From the NCBI RefSeq assembly GCF_004135055.1, contig NZ_SDPL01000002.1, positions 1 to 47,656 on the forward strand: a DNA stretch of 47,656 nt, given 5' to 3'. Origin of the DNA: Agromyces binzhouensis (GTDB lineage Bacteria > Actinomycetota > Actinomycetes > Actinomycetales > Microbacteriaceae). The stretch's first letter is position 1, and each line of letters begins with the position of its first letter. A program made the position numbers and the translations under genes. The notes below the pieces were generated by a model. That model was not told the DNA's origin, ran no database searches, and saw only the letters and a list, made by a program, of their open reading frames with translations. This document shows positions 1-47,656 of this stretch, piece by piece.

Positions 1-2245
1 CGGCGAGCCCCACGGGCAGCCGCGTCGCCACGGCGACGACCCCGCCCCGGTCGAACGCGATCGCGTGCCGCGCCGCCTCGCCCGCGACCTCGAGGGGTCG
101 GTACCGCGTGAACCACTCGGGATGCTCCCGACGGGTGCGGAGCGCCCGCGAGGTCACGAGGAGCTTCGCGGCGCCCGTGGCATCCGTCGCCGGGAGCTCG
201 CCGCGCAGCACGGCGTCGTCGAGGTCGGCGAGCATCCGCCGTCGCAGTGCCAGGTCGACGGGCCGCCGGTTGTCGGGATCGACGAGGCTCGTCTCCCAGA
301 GCTCGCTGCCCTGGTACACGTCGGGGACGCCGGGCATCGTGAGCTGCAGGAGCTTCGCCGAGAGCGAGTTCGACCAGCCGGCGGGTGCGAGCCACGCGAC
401 GAAGGCGTCGAGCCGTCCGCGGACGGCGGGGTCGTCGTAGGCCCGGTCGATCACCGCGTGCATGCGGGCCTCGAACGCGGCGTCGGGCGCCGTCCAGGTC
501 GTCGACACGGATGCCTCGCGCGCGGCCTTGTCGGCGTAGGCGTGCACCCGTTCGCGCTCGATCGGCCAGGCCCCGACGACCGCCTGCCAGAGGAGCGCGT
601 CGAACGGGCCGTCACCGGTCGACCCGGCGGTCGCCCGGAGCCCGTCGAGCTCGATCGACCACCGCTCGGGGATCTCGGCGAGCGCATCGATGCGCGCCCG
701 GACGTCCTCCCCGCGCTTGGTGTCGTGGGTCGAGAGGGTGGTCATCGAGTGCGGCCAGGCGGCGTGCCGGCGCACCTGCCGGTCGTGGAACCGGTCGACG
801 GAGATCGCGAACTCCGACGGGTCGCCGCCGACCTCGGTGAGCGAGCCGAGACGGGTGTACCGGTAGAACGCCGTGTCCTCGACGCCCTTGGCCATGACCA
901 TGCCGCTCGTCTGCTGGAAGCGCACCGCGACCGGGTCGCCGGCGTCGCCGAGCACCGGCAGCAGGGCGTCGATCGTCGCCGCCAGGTCGGGCCGATGCTC
1001 GCGCGCGAGGCGGGCGGCCGCCTCGAGGTGATCGGCGCCGGCCGGCAGGTACGACCGGTACACGGGGAAGCAGGCGAGCAGTTCGGCGAGCGCGTCGGCC
1101 GCGCCCGCGGGACGTGGTTCGCGGAGCATCCGCTCGAGCCGGAGCACCTCGCTGCGCAGGATCCCGTCGGCGATTCCGCGCTTCGTGCCGTGGATGAGTT
1201 CGTGCCAGTCCGTCGGGCCGGGGATGCCGGTCTCGGCCCGCAGCCGGGCGTCGAGCGCGTCGAGCGGGGCCTCCCCGGCGGGATCGACGAGGACGCGGTC
1301 GACGTCGGCGAGCGCGTCGTACCCCGTCGTGCCGTCCGTGCGCCAGTGCGACGGCAGCGGCTCGTCGCCCTCGAGGATCTTCTCCACGAGGACATAGGCG
1401 CCGTCGGTCGCCCCCGCGAGTCGCCGCAGGTAGGCGCCGGGCTGCGCGAGGCCGTCGGGGTGGTCGACGCGGAGCCCGTCGACGAGGCCCTCGCGGATCC
1501 AGCCGACGATGGCCTCGTGCGTCGCGTCGAAGACACCGGGCAGCTCGACGCGGACGCCGGCGAGCTCGTTGACCGCGAAGAATCGGCGGTAGTTCAACTC
1601 GGCGTCGGCGCGCTGCCAGTGCACGAGCTCGTAGTGCTGTCGCTCGTGCACCGCGAGCACGTCGTGCGCGTCCGATTCGGCGCCGTCGTCGTCGCCGGCC
1701 GAACCGGGCGCGAGCGGGAACCGATGCTCGAAGTACCGCAGCTCGCCGTGCTCGACGCGCAGGTCGCCGGCGGCCGCCGCCTCCTCGAGCGGGCCGCCGA
1801 GGACCGGCAGGCGCACCTTGCCGCCGGTGACCTCCCAATCGACGTCGAACGCGTCGGCGTGCGGGGAGTCGGGGCCGAGCTGCAGCAGGCTCCACCACCA
1901 GGCGTTCTGCGCGGCGTCCGCCACGCCGACGTGGTTGGGCACGATGTCGACCAGGACGCCGAGGCCGGCGCCGTGCGCGGCATCCGCCACCGCCACGAGG
2001 CCAGCCTCGCCGCCGCGCGCCGGGTCGACCCGATCGTGCGCGACGACGTCGTAGCCGTGGTCGGAGCCGCCTCTCGACGGCAGGATCGGCGAGAGGTACA
2101 GCCAGTCGACGCCGAGCGCGTCGAGGTAGTCGACGGCGGATGCGGCGTCGTGCAGGTCGAACGACGGGCGGATCTGGAGCCGGTACGTCGACCGCGGTGC
2201 CCGAGCCTCCGGCCCGCGCTCCGTCCGCCACCCGGCATCCGTCAC
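1..2245 (-). CDS. treY: Maltooligosyl trehalose synthase TreY (3' end outside window)
   Basis: TreY is a GH13 enzyme that turns the reducing-end alpha-1,4 bond of a maltooligosaccharide into alpha-1,1, making maltooligosyl trehalose. TreZ then releases trehalose. The leftward frame is open from the GTG at 2245 to the window edge (about 748 codons; the family is usually 750-800, so only the tail is missing). GH13 landmarks are visible: [18 protein letters not shown] with the nucleophile Asp, [11 protein letters not shown] with the acid Glu, and [16 protein letters not shown] chose the GTG because it overlaps the glgX stop by 4 bp (GTGA), the usual sign of translational coupling. An ATG 8 bp further in belongs to another frame. 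With glgX upstream this is the TreY/TreZ route from glycogen to trehalose; treZ is expected just beyond the left edge. High confidence. Confidence 0.95.
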
Positions 2246-4449
2246 TTCCCCGCCTCCGCCTTCGGTGCGGACACCCCGTCCCTCGAGGCCCCGACCATCG
2301 CCGAGAGCGACGCGGCGACGGAGTGGTCGACCTCGTCCGGCGACGGGTCGTGCTGGCGGAGGACCACGAGCGAGCGCTGCTCGAGCGGGATCGTCTCACC
2401 CGGCTGGATCGGCGCGCTGTCGGCCCGGCTGCCGGCGGTGTCGATGAGCACCTCCCACTCGGGCGAGAACTCGTGCTTGGGGATCGTGAACTCGACCGTG
2501 TCGTCATGCGCGTTGAACAGGATGGTGAAGTGCCGGTCGACGATCCGCTCGCCGCGCCGGTCGCGCTCGCGGATGCCCTCGCCGTTCAGGAACACCCCGA
2601 TCGCCTTGCCGAAGCCGGCATCCCAGTCCTCCGGGGCCATCACGGTGCCGTCCGGCCGGAGCCAGACGATGTCGGGCACCGGGCCGCCCTCCGGCTGCCG
2701 CACCGGCCGCCCGTCGAAGAACCGGCTGCGCCGGAACGTCGGGTGCTCCGCGCGGAGCTTGGCGACCGCGGCGGTGAACTCGACGAGCGGCTGGTCGGCG
2801 TGCTCCCAGTCGATCCAGCTGAGCTCGCTGTCCTGCGCGTAGACGTTGTTGTTGCCCTGCTGGGTCCGCCCGAGCTCGTCGCCGTGCGACAGCATCGGCA
2901 CGCCCTGCGAGAGCAGCAGCGTCGCGATGAAGTTGCGCTGCTGGCGGGCCCGGAGGGTGAGGATCTCGGGATCGTCGGTCGGACCCTCGACGCCGAGGTT
3001 GGACGAGCGATTGTGGGATTCGCCGTCGCGGTTGTCCTCGCCGTTCGCCTCGTTGTGCTTCTCGTCGTACGACACGAGGTCGCGCAGCGTGAAGCCGTCG
3101 TGTGCGGTCACGAAGTTGATGGATGCCACCGGCCGGCGCCCCGAGTGCTCGTACAGGTCGGCCGAGCCCGTGAACCGCGACGCGAACTCGCCGAGCGTCG
3201 CCGGCTCGCCGCGCCAGAAGTCGCGGACGGTGTCGCGGTACTGGCCGTTCCACTCGGTCCACTGCGGCGGGAAGTTGCCGACCTGGTAGCCGCCGGGACC
3301 GACGTCCCAGGGCTCGGCGATGAGCTTGACCTGGGAGACGACCGGGTCCTGCTGCACGAGCTCGAAGAAGGTCGACAGCTTGTCGACCTCGTAGAACTCG
3401 CGAGCGAGCGTCGAGGCGAGGTCGAACCGGAATCCGTCGACGTGCATCTCGAGCACCCAGTAACGGAGTGAGTCCATGATCAACTGCAGCGAGTGCGGGT
3501 GGCCGACGTTGAGCGAGTTGCCGGTGCCCGTGTAGTCCATGTAGTACTGCGGGTCGTCGTCGACGAGGCGGTAGTAGGCGGCGTTGTCGATGCCCCGCAT
3601 CGAGAGCGTCGGCCCCATGTGGTTGCCCTCGGCCGTGTGGTTGTAGACCACGTCGAGGATCACCTCGATGCCCGCCGTGTGGAGGGCCTTCACCATGGCC
3701 TTGAACTCCTGCACCTGCTCGCCGCGCTGGCCCGTCGAGGCGTAGGCGTTGTGCGGGGCGAAGAACGCGATGGTGTTGTAGCCCCAGTAGTTCGACAGGC
3801 CCTTCTCCTGCAGGGTCCCGTCGTTGACGAACTGGTGCACCGGCATGAGCTCGATCGCAGTCACGCCGAGCTTCACCAGGTGGTCGATGACCGCCGGATG
3901 GCCGATTCCCGCGTAGGTGCCGCGGATCTCGTCGGGCACGCCGGGCAGGGTCTGCGTGAGTCCCTTCACGTGCGCCTCGTAGATGAAGGTCGAGGCGTAC
4001 GGAGTGCGCGGGTGCCGGTCGCCCGTCCAGTCGAAGAACGGGTTCGTGACCACGCCGAGCATCATGCTCTTCGCGGAGTCGGCGTCGTTGCGCTTCTCCG
4101 GCTTGCCGAACTCGTAGCCGAAGAGCGACTGGTTCCACTTCAGCTCGCCGTCGACCGCCTTCGCGTACGGGTCGAGCAGCAGCTTCTTCGGGTTGCAGCG
4201 CTGGCCGCGCTTCGGATCGTTCGGCCCGTGGACCCGGTAGCCGTAGCGCTGCCCGGGCTGCACCTGCGGCAGGTAGGCGTGCCAGATGTACGCGTCGACG
4301 TCGATGAGCTCGACGCGCTTCTCGCGCCGCCGGTTGTCGAACAGGCAGAGCTCGACCTTCTCGGCGACCTCGCTGAACAGCGCGAAGTTCGTGCCGTTCC
4401 CGTCGAACGTCGCGCCGAGCGGGTACGTGGAGCCGGGCCAACTGTGCAT
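2242..4449 (-). CDS. glgX: Glycogen debranching enzyme GlgX (isoamylase type)
   Basis: A 735-residue GH13 glycogen debranching enzyme that hydrolyses alpha-1,6 branches of glycogen or limit dextrins and so supplies linear maltooligosaccharides to TreY. The N-terminal CBM48-like region begins [21 protein letters not shown]. Catalytic-domain motifs are [19 protein letters not shown] (nucleophile Asp), [14 protein letters not shown] (acid/base Glu) and [16 protein letters not shown]. The length is normal for GlgX/TreX. The start is the ATG at 4449, preceded by GGGGG at good spacing; another ATG 4 bp upstream lies out of frame. The gene overlaps treY by 4 bp, so both are read from one transcript. 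The residues '[18 protein letters not shown]' are typical of the actinobacterial branch of the family. Confidence 0.96.
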
Positions 4450-4577
4450 GCATCCCCCAACGGTGAGCCTCCGGCCATCGTAGGGTGCCGGATGTTCCGC
4501 GCCCGCATCCGATGACGCCGCCGCCTTCCCCCTTGACCTCCCGCTCGCCGCTCGGGCGGGGTCGCTCGACGGGACGC

Positions 4578-4616
4578 GGACGGCCGGGGCGCGACCTCGT
4601 CGCGCCCCGGCCGTCC
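4578..4616. terminator. Strong hairpin, transcription terminator of the lipoprotein gene
   Basis: A perfect 17-bp inverted repeat (4578-4594 and 4600-4616, loop CCTCG) lies 23 bp beyond the stop of the leftward lipoprotein gene and upstream of glgX. It has no T-run, as is usual in high-GC actinobacteria. It most likely separates the lipoprotein transcript from glgX-treY. Confidence 0.75.
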
Positions 4617-4638
4617 TGCATCCCGCTCCGGCTGATCC

Positions 4639-5109
4639 CTACTCGGACTCGGTCTCGGAGCCGGTGTCGCAGGACGCGGACACCGCGCCCGACGCCTCCT
4701 GCACCGCGGCCTGCTGCGAGGCGAGCTCGTCAGGGTCCTGCTCGATCGTCATCGCCGACGGGTCCTCCTCGGAGGGCACCTCGGCGAGGCCGTTGGCGTA
4801 CGTCGACACCTCGTTGAGCGCGGTCTGGAACCCGCCGAGCGAGTCGATCAGCTCGTCGCTGTCACCGGCCTCCTCGATGAGCGCGTCGGTCCGCTCTGAG
4901 GCCTCGCCCAGGTAGTCCTGGAGCCCCTCGAGCGAGGCCGGCGCCGCGAGGTTGTTCTGGACGCCATTCGAGATGTCGCGCACCTGCGCGGCGATCGACG
5001 AACAGCTCTCCTCACCGGTCGCGGCGGTGTCGCCGCCGCCGGACGCGCAACCCGTCAGCGCGAGCGCACCGGCGAAGACCAGTGCTGCGGGCATCGTGAA
5101 ACGTCGCAT
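4639..5109 (-). CDS. Small secreted lipoprotein, function unknown
   Basis: A 156-residue protein with a clear lipoprotein signal: MRRF, a hydrophobic stretch, then lipobox LTGC at about residue 20. The mature part is acidic, Ser/Glu-rich and probably helical (SSIAAQVRDISNGVQNN, ASLEGLQDYLGEASERTDALIEEAGDSD), ending CDTGSETESE. Two further cysteines (near residue 35 and near the end) could form a disulfide. I recognise no named family. The start at 5109 is preceded by GGGGGAG 7 bases away. That ribosome binding site lies inside a perfect hairpin (5117-5146), so translation may be controlled. The gene sits in the same direction downstream of acs with a 92-bp gap, and ends at a strong terminator. 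Confidence 0.85.
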   Translation of the reverse strand: MRRFTMPAALVFAGALALTGCASGGGDTAATGEESCSSIAAQVRDISNGVQNNLAAPASLEGLQDYLGEASERTDALIEEAGDSDELIDSLGGFQTALNEVSTYANGLAEVPSEEDPSAMTIEQDPDELASQQAAVQEASGAVSASCDTGSETESE

Positions 5110-5116
5110 TCTGCAA

Positions 5117-5146
5117 CTCCCCCTGTTTCGTGTGGAACAGGGGGAG
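5117..5146 (-). promoter_or_regulatory. Hairpin covering the lipoprotein ribosome binding site
   Basis: An 11-bp perfect inverted repeat (5117-5127 and 5136-5146; arms CTCCCCCTGTT and AACAGGGGGAG, 8-base loop) lies between acs and the lipoprotein gene. On the leftward transcript the arm nearest the gene contains the GGGGAG Shine-Dalgarno sequence. It may therefore be an acs terminator, a translation-control hairpin, or both. Confidence 0.6.
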
Positions 5147-5201
5147 CATAGTCCCCCGCGGCGACATCCCTCCACCTGCCGGGGCGCGCGCCCGGTACGG
5201 C

Positions 5202-7253
5202 TCAGTACCCGATCAGCTCGCCGATCCGGGCCGGCACCGTGGCGTCCTGCAGGGAGGTCGTGTCCCCCAGTCGACGCCCCTCGGCGAGGTCGACGAGCAG
5301 GCGCCGCATGATCTTCCCCGACCGGGTCTTCGGCAGGTCGGGGACGAAGTGGATGTCGCGGGGCCTCGCGATCGGCCCGATCGCCGCGGCGACGTGCGCC
5401 CGGAGTGCGGACGCGCGCGCCGCGGCATCCGCACTGCCGTCGCTTCGCCCGACCACGCCGTCGCTGACGACGAACGCGGCGACCGCCTCGCCGGTGCGGG
5501 CATCGCCCACGCCCACGACGCCGGCCTCGGTAACGTCGGGGTGCCCGACGAGCGCCGACTCGATCTCGATCGTCGAGAGGCGGTGCCCGGAGACGTTGAT
5601 CACGTCGTCGACCCTCCCGAGCAGCCAGATGTCGCCGTCGGCGTCGACGCGAGCGCCGTCGCCCGAGAAGAAGTACCCGCGGTCCGCGAAGCGCGCCCAG
5701 TACGAGTCGCGGTAGCGCTCGGGGTCGCCCCAGACCGTGCGCGCCATGCCCGGCCAGGTTCCGTCGATCACGAGGTAGCCGCCCTCGCCGCGAGCGACGT
5801 CCTCGCCGCGCTCGTCGACGACTCGCGTCGCGAGCCCCGGCAGGGCGCGCAGCGCCGAGCCGGGCTTGAGGTGCGAGATCCCCGGCAGGGGAGCCATGAC
5901 CGCCCCGCCCGTCTCGGACTGCCACCACGTGTCGACGATCGGGGCCGTGCCGCCGCCGACCTCGCGGCGGAACCACTCCCAGGCGGCCGGGTTGATCGCC
6001 TCGCCCACCGACCCGAGCAACCGGATGCTGGATCGGTCGTGGTCCCCCGGCACGCCGCCCGGGAACCAGCCCATGAACGACCGGATCAGCGTGGGCGCCG
6101 TGTAGTACGTGGTGACGCCGTAGCGCTCGATGATCTCGAAGTGCCGGCCGGGGTGCGGCGTGTTCGGCGTGCCCTCGAAGATCACGCTCGTCACGCCGTT
6201 CGCGAGCGGGCCGTAGAGCACGTAGCTGTGCGCCGTGACCCACGCCAGGTCGGCCGTGCACCAGTACACGTCGTCGGGCTTCGCGTCGAACACCGAGCGG
6301 AACGTGCTCGCGACGTGCGTGAGGTAGCCGCCCGTCGTGTGGACGAGGCCCTTCGGGCGGCCCGTCGTGCCCGAGGTGTAGATGATGAACAGCGGCGTCT
6401 CGGCGTCGAACGCCTCGGCCTCGTGATGGGCGGATGCCGCGTCGACCGCGTCGTGCCACCAGACGTCGCGCCCCGCGGTCCACGGGATCCCGGGCGTCTC
6501 GTCGCCCGTCCGTCGCACGACGAGCACGTGCTCGACGTGCTCGAGGCCGTCGACGGCCTCGTCGACCGCGGACTTGACGGCCACCGCCTCGCCGCGCCGG
6601 AACTGGCCGTCGCTCGTGACGACGACCTTCGCCCCGGTGTCCGCGACGCGGAACCGCAGCGCCTCGGCCGAGAACCCGCCGAACACGAGGGAGTGGACGG
6701 CACCGAGACGCGCCACCGCGAGCGTCGCGACGACCGTCTCGACGAGCACCGGGAGGTAGAGCACCACGCGGTCGCCCTTCCCCACGCCGAGGGTCGCCAG
6801 CGCGTTCGCCGCCCGCGCGACCTCGCGCTCGAGTTCGCCGTAGGTCACCGTGCGCCGATCGCCGCGCTCGCCCTCGAAGTGGAACGCGACCTTCTCTGCG
6901 TGCCCTGCCGCGACGTGGCGGTCGACGCAGTTCACCGCGGCGTTGAGCCGGCCGCCCGCGAACCAGGTCGCCTCGGGGATCACCTGCCCCGCGGCATCCG
7001 TCGGCCGCCACTCGTGCGTCGTGTGCCACGGCGTTGCCCAGTCGAGGCGCTCGGCCTCGCGCGCCCAGAAGGCGATCGGGTCGCGACGGCCCGCCTCGAC
7101 GAATGCGTCGTCGACGTTGGCCTGCGCGGCGAACTCGGGATGCGGCGGGACGGCGGCAGCCTCCGCCGCGAGCGTCGTGATCGCGGGGGTGCGGCGATCG
7201 ACCGCGACGGCGGCGGTCTCGTCAGTCGCGGTCGAAGGTGCGGGATGCGTCAT
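5202..7253 (-). CDS. acs: Acetyl-CoA synthetase (AMP-forming)
   Basis: A 683-residue cytoplasmic enzyme of the ANL superfamily that makes acetyl-CoA from acetate, ATP and CoA through acetyl-AMP. Motifs in order: the ATP-binding loop YTSGTTGRPKG, WWQSETGG, the hinge and core motif YFFSGDGARVDADGDIWLLGRVDDVINVSGHRLS, and near the C-terminus TRSGKIMRR with the catalytic, usually acetylatable, lysine. The length is close to the usual 650, with a slightly long Ala/Thr-rich N-terminus. I chose the ATG at 7253 (MTHPAPST) because the frame upstream of it has no Acs-like sequence and would run into the divergent promoter. The next gene is divergent, and the lipoprotein gene follows 92 bp downstream. 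Confidence 0.95.
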   Translation of the reverse strand: MTHPAPSTATDETAAVAVDRRTPAITTLAAEAAAVPPHPEFAAQANVDDAFVEAGRRDPIAFWAREAERLDWATPWHTTHEWRPTDAAGQVIPEATWFAGGRLNAAVNCVDRHVAAGHAEKVAFHFEGERGDRRTVTYGELEREVARAANALATLGVGKGDRVVLYLPVLVETVVATLAVARLGAVHSLVFGGFSAEALRFRVADTGAKVVVTSDGQFRRGEAVAVKSAVDEAVDGLEHVEHVLVVRRTGDETPGIPWTAGRDVWWHDAVDAASAHHEAEAFDAETPLFIIYTSGTTGRPKGLVHTTGGYLTHVASTFRSVFDAKPDDVYWCTADLAWVTAHSYVLYGPLANGVTSVIFEGTPNTPHPGRHFEIIERYGVTTYYTAPTLIRSFMGWFPGGVPGDHDRSSIRLLGSVGEAINPAAWEWFRREVGGGTAPIVDTWWQSETGGAVMAPLPGISHLKPGSALRALPGLATRVVDERGEDVARGEGGYLVIDGTWPGMARTVWGDPERYRDSYWARFADRGYFFSGDGARVDADGDIWLLGRVDDVINVSGHRLSTIEIESALVGHPDVTEAGVVGVGDARTGEAVAAFVVSDGVVGRSDGSADAAARASALRAHVAAAIGPIARPRDIHFVPDLPKTRSGKIMRRLLVDLAEGRRLGDTTSLQDATVPARIGELIGY

Positions 7254-7431
7254 GCGGGCGGCTCCACGGATCGGTGCACGGACCCGTTCGACGCTATCCG
7301 GCGCGGTGCGTGCCGCCCTGCGGCCGCGTCCCACGGCGTAACAGCGACGGCATCGGGGAACCCCGGCGTTGCCCGCACCTGCGGGCGAGTGGGACAATGG
7401 GGTGTCGCCATACTCCGCGATCGGTGGCGAG

Positions 7432-9183
7432 ATGTTCGGACGTCGTGAGGGCAGGATCGCCGCAGCCCCGCTCGTATTCGGTTCGGCTGGGTTGGTGATC
7501 ATCCTCGCGCTCTGGGTCCGTGTCCCCTCGGACCGTCCGGATCAGTCGACGGAGCTGTTCCCGCCCGGTATGGCCTCGACCTCGGCCGCCGAGTTCGCCG
7601 AGCGCTTCCTCGACGTGCGGACCGCGCACGACCTCGATGCCGCGCGATCCTTCCTCGCCGACCGCGTCCGCGTGCTGCCGATGGCCGACAACGAGCACGA
7701 CACGGAGACCGTCGGAGGCTGGTCCCCGATCCTGGATCGCGACCACGCGCTCCTGGCCCTCGAGGCCGAGGAGGCGTTCGACCTGCGGTACGAACCGGCG
7801 GCGTGCGGCGCAGTCGGCACGAGCGGGCGCGTCTCCTGCTCGGTCGAGCTCGACTCCCGGCTCCGCCGTCTCGAGGGTCTGGCTCCGCGCCGCACATCGC
7901 TCGTCTTCGAGGTGCACGCGGGCACCATCGACGCGATGGGCCTGCCGTACGCCGACATCTGGTTCGACCCGGGCGGCATCTACCCGGGCGAGTTCGAGGG
8001 GTTCATGGGGTGGCTCGCGTTCCCCTCCGCGACGGCGTTCCCCGACCCGAACGAGCGGTTCGAGTCGCTCTTCGACACCGGTGGCCAGGAATGGATCATG
8101 CGGCTCGAGCCCGACGCGGTCGACCTGCTCGCCACATCGCTGGACGAGTACGAGCGCTTCGCGACCGCGGTCCGGGAGGACTTGGACTCAGCGCTCGATG
8201 GGTTGGTCTCGGCCCATCCCGGGGGCGTCTCGATCGTGACCCGCCGCGGCGGCGTGACGGCCGCCTGGACCGCCGGTGACGCGAACGGCGCAGGGGACCC
8301 GATCACGACCGACACGCGGTTCCGGATCGCGAGCCTCACCAAGACCTTCGTCGCGACCGTGGTCCTCCAGCTCGCCGACGAGAGGTCGCTCGACCTCGAC
8401 GCGCCACTGTCCCGGTACCTTCCGGACACCACCGTGGGCGGTGACATTGCGATCCGGGCACTGCTCGGGCACCGGAGCGGACTTCCCGATTACACGGAGT
8501 CGCCCGAGTACCTGCCGGAGACCCGCGGCGACCGATCGCGCTGGTTCTCGTCCTCCGAGATCCTCGACCTCGTGGCCGACATGCCCGCCCACGCGCCGGG
8601 CGCGACCTCGTACTCGAACACCAACTACGTCCTGCTCGGTCGGCTCATCGAGCGGCTCGAGCACTCAGACCTCGCCTCCGCCCTTCGACGCCGGATCATC
8701 GACCCGCTCGGCCTCTCGGCGACCCGACTCGAGCATCCGAGCGACCCGCAGGACCCGGAGCTCGCGGGCGCGTGGACGTCGCCGGGCCCCGGCGACCTCG
8801 AGCTCCGCGGCGACCCGGCCGACCCGCACGACTCCATCGCCTCCGTCGCGTGGGCCGCCGGCGGGATGACCAGCACGCCCGCGGACCTCGCGACGTTCCT
8901 GCACGCGCTGGTCTCCGGCGAGCTCGTCTCGCCCGACGCGTTCGCGGAGATGCTCCCGGACCGGGACGAGGGGGTCGGGCTCGGCCTGTTCATCGCCGAC
9001 CTCGGCGCGTGGGGACGTGCGGGCGGATCGGGTGCGCCTGTCGTCGGGAACGCGGGGTGGATCGACGGCTATCGCTCGATGATGGCGATCGATCCCGCGA
9101 CCGGGGACGCGGTCATCGTGCTCGCGAACGCCGACGCGATCGACCCCGCCGCATTCGTGCGCTGGGTCACGGTCGGGCGCTGA
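7432..9183 (+). CDS. Membrane-anchored serine hydrolase, beta-lactamase/PBP-like
   Basis: A protein of about 583 residues with an N-terminal membrane anchor (PLVFGSAGLVIILALWV), an extracytoplasmic region of about 230 residues of unknown type, and a C-terminal beta-lactamase-fold domain (class C / serine hydrolase Pfam Beta-lactamase). Catalytic motifs are visible: RIASLTKTF (SxxK nucleophile), SYSNTNY (YxN), and a late glycine-rich segment VVGNAGWIDGYRS in the place of KTG, as in esterase and DD-peptidase members. The anchor suggests action on the cell envelope; the substrate cannot be read from the sequence. The frame is open further upstream to 7369, but the ATG at 7432 puts the start directly before the basic residues and anchor. 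It is followed by a hairpin and the element's attL. Confidence 0.85.
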   Translation: MFGRREGRIAAAPLVFGSAGLVIILALWVRVPSDRPDQSTELFPPGMASTSAAEFAERFLDVRTAHDLDAARSFLADRVRVLPMADNEHDTETVGGWSPILDRDHALLALEAEEAFDLRYEPAACGAVGTSGRVSCSVELDSRLRRLEGLAPRRTSLVFEVHAGTIDAMGLPYADIWFDPGGIYPGEFEGFMGWLAFPSATAFPDPNERFESLFDTGGQEWIMRLEPDAVDLLATSLDEYERFATAVREDLDSALDGLVSAHPGGVSIVTRRGGVTAAWTAGDANGAGDPITTDTRFRIASLTKTFVATVVLQLADERSLDLDAPLSRYLPDTTVGGDIAIRALLGHRSGLPDYTESPEYLPETRGDRSRWFSSSEILDLVADMPAHAPGATSYSNTNYVLLGRLIERLEHSDLASALRRRIIDPLGLSATRLEHPSDPQDPELAGAWTSPGPGDLELRGDPADPHDSIASVAWAAGGMTSTPADLATFLHALVSGELVSPDAFAEMLPDRDEGVGLGLFIADLGAWGRAGGSGAPVVGNAGWIDGYRSMMAIDPATGDAVIVLANADAIDPAAFVRWVTVGR

Positions 9184-9212
9184 GTCGAGACACGACCACT
9201 GCACGACGCGAA

Positions 9213-9243
9213 CGCCCCGCCTCCCGTTGCGGGATGCGGGGCG
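9213..9243. terminator. Hairpin beside attL; probable original tRNA-Ser terminator
   Basis: An 8-bp inverted repeat, CGCCCCGC (9213-9220) and GCGGGGCG (9236-9243), lies 11 bp outside attL. It can terminate the rightward hydrolase gene. Before integration it would also have lain directly after the 3' end of the leftward tRNA-Ser(GCT), so it may have been that gene's terminator. Confidence 0.6.
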
Positions 9244-9254
9244 GAATCATTCAT

Positions 9255-9282
9255 GGAGCGGAGACGGCGGGATTTGAACCCG
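9255..9282. repeat. attL, 28-bp core of the element
   Basis: Exact copy of 45748-45775. It contains the last 24 bases of tRNA-Ser(GCT), including the T-arm sequence read as GGGATTTGAACCCG on the plus strand, but no tRNA follows it: from 9283 the sequence diverges. It is therefore an attachment-site remnant and not a second tRNA gene. Confidence 0.92.
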
Positions 9283-9386
9283 GTGGCCATGGCGACGGCC
9301 TCCGCGTGATGGTCGCGATTCCCTGAAATCCCGCTCATTTCGAAGTCTGGTTGATCACATCAGACGGACGCCGATCGGAGCTAGTT

Positions 9387-9403
9387 GTGTCCAAACGGTG
9401 TCC
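9387..9403. promoter_or_regulatory. Putative integrase arm-binding site, left end
   Basis: GTGTCC-AAACG-GTGTCC is a direct repeat pair with 11-bp period, 105 bp inside attL. The same arrangement, GTGTCCAANNNGTGTCC, occurs at 45663-45679, 69 bp inside attR. Paired short repeats at both ends of an element are typical of tyrosine-integrase arm sites. The assignment is inferred from position and matching. The rest of 9283-9470 shows no gene. Confidence 0.5.
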
Positions 9404-9470
9404 ACGTCCACTCGGACTCGACGTCGACAAGCTTGCCCGAGCATCGCTCAGCACCGCCGCGGGGTAGGCA

Positions 9471-9686
9471 TCACGTCGTGTGGCAGGCTGGCGCACAGTA
9501 CGCGCAGCCGTTCACGTCGCTATAGAGACGTCTTGCAGCGGCCACCGCCTCGCTGCAGCTGCCGTGATAACCAAGATCGATCTGGTTCTCCGGATTGGGC
9601 AAGCAACCGAGCCGGGAAGCACGATCGTGCACCTCGTGATCGCCCGAGATCGACTGTGCATTTCTGTTGACGAGGTAGTAGGGCAT
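9471..9686 (-). CDS. Small cysteine/histidine-containing protein of mobile elements
   Basis: A 71-residue protein, MPYYLVNRNAQSISGDHEVH..., that ends with CAYCAPACHT. It has four cysteines and several histidines (GDHEVHD, LGYHGSCSEA). The start is the internal ATG at 9686, because the residues before it are low-complexity Arg/His and the MPYYLVNRNAQ segment looks like a true N-terminus. No convincing Shine-Dalgarno sequence is visible. I recall similar short proteins from actinobacterial phages and ICEs but know no function for them. It lies last in the leftward operon, after the zinc-ribbon gene. Confidence 0.7.
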   Translation of the reverse strand: MPYYLVNRNAQSISGDHEVHDRASRLGCLPNPENQIDLGYHGSCSEAVAAARRLYSDVNGCAYCAPACHTT

Positions 9687-9759
9687 AACGAATCCGTTCG
9701 GGTCGAAGCGGGAATGTCTCCGAGAGACACTATGACCGCGATAGGAACGGCCGTGCCCC

Positions 9760-9945
9760 TCAAATGGGGGATATCGTCTCGCGTCCCCCAACCCTCGGGT
9801 CCGCGCTCAAGCTAGCTCGCGGGAGCACGAGCACACCGCATCCACGACAGTACGCGTGGCCGCGATTCCGCATGCACCGTGTCCCACAGTTCGGACAGTC
9901 AGGTTCCGTTGCGGCGATCAGGGATTCGAGTTCCTCAGTACACAT
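9760..9945 (-). CDS. Small zinc-ribbon protein
   Basis: A 61-residue protein with two zinc knuckles in CPNCGTRCMRNRGHAYCRGCG: CxxC, 13 residues, CxxC. It starts with MCTEELESLIAATEP and has a short basic tail. The ATG at 9945 overlaps the end of the preceding hydrolase gene by 11 bp, so it is read in the conjugation operon. A role in nucleic acid or protein binding is likely from the fold, but nothing specific is visible. Confidence 0.75.
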   Translation of the reverse strand: MCTEELESLIAATEPDCPNCGTRCMRNRGHAYCRGCGVLVLPRASLSADPRVGGRETISPI

Positions 9946-11011
9946 TCGCCACCCCGGTGAGAAGTGAGCCAGGAGCGTTAGCGAGGTCGACGTGCAGGTG
10001 GTTGCAGCTGTCGTCGAACTCGTCGAGATTGCGAAACGCGATCGTACTACCTACGGCGGCTCGACACTGCGCCTGACCGACGCGGGCCCCGGCAGGCATG
10101 GCGGGGTCGAGCATCGAGATGAGGCGTACGGAGTATGAGTCGGCACCAGTGAGCGCATGTCCGTCGAGCGAGTAGAAGTCGACGGCGTGGCCACCGCCTT
10201 TCGTCCAGTGTGAGGAGTTGGTGCCGGCGCCGAGGAGTGAGCCGGTGCAGTGTCGGTTGAGGTCGCTGATGCCGACGGCGTCGAAGGTGCGGACGGCCAG
10301 GACGATGACCTGCAGGGTGCCGATCTCGATGCCGCATCCGGGCACGTTGCGGCCTACGGCGATGTCGGTAATCTGCTCGAGGTAGCGAGGCTCGAGCGCA
10401 CGGAGCCGGCCGGCCTCGACGGCCGCGGCGAGTTCCTGTGCGAGCGTCGTCGCGTCACCGTCGATGCCGCAGGCGCCGGCGCTGGATGTGCTGGTGAGCG
10501 CGTTGACGACTTCGACGGCGGCTGAGTAGTAGGGCGTGTAGTGGTCGGGGTCTTGGTTGATCTGCACGGTGTGCGCGGCGAGTGACGGGTCCATGGTGTC
10601 CCAGCTGCGGATCTGGACGAGCCGGGTTAGGAACGCGGTGGCGGCCGTCTCGGGGTTCAGGCGGTCGGCGCGCGGGCCGTAGGACTCGCCTTGTTGGAAG
10701 ACGCCGATGGTGGTGTTGTCGACATGGTCACCGTGGTCGAGATTGCGGAGCGAGCTCTCCCCCATCGCGGTCATCACCGCGATCGTGGCCGCGCGGGGCG
10801 GCAGGCCGAGCTTCGCGGCCGAGTTCATGATCATCGCGGCGATGCCGAGCTGGGTCACGTCGTAGCCGGCGACCGGGCCGACTTGTTCGGCGGTGGTGGG
10901 GTTGATGGTGCCGCCGCCGCAGCTGGCGGTAGCGGTGTTGAGCATGAACGAACCCCCGAGGAGGGTGCCGAAGATGATCGCGCCGGCGATGCCGATGTTC
11001 CGGGCTCGCAT
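9935..11011 (-). CDS. Exported two-domain peptidoglycan hydrolase of the transfer operon
   Basis: A 358-residue protein with an N-terminal membrane/signal segment (IGIAGAIIFGTLLGGSFML). The first domain has a lysozyme/transglycosylase-like signature (MTAMGESSLRNLDHGD, GVFQQ, LTRLVQI). The C-terminal domain has a metallopeptidase-like pattern, SSHWTKGGGHAVDFYS then CNHLHVDL, resembling the His-x6-Asp and HxH zinc ligands of the M15/D-Ala-D-Ala peptidase fold. Such proteins open the cell wall locally for the conjugation channel (VirB1-like role). The start at 11011 follows the ATPase gene by 7 bp. The domain names are from motif recognition. Catalytic activity of the C-terminal domain is inferred. 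Confidence 0.85.
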   Translation of the reverse strand: MRARNIGIAGAIIFGTLLGGSFMLNTATASCGGGTINPTTAEQVGPVAGYDVTQLGIAAMIMNSAAKLGLPPRAATIAVMTAMGESSLRNLDHGDHVDNTTIGVFQQGESYGPRADRLNPETAATAFLTRLVQIRSWDTMDPSLAAHTVQINQDPDHYTPYYSAAVEVVNALTSTSSAGACGIDGDATTLAQELAAAVEAGRLRALEPRYLEQITDIAVGRNVPGCGIEIGTLQVIVLAVRTFDAVGISDLNRHCTGSLLGAGTNSSHWTKGGGHAVDFYSLDGHALTGADSYSVRLISMLDPAMPAGARVGQAQCRAAVGSTIAFRNLDEFDDSCNHLHVDLANAPGSLLTGVANVY

Positions 11012-11018
11012 CCGCTGG

Positions 11019-12470
11019 TCACCGGTTCCGCTCGGTGGGGGCGGCGAGAGCTTCGTCGGTGTTGGTGACGTCGATTTCCCAGTTGGAGCGGATGTGTTGG
11101 ACGTGGGTTTCGGGGTGGGCGCCGTACTTGAAGACGTAGTGACCGTCGCGGAGGCGGGTGATCTGGTCGGTGGTGTCGGGGTCGAATCCGAAGGTGTCGG
11201 TGCACCAGGCGGCGTCTTCGGGTCGGCCTTGCCGGAACACGTGGATGCTTTGGGCTTCTTGGATGATCGTGACACCGGGTGAGTCGCGCGGGATGTCAGT
11301 GCCTTTGTGCATGACGAACACGTTCGCGATGCCGAGGCCGCGGGAAAGCTTCTGGTTCGCCTTGATCAGGCGTGCAGAGGGCCCGCCAATCATGTGCCAG
11401 CCCTCTTCGTAGACGACGGTGGTGGCCCATCCGCGGTCGGCGCGGAGCCGGCCGAGCATCCACATGTTCCCGATCGCCATCACGACCGGGACCGCGGGTC
11501 CGTCGTCGGGGAGTTGGGAGATGTCGAACCAGGTGAGCTTCCCGGTCAGGTCGACGCAGGTGGACGTTTCCCCGTCGAGCAGGCCGGCGTACTCGTCGAG
11601 GAGTCCATTCAGGGTCCATCTCACCGCGAGGCCGGCGTGGTGGAGCGCGTCCTTCGCGGTGGGTGAGAGGTCCCGGTACTGGTCGTCGTCGATGACGCCC
11701 AGGTTCGGGACCACGTCGGCGAGGGTCGGCGCCCGGCCATCCTCGAACGTCGCGAGGGTGCGGCGGAGGGCGGCGCGGAGTGCTTCGAGCTCGGCACCGT
11801 CGAGATGCTGGTCGTCGCGGGCGAGGCGGGTGATTGTCGCGAGGAGCCGGGCTTGGCCGCGGATGCCGGTGCCGCGGGCGATGACCGGGTCGAGGAGGTT
11901 GAGCCGGGTGCCGGTGCCGTCTGCGGTGAACCTGATGGGTTCGGTGCCGTACCGGCGGACCACTCCCGAGTATTCGCCTTCGCCGGCTTGGTCCTTCTTG
12001 TCGAACACGACCGCCCGCCGGCCGGTGAGGACGAGGGGTCGGAGCACGCAGACGGTCTTGACGAAGCTGGATTTGCCGGCGCCGACGTCGCCCATGACGA
12101 CGGTGTTCGGGCTGGACACCTCCCGAGGTTGCGCGTTGTACGCGGTGACTGGGTCGTGCGTGACCGAGGTCCGGGAAAGCACGTCACGCCCGTTGACGAC
12201 TCCCTTGGTGCCGGTGGGCGGTCCGATGAGGGCGGTGTTGAGGATCTCCGCCTGCCGGGTCGATGTCGGCGCACCGACCACGGAGGGCGCGTAGTGGCCG
12301 CGGGTGGCGGCACGGTGATTGATTCGCAGAGATGCGCCGGGTCGTTCCCACGGGACGAGCTCGGTGGTGTGCGCCGCCTGCTCGGCGGGCGTCGTCTCGG
12401 GTGGTGGGGCGAATGCGCGGAGGACGGGGAGGGACCAGATCCGGCTCGTGGCCGGGGTGGTGTCGGTCAT
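11019..12470 (-). CDS. VirB4-type conjugation ATPase
   Basis: A 483-residue P-loop ATPase that powers the type IV secretion channel. Walker A is GDVGAGKSS near residue 127 and Walker B TTVVYEEGWHMI near residue 352, followed by the RGLGIANVFVMHKGTDIP segment typical of VirB4/TraC/ConE C-terminal domains. The N-terminal VirB4 part seems to be carried by the preceding gene product, so the function is split over two polypeptides as in SCO6880-type clusters of Streptomyces. It overlaps the upstream gene by 4 bp (ATGA) and precedes the cell-wall hydrolase by 7 bp. Confidence 0.9.
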   Translation of the reverse strand: MTDTTPATSRIWSLPVLRAFAPPPETTPAEQAAHTTELVPWERPGASLRINHRAATRGHYAPSVVGAPTSTRQAEILNTALIGPPTGTKGVVNGRDVLSRTSVTHDPVTAYNAQPREVSSPNTVVMGDVGAGKSSFVKTVCVLRPLVLTGRRAVVFDKKDQAGEGEYSGVVRRYGTEPIRFTADGTGTRLNLLDPVIARGTGIRGQARLLATITRLARDDQHLDGAELEALRAALRRTLATFEDGRAPTLADVVPNLGVIDDDQYRDLSPTAKDALHHAGLAVRWTLNGLLDEYAGLLDGETSTCVDLTGKLTWFDISQLPDDGPAVPVVMAIGNMWMLGRLRADRGWATTVVYEEGWHMIGGPSARLIKANQKLSRGLGIANVFVMHKGTDIPRDSPGVTIIQEAQSIHVFRQGRPEDAAWCTDTFGFDPDTTDQITRLRDGHYVFKYGAHPETHVQHIRSNWEIDVTNTDEALAAPTERNR

Positions 12471-14113
12471 GTGAGGGCCTCCTTCTCGGTGCGGCCGGCG
12501 AGGAGCCGGTAGGCGCGGGCGGACAGTGACCGGTCGGTCGCGGTCTGGCCGCGGCCGATGGGCCAGGTCGTGCCGGACGCGGCGGCCTGGTAACTGTCCT
12601 GCCAGTCGAGGTACTCGATCCCGAGCGCGGTCTGGCAGGCTTCCTCAAGCTGCCGGGACGCACGGGCGAGTTCGTCGCGGGAGCGTGCCGAGATCGTGAC
12701 GTACCCGGTCCAGGCGACGCCGTGGTGCCCGGTGCCGGCGCGCAGGTCGGTGCGGCGGCGGCGGGACGCGGTCATTGCGGTGCTGGTTTCGTCGAGGTCG
12801 ACGGTGCCGTGCTCGGTCTTGGAGATCGCGTCGGCCTGGTCGCGGACGAGGTCGCGGTTCGCGGCCGCTTTCGCTTCCGCGGCGGGTACGAGGTGGAGGT
12901 GGAAGCTGACGGTGCGGACGAAGTCGAGGTCGCGGCCGATGAGCAGCTCCAGCATCCACAGCTGCGTGCGGCCGCCGGTGGAGAGGTTGCGGGCGTCGAT
13001 GCGGGCGGTGCGGTGCCACCAGGTCACTGGTGCCCCGGTGACGGGGTCGCGGTCGTCGACGATGTGGGCGGAGAACTCGTCGTGGCTGGGCAGTCCGGTT
13101 CGGGAGGGGTGTACGTCGGCGACGTAGTCGAGCGGGCGGGACGGGTTCTGCTGGTGCAGCATAGCCGCGGTGACCTGCCGTGCTGAGAGCACCTCGACCG
13201 CGCCCATGCGCGCGTCGACCAGGCCCCGGTACACGGAGCCGATCTCGGTGGCCATCAGGTTCCGCCATCCGTCGCGGCCGTCGCCGTGCTTCGCGGCGGC
13301 GGCGGTGAACTCCGGGGTGAGTGGCCACTTCACGGTGATGAAGTGGCGTTGCACCATTGCCCCGTCCCCGGTTCGGCGCAGCACCTCCTCATAGGACGCC
13401 CGTGCAGCTGGCGGGGCGGTGGGGTCGAGGTTGTTGAGGACCCAGAACTCCTGCAGCGCGGTGTCGGCGGGCAGGACTCGGGTGACGGTCTGCACGTCCT
13501 CGACCAGCACCGAGGGAACAGCACGGGCCGCGAGGAAGGCGCCCCAGGCGGTTGCGGCGCGGTTCATCACGGTGCGGGACTCGATGCCGCGGAGTTGCCC
13601 GCTGACGGTGAACACGACCGACAGGTACGCCGGTTCCCCGACGGGTGCGTGCCAGGCGATTCCGGGGATGCCGCGCCCGTACTGCAGCCAGCCCATCCCG
13701 TCGGCACCGTCGGGGTTGGCCCGCATCCCGTTCAACGCGCGCCGCGCCTGCCATTTGGCGTGGCGGCCTTTCGCGTCGCAGGCGGCTTGCTCGAGCTGGT
13801 CCCACGCGGCGACGTCGTACGGGACGAACGCGTCGGTGCCGGCCTGGATCCGGTCCCGCCACCGTCGCCGCTTCTTCCGCCGGCCGAGGATCGTGCCCCG
13901 GTGCGTGCGCGCGGTCAGCACCAGCGTCACCACCACCGCGACCAGGCCGAACAGCAGCGCGGGCCAGCCGATGAAGATGGTGAGCAGCATTGACGCGAGC
14001 ACGACGACGATCAGTGAGCTGGTGCGGGCCTTCGAGCTCGTGCCGCCGAAGAAGGACCGGTGCCCGGCCTCCCCGCCGAGATGCCGGACCACGGGCGCCT
14101 GTGTTGGGGTCAT
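12467..14113 (-). CDS. SCO6880-family conjugation membrane protein
   Basis: A 548-residue protein with two adjacent membrane helices near residues 32-75 (SLIVVVLASMLLTIFIGW, ALLFGLVAVVVTLVLT), as in PrgI/TcpE-type subunits. A long cytoplasmic part follows that resembles the N-terminal half of VirB4 proteins, without a Walker A motif. This matches the family named after Streptomyces coelicolor SCO6880. It probably forms the membrane platform on which the following ATPase acts. ATGA overlaps join it to both neighbours, which implies fixed stoichiometry. Confidence 0.85.
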   Translation of the reverse strand: MTPTQAPVVRHLGGEAGHRSFFGGTSSKARTSSLIVVVLASMLLTIFIGWPALLFGLVAVVVTLVLTARTHRGTILGRRKKRRRWRDRIQAGTDAFVPYDVAAWDQLEQAACDAKGRHAKWQARRALNGMRANPDGADGMGWLQYGRGIPGIAWHAPVGEPAYLSVVFTVSGQLRGIESRTVMNRAATAWGAFLAARAVPSVLVEDVQTVTRVLPADTALQEFWVLNNLDPTAPPAARASYEEVLRRTGDGAMVQRHFITVKWPLTPEFTAAAAKHGDGRDGWRNLMATEIGSVYRGLVDARMGAVEVLSARQVTAAMLHQQNPSRPLDYVADVHPSRTGLPSHDEFSAHIVDDRDPVTGAPVTWWHRTARIDARNLSTGGRTQLWMLELLIGRDLDFVRTVSFHLHLVPAAEAKAAANRDLVRDQADAISKTEHGTVDLDETSTAMTASRRRRTDLRAGTGHHGVAWTGYVTISARSRDELARASRQLEEACQTALGIEYLDWQDSYQAAASGTTWPIGRGQTATDRSLSARAYRLLAGRTEKEALT

Positions 14114-15510
14114 GGGCGGCTCCCTCCGATGACGCCGTCTTCCATGGGTTCGACGGCCTGCTCGGCGGCGGCGTTGCCGAGCTGCTGCCCCGCCTCCGCG
14201 GCCTTCAACCCGGCCGCGGCGATCAGCGTCGGTACCCCGATCGCAGCCCCAACCCCGGTCGCGGACTCAGCGGCACCGGCTACGGCGACCGTCTCCGCCG
14301 CGCCCGCGGTCGACGCCGCACCCGTTGCCGCGGCGGCTGTGCCGCCCTCGGCACCTGCGAGGCCCGCCGCACCGGTTGCACCGGCCTCGCCGACGGCGCC
14401 GGCCGGTCCTGTCTGGGCGGCGGCGACATCCGACAACCCACCACCGTCTGCCCCGCCAAGCTCGCTGACCGGGACGTCGGCGGCGGTCGTTTCCGACATG
14501 GCGGGCTGCGGGCTCGTGGCAGCATCCACGGGTTGGTCGGCGTAGCGGTTGGTGGCTTCGGTCATGCTGGCCGGACCGATCTGGTGGCCGTTCAGCGTGG
14601 GCCCGTTCGTGCCGCCGACACCGGCGGGCATCGGGATCGGCGCGAACTTCAGCAGCATCAGCGGGGCGAGCGCGGCGATGTAGATCGCCAGCAACGACAC
14701 GATGAACGTCACCAGCGCCTGCAGGGCGTCCTTCTCACCGAGGGTGGTGACGTTGCTGGCCATCAGCCCGTAGGCGGACCCGAGGAGGAAGAACAGCAGC
14801 GGGTGCGCGGCGAGGATCCCCAGCCAGAGGTACCCGATCCGGAAGCCCGCGTCGCGGCCGTTCGGAGTCGTCACCCACGCGAACACGAGCGGGGCGAGGA
14901 TCCCGGTGAAATACAACGTGACCAGCTGCACGATCAGCATCAGCACGACCAGGAACAACCCGACCACCATGCACAGCATGAGGATGATGCCGATGAACAC
15001 TCCCCCGGTGATCCCGGCCGGGTCCGCCCGCTCGATCATCACGACCAGGGTGTCGACGACCTCGGCGTAGTTGCCCGCGATGCCCCACCCCATTACGGAT
15101 GTCGACAGGGCGTGGAAGAACTGGACCAGCAGGATGCCGAACATCGGCCCGAACATCGCGCCGATCATGAACGCGGGCCAGAACAGCACGATCGAATCCA
15201 GCAGGTCTCGGCCTGCCATCGTGCCCCGCGCGACCCGGACGAACTGCGGCAGCAGCAGCACGATCGCGACAAGGATGCCGCCGGCGAACGAGATCGCGTA
15301 CGCGTTGAGGAACCACTCCGCGCTCAGATCCGGCATCGTTGCCGTCCCCAGCGCGGGTAGCACGTCTTGCGCCAACCCCGACGCGGCATCCTTCAACATC
15401 TGGAACGTGTTCCCCGCCGGGTCCTGCCAGAAGTTGATCGTCCCACCGATCGTCTCGCCCAGTCCGGTGAGGCTGCAGAGTGGGTTGTCGCACGGGTCGA
15501 GCGTGAGCAT
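14110..15510 (-). CDS. VirB6/TrbL-like polytopic channel protein
   Basis: A 466-residue integral membrane protein with about six to eight hydrophobic helices between residues 70 and 300 (for example ILVAIVLLLPQFV, GVFIGIILMLCMVVGLFLV, LVTFIVSLLAIYIAALAP), followed by an Ala/Gly/Thr-rich soluble tail of about 160 residues. The position between the ATPase/platform genes and the small membrane genes, and the topology, fit the inner-membrane pore component VirB6/TrbL (SCO6881 type in Streptomyces). The start overlaps the stop of the upstream gene by one base (TGATG). The low-complexity tail is common in these proteins and gives little functional information. Confidence 0.8.
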   Translation of the reverse strand: MLTLDPCDNPLCSLTGLGETIGGTINFWQDPAGNTFQMLKDAASGLAQDVLPALGTATMPDLSAEWFLNAYAISFAGGILVAIVLLLPQFVRVARGTMAGRDLLDSIVLFWPAFMIGAMFGPMFGILLVQFFHALSTSVMGWGIAGNYAEVVDTLVVMIERADPAGITGGVFIGIILMLCMVVGLFLVVLMLIVQLVTLYFTGILAPLVFAWVTTPNGRDAGFRIGYLWLGILAAHPLLFFLLGSAYGLMASNVTTLGEKDALQALVTFIVSLLAIYIAALAPLMLLKFAPIPMPAGVGGTNGPTLNGHQIGPASMTEATNRYADQPVDAATSPQPAMSETTAADVPVSELGGADGGGLSDVAAAQTGPAGAVGEAGATGAAGLAGAEGGTAAAATGAASTAGAAETVAVAGAAESATGVGAAIGVPTLIAAAGLKAAEAGQQLGNAAAEQAVEPMEDGVIGGSRP

Positions 15511-16187
15511 CAGCAGCCTCCGGTGAAGGGCGTCCCGATCGCGAAGAGTTCCTCGGTCGTTCGATCGAGACTGGCCTCATCGAACTGCCATCCGTCGTCT
15601 GCCCAAGTAAGGGTGAAGGTCTTGGCCATCCGGAAGGTTGGGTGGAGCTCACCGTCAATCACGAGACCCGCGCCGACGGTGACCACCGCGTCGACGTCGG
15701 AGTACGACTCGAGGTGCCACACGCCGGGTACGGTCGACAGATGAAAGGGCGTTCCGTCTGGAACGAGGGATCCGGATGTGTTCGGGTCGTCCGCGTAAGC
15801 GGAGGCGAGGTCGTACGGCGACGAGCTGGCAACCAGTTGCTGCTCGAACTGATCGATGTCGTCGACCGAAGGCACCGGATATTGGTGCATCCACCGCAAC
15901 ACCGCCGCCGCAACTTCGGCGGCGCCATTGCTGGTGTGAGGTGCCTGGTCCTGCGCAGCGAGAACCATCGCAGCATCGCGAGAGCCCCCACCGAGGCATC
16001 CAGTGGGGTCAGCATCGAACGTCGGCGTGGCGGTCGCGTCGTCGGACGTCATGGGCGCGGCGTGGTCGCCGTCGGCGTTCCATCGGTCGGTGATCCAGAC
16101 GCCGCCGGCGACGGTGAGCGCGATCGCTGCAGCGGCGGCAAGGATCCAGGGCAGGACGCGCCTAGGTGGGCGGGGTTGTGCGCGCAT
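15510..16187 (-). CDS. Single-span transfer protein, VirB8/TcpC position
   Basis: A 225-residue protein with a basic N-terminus, one membrane helix (VLPWILAAAAAIALTVAGGVWI) and an extracytoplasmic domain with two cysteines, one after the Thr-rich linker and one as the last residue (GTPFTGGC). The last 100 residues look like an NTF2-type domain (SYSDVDAVVTVGAGLVIDG, TFTLTWADDGWQFDE). Such a domain behind one helix is typical of VirB8/TcpC assembly factors, and the gene order supports this, but I see no diagnostic motif. The ATG at 16187 is chosen because it directly precedes the basic residues and helix; the longer open frame is Arg-rich. Confidence 0.65.
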   Translation of the reverse strand: MRAQPRPPRRVLPWILAAAAAIALTVAGGVWITDRWNADGDHAAPMTSDDATATPTFDADPTGCLGGGSRDAAMVLAAQDQAPHTSNGAAEVAAAVLRWMHQYPVPSVDDIDQFEQQLVASSSPYDLASAYADDPNTSGSLVPDGTPFHLSTVPGVWHLESYSDVDAVVTVGAGLVIDGELHPTFRMAKTFTLTWADDGWQFDEASLDRTTEELFAIGTPFTGGC

Positions 16188-16195
16188 GGCGGGTG

Positions 16196-16483
16196 TCAGT
16201 TTCCGAAGATGGCGAGGATGGCGCCGACGATGACGGCGACGGCGGCGAGGAGGCCGAGTCCGAGGCCGGCCCAGAGGGCTTTGGTGCGGGCGTTCTTGTA
16301 TTCCATGGGGTTGCCGTTGGAGCCGCCGGCTGCGGAGAGCTGGGCGAGGCTGATGATCAGGAACGCGGCGCACGCGATCAGGGCGAGGCCCCAGAGGCCG
16401 GCCATGAGTTTCTGCCAGAGTTCGGTGAACTCGGCGCCGAAGATCGCGAAGTCGGGGACGATGCCGTCGAGAGGGTTTTGCAT
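16196..16483 (-). CDS. Two-helix membrane protein, pilin/VirB2-like
   Basis: A 95-residue protein with two membrane helices (LMAGLWGLALIACAAFLIISLA and ALWAGLGLGLLAAVAVIVGAILAIF) separated by a short polar loop GGSNGNPMEYKNARTK. Size and topology match VirB2/TrbC-type pilins or small channel subunits of conjugation systems. Start ATG at 16483 with AAGGAG 8 bases upstream. It lies between the ParA-like gene (19 bp upstream) and the VirB8-position gene. There is no cleavable signal sequence, so the pilin label is inferred from topology and context. Confidence 0.7.
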   Translation of the reverse strand: MQNPLDGIVPDFAIFGAEFTELWQKLMAGLWGLALIACAAFLIISLAQLSAAGGSNGNPMEYKNARTKALWAGLGLGLLAAVAVIVGAILAIFGN

Positions 16484-16502
16484 GCTGGTGCTCCTTGACT
16501 GG

Positions 16503-17822
16503 TTATCGGATGCGGTGCTGCAGGGAGGTGATGGTCTCGGCGGCGAGCCGGGTGAACGCCCGACGGGTCGCTGGCGCGAGGCGGTCGAGGGTGAGTTGTC
16601 CGCGTTCGGCGATGTGCGCGTCATACGGGACCTCGAGCACGACGCTGACCCGGGCGGTGTCGAGGAGTTCGGTGATGCGGTCAACGACGTGAGGGTGCTC
16701 CGGACGTCCGTCCGTCAGGCGGACGATGATCGCCTGATCGGCGAGCTCAGCGGCGTGGCCGCCGAGGCTGCGCAATTCCTCGAGCATCGCGAGCGCTTCG
16801 AGGACCGCGTCGCCGGCGTTCAGCACGGGGACGACGAGGACGTCGGCGGCGGCGGTGGCGGCGTGGAAGGCGTCGGAGCTGGGTTGGTTTCCGGAGTCCA
16901 TGACGCGGATCGCGTAGTACTCGTCGATCACCGCGGCGACTCGGCTGACGGCGTCGCGGGTGAGGCGCTCGCGGCGGCCCGGGGAGCCGATGACAGCTGC
17001 GAACGAGGTCTGCGGAGCGGTGTAGCCAGCGAGCTGCCCGGCGGTGCGGATGGTGTCGATGTCGCGGACGAGTTCGCCGATGCCGCGCGGCGGCGTGCCT
17101 TCGGCCCGGAACGCGAGCGCGCCGGGGTCGTCTGCGACTTCGACGATCGCGACCGAGCCGCCGCGGATCGCGGCGAGTGTTCCGCCGAGCAGGAGCGAGA
17201 CGGGGGTCTTCCCGGTGCCGCCCTTGCGGTTGGCGACGAGCACGCTGACCGCCCTGGTCCAGGTCGCCTGCCGGATGGTCTGCTCGTCCCGACGGACCGC
17301 ATCGGCCTGCTCGCGTTCGGCCTGCTCGGCACGGCCCGGCGCGACCCGGATGCCGAGCCTGCCGAGCAGCCCGCGCATCCCGGTCGATGCCACGACGGAT
17401 GCGTGCGGGGCGGTGAGCGAGACGAACTGCTCAACGCTCAGCTCCGCCGCGGGTGGCGTCGTCGTCAGGGTCCCGTCAACCGTCGGATGCGGGTCGGCTG
17501 GCAGGTCGACCTCCGGTTCGGTGTCGTGCTGCTGCCGGGCGATCGCGCGGATCTCGGCGAGCTCGGCGCCGTGGATGGTGTGCGGGCTCTCGACGTACCC
17601 GGCGGCGCGCTGCGCCCCGGCGAACACGCCCGGCGCCGCTGCGTCCACGGGCGCCGCGGGGGTCGGCGCCTCGGATGGTGTTGATTCGGTCGGCACCTGC
17701 GCGTGGGATCGCGGTGCACCGCAGGCGGTGCAGAACTGGGACCCGAGCTGGTCCGACCCGCACTGCCCGCATGTCTGGGCCGCGTCCTTGACCGCGATAG
17801 CGTTGGTTGTCGGCTCGTTCAT
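16503..17822 (-). CDS. ParA/MinD-family ATPase with N-terminal zinc ribbon
   Basis: A 439-residue protein. Residues about 18-36 form a zinc ribbon (CGQCGSDQLGSQFCTACG), followed by a Pro/Ala-rich linker. A MinD/ParA ATPase domain begins near residue 195 with the deviant Walker A NRKGGTGKT, which contains the signature lysine. VMDSGNQPSSDAF is probably the switch region. Such ATPases in conjugation operons position the machinery or help keep the excised circle. The start at 17822 has AGGGGGAA just upstream. It is the first gene of the leftward transfer operon, so the promoter must lie in 17823-18000, a region shared with the divergent regulator gene. Confidence 0.85.
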   Translation of the reverse strand: MNEPTTNAIAVKDAAQTCGQCGSDQLGSQFCTACGAPRSHAQVPTESTPSEAPTPAAPVDAAAPGVFAGAQRAAGYVESPHTIHGAELAEIRAIARQQHDTEPEVDLPADPHPTVDGTLTTTPPAAELSVEQFVSLTAPHASVVASTGMRGLLGRLGIRVAPGRAEQAEREQADAVRRDEQTIRQATWTRAVSVLVANRKGGTGKTPVSLLLGGTLAAIRGGSVAIVEVADDPGALAFRAEGTPPRGIGELVRDIDTIRTAGQLAGYTAPQTSFAAVIGSPGRRERLTRDAVSRVAAVIDEYYAIRVMDSGNQPSSDAFHAATAAADVLVVPVLNAGDAVLEALAMLEELRSLGGHAAELADQAIIVRLTDGRPEHPHVVDRITELLDTARVSVVLEVPYDAHIAERGQLTLDRLAPATRRAFTRLAAETITSLQHRIR

Positions 17823-18000
17823 CGTTCCCCCTTCACCGCCTCGCGGCGTGACCCCCGTTTGAGGGTAGTGGATGGTTCGGATGTGATGTCGGGCTGTGGA
17901 GAACGACGTGATCGAACCGCCACCATCGTGAGAACGGACCCGGCGATCCGGGTCGAGAATCTTTCGCTCGGTGACGGGGTGGCTGGTGCAGAATGTGGGA

Positions 18001-18312
18001 ATGCCGGCCCGTGTCGACCTCGTGGACCTGCCGCCCCGTGCGGCGGCGGCGCGTGACGCGATCGCGGGGCATGCGCGGGTGGCGGTGTTGCGGTTCCTGT
18101 TGGATCATCCGGACTCGACCCGCCCGGCAATCGTCGCTGGCACCGGGATCAGTTCGGGTGGGGTGCGGTCCGCGCTGGCCGAGCTCGAGCAGCTCGGCTT
18201 CGTCGACGCCGATGCAGCGCAGCCCCGGCGCGGGCACCGGGTCCGGTACGCGGCGAACCGGCGCGCACTCACCGACGACCTCACCGCGTTCGTCGCATGG
18301 ATGCTGCACTGA
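18001..18312 (+). CDS. Small winged-helix transcriptional regulator
   Basis: A 103-residue winged-helix protein of ArsR/MarR-like build: VAVLRFLLDHPDSTRPAIVAG, then recognition helix ISSGGVRSALAELEQLGFV and wing RRGHRVRYAANR. It is transcribed away from the ParA-like first gene of the transfer operon, with 178 bp between them, so the natural guess is that it controls that operon and itself. The frame is open to 17971, but the ATG at 18001 follows GTGGGA and begins MPARVDLVDLP, which fits better. No inverted repeat operator stands out in the intergenic region. Confidence 0.8.
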   Translation: MPARVDLVDLPPRAAAARDAIAGHARVAVLRFLLDHPDSTRPAIVAGTGISSGGVRSALAELEQLGFVDADAAQPRRGHRVRYAANRRALTDDLTAFVAWMLH

Positions 18313-18334
18313 AGCCGCACGACCCAGCGCGCGA

Positions 18335-18700
18335 TCAGTGGCCGGCTTCATCGGCCCAGTCCGCGAGCAGTTCGGCGAGCTCGTCGTCGGCGCTTCGCCG
18401 GGTCCGTGACTGCACGAGGGTGGGCAGGAATCCGCGGATTGCGGCCATGCCGGCTTGTGCGGTGGGGTGGGTGCCGAGGCTGACCAGGAGTCGTTGCCGG
18501 TCGGTGGTGCGGATCTCGATGAGCGGGTAGTGCTCGGCGTCGATGGCCCCGTGCAGGTGGTGGCGGCGGGCCAGGTTGTTGCCGAGCATGCCCCGCACGG
18601 TGGCGACCTGGTCGAGGTTGACCCAGGTGTCCCGGTTGGATGGCAACGGTTCCCCGTCGCCGTTCAGGTCGGTGATCGCGACCCTGATGAAGTCCGCCAT
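18335..18700 (-). CDS. Hypothetical protein of the transfer region
   Basis: A 121-residue acidic protein (MADFIRVAITDLNGDGEPL...). The first 80 residues look beta-rich (WVNLDQVATVRG, YPLIEIRTTDRQRLLVSLG). The last 40 form a helix ending ELLADWADEAGH. The ATG at 18700 is preceded by GAGGGGAC, a good ribosome binding site; the longer frame upstream is Arg/Pro-rich. I do not recognise a family. It ends 22 bp from the convergent regulator gene. Confidence 0.75.
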   Translation of the reverse strand: MADFIRVAITDLNGDGEPLPSNRDTWVNLDQVATVRGMLGNNLARRHHLHGAIDAEHYPLIEIRTTDRQRLLVSLGTHPTAQAGMAAIRGFLPTLVQSRTRRSADDELAELLADWADEAGH

Positions 18701-18882
18701 GCGCTTCGTCCCCTCGCGTCGAGCGTGTTCCGTGTGCGGCTCAGGCTGCCGGGCAGGAACCGGACGACGGGCACGTCGGTGGCGGACTGTGGACGGATCC
18801 GGTTCCGAGGGGGAGTGTGAGGGGCGCACCCCTCACCGCCGCGGGCCGGCCGAAGCCGGCCCCACCGGGTGCGGGTCAGACG

Positions 18883-19605
18883 TCAGGTGAAGTCGGGCAG
18901 GAGTTGCGGCTTCGGGAAGGTGCCGCCGTTGTCCTCGAGCACGGCAGTCGCGATCCGCATCGCCGTGTGGAGCGTCATCCCGACCGGGCGGATCTGGGTG
19001 CGTTGCGCGCGCCGCAACTCCTGGTGGCGGCGCGCTCGGGCTACGCGTTCGTCCCGGCCGACGATCGTCGCCCAGATCGGGTGTTCGGGCTGGACAAGAC
19101 CGTAGCCGGGGTGCACGATCGCCCACTGCGTGAACGGGAGGTGCTCGGCGTGGCGGGCGAGCACCTCCTCCGGGTGCTCGGCGACGCGGGCCGCCCATGC
19201 GCGTGCGGCGTGTCGGCGCTGTGCGATCCGCTTGGTGGTGTGCTGGTCGGCGGCAATCAGGGGTGCGGGCATCATCGCGAGCGTGGACGCGTGCACGTAC
19301 TTGCGGCGGTTCGCGTCGAAGTGCGCCGCCATCCGCGCGCGGCGCTGCTGCTCGGCCTCACGTTCGGCGGCCTGCCGGATCTCTCGTTCGGTGCGGGCGG
19401 CCTGCACCGGCTTGCACCACGCGACCATCTCCCGCATGACGGCGAGCAGATTGTGATCCAGCACAGCCTCCCGAGCAATGTGCTTGAACTTGTGCACCGG
19501 CATCCGCTCCATCCGATCGAAGAACGCGGCCGCCTCGGCCCGGTTGATCTCAACCTGCGAGACCGCATCGGTGGTCACGGGTCGCGGGGTGGTGTGCTGG
19601 CGCAT
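18883..19605 (-). CDS. Hypothetical basic helical protein
   Basis: A 240-residue protein, strongly helical and rich in Arg, Ala, Glu and His, with a likely coiled-coil part between residues 65 and 135 (AARTEREIRQAAEREAEQQ). It contains conserved-looking aromatic segments (FTQWAIVHPGYGLVQPEHPIWA). The ATG at 19605 has AGGAGAA at good spacing. No named family is recognised. It lies next to a long, structured, gene-free stretch (19606-20258). A DNA-binding or accessory role in transfer is possible from charge and context but is not shown. Confidence 0.7.
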   Translation of the reverse strand: MRQHTTPRPVTTDAVSQVEINRAEAAAFFDRMERMPVHKFKHIAREAVLDHNLLAVMREMVAWCKPVQAARTEREIRQAAEREAEQQRRARMAAHFDANRRKYVHASTLAMMPAPLIAADQHTTKRIAQRRHAARAWAARVAEHPEEVLARHAEHLPFTQWAIVHPGYGLVQPEHPIWATIVGRDERVARARRHQELRRAQRTQIRPVGMTLHTAMRIATAVLEDNGGTFPKPQLLPDFT

Positions 19606-20258
19606 GGTGGGTTCTCCTTCGCATTGCCTCTCGGGCGATTAGCCCCGGCAGGCCATGCCTGCCGGACGCCGCCGTGAAGGCGTGCGAAGCAGGAGGCTCC
19701 GCGCGAAGCCCCAAGGAAGGCGTGGCGGAAAGAAGTCGCGAAGGAGCGCCAGCGACGAACGCGAGTTGTTTCCGACACGGCGACGACGGCTACGCGTGGA
19801 GAAGCGCAGCACGCTAGGCGAGCACCGAGAGGTGCCAACAACACCGGCCGCCACCGGCGGCTCCACACAGCGGACACCGCCGGCCGGACACGGCCGACCA
19901 CCACCCGTCCCGATCCCGGAACAGGGCTCCAGAGCTGGGCCGCGGCGCGGCCGAATCGGACGCCGCAGGGCGGCGGACCGGGCGCAGCCGCCGTGGCGGC
20001 GACGCGGGCACCTGACGGAGCAGGCGCGACTTCAGGAACGCAGCGTGGAGCCGCTACCGCGGCGCCGAACCCATGAATTGTTTGGCCATTCCGGCTGGCG
20101 ATCGTAGCTTGCGGCTACGGCTACGTTCCCAGAATCTCGGACGCGCCCAAGGGCTTATTCCGCCCGACATTCCGGGCACTTCGCCTTGCCGCTACGCACT
20201 CGATCTCTCTGCCGGAAGGCAAACAAAATGATCGATCCGAGAAGAGAGCCCCGCGACG
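19606..20258. other. Gene-free stretch with many short inverted repeats
   Basis: No convincing coding sequence on either strand: the open frames are Arg/Pro-rich shadows. It contains a perfect hairpin CCGGCAGGC-CAT-GCCTGCCGG (19645-19665), a run of GCGAAG-type repeats (19680-19760), GCCGCC-GT-GGCGGC near 19990, and GTAGC/GCTAC repeats near 20105-20130. It holds the upstream regions of the leftward hypothetical gene and the rightward DprA-like gene. Such regions often carry a transfer or regulatory site, but no specific site can be named. Confidence 0.5.
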
Positions 20259-21065
20259 ATGATCTGGACCTCCCTACGCCCCAGCATCCCCACCACCATC
20301 CCCCTCGACGAAGACCTCGAAGCCCGCCTCGTCCTCACCCACGCCGGACTCTCCGGAAACCCCGCCATCGGCAACCTCATCGAGCAGGTCGGCGGAGCAG
20401 CCGGCGTTCTCGACTTCGCGAGGGCTGGTGCCGCCGACATCGCGGTCGGCTTGCCGGACGGCACTCTTCGCCGTGTCGCCTGCGCGGCGCGCCAAGGCGC
20501 GGCGCAGATGATCGCAGACGCCACCGAGCAGCACGGGCTCATGCTCCTTACTCCCGAGCGTTCCGGGTGGCCAACGCGAATCGACGTCCTCGGATCTGCC
20601 GCACCCTTGCTCCTCTGGATCGACGGACCGGACGCGGTCCTCGCAGACGGCATCGCAGCCGTCGTCGGGCCCCGCCACCCCGATCGAGAAGCACGCAACG
20701 CGACACTCGAGATCGCTACCGCGCTTGCCGACCAAGGATGGGTCGTGGCGGCGAACGACGCGCCAGGTGTGGCTTCGCTTGCGCTCCGCGCAGCCACAGC
20801 GATGAAGGGCCGCAACATCCAAGTCGTGGCGGCCGGCGTCGACCAGGTTCGCAAGGCCGACCGCCTGCCGATGGCGATCCGAGTGAGCCCCGAGGCGCCA
20901 ACCGGCCATGCCTCAGCGCGTGCGAGTCGGGTCGCGCGGGCAACGCTTGTTGCGCTCGCAGAACGGGTATTCACCGTCGATCAGGGTCGGAACTGGGAGA
21001 CCGAGGTGGCGAGCGTGCTCGCACGAGCCTTGGGCCGAACAGTCGCCGAAGCACCCGCCCAGTGA
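20259..21065 (+). CDS. DprA/Smf-like Rossmann-fold protein
   Basis: A 268-residue protein with an N-terminal helical part resembling the SAM-like region of DprA (LEARLVLTHAGLSGNPAIGNLIEQVGG) and a Rossmann-like domain whose order of segments follows DprA: LLLWIDGP, AAVVGPRHPDREARNATLEIATALADQGWVVAANDAPGVASLALRAA, MPMAIRVSPEAP. DprA binds single-stranded DNA. In mobile elements divergent members occur as defence or DNA-uptake-linked proteins. The usual G-S-R signature is changed to GPRHPD and the classic SGxAxGID motif to NDAPGVAS, so normal DprA function is doubtful. It is alone on the plus strand between leftward transfer modules and has its own terminator, which suggests separate acquisition. 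Confidence 0.75.
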   Translation: MIWTSLRPSIPTTIPLDEDLEARLVLTHAGLSGNPAIGNLIEQVGGAAGVLDFARAGAADIAVGLPDGTLRRVACAARQGAAQMIADATEQHGLMLLTPERSGWPTRIDVLGSAAPLLLWIDGPDAVLADGIAAVVGPRHPDREARNATLEIATALADQGWVVAANDAPGVASLALRAATAMKGRNIQVVAAGVDQVRKADRLPMAIRVSPEAPTGHASARASRVARATLVALAERVFTVDQGRNWETEVASVLARALGRTVAEAPAQ

Positions 21066-21150
21066 TTGGCCAGCGGCATGACGCGCCCTACTCGATCGCG
21101 CGAGATGCGCGGCATCCAGCGGAAATACTGCTGCACCGTAGCGGGCAAGA

Positions 21151-21187
21151 CGATGGGCGCGCCCTCCGAGGGAGGACGCGCCCATCG
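21151..21187. terminator. Bidirectional terminator between DprA-like and zinc-ribbon genes
   Basis: An 11-bp perfect inverted repeat (21151-21161 and 21177-21187, arms CGATGGGCGCG / CGCGCCCATCG) encloses a second inner stem CCTCC-GAG-GGAGG. It lies between two convergent genes and can stop transcription from both sides. Confidence 0.75.
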
Positions 21188-21195
21188 CGCCGGTA

Positions 21196-21318
21196 CTAGC
21201 GAATCCGGAACTGAGTGCCGCAGTACGCGCACCGAACCAAGCCGGGGCGAGTCACGCGGTACGGTCCGAGCTTTGCCCGGCAACGCGGGTTAGGACAGGT
21301 GTAGATACGTCCGCTCAT
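21196..21318 (-). CDS. 40-residue zinc-ribbon protein
   Basis: This very short gene reads MSGRIYTCPNPRCRAKLGPY and ends VRCAYCGTQFRIR. It has one zinc ribbon with knuckles CPNPRC and CAYC, 16 residues apart, and a high positive charge. The evidence that it is real is a perfect GGAGG sequence 7 bases before the ATG, conserved zinc spacing, and a terminator immediately after the stop. Its partner is unknown. It resembles the single-knuckle zinc-ribbon proteins encoded in many actinobacterial mobile elements. Confidence 0.75.
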   Translation of the reverse strand: MSGRIYTCPNPRCRAKLGPYRVTRPGLVRCAYCGTQFRIR

Positions 21319-21897
21319 GCGCGAACCTCCAATATCTCGATCAGCACCTAGATGCCAGACCCGCCGATCGTGGGATTGCCCCCACAGGGTCCACTAGGTC
21401 TAGGATCGAGAGAGTCACCCCTAGGAAAGTTGACGCTCGCGGCCCCGCGACCTCGGCACCGCCCGAAGTCTTCGGGGTCGTCGTGCTGATACCCCAATTC
21501 TAGGCGCGATCGCCGATGTAAAGGCGGCTTCAGGCGGTCCAGAACTACACCCGTGTAGTTCTCCACAGGCCAAGGTCGGATCTGCTCACAGACCACCTAC
21601 CTGCCGTCCCCCGGAATTTCGGGTGATCTCGGCAAGTTATCCACAGGCAGGCTGCCACGAGAAGTTCCCGGCCTGTGGGACATTTTCGGGCGTGTCGTCG
21701 GCGTGTCGCGGGCCCTTGGTGCGCCCATTGGTGGCTGTCACTGTGTGGCCCCGTCCAGACGAGTTCGCGACGCTTGTCGATATCAGGCTCTGCCAAGCCC
21801 CCTCGCCGCCTCTTGCCGACCTCGCCCGAGAGCTGCTGCCACGAAACACTCGCGAGGCTGCACCTGAGGCGTCCCCAGGTACTCGCACTCCCGCTAG
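21319..21897. other. Gene-free stretch with palindromes and a DnaA box
   Basis: No supported gene. It contains CCCGAAG-T-CTTCGGG (21464-21478), a 22-bp palindrome at 21541-21562 (own entry) and an exact DnaA-box consensus TTATCCACA at 21637-21645. It lies between the zinc-ribbon gene and the 3' end of the HsdR-like gene, so it includes the promoter of the former. It could be a second origin-like or regulatory region. Confidence 0.5.
21541..21562. promoter_or_regulatory. 22-bp perfect palindrome, probable protein-binding site
   Basis: AGAACTACAC-CC-GTGTAGTTCT has 10-bp arms with a 2-bp centre, the form expected for a dimeric DNA-binding protein. No second copy is visible in the window. The nearest genes are the 40-residue zinc-ribbon gene and the HsdR-like nuclease gene. 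Confidence 0.6.
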
Positions 21898-22980
21898 CTA
21901 TGCGTACCGCTCGACCGCCGCGCGAATCTCGTCGGCGTGCGCGTAGATCTCGTCGATCGTTGCGATTGGATGACGGGTCTCGACCTTCTCCGAGTCAAGA
22001 AGGCCGACGTACTTCTGCTTGGTATTGAAGTGCAGGCGGGCGATCGGCTTTCGATTGTTGTCGTCGAGGAGAACCGCGAAGTAGCTCTTGGAGTCTCGCT
22101 GCGTAACGCGCTGAGGCTTGACGATCGAACACGCGATGGCCTTGACGATCTGGTACGCCTCGATCTCCTCGAGCGTCGTTTCGATCTCGGTATCGCGGGA
22201 GAGGTCGGCATTCGTGATCGGCTCGCTCGTCACGGGATCGGACGCGTCGTCGTCCACCCGGACGCCCGCGCCGAGCGCGGTCTTGAGGCGGTCGTTGACG
22301 CTCTCGGTAAGGAACTGTCCAGTCGCCTTTGCAACCAACCCGGTGAACTGCTCGCGTACGCGCTGCGTGAACGAGCCATCGTAGACCCGAGAGGTGAAGA
22401 ACTTCACCCATTCGTCAGTGGGCTCTCGGAACTGTGCCGCGATTTCACGCTTGATGGCGCCGACGTACTTCAGTTCCTCGGCCGCGTTGATGATCGAGTC
22501 CAGATCGAAGCTCGACTTACTGAGCTTCTGGATCTCCGGGATCAGCGTCTCGTCGACGTCGAGGAGATCGAGCACCAGGAAGGGCTTGTCGTCCATTCGG
22601 TTGGGAGCATCGAGGTCGGTGAAGAATTGCCAGACGACACCGTTGGTCAGCACCGCGAGGCGCGCGTTGGTAACTGCGAAGTACCGGAACAGCTGCGAGG
22701 CGTGCTCGATCCTGAGCGCTCCGCGCGATGGCTTGCACTCGATCAGGATCTGGACCTCGCCATCACGCATGATGGCGTAGTCGACCTTCTCGCCCTTCTT
22801 GGTTCCCACGTCCGCGGTGAACTCGGGCACCACCTCGAGCGGGTCGAACACGTCATAACCGAGGACCGTGGAGATGAACGGCATTACGAACGCGTTCTTC
22901 GTCGCCTCCTCCGTCGCGATCGCCTCTGACTGATTCTCGACTTTGGTTGCGAGCGCGACGATGCGCTCTCCGAACTCCAT
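21898..22980 (-). CDS. HsdR_N-type (type I restriction-like) nuclease, orphan
   Basis: A 360-residue protein starting MEFGERIVALATKVEN. The N-terminal half has the PD-(D/E)xK pattern of the HSDR_N_2 nuclease domain: PEFTADVGTKKGEKVDYAIM, then VQILIECKPSRG (Asp ... Glu-Cys-Lys), LRIEHASQLFRYFAVTNARLAVLTNG. The C-terminal half is a mixed alpha/beta domain of unknown role (KPIARLHFNTKQKYVGLLDSEK). No helicase motor, HsdM or HsdS gene is nearby, so it is not a complete type I system; such single proteins are often listed as type I restriction endonucleases and are suspected defence factors. The ATG at 22980 follows GGGAG. The coupling-protein gene lies 108 bp upstream. Confidence 0.8.
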   Translation of the reverse strand: MEFGERIVALATKVENQSEAIATEEATKNAFVMPFISTVLGYDVFDPLEVVPEFTADVGTKKGEKVDYAIMRDGEVQILIECKPSRGALRIEHASQLFRYFAVTNARLAVLTNGVVWQFFTDLDAPNRMDDKPFLVLDLLDVDETLIPEIQKLSKSSFDLDSIINAAEELKYVGAIKREIAAQFREPTDEWVKFFTSRVYDGSFTQRVREQFTGLVAKATGQFLTESVNDRLKTALGAGVRVDDDASDPVTSEPITNADLSRDTEIETTLEEIEAYQIVKAIACSIVKPQRVTQRDSKSYFAVLLDDNNRKPIARLHFNTKQKYVGLLDSEKVETRHPIATIDEIYAHADEIRAAVERYA

Positions 22981-23088
22981 CGTGTGGTCTCCCTGAGTGT
23001 TTCCTTGCGGTCTGATGAATGAGCGTATCGGACGGGTCGAACTACTCGCGCTGATCGAATCCGAATGATGCATCCGCCGCACACTGGT

Positions 23089-25023
23089 TCAGTCTGGTAG
23101 GCCGTCAGGCGAGAGGTGGTTCTCGGGCGGCATCTCGACGGCTGGCCAGTCCGAATGAGAGTCCGCCGGGATTCTGGGGTCGATGTCGCGGACCGTTCCC
23201 TCGGTCGCGGCTGTCCTCTGGGCGCTCCGCTGGGGTAGCGCCCGGAATCCGGCGATGGCGCCGGTTTGGATGATCCAGAATGCGCCGTCGGCGGCTTCGC
23301 GGACGTCTTGGGGTGGGACGAGGTAGGTGTGTTGGGCGCGGGCGGAGCCGAGGCGGTCGCCGGTGGCTTGCCCGGCGGCTTCCATGCGAATGACGGTGCC
23401 GGCGTATTGGACGATCTCTTCGGGGTCTTTGGAGCGGCCGAAGATGAGTGCGGCGCCGCTGGTGAGGGCGCGGCGGCGGCGGACGTCGTCGTTGGAGAGC
23501 CCGGCAGGGCTTTGAGTGGCGAGGATGAGGCCGACGCCGGCGGAGCGGGCGGTCTCGAAGAGGCTGCCGGCGGTGTCGCCGGGGTCTTGGGCGCCGGTGA
23601 CGAGCTGCGGGAACTCGTCGACGATGACGACGACAGGGGTCTTGTCGCCGGCTTCGAGGCGGGCGGCGAGGAAGTTGCGCAAGTCGAGCAGGAGCAGGTC
23701 GCCGAGGCGGGCTTGGGCGTCATCGACAGGTGAGAGCGGTACGACGGTGAGGTCCGCCAGCGGGGCGGCGTAGGACCATCCGTCTTCGTCGATCCATTTC
23801 TCGAGGGGGCGGAGTGCGACCGCGAGGCTTTGCAGGGCGCGGGCGCCGGCGGTGGTGCCGTTGCGGTCGACGGTCTGGTTGACGAGGGTGAGATCGTACT
23901 GGTCGCGCACGTGCGGGCCGGGGTTGGTGAGTCGGTCCCGGAGGTCCTGGGCGGAGCTGATCGGGGTGTCGGCTTGCACGGCTTGGAGGACGCCGCGGAT
24001 CTCGTCGAGGTAGTGCTGGTTCGCGCCGTCGGGGACGGGCATGAGTCGCATCAGCTTCGCGGTGACCTGTTCGGCGGTCCCGGAGAAGAAGTTCCACGGT
24101 CCGGCGACGGTGGCGGTGCGACCCGCGGCCTGGGCGAGGGCGACCATGGAGGTGGCGTCGGCGGGGTCGCCTTTGGCGTCGATGACGAACACGGGCCACC
24201 CGTAGGTGAGCGCGCAGAGCACGAGCCCGTTGATCAGGACCGTCTTCCCGCTGCCGGACTCGGCGATGATCAACGCTCGCGCCGCCGAGGAAGCGTTCGG
24301 CATGAGCACGAACCGGCCGGTCGGGTCGACCCAGTCGCGCACCTGGCGTGCGTCGTGGAACCGGTCCGCGAGGGAGGTCACGGTGGAGCGGGTGGTGAAC
24401 CCGAACGCCTCCCGACCCGCGACCCGGTGCGGCACGGTGACCGCCCCGTCATTCACGCCGGTGATCCGCCCGGTGGCCGGGTCGAGGCGGATCCCGATCC
24501 GGGCCGCAGTGGATGCGTCCGCGGCGCGTTTGCGTGCGGTCTCGATGCGTTCCTGGCGGAGCACGTCGCTGACCCGCCTCGTGCGGACGAGGTCCGCGAT
24601 CTGCCTGCGCCGGATGGACCACGCCACGGGCAACAGGAAGACCCCGGCGCACAGGTTCACGACCAGCCACGGCCCGAACATGGGCCACACCTGCCCCATC
24701 CATCCGTCGATCGTGAGGAACATGGCGGCCGCACCGGTGCTGACCCACCGGGTCAGCAGGAGGGCCTCGATCGTGAGGAGGATGGTGACGAGGAGAATGC
24801 CGGCGGTATTGATGACCCACTGCCACCGCCAGACCCGCCAGAACACCGCCTTCGTCGCGATGCTCTCCCCCGCGACCCGCACCGCGACCACCGGGATCAG
24901 CAGCGGCAGCGCAACCAGCCCGACCAGCGCGATGAGCGCAGCGGCGAGGGTCGCTTCGAGGGCGTCGCTGAGCGCGTCGGTTTCGGCCGGGGCGGGCGGG
25001 ACAGCCGCCTGCTCCACGCTCAC
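23089..25023 (-). CDS. VirD4/TraD-type coupling protein
   Basis: A 644-residue membrane ATPase that links the relaxed DNA to the conjugation channel. Hydrophobic segments near residues 25-50, 70-95 and 105-140 anchor it (AALIALVGLVALPLLIPVV, TAGILLVTILLTIEALLL). Walker A is ESGSGKT near residue 258 and Walker B VVVIVDEFPQL near residue 468, followed by GVGLILATQSPAGLS, the segment typical of VirD4/TraG-type and FtsK-like hexameric motors. The GTG start overlaps the stop of the Replic_Relax gene by 4 bp, so coupling protein and candidate relaxase are made together. This pair is the DNA-processing half of the element. Confidence 0.88.
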   Translation of the reverse strand: MSVEQAAVPPAPAETDALSDALEATLAAALIALVGLVALPLLIPVVAVRVAGESIATKAVFWRVWRWQWVINTAGILLVTILLTIEALLLTRWVSTGAAAMFLTIDGWMGQVWPMFGPWLVVNLCAGVFLLPVAWSIRRRQIADLVRTRRVSDVLRQERIETARKRAADASTAARIGIRLDPATGRITGVNDGAVTVPHRVAGREAFGFTTRSTVTSLADRFHDARQVRDWVDPTGRFVLMPNASSAARALIIAESGSGKTVLINGLVLCALTYGWPVFVIDAKGDPADATSMVALAQAAGRTATVAGPWNFFSGTAEQVTAKLMRLMPVPDGANQHYLDEIRGVLQAVQADTPISSAQDLRDRLTNPGPHVRDQYDLTLVNQTVDRNGTTAGARALQSLAVALRPLEKWIDEDGWSYAAPLADLTVVPLSPVDDAQARLGDLLLLDLRNFLAARLEAGDKTPVVVIVDEFPQLVTGAQDPGDTAGSLFETARSAGVGLILATQSPAGLSNDDVRRRRALTSGAALIFGRSKDPEEIVQYAGTVIRMEAAGQATGDRLGSARAQHTYLVPPQDVREAADGAFWIIQTGAIAGFRALPQRSAQRTAATEGTVRDIDPRIPADSHSDWPAVEMPPENHLSPDGLPD

Positions 25024-25757
25024 CGGCCCGCCTCCTCGAACAACGGGGTCGGCACGGTCATCCCGCTCGACCCACCTTCACTGGCGGATGGTGCGGTGTC
25101 GTCCCAGAGTGGGGCATCGTCGCCGACCCACTTCCCACGGACGTCGAGCACGGGCAGGGTGAGCAGCCGGGGGCGTTCGGTGCGGAAGATGAACCGGTCC
25201 GCTTCGCGTGCCACGACCCGGGCCGCGTCCGGGGTGCACAGGTACACGACCCGGGTCACCCCGGTCGTGGTCATCCGGGTCGCATGGTTCGTGTGGATCG
25301 CCTTGTACCGGTGCAGCGTCTTCGGGGTCAGCTCGACCTCGACGAGCTCGATCCGGTCGCCCTTGATCGCGACCCCATCGACCTGGTGCTCCTGGGTCGA
25401 CCCGGGTCGCCGGTCCCGGAACCACTCATAGCCGCGGGCCAGGTACCGGGCCGACGCCGCCGCGACCGCGACCTCGTGCCGCGCGGTCTGCCGGTACAGG
25501 TTCGGTGCACCCCGACCGATCGCCTGGTGCGTGGCCCACACCACCTGCCCGTCCTGGAAGTTCGGCCGGGCCCGATCCACCAACCCCACACCAGCCAGGC
25601 GGGCCACCCACTGCTGCGCCTTCCGCCGGCTCACCGGCGACCCCGACGTCTCACCCGCGAGCCCGGCCAGCGCCCACCGGATCGCGTCGACATCCGCCAT
25701 CCGCACCACGCCCAACCACTCCAGCATCGCCTCGTCACGACTGGTCAACTGCACCAT
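25020..25757 (-). CDS. Replic_Relax-family protein, candidate relaxase
   Basis: A 245-residue protein. The first 90 residues form a winged helix (MVQLTSRDEAMLEWLGVVRMADVDAI, SRRKAQQWVARLAGVGLVDRARP). The rest has a nuclease-like core, DGVAIKGDRIELVEVELTPKTLHRY, with D...ExE..K spacing, then VVYLCTPDAARVV. This matches the replication-relaxation family (Pfam Replic_Relax), which occurs next to coupling proteins in actinobacterial and firmicute elements. No HUH or other classical MOB relaxase is found in the element, so this is the best candidate for the oriT-processing protein. The ATG at 25757 has GGGGGGAG upstream. The candidate oriT begins about 100 bp upstream of its start. Confidence 0.78.
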   Translation of the reverse strand: MVQLTSRDEAMLEWLGVVRMADVDAIRWALAGLAGETSGSPVSRRKAQQWVARLAGVGLVDRARPNFQDGQVVWATHQAIGRGAPNLYRQTARHEVAVAAASARYLARGYEWFRDRRPGSTQEHQVDGVAIKGDRIELVEVELTPKTLHRYKAIHTNHATRMTTTGVTRVVYLCTPDAARVVAREADRFIFRTERPRLLTLPVLDVRGKWVGDDAPLWDDTAPSASEGGSSGMTVPTPLFEEAGR

Positions 25758-25853
25758 CACCGACCACTCCCCCCATCGTTCTCGTCACCTGTTCGTGTCC
25801 TCGTTGTCGTCGTCATGGCCGTCCAGTCCCCGTCGAATGTCCAAGTCCTTCTC

Positions 25854-25998
25854 TGTCCTCTTTCCCTGTCCCGCCGCCCCGGCTTTACTTCCCAACCTCC
25901 CTCAGAAAGACGAAGGATGAGTGCGGGAGGTTGGGAAGCGCGCGAAGCGCGGCCGGCGCGGCGGGACAGGGAAAGAGGACAGTGAACCGTGCGTTCAC
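25854..25998. other. Candidate origin of transfer (nested perfect inverted repeats)
   Basis: A 23-bp perfect inverted repeat (25854-25876 and 25959-25981) encloses a 13-bp perfect inverted repeat, TTCCCAACCTCCC at 25889-25901 with GGGAGGTTGGGAA at 25925-25937. A third hairpin GTGAAC-N5-GTTCAC follows directly (25982-25998), and another GTGAAC at 26012. A CCCCC/GGGGG hairpin lies at 26051-26065. The whole 436-bp interval 25758-26193 has no supported gene. Its position beside the candidate relaxase and coupling-protein genes argues for oriT. A terminator for the leftward DUF2637 gene is the alternative, but three nested or adjacent hairpins exceed what a terminator needs. Confidence 0.6.
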
Positions 25999-26193
25999 CT
26001 ATTCGCGCCGGGTGAACACCCGAACGCACACCCACCCAACCAGCACGTGACCCCCAAACGGGGGGAACACGCCGGACGGGTTGCAGAGTCGTCCGCCCTG
26101 CCAAGGGCGTCATCGACCGCGCATGACAGCCCGGGTGGGCTCGACCGGCGGCCGCGACGCCAAGGAGGAGCTGCCTTGAGCGGATGTCTGCGC

Positions 26194-27099
26194 TCATGCG
26201 ACGCCGACCGGGTCGCGCTCGAGCGGGACGGTGGGTTCCGGTGCTTGGTCGCGGCGGGCGCGTTCGACCCAGCGTTGCGCGGTGGTCGACGCGACGCCGG
26301 CGGTGCGCGCAGCGCTCCGCACCGACGCGCCCTCGTCGACGAGGGAGATCACCTCGGTGCGCTGCGCTTCGCGGTCGACGCGAGTGGGCCGGTCCACTGA
26401 CGCGTCGGGCTCGGACGCGCCATCCCCCGCTCGTTCCACGAGCCGACCCGAAGGCGAAGCTCCGGACCGTTCGGCCGGTGCCGAGCCTCCTGTGGAAACG
26501 GGTCGCCTGCGGCGAGCGGGTCGGACGGTGACGGTGGGGTCGGGTCGGTCGTCGCGGCGGTAGACGGTCGCTGCGGCGAGGTGGGTCGTCAACAGCAGGG
26601 CGATCGCGGGGACCGCGTTCACGATCACCGCTGGCACCTGCCCCAGGATCATTGTGTCTGGATCCGCGATCGCGACGGCGGCCGCGTTGCCGGCCACGGT
26701 CAGGGCGCTGAACAGCGTGAACGTGAACCACGGGAGAGCGCGCAGGAACCGGGATGGTGCGGGCACGAGCAGGGCGATCAGCATCGCGGCCAGGGCGGGC
26801 AGGTCGACCACGATCGGGAACACGATCGCCCGGTCAGCCGGCATCCCGCCGACGTGGAGGGCGAGGTCGTGCAGGGCGCCCCAGGACATGAAGATCGCCA
26901 GTGCCCCGGCCGCGGCGATCAGCCAGCCGAGGAAGATCCGCAACGACCGCGACGCCGCCCGCAGCTGCGGCCCTCGAGCACTCACCCCGACCGCCCTCGA
27001 AGGAGGCGCGACCGAAGCGCGAGCCTGGCACGCGTCTCGAAGCTTCGATGACGACGACCACTGATCGCCCTCGCTGCTCTTCCCCCTCGTGGATGACAT
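26194..27099 (-). CDS. DUF2637 (Spd-type) membrane protein with C-terminal HTH
   Basis: A 301-residue protein. Residues about 50-165 hold four membrane helices in the DUF2637 pattern (IFLGWLIAAAGALAIFMSWG, LHVGGMPADRAIVFPIVVD, LPWFTFTLFSALTVAGNAAA, VPAIALLLTTHLAA). This family includes plasmid spread (Spd) proteins of Streptomyces conjugative elements. A charged linker leads to a C-terminal helix-turn-helix (REAQRTEVISLVDEGASVRSAARTAGVASTTAQRWVERARR). The combination of a membrane domain and a DNA-binding end could tether element DNA to the membrane; this is inference. The start is uncertain: the ATG at 27099 lacks a good ribosome binding site and later starts are possible. Confidence 0.8.
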   Translation of the reverse strand: MSSTRGKSSEGDQWSSSSKLRDACQARASVAPPSRAVGVSARGPQLRAASRSLRIFLGWLIAAAGALAIFMSWGALHDLALHVGGMPADRAIVFPIVVDLPALAAMLIALLVPAPSRFLRALPWFTFTLFSALTVAGNAAAVAIADPDTMILGQVPAVIVNAVPAIALLLTTHLAAATVYRRDDRPDPTVTVRPARRRRPVSTGGSAPAERSGASPSGRLVERAGDGASEPDASVDRPTRVDREAQRTEVISLVDEGASVRSAARTAGVASTTAQRWVERARRDQAPEPTVPLERDPVGVA

Positions 27100-27178
27100 C
27101 GGCTCTGGGTGTTCGCGCGTCGCGCGCGTACTGATTCCTTGCTGTTCATTCCTGTTCTCTTCCTTCTTCTAAGGGGGA

Positions 27179-27265
27179 CGCTCAGTGACCCCCTGCAGGT
27201 ACGCTCAGTGACCCCCTAAGGGGTACGGTGAGCGACCCCCTGAGGGGGTCGCTCAGTGACCCCCT
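27179..27265. repeat. Four iterons of the element's replication origin
   Basis: CGCTCAGTGACCCCCT occurs exactly at 27179-27194, 27202-27217 and 27250-27265. A variant (CGGTGAGCGACCCCCT) lies at 27226-27241. The spacing is 23-24 bp, about two helix turns, so the copies lie on one face. A palindrome GCGACCCCC-TGA-GGGGGTCGC (27232-27252) spans the third copy and the start of the fourth. To the left is a T-rich tract (27131-27172) that could melt, and to the right an exact DnaA box TTATCCACA at 27298-27306. This is the layout of an iteron origin. The rightmost copies lie within the 3' end of the rep candidate gene. Confidence 0.75.
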
Positions 27266-27653
27266 GGCCCCGTGCCGGGAACGGCAACACCACCGGGTTA
27301 TCCACAGCCGCGCGCGCCGCACTGGGCTTCGAGGAACTGACCAGGAGCTCGTACTCCGCTGGCAGCCCACGCCCACCTGCCCTGACTCGCACGATCGCGC
27401 CCTTGCTCACCAGCTCGCGGACGGCACGCTTGACCGCCTGGTGTGCCGCCGGGTCGCCGTTCTCCGGCGCCGTGAAGCCCAGCGCGACCGCGGCCATCTC
27501 ACGGCCTCCGAAGTACCGCCTGGCCGGGCGCCCGTCCGGGGTGTCCTCGTCCCAGCACTCCAATGCCATGTGCAGCAGCAACCGGGTCGCGGCATTGCCC
27601 AGTCCGAGCCGTGCCGCAACCAGCACCGCGCTCTTGGCCGCGAACAACCCCAT
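27216..27653 (-). CDS. Winged-helix replication initiator candidate
   Basis: A protein of about 145 residues with a helical N-terminus (GLGNAATRLLLHMALECWDED) and a winged-helix pattern (GGREMAAVALGF, AAHQAVKRAVRELVSKGAIVRV, GLPAEYELLV). The 3' end of the coding sequence runs through the iterons, so the tail (PQGVTERPPQGVAHRTP type repeats) is encoded by them, as in several plasmid rep genes. The initiator role is inferred from the iterons, DnaA box and fold, because no known Rep motif is visible. The ATG at 27653 is preferred to the GTG at 27668; both follow G-rich sequence. The AlpA-like gene ends 28 bp upstream of this start, so the two are probably cotranscribed. Confidence 0.65.
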   Translation of the reverse strand: MGLFAAKSAVLVAARLGLGNAATRLLLHMALECWDEDTPDGRPARRYFGGREMAAVALGFTAPENGDPAAHQAVKRAVRELVSKGAIVRVRAGGRGLPAEYELLVSSSKPSAARAAVDNPVVLPFPARGQGVTERPPQGVAHRTP

Positions 27654-27681
27654 CACCCCGACCCCCACGCCGCCGAACCGG

Positions 27682-27885
27682 TCAGGCGTAGGACTCCGCG
27701 CCGGTCCGCATCCGCGCCGTGGACTCGACCCACTCGATCACCTCGTGCCGCTTGTACAGCACCGTCCGCTTCGTCGGCTTGTAGAACCGCGGCCCCTGCC
27801 CCGTGTACCGCAGCTGCGCCAACGCACCCACCGACAGCCCGGTGATCTCCGCGACCGTCTCCGGCTGAATGAATTCCTTCTCCAT
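27682..27885 (-). CDS. AlpA/excisionase-like HTH protein
   Basis: A 67-residue MerR-like helix-turn-helix protein of the AlpA / HTH_17 type: QPETVAEITGLSVGALAQLRYTGQGPRFYKPTKRTVLYKRHEVIEWVE. In ICEs such proteins act as excisionases (Xis) or activators. Here it is far from int but beside the rep candidate, so it may control replication or excision. The ATG at 27885 has AAGGGGAG 4 bases upstream; GTG and TTG codons just upstream are possible but less likely. It is divergent from the XRE repressor gene, with shared GACAACC half-sites between them. Confidence 0.8.
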   Translation of the reverse strand: MEKEFIQPETVAEITGLSVGALAQLRYTGQGPRFYKPTKRTVLYKRHEVIEWVESTARMRTGAESYA

Positions 27886-27902
27886 CACGCTCCCCTTCAA
27901 AA

Positions 27903-27967
27903 TGACAACCCAGTCACTCTGTGGTTGTCACAGTCACGGTAGCGCGTTCACCTTCGGCGCGACAACC
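27903..27967. promoter_or_regulatory. Operator-like half-sites between AlpA-like and XRE genes
   Basis: TGACAACC (27903-27910) and its inverse GGTTGTCA (27923-27930) form an inverted repeat. A third GACAACC lies at 27961-27967. Three copies of one half-site in a 104-bp divergent promoter region suggest binding by the XRE protein or the AlpA-like protein, with mutual control of the replication and maintenance module. Confidence 0.55.
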
Positions 27968-27989
27968 CTGAACGCGGTAGCCTGTCGAA

Positions 27990-28565
27990 ATGACGGACTA
28001 CCGGGCAGAGCCGAGCATCGGAGCCCGCATCCGCGCCGCCCGCCGCCAACGCGGCTACCGCACCACCCGCGACCTCGCCGAAGCCCTCACCGGAACCAAG
28101 ATCACCGAATCCGTGCTCGAGAACATCGAATCCGGACGCAAAGCCGACCTCACCCTCGGCCAGTTCCTCTCGATCGCCTACGCGCTTCGCATCGCCCCGA
28201 GCTACCTGCTCGCACGCATGGTCGAACCCAACGCACCGCTCGACCTGCAGAACCTCAGCGAGGACCTCGCCTCACTGACCACGCTCGAGTTCGACGCATG
28301 GCTCTCAGGTTCGACCGCTGGCGCGCACCGTCCGGGATCAGCGACCGAGCGGCAAGAACGCCACGACCTCGACCTCCTCCGCGAGCTCGCCGCTACGCAA
28401 CGCGAGATCAGCCGACAAGAAGTTATTCAGGCACTCGACCAGGACGGCACCGAAAGTGAGGCCCCGCCAGCGTCGACAGCCACTCGCCTGGCAGTGCTTC
28501 GACTGCGCGAAGAGGAACTGACTCAACTGCTCAAGTCATCCGGGATTGGTTCCGACTCCAGCTAG
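27990..28565 (+). CDS. XRE-family repressor
   Basis: A 191-residue regulator. The N-terminal XRE helix-turn-helix is clear: SIGARIRAARRQRGYRTTRDLAEALTG, then VLENIESGRKADLTLGQFLSIAYALRIAPSYLLARM. The C-terminal part is helical (ERQERHDLDLLRELAATQREISRQEVIQALDQ, AVLRLREEELTQLLKSS) and may mediate dimerisation. It is divergent from the AlpA-like/rep pair with operator-like repeats between. It is probably the maintenance regulator of the element. No LexA-like self-cleavage motif or ImmR/ImmA partner is visible. The gene-cassette-like region starts directly after it. Confidence 0.85.
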   Translation: MTDYRAEPSIGARIRAARRQRGYRTTRDLAEALTGTKITESVLENIESGRKADLTLGQFLSIAYALRIAPSYLLARMVEPNAPLDLQNLSEDLASLTTLEFDAWLSGSTAGAHRPGSATERQERHDLDLLRELAATQREISRQEVIQALDQDGTESEAPPASTATRLAVLRLREEELTQLLKSSGIGSDSS

Positions 28566-28712
28566 CTTCCGACAGAGTTGTGAACGCGGCAACCATCCCT
28601 CGAGCGCCACCGCGGGTGGACCGTCATCATGACCGCGGCGGCGACCATCGCAGCCACCATGAAATGGGCCATACTCCCGCTCCCCTGACGGGACGAGGCG
28701 CCGGCTATGCAA

Positions 28713-29696
28713 TCAGGAGTTGGGGCAGTGGTCGGCCACCCATTCTCGGGCCGCCGACTGTGCTGACCCATCGGCGGGATCGACCTCGCGGTCGGGCGCC
28801 AACGGGCCTTCGTAGAAGTTGCCTTCTCGATCTCCCATCACGGCGAACGAGAGCGTGACGGCTGCGCCGTCGGGAAGCTCGAAACCGTCGTTCACTGTCG
28901 TGAACCCAGCGGTGGCGGAGCCGAACGTGGCCACGTCCTCCTGCCCGGTGAACGCGATGATCACCGACTCCCCGGCGCTCGCGGTTGCGCCGCTCTGAAC
29001 GATGCCGATCGGCCGGCTCGGAAGCTTGGTCGTCTCGGCCGGCAGCTCGCCCCAGACTTCATCTCCCCACGAGCCGGTATTGGCATGTACCACGACGTCG
29101 CTCGTGGAGCCGTCCCGCTCCCGGAACACCTCGACCACGCCGTCATCGAGCAACGGACTCAATGCCACGAGCATCACCCGCAGGTCGCCCCCGGTGTTGG
29201 CGCTCACGTCGACGACCCATCCGCAGGTGGACCGTGCCCGTTCCGATGTGAAGATCTCCGCTGCCGCCTCGAGATACAGGTCCGCCTCGTCCTGGTGCGC
29301 GCTGGAAAACCCGGGCACCACAACCGTCGCGACCGAGCCGTCGTAACTCACCGTCGGAACCGGCACGTGACCCGACGGATACGGCTGCTCCCACGCCGCG
29401 ACATCTGCCGGTGTCGAGAAGAAGCTGTGGGCACCACCCGCGAGCTTCGTCAAGGACGAGAGAAGCCGGTAGGTGCCGGGGATGTTCTTCGCCGAGTAGA
29501 GATCCGGGAGCGACTCGGTGACAGCCGCGTCCCACTCCGGAGAATCCGCGTAGAGCCCTTCATCAAGGCCCGCGATGGCCTAATCGACGTAGTCACGCAC
29601 GCCCACCTCATCGGACGGGGCGCAACCGCTCACGGTCAGCGCCAGCGACGCTGCTAGCCCGAACAGCGCTCCACGCCGAACGTGCCCTGCTCTCAC
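28713..29696 (-). pseudogene. S41-type tail-specific protease lipoprotein, amber stop at codon 39
   Basis: The frame from a GTG at 29696 encodes a lipoprotein signal (GALFGLAASLALTVSGCAPSDE), then an in-frame TAG at 29580-29582 (codon 39 of 328), and continues without break to 28713. The rest matches an S41 C-terminal-processing-protease-like domain: CGWVVDVSANTGGDLRVMLVALSPLL, GIVQSGATASAGESVIIAFTGQ with the probable Ser nucleophile in TASAGE, and TFGSATAGF. Either the gene is broken by a single-base change, the base is a sequencing error, or translation restarts at an internal TTG/GTG (giving a protein without signal peptide). The first seems most likely. The normal role would be cleavage of secreted proteins. 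Confidence 0.75.
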
Positions 29697-29785
29697 ACCA
29701 ATCCGCCCTCAGTCTGCTCGGCTGGTCGCAACTCCGTCAGCCAAGACTGACACGCTGACCCACTAACCGTGCCAGATGCCCGCGG

Positions 29786-29805
29786 CGCGCGCACGATCCC
29801 TCGCG
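29786..29805 (+). repeat. Cassette-boundary repeat, copy at 29.8 kb
   Basis: Arm CGCGCGCAC followed by GATCCCTCGCG, a shortened form of the core GATCCCTCAGCG. It lies between the broken S41 gene and the 3' end of the anti-sigma gene. A weaker relative, CATCCCTCGAGCG, lies at 28594-28606 directly after the XRE gene. Confidence 0.6.
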
Positions 29806-29839
29806 ACGTCCGTTGTGGCTGCTGATCGAGTGCCGCTCG

Positions 29840-30814
29840 TCAGTTGTCAGGTTGCGTCGTTTCCCAGGCTGTGTAGCTGACGACCGCGGGTGCTTGGATG
29901 TCGGTGCGGTCGTTTCCCACGTAGGTGGTCTCAAAGGAGAGGATGCCCAGTCCGGTGTCGGAGATGATGATCCGTTCGACGTACTCTCCTGGGGCTCGGC
30001 TGTCGGTGGTGAAGGAGACCCCGGTCCGTCCGAGCCGGTCGGTCACACGCCCTTCGACCTCGAGGTCGGGCAGGGTGGCGAGGAACTCGAGTACCGCCCG
30101 GGTCTGCGCACCGGTCAGAGCGCGCTCACCGAGCAGGTCACGCACGAGGTTCAGGTAATCCCCGGTAGTCGGGTCGGGCACCACCGAGCCGGCCTGCAGG
30201 AACTCGGGGTAGGCGGCAGCATCCGTCGGAGGTTCGGCGAACACGTACGGGAACTCACCGGGTCGGAAGTCCTGCTCCCAGATCAGCTCCCCGACCTGGT
30301 ACCCGTCGACCTGGATCTTGTTGCCGTAGGAGTCGTAGGGTTCGCCGCGGCGCACCTCGATCCGAGAGCCCTCCGGCCGGTGCTCGACGACGCGGACCTC
30401 GGGTTCGACGGCGACCGACTGCACCACGCCTTCGTCCCCGATGGTCAGCGCGAGGGCCCAGGACTGGAACCGGATCGACTCGGCCGCCGGGGTATTGGGC
30501 AGTTCCTCGCTGAGACGCATGAGCAGGTCCTTCGACGTCCCCTCAACCGGAGTGACCGTGAGCAGTGGCGGGGTCGTGGTCGCGTACACCGGTGCCGGCT
30601 GCGCCGTGAGCATCCCGACCGCGACGGTTAGGAGCACCGCGATCGCGGCGGCGACGGAGAGGTAGATCGGTGACCGCCGCGGGCGCCGCGCCTGCACACG
30701 GCCGGTCATGATGTGCTGCATGGTCGAGGCTGCCGCCGGGGTGAGCGGGTCGCCGCGGCGGGGCAGGGCCGGGCGGGCCTGCTCGAGGCGTCTGGTCAGT
30801 TCGAACTCGTCCAC
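29840..30814 (-). CDS. Membrane-anchored anti-sigma-like protein (CU044_5270 type)
   Basis: A 324-residue protein with a cytoplasmic N-terminus (MDEFELTRRLEQARPALPRRGDPLT), one membrane helix near residues 50-70 (IYLSVAAAIAVLLTVAVGML) and an extracytoplasmic domain of about 250 residues (LMRLSEELPNTP, ALTIGDEGVVQSVAVEPEVRV, ATLPDLEVEGRVTDRLGRTGVSF). It follows an ECF sigma gene with a 19-bp overlap. The architecture matches CU044_5270-type proteins that accompany ECF sigma factors in actinobacteria and probably act as their anti-sigma or signal-sensing partner. No zinc-binding HxxxCxxC anti-sigma motif is present. Confidence 0.8.
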   Translation of the reverse strand: MDEFELTRRLEQARPALPRRGDPLTPAAASTMQHIMTGRVQARRPRRSPIYLSVAAAIAVLLTVAVGMLTAQPAPVYATTTPPLLTVTPVEGTSKDLLMRLSEELPNTPAAESIRFQSWALALTIGDEGVVQSVAVEPEVRVVEHRPEGSRIEVRRGEPYDSYGNKIQVDGYQVGELIWEQDFRPGEFPYVFAEPPTDAAAYPEFLQAGSVVPDPTTGDYLNLVRDLLGERALTGAQTRAVLEFLATLPDLEVEGRVTDRLGRTGVSFTTDSRAPGEYVERIIISDTGLGILSFETTYVGNDRTDIQAPAVVSYTAWETTQPDN

Positions 30815-31311
30815 GACACCTCCTCCGTGTTCGTTGCGTCCTCGCCGAGGGTGTCCTGTAGCTTCTTCCGGGCCCGATGCAACCGCACCCGCAGCGTCGC
30901 CGTCGTGCAGCCGAGGATCCGGGCGATCTCCTCCCGTGAGAGGTCCTCCCAGTACGCCATCCAGATCAACTCACGATCCGCCTGATCCAACCGGTTCACC
31001 GCGGCCCGAACATCCAGCACCGCATCCGAGACCCCCTCCACCGGAGCGGGATGGTGTCGGCCCGCCCGTTCGACCCGCCTCTGGTGTCGGGTACGGCTCC
31101 GGTACTGGTTGCCCACCACGTTGCGGAGCGTGACGTACAACCACTCGATCGTGAACACGTGGTCGGCCGCGCCCCGCCGCCGCCATGCCTGCGCGAACAC
31201 CTCCGCGGCCGCGTCCTCAGCATCGGACACGTCGCTCAACCGGTTGAACGCAGCCGCCACGATCACCGGATGATACGTACGGAACAACTCCTCGAACGCG
31301 CCCTCAACCAT
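30796..31311 (-). CDS. ECF sigma factor
   Basis: A 171-residue RNA polymerase sigma factor of the ECF group. Region 2 is FEELFRTYHPVIVAAAFNRLSDVSDAEDAAAEVFAQAWRRR with VFTIEWLYVTLRNVVGNQYR. Region 4 is LDQADRELIWMAYWEDLSREEIARILGCTTATLRVRLHRARKKLQ. The start ATG is at 31311. It is cotranscribed with the overlapping membrane anti-sigma-like gene. Together they form a self-contained signal-response pair inside the accessory region. The promoter recognised by it cannot be named; a self-regulated promoter would lie in 31312-31558. Confidence 0.92.
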   Translation of the reverse strand: MVEGAFEELFRTYHPVIVAAAFNRLSDVSDAEDAAAEVFAQAWRRRGAADHVFTIEWLYVTLRNVVGNQYRSRTRHQRRVERAGRHHPAPVEGVSDAVLDVRAAVNRLDQADRELIWMAYWEDLSREEIARILGCTTATLRVRLHRARKKLQDTLGEDATNTEEVSWTSSN

Positions 31312-31558
31312 GCCGACCCGACATCGACACGGCAGCGGAGAACACCCTCACATTCTCAACTGTTTCCAGACGACCGCTGAGCGTTACCGGCTCGCCTCAC
31401 CTCGTCCGACCGAGCGAACGAACCAGCCAGATGGCGACCGTCCTCCGCGTAACGCGCGGTGGCCGCCCGGAAACATCCCGAGTAGGACCCACCGCGGCGT
31501 CCCGCTTCGGCAGCCTGCAAGAACGCATCGCGCCGGAGCCGACTCGGAACGAGATGAC

Positions 31559-31693
31559 ATGACTCCCTACGACCCGACCCTGCCCGATTCGAACCGAGCT
31601 ACCGCTGATCCATCCGCCGTCGTGATGACGTCGGTGGTCTCGATCGACATCACCGCGTACCTGCCGTCCGCCGAGGATGAGCCGACCGCATGA
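31559..31693 (+). CDS. 44-residue peptide with C-terminal DITAYLP motif
   Basis: MTPYDPTLPDSNRAT... ends SVVSIDITAYLPSAEDEPTA. The last 17 residues are nearly the same as the end of the 34-residue product of 41479-41583 (VDLTAYLPDPADEPSC). Such agreement between two separate short frames shows that both are translated and conserved. It has no signal peptide or membrane helix. The stop overlaps an ATG of the next gene (ATGA at 31690), which suggests coupling to the lipoprotein gene. Function unknown. Confidence 0.65.
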   Translation: MTPYDPTLPDSNRATADPSAVVMTSVVSIDITAYLPSAEDEPTA

Positions 31694-32517
31694 TGCCGAT
31701 CCAGATGGTTGATCCGGTGGCGCGGCTCCGCCAGCATTCGTGCATGACCCGACCCTCCCGTCCCGCGCCCGCCGGCGTGCGCCGCAGCGTCCGAACCGCG
31801 CTCGTCGCGACATCCGCCCTCGCCGTCATCACGCTCACCGCCTGCGCCGCATCCGCGCCGCCCGACGACCCCGACCCCACCCCGGATGCCGCTGCGGAGA
31901 CCTCGCTCGTGCTGATCCCGATGCCCGACCTCGATCCGGTCCCAGACCCCGCGCCGCCCCTCACCGAGACGGAGTCCGAAGCGGCCCGCCTGGCCGACGC
32001 CGACGCGCAGTGGACAGCGCTCCTCATGACCTACCCCGACGCCGTGCGCCCCGCCGATCCGTTCGCGGGGTACATCACCGAAGCCGATCGACTCGACGTG
32101 CGGCGGGACTGCTACGACGCGGAAGGCCTGGCGATCGAGGAGGGCTTCGCCGCCACCGATCCCGATGGACCGGCGATCAGCATCAGCGCACAGCCCCAGG
32201 ACGAGGTCGAGGCGATCGCCGCGTGGACCTGCGAAGCGACGCACCCGATCGAGCGGACCGCGGCCGGACCGACGGAGGCCGAACTGGGTTGGATCTACGA
32301 CTACCTCGTCGCCTACAGCGCACCGTGCCTCGAAGCGAACGGCATCGACAACCCGCCGCCCGCTCCGCGCGACGAATGGGTGGGCAAGTGGCCCGACTAC
32401 GTCTGGTTCCCGAGCACCGGGACCGCACCCATCGAGCCGGAGCGGGAGCAGGCGCTGTTCGAACTCTGCCTCGACGTCGACACGAAGATGGCCGAGCTCC
32501 GCGCCGCACGAGGCTGA
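31690..32517 (+). CDS. Cysteine-containing lipoprotein of unknown function
   Basis: A lipoprotein with a signal sequence (VRRSVRTALVATSALAVITLTAC, lipobox LTAC), a Pro/Asp-rich linker, and a domain with four cysteines in pairs: RRDCYDAEGLAIEEGF, AWTCEATHP, SAPCLEANGID, FELCLDVD. They probably form two disulfides outside the membrane. I do not recognise the family, but the cysteine pattern recalls the product of 40964-41464. The ATG at 31690 overlaps the stop of the preceding peptide gene; starting there gives an n-region of about 30 extra residues, while the ATG at 31744 gives a standard-length signal peptide. Either may be used. Confidence 0.75.
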   Translation: MMPIQMVDPVARLRQHSCMTRPSRPAPAGVRRSVRTALVATSALAVITLTACAASAPPDDPDPTPDAAAETSLVLIPMPDLDPVPDPAPPLTETESEAARLADADAQWTALLMTYPDAVRPADPFAGYITEADRLDVRRDCYDAEGLAIEEGFAATDPDGPAISISAQPQDEVEAIAAWTCEATHPIERTAAGPTEAELGWIYDYLVAYSAPCLEANGIDNPPPAPRDEWVGKWPDYVWFPSTGTAPIEPEREQALFELCLDVDTKMAELRAARG

Positions 32518-32650
32518 GTCGACGGCGCTCACTTCCGAGCGGGGAGGAAGCGAGATCCGAAGCGACGAGGTTCGTCGACAGTCGACACAGTCGTGATTAG
32601 TCCGTGTGCCCCTCCTTGGGGCTGCCGCCTGATCGGACGCGTCAGCGAGA

Positions 32651-32839
32651 GTGATCTCCATGAGGCGGTGGGTGCGGCGTGTGGCACGGCGTCGACGGCT
32701 CCACGCGGAGGTGTTCCTCGACGACCGGACGGGATCGCTGATCCGGGTCGCGTGCGAGTGTCCTCGCGCTAGGGACCACCGGTACCAGCGACCGGACCAA
32801 GCGCGCTCCCGGCCCATGGTGACGTACGTCGGCGGATGA
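32651..32839 (+). CDS. Possible short basic protein
   Basis: An open frame of 62 residues (GTG start; or ATG at 32660) reading MRRWVRRVARRRRLHAEVFLDDRTG and ending VTYVGG. It is strongly basic at the N-terminus, with two cysteines (ACECPRA). There is no good Shine-Dalgarno sequence and no recognised family. It could be a chance frame in GC-rich DNA. Confidence 0.35.
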   Translation: MISMRRWVRRVARRRRLHAEVFLDDRTGSLIRVACECPRARDHRYQRPDQARSRPMVTYVGG

Positions 32840-32855
32840 GGTTAGAAAGCTACTC

Positions 32856-33083
32856 GTGGGCCGGATCGTTCTGGAGTCGGAGCGCGACCCACAGGCCGCA
32901 GCGTCGGCAGCAGTCGTGGTCGGGATCGCCATCCTTGGCGGGCTCGTTTGGATCCTGATGGTCCGGGACCGTCGACACTCTCAAGGCTCTGACTTCGCCG
33001 CGGACTCATCGCACGCTGAGGCGCAGGCCCGCGCGTACGGTGCCGGTGTTGCCCGCGACGCCGGCAAGGGTGCCATCCCTTGA
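32856..33083 (+). CDS. Small single-span membrane protein
   Basis: A 75-residue frame from a GTG start with one membrane helix (AASAAVVVGIAILGGLVWILM) followed by a basic flank (VRDRRHSQG) and a polar tail. Topology and codon pattern make it plausible. It is the last rightward gene before a boundary repeat at 33154-33174. Function unknown. Confidence 0.5.
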   Translation: MGRIVLESERDPQAAASAAVVVGIAILGGLVWILMVRDRRHSQGSDFAADSSHAEAQARAYGAGVARDAGKGAIP

Positions 33084-33153
33084 TCTGACGTCTGATCTGA
33101 CGTCGCTGTTCTCGGCATCGAGCACGATGATGCTTGGCCCATGCGATCGGCGA

Positions 33154-33174
33154 TGCACGGACGACCCCTCAGTG
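33154..33174 (+). repeat. Cassette-boundary repeat, copy at 33.15 kb
   Basis: Arm TGCACGGAC followed by core GACCCCTCAGTG (two changes from GATCCCTCAGCG). It lies between the 3' ends of the small membrane-protein gene (plus strand) and the lipoprotein gene (minus strand). Confidence 0.6.
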
Positions 33175-33218
33175 CGAGGATCCGGTTGGTCTTCGGGACC
33201 GATCGGCGGCGACGTGGG

Positions 33219-33635
33219 CTATCCGCGGGCGAACACGTTGGTCGCGACTTCGCGGTGCAGCTCGGGCGCCGGAGCACCATCGGGCCGGACGATATACCCA
33301 CCACTGGGGCCGCCTACGCCGAACTCGGCGCTGCCACCACCACAGCCAATGACCCAGTCCGTAGCGTTCGGGTAGACCGCGAGGCAGACAGTCCCCGGCT
33401 CCTTGCCCTTGGCCAGGAAGAGCATGTTGCCGTCGTGTTCGCCAACGAACCGGCTGCTCAATGGCTCCAATTCGTCGTCAGCGTAGTCGGGGAGGTCTGC
33501 TGGGAGCGCGTCGGCGACCACGGCATCACGCTCCAAGACGGCGAAGCCTGATCCCGAGTCGATGCATCCTGTCAGCACGAGGACAACGAGCAGCGAGGTG
33601 CCGGCGAGCGAGGCGATCTTGCAGGGCGATGCCAT
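33219..33635 (-). CDS. Small lipoprotein of unknown function
   Basis: A 138-residue lipoprotein with signal sequence MASPCKIASLAGTSLLVVLVLTGC and lipobox LTGC. The mature domain has two cysteines (GTVCLAVYPNATDWVIGCGGGSAEFGVGG) likely forming a disulfide, and the pattern resembles small secreted domains next to sigma factors in this element, though no family is recognised. The start ATG is at 33635. It is the only gene of its direction between boundary repeat 33154 and the next rightward gene. Confidence 0.75.
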   Translation of the reverse strand: MASPCKIASLAGTSLLVVLVLTGCIDSGSGFAVLERDAVVADALPADLPDYADDELEPLSSRFVGEHDGNMLFLAKGKEPGTVCLAVYPNATDWVIGCGGGSAEFGVGGPSGGYIVRPDGAPAPELHREVATNVFARG

Positions 33636-33804
33636 GGCCGAATGCTCCCACGTCAGCGCCTGCCACGTCGAACGAGACGCCGACCGCTGCCCATCCCCAA
33701 CTGCGAACCCGCGGATCAGCGGTTCTCTGCCCAGATCCGGCCTCGGTCGGAGTATTCGGGAGCGCCGCCGGTTCGCCCGCCGCGGCGGTGTCTAGGGTGG
33801 GGTC

Positions 33805-34521
33805 GTGCCAAGCGAGCCGGATGATGCAGACCAGATATTCGCAGTGCTCGCGACGTCCGATGCCCCAGCGTCGCCGGCAAGCCCGCCGCGACCAGCGTCC
33901 ACTTGGCGGCGCCGTGCGGCTGTGACGCTCAGGGTCATCGCCGCGGTCGCAGCCATCGTGACGGTGTCGATCGGCGTGTTCGCCTACGCGCAGCTCCTGT
34001 CCATCGCCGAATCCGACCTTCACCTGCTCACGATGATCGTCGGTGACTGGTACCCGACGCTGCTCGACCTGGCCATCCTCAGCATGGGTCTGGGCGTGGC
34101 TGCCCTGGTCGGCGCAGCCATCCTCGCCCCGTCCCGACCGAAGAAGTCGGGCGGACCGAAGGCAATAGTCGCCGCCGCGATCGTGATCGCTCTGGTGGCC
34201 ATCTCCTTGATCCCGACCGTCCTGTTCTCCGGCGGCCAGTTGCTGATGCGGACGTCGTACACGGTGCTCCCGGGTGAGAGTGAGGGTGGATGCCGCATCG
34301 TGGTGAGCGAGAGCTCCACGCTGCTCGATGGTTCCGGTAGCGCCGGGGTCCTCCGGCCCGGGACCGTGGTCGTGGATTGGATCCGTGACTTCAGCGCGCA
34401 GAGCCCCGGGAAGCGATTCGCTCAGGGGCGGTACACGCTCACCTGGGATGGGGAGACCGCAGACCTGCAGGCGGACGGACTCACTTGGAGGCCGTTCGCT
34501 CCGCTCACCTGCACCGGGTGA
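33805..34521 (+). CDS. Membrane protein with C-terminal exported domain
   Basis: A 238-residue protein with three membrane helices (VTLRVIAAVAAIVTVSIGVFAYA, TLLDLAILSMGLGVAALVGAAIL, AIVAAAIVIALVAISLIPTVL) and an exported C-terminal domain with two cysteines (EGGCRIVVSESSTLLDGSGSAGVLRPG, APLTCTG), reminiscent of a small beta-rich domain. GTG start at 33805. The stop is followed 79 bp later by a boundary repeat. No family is recognised. Confidence 0.75.
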   Translation: MPSEPDDADQIFAVLATSDAPASPASPPRPASTWRRRAAVTLRVIAAVAAIVTVSIGVFAYAQLLSIAESDLHLLTMIVGDWYPTLLDLAILSMGLGVAALVGAAILAPSRPKKSGGPKAIVAAAIVIALVAISLIPTVLFSGGQLLMRTSYTVLPGESEGGCRIVVSESSTLLDGSGSAGVLRPGTVVVDWIRDFSAQSPGKRFAQGRYTLTWDGETADLQADGLTWRPFAPLTCTG

Positions 34522-34599
34522 CGACTCATCGACCACGACGGCTGCCCCCGCCCGGCACAGCGCGCCCCAGAGCCTCGGTCGGCTCGCCAAGGCACTCAA

Positions 34600-34620
34600 C
34601 GCACGCACGATCCTTCAGTG
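34600..34620 (+). repeat. Cassette-boundary repeat, copy at 34.6 kb
   Basis: Arm CGCACGCAC and core GATCCTTCAGTG. The stop codon of the leftward gene 34615-34998 lies inside the core (TCA on the plus strand), so this gene ends exactly at the boundary. Confidence 0.7.
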
Positions 34621-34998
34621 AGCCGTCGGGGTGGGCGGTGCGTCCGAACCGTTCTTCTGCGCATCCGCAAGATGGATGGTGATCGATCGGCCTTGGATTT
34701 CCTCGGTCGGCGCGTCGACGGTTACTGACGTCCCCGTGGTCGCGTCGAGCGGCCAGTCGATGCGGGGCGTGGCCCGGTTCAGGTAATCCAACTCATACGT
34801 CGAGAGCGCAGAGCGTCCTGGATCGACGGGCTGGTGTGAGGGTCGAGCCGGCCTCAGCGTCCGGAGCACGAATCCTGCGGCGATCAGCACCCAGAAACCG
34901 GACACGATCCACACGTGGACACCCGGAGCAACGACCAACGCGACGGCCCAGCCGACGAGCCCCGCTCCCAGGGCGAGCACGACCAATAGCTTCCTCAT
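34615..34998 (-). CDS. Small membrane protein of unknown function
   Basis: A 127-residue protein with two hydrophobic helices at the N-terminus (LLVVLALGAGLVGWAVALVVA, HVWIVSGFWVLIAAGFVL) and a soluble C-terminal part (STYELDYLNRATPRIDWPLD...ITIHLADAQKNGSDAPP). The ATG at 34998 (MRKLLVV) is chosen because it directly precedes the first helix; a longer frame upstream is basic and overlaps the next gene. It follows the small membrane gene 35015-35323 by 16 bp, so they are probably an operon. Confidence 0.7.
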   Translation of the reverse strand: MRKLLVVLALGAGLVGWAVALVVAPGVHVWIVSGFWVLIAAGFVLRTLRPARPSHQPVDPGRSALSTYELDYLNRATPRIDWPLDATTGTSVTVDAPTEEIQGRSITIHLADAQKNGSDAPPTPTAH

Positions 34999-35014
34999 CG
35001 ACGGTGCTCGCGCT

Positions 35015-35323
35015 TCAAGCGTCCTGGGGCGGTGGGAACCGCCAACGTCGCGGGCGATCCGAGATCCCATCACCGCGCAGCCGCCTGTCGATGTAGACCA
35101 TCACCAGCCCGCCCGCGATCAATGCGGCGCCCAGCGGAGCGAGCACGGTCCGAGCGATCGCCACCACGATCTCGAGCACGCCGATGGCCGAAAGCCACTC
35201 CGTCGTGTTCGGCGCCCACCAGGCATTCAGCGCGAGCGGTGCAGTGGCAACCAAGATGCCGCCAGCCAGCGCGACGCCCACGCCGGCCCAGATCACGGTC
35301 TTGGGCATCGACTCGACGCTCAT
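35015..35323 (-). CDS. Small two-helix membrane protein
   Basis: A 102-residue protein with two clear helices (VIWAGVGVALAGGILVATAPLAL, VLAPLGAALIAGGLVMVYI) and a basic C-terminus (RRLRGDGISDRPRRWRFPPP). A third weaker hydrophobic segment (SAIGVLEIVVAIART) may also cross. The ATG at 35323 has GGGAG upstream. It forms an operon with the next leftward gene. Function unknown. Confidence 0.7.
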   Translation of the reverse strand: MSVESMPKTVIWAGVGVALAGGILVATAPLALNAWWAPNTTEWLSAIGVLEIVVAIARTVLAPLGAALIAGGLVMVYIDRRLRGDGISDRPRRWRFPPPQDA

Positions 35324-35455
35324 GCAACTCCCTCGCCACGAAGACACGTGCCCGCAACGCTACCGAACGGGGAGGCTGTCAGGCGATCGGCTGACACTGC
35401 GACAGACGGGATCCCCGAGTGAACGCGTGGGAATCGCATCGAGGTGCAGGCAGAT

Positions 35456-36049
35456 TTACCGATTGAGGCTCTGCCGGCAGAGGATCGCACCCACGGGCCG
35501 GTGTCCCTGTCCGGTCCTCCGATAGGTCTCCAGGATTTCGAAGTCGTACGCCTCGAGGATCGATTGCAGGTCCGTGACCGGCCACCGGTACGCGAGCGTG
35601 ACGGCGTGATCGAACTCCTCGATCGTTGAGCCGTCGAAGAAGCCGAGCACGAGGGCTCCACCCGGACGCAGCACACGCGCGAATTCCGCGATCGGCACGG
35701 CGATGCGCGACGGATGATGGTGGATCGTCGAGAACCAGGAGAGCACGCCCCCGAAGTAGTCGTCGGGCTGCTCGAGCCTGTCGATGCTGCCGAGATCGAA
35801 TCGGATCACCGGGAAGGATGAGCGAGCGTGCTCGATGAAGGCAGGAACGAGATCGATGCCGCGCACGTCGACGCCACGGTCAGCGATGTACTTCGTCCAG
35901 TGTCCGGGTCCGCAGCCGGCATCCAGCACCGGCCCGCTCACCATCTCGGTCCAGCTGTCGATGAGCTGTCGATCTGCCGCGTGGACCGCATCCATCGAAC
36001 CGAGAAGGTCGGTGTACTCCGCAGCCCGCAGGGAGTACGCCTCGGTCAC
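35456..36049 (-). CDS. SAM-dependent class I methyltransferase
   Basis: A 197-residue methyltransferase of the UbiE/Methyltransf_11 type. Motif I is VLDAGCGPGHWTKYIADRG; motif II VRGIDLVPAFIEHAR; the segment VIRFDLGSIDRL follows; the post-motif region is GVLSWFSTIHHHP; and FARVLRPGGALVLGFFDGS is the usual motif III. The substrate cannot be told. I chose the GTG at 36049 (MTEAYSLRAAEYTDLLG), the typical beginning of this family; the frame upstream is Arg/Ser-rich. It is a single-gene unit in the accessory region with a 360-bp upstream gap. Confidence 0.85.
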   Translation of the reverse strand: MTEAYSLRAAEYTDLLGSMDAVHAADRQLIDSWTEMVSGPVLDAGCGPGHWTKYIADRGVDVRGIDLVPAFIEHARSSFPVIRFDLGSIDRLEQPDDYFGGVLSWFSTIHHHPSRIAVPIAEFARVLRPGGALVLGFFDGSTIEEFDHAVTLAYRWPVTDLQSILEAYDFEILETYRRTGQGHRPVGAILCRQSLNR

Positions 36050-36410
36050 GCACAAGGGTGAACGCCGACGACCACTCGATCTCGATGCTGATCGAGCATC
36101 CTGGCACGCGCCGCCAGCAGGGCGCGGCCAGCTATGTAGAGGGACGGGAAGGGGGCTTTCGAGCAAGTAGACACCGCGGCTCCATGTCGTGAAACAGGAA
36201 CGACCGCGGGTGACAGCGGTACTTTGTCGCGGAGTCTATCGATCCACGGCATCACGTGCCCCAAGTCGTTATCTCGCCAACCCTGTCCGGTTTCCCGCGG
36301 GCCTCAGGCGAGCAATCTGGTGCGAACGATCGTAGCGCTCGTATCCGTCCATCGTCGACCGGGATCGGGCGATCGTGCTCGGACCACGACATCAGTACAG
36401 GATGGCGGGC
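36050..36410. other. Gene-free interval
   Basis: No supported gene. It contains the promoter region of the leftward methyltransferase and the 3' flank of the HNH gene. At 36318-36335 there is a loose relative of the boundary repeat (GATCGTAGCG preceded by GGTGCGAAC), too degenerate to count. Confidence 0.4.
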
Positions 36411-37046
36411 CTAAAGGAGCCCCGCGCGCTCGAGCATGGGCGTCAATCTGACCGCCGCGAACTCTGGGATCCTCGGATTCACGTCCAGGTCGTCCGCCTT
36501 CCACTCGTTGCACCAGCGGTGCGCCGTTCGGAGGTTCGCGATGTCGTCTCCACCGCCCCACGCGACGGCAGAATGGTGATCTAGAACCGGATATGTGTCA
36601 TCGATCGGGTGCGCGTTCGGGTCGGTCGGCAGCTGGCAAATCTGGCACACGTATCCGTCGCGTTCCAGAACCGCTGGGCGGTGCCGCTGGTACGACGTAG
36701 AACGTCTCATCTGTGACGGCGCTCGGTGCTTCGGAGTCATGTCATCGCCACGAGCTATGCGGCATGGCCGGCACTGGCAGCAGACCTGATGGGCGTACTC
36801 GGCACCGAACCTCTTTCGGCACTTCTCGTGGTCCGCAAGGAACCCCTCGATAGCCTCATCGGCGATCCGACTGTACAGCCGGTGGTCTGGGTGCTGAACA
36901 CCGCACCGGACGCACCAACCCTTCCGCATCAACAGGTGCATGACTCGGCAACTGTCCTGGCAATAGACCCGGACTCGCTGATGGGTCTCAAACGTCATCT
37001 CGCATGAACGGCAGACCCTCCTGTACGAGACAGGGGCGGAAGGCAT
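36411..37046 (-). CDS. HNH endonuclease-domain protein with zinc-finger N-terminus
   Basis: A 211-residue protein. The N-terminal half is cysteine-rich (CRSCEMTFETHQRVRVYCQDSC, CVRCGVQHPDH, CCQCRPC), giving about three zinc sites. The C-terminal half is an HNH domain: VLERDGYVCQICQLPTDP, PVLDHHSAVAWGGGDDIANLRTAHRWCNEWK, with the paired cysteines, the catalytic DH pair and the final N/W-C-N. It probably cleaves DNA and may be a defence or homing factor; the target is unknown. The ATG at 37046 is chosen because MPSAPVSYRRVCRSC starts right before the first zinc knuckle. Confidence 0.82.
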   Translation of the reverse strand: MPSAPVSYRRVCRSCEMTFETHQRVRVYCQDSCRVMHLLMRKGWCVRCGVQHPDHRLYSRIADEAIEGFLADHEKCRKRFGAEYAHQVCCQCRPCRIARGDDMTPKHRAPSQMRRSTSYQRHRPAVLERDGYVCQICQLPTDPNAHPIDDTYPVLDHHSAVAWGGGDDIANLRTAHRWCNEWKADDLDVNPRIPEFAAVRLTPMLERAGLL

Positions 37047-37259
37047 AGACGTCAGGGTATCCGGCGGCAGAGCAGAACGGACGACGCGGGACCAATCCTC
37101 ACTGGGATTGTTGGCGCCAATTGGCGGCGCTCTGTTGCCGCGACAGCCGAAGACACCCGAGCTGATCGAATCCTTCACGCGGTTAGGGCTCCACTGGCAC
37201 GAGCCCAGCTAGGCTGCAACTCGGGTTGGACCCGCGCCCAGCGAGAGAGGAACCCCGCA

Positions 37260-37472
37260 TTGGCCAAGAGGACCGTCATCACGCTCATCGATGACATCGA
37301 CGGCACGGACGCAGCCGAGACCATCGCCTTCACCATCGACGGCGCCAGCTACGAAATCGACCTCTCGGCTGACAACGCGGCCACGTTCCGCGCCGCGCTC
37401 GAGCTCTACTCCATGGCCGCTCGCAGAACCAGCGGCCGTTCCCCTCGAGCAACTCGCCGAGCTACAAAGTAG
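37260..37472 (+). CDS. Truncated Lsr2-like protein (oligomerisation domain only)
   Basis: A 70-residue protein beginning MAKRTVITLIDDIDGTDAAE and continuing TIAFTIDGASYEIDLSADNAATFRAALELY, the unmistakable N-terminal dimerisation/oligomerisation domain of Lsr2, the actinobacterial H-NS-like silencer. Full Lsr2 has about 110 residues with a C-terminal DNA-binding domain containing RGR. Here the protein ends in a short basic tail RRTSGRSPRATRRATK with no RGR domain, and no continuation is seen in other frames. Start is TTG at 37260. It could be a remnant, or a trans-acting antagonist that caps host Lsr2 oligomers. Its 3' end is 18 bp from a boundary repeat. Confidence 0.8.
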   Translation: MAKRTVITLIDDIDGTDAAETIAFTIDGASYEIDLSADNAATFRAALELYSMAARRTSGRSPRATRRATK

Positions 37473-37489
37473 GCACCCACCCAGCGCGG

Positions 37490-37510
37490 CGCGCAGACGA
37501 TCCTCTCGCG
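37490..37510 (+). repeat. Cassette-boundary repeat, copy at 37.5 kb
   Basis: Arm CGCGCAGAC and core GATCCTCTCGCG. It lies between the Lsr2-like gene and the next rightward gene. A weaker copy, arm CGCCCGTCT with GATCCCTATCCG, lies at 37885-37905 at the other end of the following gene. Confidence 0.55.
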
Positions 37511-37570
37511 GGCACTGCGCGCAAGGGGGCAGAGCGTGCACCGTAGTTCACGACACACGATGATGGGCAA

Positions 37571-37879
37571 ATGGATGCTGCGACTCGACAAACCGCCCAG
37601 ACCATCATCGACTTCTACGCCGGCTTCGCCGCGACCGACGACGAGGCGGAGCAACGTGCCGCGTTCGCGGCTTCAATGGCGGCGTTGAACCAGGGCGATG
37701 CGCTGATCGCGACGATGGACGCGGACGGCGAGCTAACGCTCGATTTCACCCGCCTTCTGCTGGCGACGGGAGTGGCGCTTCAGTGGCTGATGGAGCGCCT
37801 TCAATCCGCCACAGGCGAGTCGTCGGAAGCACTCACTTTCGAGCTTCGGACGTTCATCGACGGCCTCGCCGACGACTGA
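37571..37879 (+). CDS. Small helical protein of unknown function
   Basis: A 102-residue acidic helical protein (MDAATRQTAQTIIDFYAGFAATDDEAEQRAAFAASMAAL..., ending ELRTFIDGLADD). No membrane helix or signal is seen and no family is recognised. It is a one-gene unit, flanked by boundary repeats at 37490 and (weakly) 37885. The ribosome binding site is poor (GATGGG). Confidence 0.65.
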   Translation: MDAATRQTAQTIIDFYAGFAATDDEAEQRAAFAASMAALNQGDALIATMDADGELTLDFTRLLLATGVALQWLMERLQSATGESSEALTFELRTFIDGLADD

Positions 37880-37947
37880 CGGCTCGCCCGTCTGATCCCT
37901 ATCCGGGCGCTGTCCGTTGGTGAGGCGCTCAACGCACCCGTCCGTCG

Positions 37948-39063
37948 CTATGCCAAGGTGTTTGCTGGCGGAAGAACGAGGACCACGGCCGCTGGGTCCA
38001 AGCCCACTGCCGCGTAGAGTTGGGGCAAGTCAGCGTCGGGCGTGCCTTGCAACAGCAGAGCCGCCTTGGCGATGTGATGGGACGCCTGGATTGATTGGCC
38101 ATCGGCCAGCGAGGCGTAGAACCGAGCGGCGTAAGCAATCGCGTCGCCATCCGCGATGGAGTCAGCGTGTCCGATCGCGAAGGACGCGATACCTCCGACC
38201 AGTTGTCGTGCCTGAGGTGCCGAGGAGCACGCGTTCAACACGACTAGAAGAGGTGGTTCGTCGACGGCGCGCAGCGCCGCCGCAAGGGTATCGGCAGCTA
38301 CCACGGCCCCGGTATTGGTCTCATCCGTGTCTTGCTCGAACACGATTACAGCGCTGTTGCCGTGACCGGAGAAGTGCACAATATGTGGACGCCCCTGAGT
38401 CAGTCCGTTGAGCAGATCGTCGCCGGTGGCGGCGGGACGGAGATCGAGACTGATGGACTCGCGGCCCGACGCGAATTGAACGGCATCCTTGATCCGCTTC
38501 TGCTCACGGGCTACGCGAAGATCTCCTTCACCGGAGGAGGCGAGCATCAGCAGCCGTAACTTCTCTTGTCGTGGATGGCGAAGGACTGCGAGCTGGCGCT
38601 CGTGGTCATCGATCTGAGCCGCAAGCTGCGCGTGCAGTCGAGCCGTGGCGCGAGCATCTTCCGCGGCCCGGCGCTCACGCTCCCGCTCAGCCTGCGTTGC
38701 TTGCTGGAGGCGCTTCCTTTCCTCAGCCTCACGCTTGCGCTCTGCTGTCTTTCGTTCAGACGCCTCCGCGTCTGCGAGCCGCTTAGCCAGTGCCGTCTCC
38801 TCCTTGAGATATGCGGCAGCCTTCGCCTGCCAGTTGGCCGACTCTTTGGCAGCGGTGTTCGCCTCGCCCTCATGGCGAGCGGCGTCTCGTAACTTCATCC
38901 GGGCATTGGATTCAGACTTCGTCCCCGAGGCAGCAGCGCGCTCGCGCGTCGCCATGGCTCGCTTGTCAGCCTCCTTGGTTCGTGCGGCGGCTGACCTTTT
39001 CTCCGCGTCCAGTCGCTGGGCACGCTTGCGCTCGAGCTGGGCGCGATAGACCGAGGAACTCAT
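37948..39063 (-). CDS. CHAT-domain protease with N-terminal coiled coil
   Basis: A 371-residue protein. Residues 1 to about 165 form a long Arg/Glu/Ala-rich coiled coil (KRAQRLDAEKRSAAARTKEADK, AERERERRAAEDARATARLHAQL). Residues about 170-360 are a CHAT (caspase HetF-associated with TPRs) domain: RLLMLASSGEGDLRVAREQKRI, GRPHIVHFSGHGNSAVIVFE with the catalytic His, and PPLLVVLNACSSAPQARQLV with the catalytic Cys. CHAT proteases are executioners in several anti-phage and cell-suicide systems. A coiled coil could bring copies together for activation. No clear sensor or substrate gene is adjacent, so its partner is unknown. It is a single-gene unit between boundary repeats. Confidence 0.85.
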   Translation of the reverse strand: MSSSVYRAQLERKRAQRLDAEKRSAAARTKEADKRAMATRERAAASGTKSESNARMKLRDAARHEGEANTAAKESANWQAKAAAYLKEETALAKRLADAEASERKTAERKREAEERKRLQQATQAERERERRAAEDARATARLHAQLAAQIDDHERQLAVLRHPRQEKLRLLMLASSGEGDLRVAREQKRIKDAVQFASGRESISLDLRPAATGDDLLNGLTQGRPHIVHFSGHGNSAVIVFEQDTDETNTGAVVAADTLAAALRAVDEPPLLVVLNACSSAPQARQLVGGIASFAIGHADSIADGDAIAYAARFYASLADGQSIQASHHIAKAALLLQGTPDADLPQLYAAVGLDPAAVVLVLPPANTLA

Positions 39064-39114
39064 GCGCCGAACCTACCTGGGACCTGCGACGCTATCTTTC
39101 GAAGCTCCGCCGAT

Positions 39115-39136
39115 TACACGAACGGATCCCTTAGTG
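39115..39136 (+). repeat. Cassette-boundary repeat, copy at 39.1 kb
   Basis: Arm TACACGAAC, one extra G, and core GATCCCTTAGTG. The stop codon of the leftward gene 39131-39634 (TTA on the plus strand) lies within the core, as in the 34.6 kb copy. Confidence 0.7.
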
Positions 39137-39634
39137 ATGGCGCGGATCCGGGGTGTCGGCCGCAGGGGCGAACTCGGGAGCTTGCCGAGGGAATGGGCGC
39201 GCCGTGATGACGGTCGCGATGGCCCCCGCGACGGTGACGAGCAGAAACGGCAAGGCGAGCCACGAATCTGGCTCAAAGATCAGCTGCTGGATTCCGATGA
39301 GCCCGGCCGAGGCAACGAGAAGTGCCTCCCACCAGTAGGACCCCATCCACCACCCGATAGCCGCCAGGGCGACGAATCCGATCGTGCTCGCCCATGCCCA
39401 CGGGGTCGCGGCAATGATCCGCTTGTTCGCTTCAGCCGTTCGCTCGAAGTGACCCATCTCGAAGATGGCGTTCCCAGCGATGCCGACGTTAATCAGGACC
39501 GCCAGCAGCCACGAGGCGAGGGCGGCAAGGCCGGCCACGCCCAACGCGTCCGCAGAAGGTCCCCGGTGGTCGGCGCCCAGATGCGATCGCTGCTGCCAAG
39601 CCCCCACCCTCCGTTGCGTCACCCTATGGCACAC
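39131..39634 (-). CDS. Four-helix membrane protein
   Basis: A 167-residue protein with about four hydrophobic helices (LAALASWLLAVLINVGIAG, TIGFVALAAIGWWMGSYWW, EALLVASAGLIGIQQLIF, LALPFLLVTVAGAIATVIT) and a Pro/Ala-rich tail. The start is uncertain: the ATG at 39634 gives 30 polar residues before the first helix. No family is recognised. It ends inside the boundary repeat at 39115-39136 and lies 79 bp from the next rightward gene, with another repeat between. Confidence 0.7.
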   Translation of the reverse strand: MCHRVTQRRVGAWQQRSHLGADHRGPSADALGVAGLAALASWLLAVLINVGIAGNAIFEMGHFERTAEANKRIIAATPWAWASTIGFVALAAIGWWMGSYWWEALLVASAGLIGIQQLIFEPDSWLALPFLLVTVAGAIATVITARPFPRQAPEFAPAADTPDPRHH

Positions 39635-39655
39635 CCGCGCAGCGTGCCCGCGAAG

Positions 39656-39676
39656 CCCACGAGCGATCCCTCAGCG
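39656..39676 (+). repeat. Cassette-boundary repeat, copy at 39.66 kb
   Basis: Arm CCCACGAGC and exact core GATCCCTCAGCG (39665-39676). This copy lies between two divergent genes (5' ends at 39634 and 39713), so it cannot be a terminator. Confidence 0.8.
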
Positions 39677-39712
39677 AGCACTTCAGGCTCGGCCGCATGC
39701 CAGACTTCCGCC

Positions 39713-40306
39713 ATGCATCTCGACGGTCGCGTTGTCGGCCAAGCGCTCGCCAGTCGGCTCCGTCCCGTCCTGTTGGAACACGGGTTCCATCGATTTCACG
39801 GACGGAACGCTTGGCGCCGCTCTGATTTCACGGTCGGATTGATCTCGTTTCCTTCCATGAACGCGTATGTCGCTGCCGGCGTTGGCTGCACGACGTACTC
39901 GTTCAGCGGCGCGGCCGGCGTCTACTACCCGGCCCTGGATCATGGTGCACCCGTCGAGTGGCCGCGGGATTACCAGCTGACCTTCCGTGGGGTGCTGGGG
40001 AAGACAATCCGCCAGCCGTACTTCCATCCGTCCGGGATCAGTGACGGTAGTGATCGAGCTGATGTCTGGCACGTGCTGGAGGACGGAAGCAATCTCGAAG
40101 TGGTCGTCGAGGACGCCGTCGAAACCGTGCTGGCGCAGGCTGTGCCGTTCATCGACCGTCTCGACGATCCGCGTCAGGCGATGCAGTCGCTGCTTCACGA
40201 AGAGGGACGAAACCCGGGGTTCGGCAGCCTCGGACTCCTGTCGGCAGGTCGCGGTTCAGAGCAGCACACTCAGGACGTCGACCGGCTCAGGGCACTACTC
40301 GGATGA
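39713..40306 (+). CDS. DUF4304-like protein
   Basis: A 197-residue soluble protein: MHLDGRVVGQALASRLRPVLLEHGFHRFHGRNAWRRSDFTVGLISFPSM..., with the layout of DUF4304-type proteins (a helix, 'L..hGF.r.g..f.R', then beta strands). It continues YSFSGAAGVYYPAL, VWHVLEDGSNLEVVVEDAVETVLAQAVPFIDRL. Members are often found among small accessory genes and immunity-like genes, without known activity. The similarity is recalled from pattern and needs a profile search. The ATG at 39713 is chosen over a much longer upstream open frame, which is a shadow of the leftward gene. Single-gene unit bounded by two exact cores. Confidence 0.7.
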   Translation: MHLDGRVVGQALASRLRPVLLEHGFHRFHGRNAWRRSDFTVGLISFPSMNAYVAAGVGCTTYSFSGAAGVYYPALDHGAPVEWPRDYQLTFRGVLGKTIRQPYFHPSGISDGSDRADVWHVLEDGSNLEVVVEDAVETVLAQAVPFIDRLDDPRQAMQSLLHEEGRNPGFGSLGLLSAGRGSEQHTQDVDRLRALLG

Positions 40307-40315
40307 GTTGATTTG

Positions 40316-40336
40316 CACTCAAACGATCCCTCAGCG
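40316..40336 (+). repeat. Cassette-boundary repeat, copy at 40.3 kb
   Basis: Arm CACTCAAAC and exact core GATCCCTCAGCG (40325-40336), 10 bp after the stop of the DUF4304-like gene and 77 bp before the sigma-factor gene. CTCAAAC (40318-40324) and GTTTGAG (40355-40361) form an inverted pair around the core. Confidence 0.8.
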
Positions 40337-40412
40337 CGACCGCGCCCGATGCAAGTTTGAGACGGTTTCTCCTGGCCGGACATCCATCATTAGGTGATCC
40401 GACAGGAGTGGA

Positions 40413-40964
40413 ATGGCTGACGATGCGGAGCTGTTGAGGCGGGCGCGTGAGGGCGACATGCGTGCGCTGTCGGCGCTCTACGAGCAGTACTGCCGAGTGG
40501 TGTTCGCGCGCGCCTTCCTTGAAACGGGTTCGCGCGCCGACGCTGAAGAGCTCATGCAGGATGTGTTCCTGCTGCTGTGGAAGAAGCGACGGAAGATCCA
40601 GTTCGCCGGAACCTCGGCCCTGCCATGGTTGCTCGTGTGTACGCGGCACCTGTCCGCCAATCGCCGCCGACACAATCACCGACGCACGACCCAGGCGCTG
40701 CCTGCCGACCTGCGGACCGGCGCGGATTCCGAGCCCGAAGCCAAGGCGGTTCGCGCACAGCTCATGGCCCGCATCGATGCGTCGGTCGCGCGACTCGAAC
40801 CCATCGACCAAGAGATCCTGCGTCTGTGCGCCGTCGAAGGACTCACATACCAAGAAGCGGCCGACGCACTCGGCATCAGCCATGGCTCGGTCCGCAATCG
40901 GCTGGGCCGGGCCCGGGCAGTGCTGCGCGCGGATGCTGCTGCGTACACGGAAGGGGGAAGCTGA
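40413..40964 (+). CDS. ECF sigma factor
   Basis: A 183-residue ECF sigma factor. Region 2 is LLRRAREGDMRALSALYEQYCRVVFARAFLETGSRADAEELMQDVFLLLWKK with LPWLLVCTRHLSANRRR. Region 4 is LEPIDQEILRLCAVEGLTYQEAADALGISHGSVRNRLGRARAVLR. The ATG at 40413 has AGGAG upstream. The stop overlaps the start of the next gene (TGATG), so sigma and partner are coupled. Together with the peptide gene behind it this is one unit bounded by exact boundary repeats at 40316 and 41618. Confidence 0.92.
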   Translation: MADDAELLRRAREGDMRALSALYEQYCRVVFARAFLETGSRADAEELMQDVFLLLWKKRRKIQFAGTSALPWLLVCTRHLSANRRRHNHRRTTQALPADLRTGADSEPEAKAVRAQLMARIDASVARLEPIDQEILRLCAVEGLTYQEAADALGISHGSVRNRLGRARAVLRADAAAYTEGGS

Positions 40965-41464
40965 TGCGATCCATCGAACCGACCGAACAAGAGTTCGCCG
41001 CGCTCGGGCAGGCGCTGCTGGCGCGTGCCGCGACCGAGGATCGGCGACGCACACTGCAGCGGCGGGCCACGATCGCGGGCGCGATCGGGCTGGTCGGCAT
41101 CGCCGGAATGGGGGCCGCATGGGCTGCACTGGCCAACCCCGTCCTGAGGGACAGCGCCGCGTACTGCTACAGCGAACCGGACCAGAACTCCGCGTTCGTT
41201 ACGGTCGGGGCACCCGACGCCGAAGCACCCGACGGCACCACCCGCCAACAGGAAGCCGAGGCAGTCGATATGTGCGCGGCGGTGTGGCGGATCGGCGCCG
41301 TCGGCCCCCACGCCACTCAACCGCCTGTCGACGGGATCGAGTACGAGGTCCCAACGCTCGAGGCATGCCTCCGCCTGGACGGTGTGACCGCGGTGTTCCC
41401 GAACGAGCAACGCGAAGCACACGAGCCGTTCTGCCGGCGACTCGGCCTCGCCCCGACCGACTGA
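40964..41464 (+). CDS. Membrane-anchored partner of the ECF sigma factor
   Basis: A 166-residue protein with a cytoplasmic N-terminus (MRSIEPTEQEFAALGQALLARAATEDRRRTLQRR), one membrane helix (ATIAGAIGLVGIAGMGAAWAAL) and an exported domain with four cysteines (AAYCYSEPD, AVDMCAAVWRIGA, TLEACLRLDGV, EPFCRRLGL). By position and topology it is the anti-sigma or signal-input protein. No zinc anti-sigma motif is present. Its paired cysteines recall the lipoprotein 31690-32517. Both are next to DITAYLP-type peptide genes, so these exported domains and peptides may belong to one system. Confidence 0.75.
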   Translation: MRSIEPTEQEFAALGQALLARAATEDRRRTLQRRATIAGAIGLVGIAGMGAAWAALANPVLRDSAAYCYSEPDQNSAFVTVGAPDAEAPDGTTRQQEAEAVDMCAAVWRIGAVGPHATQPPVDGIEYEVPTLEACLRLDGVTAVFPNEQREAHEPFCRRLGLAPTD

Positions 41465-41478
41465 ACAGGACACAGAAC

Positions 41479-41583
41479 GTGGATGATCCCGCTGCAGAGC
41501 CGCCCGCCGCCTCACCTCGAGTTCCGGCTCCGGTCGACCTCACCGCCTACCTGCCGGACCCCGCCGACGAACCTAGCTGCTGA
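41479..41583 (+). CDS. 34-residue peptide with C-terminal DLTAYLP motif
   Basis: GTG start at 41479 with AGGA 8 bases upstream. The product is MDDPAAEPPAASPRVPAP followed by VDLTAYLPDPADEPSC. The end matches the 44-residue product of 31559-31693 (IDITAYLPSAEDEPTA). It is the third gene of the sigma operon, 14 bp after the partner gene. Nothing is known of its function; an intracellular ligand, tag or secreted signal are all possible. Confidence 0.65.
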   Translation: MDDPAAEPPAASPRVPAPVDLTAYLPDPADEPSC

Positions 41584-41617
41584 CAGCACCGCCGCCCGGC
41601 AGCCGGCCCGCCGGCGA

Positions 41618-41638
41618 CGCACAGATGATCCCTCAGCG
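41618..41638 (+). repeat. Cassette-boundary repeat, copy at 41.6 kb
   Basis: Arm CGCACAGAT and exact core GATCCCTCAGCG (41627-41638), between the 3' end of the peptide gene and the 3' end of a leftward gene. It is followed at once by a hairpin AGACCG-N5-CGGTCT (41639-41655) that can terminate the leftward operon. Confidence 0.8.
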
Positions 41639-41654
41639 AGACCGTCGAGCGGTC

Positions 41655-42431
41655 TTACGGCGTCTTCGCTTGCGGCTCGAGTCTGCGGGCGTGTCGGGCT
41701 GCGATCGCGATTACCGCGATGACGGCGACGAGCACTGCGACCTGCGCGATCGCGATGCCGATGTCGGCCCCGGGGATCGGCAGGGCTGCCGCGGCGATGT
41801 CGCCGATCAGCATGTAGCTGAACAGCGCGAGGAGCGCACTGAGTGAGATGCCGGTGGCGAGGGGCGTGCGCCAGGGCAGCGCGGCGATCACGCCGAAGCC
41901 GACGATCAGCACCGTCGTGGGCAAGCTCGGTCCGAGCCAGCCGAACAGGGCCGCCAGTAGGGAGAGGCAGAGCTGGGTAGCGACGGTGCCGAGTGCGATC
42001 CAGCGGGCGGCAGCGTTGCGCCCGGTGGCTGCCGCGGCAAGCGCCACGACGAAGAGCCCGGCGACGATCACAGTCGGATTGCTGAAGGGTCCCAACGCTC
42101 CCGGGTAGACCACGCCGGGCGACCAGGTGATCACCGACACGTCGAACAGCAGGAACGCGACCGCGAGCACCAGCGGGACGATTACGGCAGCCCGCCGGCC
42201 CTCTGCCACGCCGAACCGGTGCCGCAGGCCACCGATGGCCAGCGCGAACCGGTCGCCGAGCCGTGGGCGGGCGTCGCCGCGCGCGTCGGCCTGGTCGAGC
42301 AGGATGCCAACGACCACCGCCTCATGCTCGGCACGCCACTCGGCGGGGTACCACCGCAGCATCCGCCGGTATCGTTCCGCCCGCCCCGTCTCGTCCATTC
42401 GTCCACTTCCGTTCATGCCAGCTGCGTTCAC
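41655..42431 (-). CDS. Membrane protein regulated by the adjacent PadR protein
   Basis: A 258-residue protein. The N-terminal cytoplasmic part RYRRMLRWYPAEWRAEHEAVVVGILLDQADARG is the type of leader seen in actinobacterial permease-like membrane proteins downstream of PadR genes. Six or more helices follow (AVIVPLVLAVAFLLFDVSVITW, PTVIVAGLFVVALAAAATG, LCLSLLAALFGWL, LIVGFGVIAALPW, GISLSALLALFSYMLIGDIAA, IAQVAVLVAVIAVIAIAA). The start overlaps the PadR stop by 4 bp (ATGA). Transport or stress function is possible but cannot be named. Confidence 0.78.
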   Translation of the reverse strand: MNAAGMNGSGRMDETGRAERYRRMLRWYPAEWRAEHEAVVVGILLDQADARGDARPRLGDRFALAIGGLRHRFGVAEGRRAAVIVPLVLAVAFLLFDVSVITWSPGVVYPGALGPFSNPTVIVAGLFVVALAAAATGRNAAARWIALGTVATQLCLSLLAALFGWLGPSLPTTVLIVGFGVIAALPWRTPLATGISLSALLALFSYMLIGDIAAAALPIPGADIGIAIAQVAVLVAVIAVIAIAARHARRLEPQAKTP

Positions 42432-42748
42432 TGCGCTGTTGCCGATCTCAAGCCCAACCGGATCCGGGCAAGTCGCGCGGCGGTCTCCATGCGTTCCAGC
42501 TCAGCCGCGACGGCCTGCTCGCCGAGCTCAGTGATGCGGAAGTACCGGCGAAGCCGACCGTCGACCGCTTCGTCACCGTCCGCGGCCACGAGCCCCTCCC
42601 GCTGCAGACGCTCAAGGACCGCGTACAACGTCGCCACCTTCAACTCCACGCGCCCGTCCGAGGCGTCGCGGACCTCGCGGATCAGCGCGTAACCGTGCCG
42701 GCGTCCGCCGCTCAGGGAAACCAGCGTCCAGAACGTCGGCTCCCGCAT
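42428..42748 (-). CDS. PadR-family transcriptional regulator
   Basis: A 106-residue PadR winged-helix regulator: MREPTFWTLVSLSGGRRHGYALIREVRDASDGRVELKVATLYAVLERLQREGLV, then wing DGRLRRYFRITELGEQAVAAELERMETAARLA. I chose the ATG at 42748 because MREPTFWTL is the standard PadR beginning and GAGG lies 6 bases upstream; upstream starts at 42760 and 42778 are possible. It is coupled to the membrane-protein gene, which it probably represses. The upstream AT-rich stretch with AATACTC and GAATATT (42770-42793) is a plausible operator. Confidence 0.9.
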   Translation of the reverse strand: MREPTFWTLVSLSGGRRHGYALIREVRDASDGRVELKVATLYAVLERLQREGLVAADGDEAVDGRLRRYFRITELGEQAVAAELERMETAARLARIRLGLRSATAQ

Positions 42749-42809
42749 CTCAGACCTCATGACAGCGAGAATACTCAACTAGATGGAATATTAGAAGCCT
42801 GCCCCTGAA

Positions 42810-42830
42810 CCGACAGGCGATCCCTCAGCG
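42810..42830 (+). repeat. Cassette-boundary repeat, copy at 42.8 kb
   Basis: Arm CCGACAGGC and exact core GATCCCTCAGCG (42819-42830), between the 5' end of the PadR gene and the 3' end of the next leftward gene. Confidence 0.8.
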
Positions 42831-42876
42831 CACAGGAGCGCCGCTCGGAGGCGCCGCCCTCGATGCGGTGGTGATC

Positions 42877-43203
42877 CTAGAAGCCGGTGACTAGCAGCGT
42901 GAAGACGGCTCCGGCGACACCGAGCGCGATGAGCACTCCCATCGCGGTCCGACCAGCCCACGCGGGCATCGTGACGCGAACCACGCTCGCAGCCAAGGCA
43001 GTGAACCCGACGATCATGGCCCAGACGGCGGCTGTGCCAGGTCGAAGGGAAAGTGGCGGGCACACCTGAACTCCGTTGCAGGCTTGGGGCCACTGTCCGA
43101 TGAAGAGGATCAAGAGGCACAGGGCAGCCCCGATCACGAGGGGCCGGATGGCTCTGGGAAGTGCAGGCGCTGGCCGAGTGGGCTCGAGGTCAGAACGGGT
43201 CAT
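42877..43203 (-). CDS. Small three-helix membrane protein
   Basis: A 108-residue protein with three helices (LVIGAALCLLILFIGQW, AAVWAMIVGFTALAASVVRV, TAMGVLIALGVAGAVFTLLVT) and a loop with two cysteines (ACNGVQVCPPLSL). ATG at 43203. No family is recognised. Its first bases overlap the open frame on the other strand starting at 43161. Confidence 0.7.
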   Translation of the reverse strand: MTRSDLEPTRPAPALPRAIRPLVIGAALCLLILFIGQWPQACNGVQVCPPLSLRPGTAAVWAMIVGFTALAASVVRVTMPAWAGRTAMGVLIALGVAGAVFTLLVTGF

Positions 43204-43604
43204 GGCTGATCCTTATCCACCCGGGCCGCGCCCTGCCATGGCTCCGCGATGGTCGTTGCCAAATCGATCCGCTTCTGCTCGCTGCGTTTCGTGACTCCGT
43301 TGCCCTCCAGCTGCGTCGCCTGCACTTCGACCGAGCGCTGGCCTCGATACTGCTCGACGCGCCAGAGAGCCTCACGTCGACGCCCGAAGAAGTTAGCCAC
43401 CGGAACATCTTGCAGCACGTCCCACAGCGATCCACCGCTCTCAGGACTCGACTACGCGGGCAGGAAGATCAGGGACTGGAGCCCGGGTATACCCCAACCT
43501 GGATCGTGGTGGGCACCCAGGTGGGCGCTGCGGTCCTTGCGATCGGAGTAGTCGCGCTCATCGCTGTGTGGATCATCGCTCTGCGACAACGAGCGAAAGG
43601 CTAG
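43161..43604 (+). CDS. Possible membrane protein, start uncertain
   Basis: The frame encodes a soluble part (LLLAAFRDSVALQLRRLHFDRALASILLDAPESL) and a C-terminal membrane helix (GTQVGAAVLAIGVVALIAVWIIAL) with basic flank RQRAKG. The helix and the strong 13-bp inverted repeat after the stop (43624-43636 and 43658-43670) suggest a real gene. The first part overlaps the divergent gene 42877-43203, so the true start is probably later. An alternative ATG at 43202 in another frame reads MADPYPPGPRPAM and soon stops, so a frameshift near 43290 is also possible. Confidence 0.45.
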   Translation: MQALAEWARGQNGSWLILIHPGRALPWLRDGRCQIDPLLLAAFRDSVALQLRRLHFDRALASILLDAPESLTSTPEEVSHRNILQHVPQRSTALRTRLRGQEDQGLEPGYTPTWIVVGTQVGAAVLAIGVVALIAVWIIALRQRAKG

Positions 43605-43623
43605 CGAGAAACCGCTGAGCATG

Positions 43624-43670
43624 ATCTGCCGGCGGCGGGCCCAGCTGAGGCGGGCTGGCCGCCGGCAGAT
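43624..43670. terminator. 13-bp inverted repeat after gene 43161-43604
   Basis: ATCTGCCGGCGGC at 43624-43636 pairs exactly with GCCGCCGGCAGAT at 43658-43670. It lies 20 bp after the stop codon and probably terminates transcription; the loop is 21 bases. Confidence 0.6.
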
Positions 43671-43782
43671 TCTCGGTCAGGGTCATCCCAGCACGGCCCG
43701 CCGCGGACCTGCCGCGAATCGGGCACCAGGTTTCGTCTAGCAGATCCGAATCCGCGACGCCCCACCATTTTGGAGACATGCC

Positions 43783-44031
43783 CTAGTCCTGTTGCCGCCA
43801 CGCCGCTAGCAGCTCCGTGAACTGGCGCAAGTTGATCTCGCTCGCGCGTGCATCGTCGAGCTCATCCTCGACCGTCGCTGTTGAGCGATCCGCGTCCACC
43901 AGAACATTGAATGTGTTGTAGGTGAAATAGCGGCACCCGCTTCTCGCTTGCTCAATCGCAGTCAGCAACTCGATTCGAATGTGTTCATTCAGCTCACTCG
44001 CGAGGAACTCGTGCAGAGGCGTGCCGGACAT
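43783..44031 (-). CDS. Small acidic protein of unknown function
   Basis: An 82-residue protein, MSGTPLHEFLASELNEHIRIELLTAIEQARSGCRYFTYNTFNVLVDADRSTATVEDELDD..., with mixed helix and strand (CRYFTYNTFNVLVDADRSTATVED) and a helical end (NLRQFTELLAAWRQQD). The codon pattern is slightly AT-richer than its neighbours. Size and acidity resemble small immunity or antitoxin-like proteins but no family is recognised. Confidence 0.7.
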   Translation of the reverse strand: MSGTPLHEFLASELNEHIRIELLTAIEQARSGCRYFTYNTFNVLVDADRSTATVEDELDDARASEINLRQFTELLAAWRQQD

Positions 44032-44582
44032 GAGTGGAGCCCCCTCAAGTGTCAGAGTCAGTCGAGATCGACGCTAAGCCAAATCGAGCGTGGGGTGCAC
44101 GAGCCGGGTCCCTGAACCGCGATCGTCTTGGGCGCCCGGTAGCCGGTCCATTATCGCCGCTGGCAGTTCGCTCATTCAGGTGAGACGAATCCGGCATCTG
44201 TGCTTCCCGATAGACCCGCCCGATGCCGCGCCCGAGGAGGGTAGGCCAGCTGCGACGCCTCGGCTTTGCGCGATCAACCTGCGGGACAGCAGGTCATGGA
44301 TGCTACTCGTCCCGTCATTGCTCACGTTTTTCCCGCAAGCGGACGTCACGGCGATGACGCCGTTCTGATCACATTGCCCATCTCCACCGCGCATCGATTG
44401 GCCTCGAATGCGTGAGCCGCCTCCCCCTGCGGCGCTAACTGAAAATGGGAAGGTCGGCTTGGCAAGGGCCGGCTCGCCGGAGGTCCGCGAGTTCCACACG
44501 GACGATCGGCTCAGCGTCCGAGCGCGGACCTAGCATGGGGCCTGCAGGCCTTGGTCAACGCATTTCGGGAGGACGGAGAGAA
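44032..44582. other. Gene-free interval upstream of the integrase
   Basis: No supported gene on either strand. It holds the promoter of the leftward small gene, the promoter of int, and a boundary repeat at 44495-44516. An AT-richer part lies at 44325-44395. No excisionase-like small frame is seen here. Confidence 0.5.
44495..44516 (+). repeat. Cassette-boundary repeat next to the integrase gene
   Basis: Arm CACACGGAC and core GATCGGCTCAGCG (one base longer, CC replaced by GG plus C). The arm fits the consensus CNCRCRNRC at every position. It lies 66 bp before the int start codon and is the rightmost copy of the series. Confidence 0.6.
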
Positions 44583-45683
44583 ATGGCAAGCATCGAGGCG
44601 TACTCCACCAAGGCGGGCAAGAGGTACCGAGTTCGGTATCGGAAGCCAGACCATAGTGCAGGCGCAAAGCGTGGCTTCCGGACGAAACGCGAGGCAGAGC
44701 TGTACCTCGCGTCAATCGAGGTCTCGAAGGCACGCGGCGAGTTCGTCGAAGTATCCGCGTCGCGCGCGACGATCGCTGAGCTGGGCGCTGCCTGGCTGGC
44801 CACGCAAACGCATCTGAAGCCCTCGACGCACCGCGTCGTAGCTGACGCCTGGCGGCTACGCGTCGAGCCGAGATGGGGAAGATACCCCGTCTCTGCGATC
44901 CAACACAGCGAGGTCCAGGGTTGGGTGGCTGAGCTTTCTGGCGCCCGCTCGCCAACAGTGGTGATCCGGACCTTCGGTGTACTCGCCGCAATCTTGGATG
45001 TGGCTGTGCGTGACAGACGTATCCTGTCGAACCCGGCGCGCGGCGTCACGTTGCCTCGGAAGCAACGAAAGCGACACGTCTACCTCTCTCACGCGCAGGT
45101 CCACCGACTTGCAAGCGAGGCGGGGCCGCGGAGGGCCCTCGTCTTGGCCCTCTCCTATACCGGCCTTCGCTGGGGTGAGATCGCAGCGTTGCGAATCCGG
45201 AGTGTTGACTTCGAGCGTCGTCGGATCGACGTCAGCGAGAATGCAGTCGAGGTTGATGGCGTGATCCACCTCGGAACACCAAAGACACACAAGAGTCGCT
45301 CAGTTCCGTTACCGAGATTCCTGCATCCTCACCTGCTCGATCAGGCAGGAGGACGCCCTCCCGAGGACCTCCTCTTCCCTGGACCGAACGGCGAGCATAT
45401 GCGCAGGACACGCACGAGCACAGGTTCCAAGTCGTGGTTCAAGACAGCGCTACGAAACGCCGAGCTCGAGCCGATGACAATTCACGACCTTCGGCATACA
45501 GCTGCCTCGCTAGCCGTGAGCGCCGGCGCCAACGTCAAGGCGGTCCAGCGCATGCTCGGGCATGCCTCCGCGGCCATGACCCTCGACGTCTACAGCGACC
45601 TGTTCGACGATGACCTCGACGCCGTTTCAGACCGTCTCGATCAGGCTGTGGCCGCTGCGGATGTGTCCAATTTGTGTCCGTAG
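44583..45683 (+). CDS. int: Tyrosine integrase of the element
   Basis: A 366-residue site-specific recombinase that integrates and excises the element at tRNA-Ser(GCT). The N-terminal arm-binding domain (MASIEAYSTKAGKRYRVRYRKPD, GFRTKREAELYLA) is followed by a SAM-like core-binding domain (ATIAELGAAWLATQTHLKPSTHR). The catalytic domain has ARG in SYTGLRWGEI (about residue 195), Lys in KTHKSRSVPL, HDLRHTAASL (HxxR, about residue 301), LGHAS and the nucleophile Tyr in DVYSDL (about 336). The ATG at 44583 has GGAG upstream; the frame before it is not conserved-looking. The gene's last codons contain a putative arm site (45663-45679) and it ends 64 bp from attR, convergent with the tRNA. Confidence 0.95.
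   Translation: MASIEAYSTKAGKRYRVRYRKPDHSAGAKRGFRTKREAELYLASIEVSKARGEFVEVSASRATIAELGAAWLATQTHLKPSTHRVVADAWRLRVEPRWGRYPVSAIQHSEVQGWVAELSGARSPTVVIRTFGVLAAILDVAVRDRRILSNPARGVTLPRKQRKRHVYLSHAQVHRLASEAGPRRALVLALSYTGLRWGEIAALRIRSVDFERRRIDVSENAVEVDGVIHLGTPKTHKSRSVPLPRFLHPHLLDQAGGRPPEDLLFPGPNGEHMRRTRTSTGSKSWFKTALRNAELEPMTIHDLRHTAASLAVSAGANVKAVQRMLGHASAAMTLDVYSDLFDDDLDAVSDRLDQAVAAADVSNLCP
45663..45679. promoter_or_regulatory. Putative integrase arm-binding site, right end
   Basis: GTGTCC-AATTT-GTGTCC, the partner of 9387-9403 with identical spacing and GTGTCCAA start. It overlaps the last codons of int, so part of the protein's C-terminus (VSNLCP) is encoded by the site. Confidence 0.5.
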
Positions 45684-45703
45684 GCGAGCCCTGCATAACG
45701 ACA

Positions 45704-45743
45704 GAGTCCCAACTCGCCCGGAATTGCGGGGCGGTTGGGACTC
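45704..45743. terminator. Hairpin between int and tRNA-Ser
   Basis: GAGTCCCAAC (45704-45713) pairs with GTTGGGACTC (45734-45743), with an inner GCCC/GGGC stem. It is inside the element, between int and attR, and lies right after the 3' end of the leftward tRNA. It can stop both int and tRNA transcription and replaces the hairpin separated by integration (9213-9243). Confidence 0.7.
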
Positions 45744-45747
45744 TTCA

Positions 45748-45775
45748 GGAGCGGAGACGGCGGGATTTGAACCCG
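45748..45775. repeat. attR, 28-bp core of the element
   Basis: Exact copy of 9255-9282; 24 of its 28 bases are the 3' part of tRNA-Ser(GCT). Integration on this side keeps the tRNA whole. Confidence 0.92.
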
Positions 45776-45840
45776 CGGTCCCCTTACGGGGACTCCACCT
45801 TAGCAGGGTGGTGCACTCGACCGGACTATGCGACGTCTCC
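45752..45840 (-). tRNA. tRNA-Ser(GCT)
   Basis: An 89-base leftward gene with acceptor stem GGAGACG/CGTCTCC, discriminator G, anticodon loop CTGCTAA (anticodon GCT), a long variable arm GTCCCCGTAAGGGGAC typical of serine tRNAs, and T-loop GTTCAAATC. No encoded CCA. It is the attachment site of the element. Confidence 0.95.
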
Positions 45841-45942
45841 TCGTGAACGCCCGAAGGCGAACGCGACTGCCATCATAACCGGCATCCCGCCGAAAACACG
45901 ATTCGACCGGTGCGGATGCCGGAGCGTGCGCTGCGCGCGGGG

Positions 45943-47247
45943 CTACTGGTCGGCGAGCGTGCGGCCGGCCGAGCAGCGGGTCTCGGCGGCGGTCTGACCC
46001 GTGACGTCGCTCGGCAGCGCCTGCTGCGTCGGCTCCGGGGGCGTCGTCTCGGCGGGAGCGTCGGTCGTCGGCTCCTCGGCGGGCGTCTCCTCCGTCGGCG
46101 TCTCGGCGACGGGCTGCTCGGCCGGGTTCGCGTTCGGGTCGCCCGTCGAGGTGAAGGTCGCCTCCTCACCCGCGTTCGGGTCGAACACGACCGGGGTGTC
46201 GTTCTGGAGTGCGAGGTTGACCACCTCGGCCGACTCGGTGGGCGCCACGCCGCCGTCGACGTAGCCGGTCGGGTACTGGACGAACGCGATCTTCGAGAGG
46301 TCGGTGTCCTTCAGCGCCTTCGCGATCGAGACCATGCGGGTCGGGTCGTTCAGGCTGTCGGAGAGCTGCATGTTCGCGAGGGCGGCCTTCGCGATGCCGT
46401 AGAGCTTCACGGGGTCGGTGTACGTGCCGTCGCTCTGCAGCTTGCGCGCGAGCGCCGACAGGAACACCTGCTGGTTCGAGATGCGGCCGAGGTCGGAGCC
46501 GTCGCCGACGCCGTGCCGGGTGCGGAGGAACTGCAGGGCGTCGATGCCGGCGAGGGTGTGCGTACCGGGATCGAGGAACATGCCGGTGTACTCGTCCTCG
46601 ATGGGCTCGGCCACGCACACGTCGACGCCGCCCACGGCCTCGGAGAGGCCGGCGACGCCCATGAACTGCACGACCCCCGCGAACGGGATCGTCACGCCCG
46701 TGAGCTGCTCGACCGTCTTCACGACGCACGGCACGCCGCCGTAGGAGAGCACCGTGTTGATCTTGACGTCGTACTGCTCCCAGAGCTCGTCGCCGGACTC
46801 GGGGTCGGTGCACCCGGCGGGAACGTCGATGAACATGTCGCGGGGGAAGCTGATGACCTCGACGTGCGAGTGGTCCTCCGAGATGTGCATGAGCATCGTC
46901 ACGTCGTTGAGGACCGCGGTCTCCTCGTCGGGATCGCCGAACCCCGTACCCTGGCCCGCGCGGCTGTCGCTGCCGATGACGAGCAGGTTCACGCCGCCCT
47001 CGATCGCACCGACGTCGGGCACGCCGTCGAGCACCTCCTCGTTGCCGAGCGTGACCGTCGGCTTCGCCGTCGCGGCGAGGTCGAACGCGGCGTAGGCCGC
47101 GACGGCCGCGCCGGAGGTGAGGACCACTGCGACGACCGAGGCCAGCGCCTTCGTGACCGTCGCCCAGACGCCGTTGCGCCGGAGGCGCCCGTGGCGAGTG
47201 CTCGAGGCGGCGTCGGGTTGCGAGGGAGGCTGCGGGGGGCGGCTCAC
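45943..47247 (-). CDS. LytR-CpsA-Psr (LCP) family cell-wall ligase
   Basis: A 434-residue membrane protein. A basic N-terminus (STRHGRLRRNG) precedes one helix (ALASVVAVVLTSGAAVAAYAAF). The LCP domain follows, with VNLLVIGSDSRAG, DVTMLMHISEDHSHVEVISFPRDMFIDVP, GIDALQFLRTRHGVGDGSDLGRISNQQVFLSALARKL, which hold the conserved Arg/Asp residues that bind the polyprenyl pyrophosphate. The tail is Thr/Pro/Glu-rich and ends QQALPSDVTGQTAAETRC. Such proteins attach teichoic acid or arabinogalactan-like polymers to peptidoglycan. The GTG at 47247 is chosen because GGAG lies 5 bases upstream. The end resembles the partial gene at 47536. Confidence 0.92.
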   Translation of the reverse strand: MSRPPQPPSQPDAASSTRHGRLRRNGVWATVTKALASVVAVVLTSGAAVAAYAAFDLAATAKPTVTLGNEEVLDGVPDVGAIEGGVNLLVIGSDSRAGQGTGFGDPDEETAVLNDVTMLMHISEDHSHVEVISFPRDMFIDVPAGCTDPESGDELWEQYDVKINTVLSYGGVPCVVKTVEQLTGVTIPFAGVVQFMGVAGLSEAVGGVDVCVAEPIEDEYTGMFLDPGTHTLAGIDALQFLRTRHGVGDGSDLGRISNQQVFLSALARKLQSDGTYTDPVKLYGIAKAALANMQLSDSLNDPTRMVSIAKALKDTDLSKIAFVQYPTGYVDGGVAPTESAEVVNLALQNDTPVVFDPNAGEEATFTSTGDPNANPAEQPVAETPTEETPAEEPTTDAPAETTPPEPTQQALPSDVTGQTAAETRCSAGRTLADQ

Positions 47248-47299
47248 TCGGTCTCCTCTCGGGGTCTCGGTCGGGCTCTGGGGCAAGGGTTGATCTCGG

Positions 47300-47384
47300 C
47301 GGAGGGCGTGGGATTCGAACCCACGAGGCATTGCTGCCCACTGGTTTTCAAGACCAGCTCCATCGGCCGCTCGGACAGCCCTCC
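47300..47384 (-). tRNA. tRNA-Ser(TGA)
   Basis: An 85-base leftward gene with acceptor GGAGGGC/GCCCTCC, discriminator G, anticodon loop CTTGAAA (anticodon TGA), a long variable arm and T-loop GTTCGAATC. No encoded CCA. It lies 52 bp upstream of the LCP gene start. Confidence 0.95.
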
Positions 47385-47535
47385 TCGCCCGGCACACCGC
47401 CGGACCGCGCTTCCGCGGCACGTCGATGGGCTGGACAGGCCCCGATTCTAGCCGAACCGTATTCCCAACAGGTTTCCACGTCGCGGCTGTGAGCGTGCTG
47501 AACCACCCGCGCGGATACTCGCGCGAAATGCCGGA

Positions 47536-47656
47536 TCAGCCCGAATTCGCCGCCGCGCAGCGCACGTCGGCCGCGGTCTGCCCGCTCACGTCGCCGGGCA
47601 GCGCCTCGGCCGGCGGCTCCGTACTCGGGGCCGGTGTCGCCGTCCCCGACGGCGCG
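47536..47656 (-). CDS. C-terminal end of a second LCP-family protein (partial)
   Basis: The leftward frame entering from the right edge reads ...TPAPSTEPPAEALPGD then VSGQTAADVRCAANSG and stop at 47536. This is clearly related to the end of the LCP protein at 45943 (ALPSDVTGQTAAETRC). Only about 40 codons are in the window, so the family is assigned by this match alone. Confidence 0.7.
   Translation of the reverse strand, partial: APSGTATPAPSTEPPAEALPGDVSGQTAADVRCAAANSG

What the first reader, a model, noticed from the sequence alone, without database searches (positions are those of the whole stretch)
28594..44516. Series of same-orientation ~21-bp repeats dividing the accessory region into gene cassettes
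Seen directly: the 12-base core GATCCCTCAGCG occurs exactly at 39665, 40325, 41627 and 42819. Close forms occur at 29795 (GATCCCTCGCG), 33163 (GACCCCTCAGTG), 34609 (GATCCTTCAGTG), 37499 (GATCCTCTCGCG), 39125 (GATCCCTTAGTG) and 44504 (GATCGGCTCAGCG); weaker ones lie at 28594 and 37894. The 9 bases before the core also agree (CNCRCRNRC; fifth base always C), which was not used to find them. All are on the plus strand although genes point both ways. Contexts include 5'/5' (39656), 3'/3' (41618), 3'/5' (40316) and 5'/3' (42810), so neither promoter nor terminator fits all copies. From 37.9 to 42.8 kb each interval holds one gene or one operon. This looks like a cassette array made by repeated site-specific insertion. 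It has no attC-like folded sites or intI, so it is not a known integron. I know of no described system of this kind.
Basis: partly seen in the sequence, partly recalled or inferred. Interest (0 to 1): 0.92.

Follow-up and report, generated by a model that had tools for sequence, protein, structure and literature searches.

The report
Resolvase-site gene-cassette arrays in actinobacteria
Small genes in soil actinobacteria are strung together like beads between copies of a 25-base recombination site, and related strains and plasmids carry the same beads swapped exactly at that site; the enzyme most likely responsible is a small serine recombinase, which would make this an integron-like system built from a different kind of enzyme.

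Summary
The repeats are real and the cassette reading holds. A site profile trained only on other genomes finds six strong sites in the window (33163, 34609, 39665, 40325, 41627, 42819) and two moderate ones (29795, 37499), all plus-strand and intergenic; 0.05 hits >=16 are expected by chance. In the host genome (an Agromyces) exact cores occur only here and on one other contig. At least 7 of 60 Agromyces genomes have such arrays and share cassettes in different orders. Homology breaks fall on the core (18 of 49 ends, 2.25 expected). A palindromic form of the site divides genes in Micrococcaceae chromosomes and on a Pseudarthrobacter plasmid; cassettes 96-99% identical are shared with ends at sites (12 of 26 ends, 0.76 expected) and junctions at the central GRTC. 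That site lies 113-144 bp upstream of 9 of 18 small serine recombinases in a held-out set, and one array site is identical over 26 bases to such a site in the same genome. Best reading: an integron-like cassette system run by a serine resolvase. Catalysis is inferred, and the window's own genome holds only a recombinase fragment.

The parts
33152..33176 (+). cassette-boundary site (core at 33163)
   Evidence: profile trained on other genomes 26.1; homology with G328 L106 begins at this site
34598..34622 (+). cassette-boundary site (core 34609)
   Evidence: profile score 24.2; intergenic
37488..37512 (+). probable cassette-boundary site (core 37499, degenerate right half)
   Evidence: profile score 14.7 from other genomes; intergenic
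29784..29808 (+). probable cassette-boundary site (core 29795)
   Evidence: profile score 14.7; intergenic
39114..39138 (+). doubtful site (core 39125)
   Evidence: profile -2.2, but it divides two genes, and a distant homolog of the next gene is a single-gene interval between two sites in G319
39654..39678 (+). cassette-boundary site (core 39665)
   Evidence: exact core, profile 25.7
40314..40338 (+). cassette-boundary site (core 40325)
   Evidence: exact core, profile 26.8
41616..41640 (+). cassette-boundary site (core 41627)
   Evidence: exact core, profile 31.1
42808..42832 (+). cassette-boundary site (core 42819)
   Evidence: exact core, profile 20.1
33219..34521 (.). cassette content: lipoprotein-like gene 33219-33635 (-) and membrane protein-like gene 33922-34521 (+), names by eye; the 33163-33697 part is shared with G328 at 90.6%
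39131..39538 (-). single-gene cassette (membrane protein-like, by eye; no Pfam family); distant homolog is a single-gene interval in G319
39713..40306 (+). single-gene cassette, no Pfam family
40413..41464 (+). cassette: ECF-type sigma factor 40413-40964 plus the following gene 40964-41464
   Evidence: Pfam Sigma70_r2 and r4_2
41655..42748 (-). cassette: membrane protein-like gene 41655-42398 (no Pfam family) plus PadR regulator 42428-42748
   Evidence: Pfam PadR
44583..45683 (+). tyrosine integrase of the surrounding integrated element (not the likely cassette enzyme)
   Evidence: PF00589; tRNA-Ser at 45751-45840
9260..9283 (+). left direct repeat of the tRNA-Ser 3' end, marking a 36.5-kb integrated element
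   Evidence: 1 mismatch to 45753-45776; 0 expected
45753..45776 (+). right direct repeat (within tRNA-Ser)

Best explanation
The repeats are recombination sites that separate small gene cassettes. Each is a dyad of about 25 bases with a GRTC centre. A small serine recombinase of the resolvase/invertase type, with a crossover-type site about 130 bp upstream of its gene, most likely recombines such sites. Circles or modules carrying one site would integrate next to another site, leaving direct repeats in one orientation, and could be excised or exchanged in the same way. Shown here: the sites, their clustering, one or a few genes in most intervals, sharing of whole cassettes between species and between plasmid and chromosome with ends at the GRTC centre, and likeness of the array site to the site upstream of the recombinase (identical in one case). 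Inferred: that this enzyme does the catalysis, that circles are the intermediate, and that it acted on the window's own array, whose genome holds no intact copy of the enzyme.
For: Window sites found by a profile from other genomes. A second array lies in the same genome next to a rifampin ADP-ribosyltransferase gene. Arrays (two or more clustered sites) in at least 7 of 60 Agromyces genomes. The same cassettes stand in different neighbourhoods, with breaks in CGATCC. 18 of 49 block ends lie within 6 bp of a core of <=2 mismatches, 2.25 expected. On Pseudarthrobacter plasmid NZ_CP047899.1 ten sites (five of them seeds of the profile) lie between 32.0 and 44.5 kb, all outside the listed genes, the last 132 bp upstream of a serine recombinase gene; shuffles give 0.2 per 95 kb. 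A 3.3-kb plasmid block is 99.4% identical in the chromosome of G712 with sites at both ends on both molecules; two more blocks (96.2 and 97.5%) have a site at each end on at least one molecule; 12 of 26 ends lie within 16 bp of a site, 0.76 expected, and printed junctions are at the GRTC centre. Recombinase link: of 18 recombinases from genomes not used for the profile, 9 have a site >=16 within 300 bp upstream, all on the gene's strand at -113 to -144, against 1 such site in 56.9 kb elsewhere in those loci. A G712 array site is identical over 26 bases to the site 125 bp upstream of a G712 recombinase. In A. luteolus five same-strand sites end 113 bp before the recombinase gene. A profile from Agromyces arrays alone finds a core in the 300 bp upstream that no random stretch of the same locus equals (0 of about 190) at 3 of 17 recombinase loci: Solirubrobacteraceae MAG, Sanguibacter, Arthrobacter pZXY24.
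Against: No PF00239 recombinase in the window's genome, only a 70% fragment with a stop. Of 11 Agromyces loci with longer relatives at >=68% identity, 3 lie beside an array, 1 near a single site and 7 near neither. G349 and G309 have arrays but no relative at E<=1e-3; G663, G548 and G077 none at E<=1e-40. 9 of 18 held-out recombinases have no site >=16 upstream, among them the G712 one closest to an array; the G712 one with the identical site is 67 kb from that array site. In one search the other 14 of 17 loci give p 0.03 to 0.87, and the pZXY24 core is at -274, not -132. In one search upstream cores are 6, against 4.0 expected over all loci by my arithmetic; they stand out only in the >=67% subset (about 1.5 expected). 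The Agromyces dyad is weak (complementarity 0.43 at the best centre, 0.38 at the next) and centred on a base, unlike the even centre usual for serine recombinases (recalled). 31 of 49 and 14 of 26 block ends are not at sites, and ends that share a cassette are not independent. No clean empty site was found for contig C184.
Confidence: 0.75

Rival explanations
1. Same cassette arrays, but moved by a tyrosine recombinase: the element's own integrase (44583-45683) or host XerC/XerD.
For: The Agromyces dyad has two arms around an odd 7-base centre, as in phage-type tyrosine sites (spacing rule recalled). The integrase lies at the end of the array. XerC/XerD are general.
Against: No tyrosine recombinase other than Xer-like ones is common to the 7 array genomes searched; G349 has only two PF00589 matches. 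The 60% identical integrase in G309 has no site before it. The array site lies upstream of serine recombinases. In Micrococcaceae the site is palindromic about GRTC.
Confidence: 0.12
2. The repeats are passive dispersed repeats (REP or MITE-like, or regulator sites), and homologous recombination between copies produced the breakpoints.
For: Repeats of any kind can be crossover points; several array genomes have no intact recombinase.
Against: About 25 partly matching bases are short for homologous recombination (recalled). Junctions are at the dyad centre, with half-sites following their own cassettes. Sites are clustered, not spread. The site lies at a fixed distance upstream of half of one recombinase subfamily.
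Confidence: 0.08
3. The arrays are scars of repeated transposon insertion near res sites (Tn3 or Tn402/Tn5053-like elements), not a cassette system.
For: A Tn3-type transposase with resolvase lies beside one G712 array, and genes resembling a Tni set (by eye) beside the same array's far end.
Against: The intervals read hold ordinary genes. Whole intervals recur with ends at the dyad centre, and I saw no terminal repeats or target duplications in the junctions printed.
Confidence: 0.05

Closest known systems
Integrons (IntI, attI, attC cassettes) and CALINs (recalled)
   Same: Gene-sized cassettes in tandem, sites mostly in one orientation, toxin-antitoxin genes among the cassettes of G328, arrays without an enzyme gene, a site upstream of some recombinase genes.
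   Different: No IntI-like enzyme common to the arrays; sites are short dyads with no hairpin beyond chance; the candidate enzyme is of the serine, not the tyrosine, superfamily.
pdif modules (XerC/XerD-site modules of Acinetobacter; only the start of the abstract of PMC12907356 seen)
   Same: Modules of one or a few genes bounded by the crossover sites of a resolution-type recombinase, on plasmids and chromosomes.
   Different: Different enzyme superfamily and site; these sites lie upstream of serine recombinases.
Serine resolvase/res systems (Tn3, gamma-delta, Gin/Hin family)
   Same: Recombinase has the Resolvase catalytic domain and HTH_7; closest solved sequences are DNA invertases (4m6f, 3uj3), then gamma-delta resolvase; crossover-type site about 130 bp upstream of 9 of 18 held-out genes.
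   Different: Known roles, recalled, are cointegrate or dimer resolution and inversion; here the same site occurs in arrays dividing unrelated genes.
Tandem accretion of integrative elements or SCC elements (recalled)
   Same: Tandem units bounded by direct att-like repeats.
   Different: Units here are about 0.3-4 kb, and in the arrays read the recombinase genes stand beside the array, not in each unit.

Membership tests
Integron | IntI-type tyrosine integrase associated with the array | tested here: not met
   PF00589 search of 7 array genomes: no family common to all beyond Xer-like ones; G349 has only two matches
Integron | attC sites that fold into a bottom-strand hairpin | tested here: not met
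   8 array sites folded (six of them on one strand only): z -0.62 to +1.54, no common hairpin; the non-site 44504 gave z -1.32 and -1.45
Integron | tandem gene-sized cassettes separated by recombination sites in one orientation | tested here: met
   6 of 8 Agromyces array loci with two or more sites are single-strand; those of G328 and G321 are mixed
Integron | integration site beside the recombinase gene | tested here: met
   but of a serine recombinase: A. luteolus, plasmid NZ_CP047899 and 9 of 18 held-out recombinases
Serine resolvase/invertase system | Resolvase catalytic domain plus HTH_7 | tested here: met
   PF00239 E 1.1e-39, PF02796 E 1.1e-8
Serine resolvase/invertase system | crossover at the centre of a dyad site of about 26-28 bp | tested here: met
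   junctions in GRTC at the dyad centre in Micrococcaceae; in Agromyces the junctions are also in GATC, but the dyad is weak and off by half a base
Serine resolvase/invertase system | accessory sites II/III next to the crossover site | tested here: inconclusive
   a CCCGTAAGACCCGCCCG...GCCCGGTGA-like block lies near the start codon in many of the 12 plasmid copies, by eye
Serine resolvase/invertase system | recombination activity on the array site | not testable with these tools
   needs a bench assay
pdif module | XerC/XerD binding site with 11-6-11 spacing | tested here: inconclusive
   Agromyces form has a 7-base centre, the other form an even GRTC centre; not compared with a dif consensus
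SCC or accretion element | each unit or the set carries its own large integrase or recombinase | tested here: not met
   the adjacent enzyme is 191 aa and stands beside, not in, the units read

The most novel reading that the evidence does not exclude
A serine-recombinase counterpart of the integron: a resolvase whose res-type crossover site doubles as a cassette site, building mobile gene-cassette arrays on chromosomes and plasmids of Microbacteriaceae and Micrococcaceae, with cassettes moving between plasmid and chromosome and often without a resident enzyme.
Probability: 0.6. Interest if true: 0.95.

Novelty: new variant of a known kind. Interest (0 to 1): 0.87.

Why it matters
If right, gene-cassette capture has arisen at least once more, with an enzyme family known for dimer resolution and inversion rather than tyrosine integrases. 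It would explain how small accessory genes (toxin-antitoxin pairs, sigma factors, regulators, small enzymes) are gained, lost and reshuffled in soil actinobacteria, where I recall few integrons. It gives a site profile with which such arrays can be found, and a simple two-part system (191-aa enzyme, 25-base site) that can be tested at once.

Tried and rejected
Counting weak core matches: not above chance. attC-like folding: none. Element integrase as cassette enzyme: not supported. Agromyces-type sites around close relatives of the recombinase in other genera: single upstream copies only, no arrays. Exact empty site for contig C184: flanks too variable. Plasmids like the window's array: none by near search, 48 records with short matches of 60-80% identity by distant search. 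One viral contig with an exact 17-base site, not followed. Exact 13-base core in 299 family genomes: 42 have it, mostly once; in the 30 fetched loci of about 3 kb only the window's own had two or more same-strand sites of the Agromyces form. In 396 order genomes (<=1 mismatch of a longer pattern) 18 had a hit and only the window's genome more than one.

Controls that cut against a wide reading. The palindromic pattern hit 43 of 396 order genomes, and its reversed control hit 42 by my count, so single hits there are chance; only G712 (13 against 0) stands out by number. Of 34 Micrococcaceae-like (f6) genomes, 10 had a hit and I fetched arrays of only 3 (G712, G663, G548), chosen for their hits. 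In the genus search 43 of 60 had some hit at <=2 mismatches and 60 of 60 at E<=3, so only clusters and strong scores count.

Profiles were refined by iteration on array regions, and the palindromic one was seeded by hand with 16 sites, five of them from plasmid NZ_CP047899. The fair tests are those with held-out data and the breakpoint counts. In one search I kept blocks of at least 150 bp and 78% identity from different genomes and dropped ends within 15 bp of a sequence end; at least 120 bp, same-genome pairs allowed, ends within 20 bp dropped. Papers: eight searches listed no serine-recombinase cassette array. I saw listings and the printed starts of abstracts only, no full text; preprints and most subscription journals are not in that library.
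Full report
Observation. The core GATCCCTCAGCG is exact at 39665, 40325, 41627 and 42819 on the plus strand. Loose matches are not enriched (79 found, 94.5 expected). I therefore built a 25-base profile (core -11 to +13). Trained on 26 sites from other genomes only, it finds 33163, 34609, 39665, 40325, 41627 and 42819 (20.1 to 31.1) and 29795 and 37499 (14.7 each), with one stray at 20907. Random copies of the window give 0.05 hits >=16. All supported copies are intergenic and on one strand. In the 3.6-Mb draft genome the six exact GATCCCTCAGYG are four in the window and two on contig C184.

Setting. The window carries a tRNA-Ser at 45751-45840, a tyrosine integrase at 44583-45683 and a direct repeat of the tRNA end at 9260-9283 and 45753-45776. 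The array thus lies at the integrase end of a 36.5-kb integrated element. Intervals hold, for example, one gene (39713-40306), an ECF-type sigma factor with the following gene (40413-41464), or a membrane protein-like gene with a PadR regulator (41655-42748).

Second array and relatives. Contig C184 of the same genome starts with a TetR-like gene (by eye) and a rifampin ADP-ribosyltransferase gene and then has sites at 1298, 1962, 2460 and 3290 on one strand. A genus search (60 genomes) found a cluster of five same-strand hits in G319 and a pair 8 kb apart in G328. Fetched stretches and a profile search give arrays (two or more clustered sites) in at least 7 of 60 genomes: G000, G319, G328, G321, G325, G349 and G309; G349 and G309 have only two sites each. 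A doubtful pair is in G333. In 60.5 kb of array DNA 33 sites score >=20, against 3 in 219 kb outside (this profile was refined on those arrays).

Cassettes move at the site. Blastn among arrays shows the same units in different orders. C184 1298-2460 (the homolog of the PemK pair of G328, and a second gene) is 96.4% identical to A. kandeliae, inverted, with ends at -1 and +3 of cores. C184 3290-3965 is 99.0% identical there, with ends at cores. Window 33163-33697 is 90.6% identical in G328. The PemK cassette also stands in A. luteolus and G328, in A. luteolus between sites 1495 and 831. Read base by base, identity switches within CGATCC, and the half-sites follow their own cassettes. Of 49 ends of blocks between genomes, 18 lie within 6 bp of a core; 2.25 were expected (binomial 2e-12). 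Ends sharing a cassette are not independent, and 31 of 49 are elsewhere, among them ends of diverged alignments and of blocks holding only the recombinase gene. Of eight array genes of G328 scanned, seven match PemK (two), YoeB, YefM, ParE and PIN (two) families above the cut-off, and one a ribbon-helix-helix family just below it.

The recombinase. PF00589 shows no tyrosine recombinase common to the array genomes beyond Xer-like ones. PF00239 shows a 191-aa serine recombinase 0.8 kb from the nearest site in G328, about 3 kb before the first sites in A. kandeliae, next to the array in A. luteolus, and 1 kb from a single site in G319, where it is frameshifted. Its nearest solved relatives are DNA invertases 4m6f and 3uj3, then gamma-delta resolvase. 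In A. luteolus five same-strand sites end 113 bp before its start codon. On its own this was weak: of 11 longer Agromyces relatives at >=68%, 3 lie beside an array, 1 near a single site and 7 near neither, and the window's genome has only a fragment.

The site belongs to the recombinase. Within 300 bp upstream of relatives at >=67% identity the core (<=2 mismatches) occurs six times, among them a Solirubrobacteraceae MAG (-161) and Sanguibacter hominis (-132); from the rest of those loci I reckon about 1.5 expected. Over all loci of that call it is six against about 4.0, so the signal is in the close relatives only. On actinobacterial plasmids (12 of 25 listed records fetched, of at least 5000 matching) an upstream form GCCCGTAAGCCGGTCCTTCAGCG or similar is seen in 6 of 12. 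A profile seeded with such sites was tested on 18 recombinases of other genomes: 9 of 18 have a site >=16 within 300 bp upstream, all on the gene's strand at -113 to -144, against 1 in 56.9 kb elsewhere in those loci. A profile made from Agromyces arrays alone finds an upstream core that none of about 190 random stretches equals at 3 of 17 loci; the other 14 give p 0.03 to 0.87, and at one of the three (pZXY24) the core is at -274, a second site there.

The same kind of array in another family. On plasmid NZ_CP047899.1 of Pseudarthrobacter psychrotolerans ten sites (five of them seeds) lie between 32.0 and 44.5 kb, all outside the listed genes (the table is incomplete by its nature). Six of the nine intervals hold one to four listed genes and three hold none; the last site is 132 bp upstream of the recombinase gene. 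One more place in the 95 kb has sites, and shuffles give 0.2. Seven fetched stretches of G712, G663 and G548, chosen for their hits, hold 3 to 11 sites >=16 each, often with one gene per interval. Plasmid 39.07-42.41 kb is 99.4% identical to G712 with sites at both ends. Blocks at 42.40-43.43 (96.2%) and 35.09-35.64 kb (97.5%) also match, at other places in that chromosome, so neighbours on the plasmid are apart there. 12 of 26 ends are within 16 bp of sites, 0.76 expected. Junctions are at the GRTC centre. One G712 array site is identical over 26 bases to the site upstream of a G712 recombinase 67 kb away; the recombinase nearer that array has no scored site. By number of pattern hits only G712 exceeds the reversed control in the order search, so how widespread this form is remains open.

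How it most likely works. The recombinase pairs two sites, cuts at the central dinucleotide of GRTC and rejoins. A circle with one site inserts beside another site, giving direct repeats; the reverse excises it; inverted pairs flip, which would explain the mixed orientations of G328 and G321. Arrays without the enzyme would be moved in trans or be frozen. Sharing of cassettes with ends at the site is shown; the enzyme is inferred from the site upstream of its gene and from adjacency. The Agromyces site has a weak dyad centred on the T of GATC, which suits a serine enzyme less well and keeps the tyrosine rival alive at about 0.12.

Known or new. It works like an integron and like pdif modules, but fails integron membership on enzyme and attC. 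Eight paper searches listed nothing of this kind; only listings and starts of abstracts were seen. I rate it a new variant of a known kind (site-bounded gene cassettes) with a different enzyme superfamily; it would be categorically new if the serine enzyme is proved to capture cassettes.

Noticed in passing
window 27169-27266: Four tandem palindromic 24-base repeats (AGGGGGTCGCTCAGTGACCCCCT-like) near a small HTH gene; possibly an operator or origin repeat. Not the array site, although the palindromic profile scores 12.5 and 18.2 there.
   Followed up: partly
window 9260-9283 and 45753-45776: Direct repeat of the tRNA-Ser 3' end bounding a 36.5-kb integrated element that holds the array.
   Followed up: yes
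L360 7531-12026 (G712): Genes resembling a Tn402/Tn5053-like set (resolvase and three Tni-like genes, by eye, no family search) directly beside a cassette array; such transposons are recalled as res-site hunters.
   Followed up: no
L336 2403-6224 (G712): Tn3-type transposase and resolvase (Pfam) directly beside the first site of an array.
   Followed up: partly
L079-L095 and single sites G305 C1:448547, G300 C99:3287: Isolated high-scoring sites in other Agromyces and Micrococcales genomes, perhaps single-cassette or empty sites, or chance.
   Followed up: partly
L116 (G077 C1:348000-367999): A Microbacteriaceae genome of another genus with several palindromic sites, some in pairs about 52 bp apart, around small genes.
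   Followed up: partly
G000:C68:3577-3687: Fragment (70% identity, with a stop) of the serine recombinase in the window's own genome; no site in the 20 kb around it.
   Followed up: partly
window 37948-39063: Gene in the array similar in DNA to CHAT-domain protein genes on Rhodococcus and Curtobacterium plasmids; no Pfam hit at 0.001.
   Followed up: no
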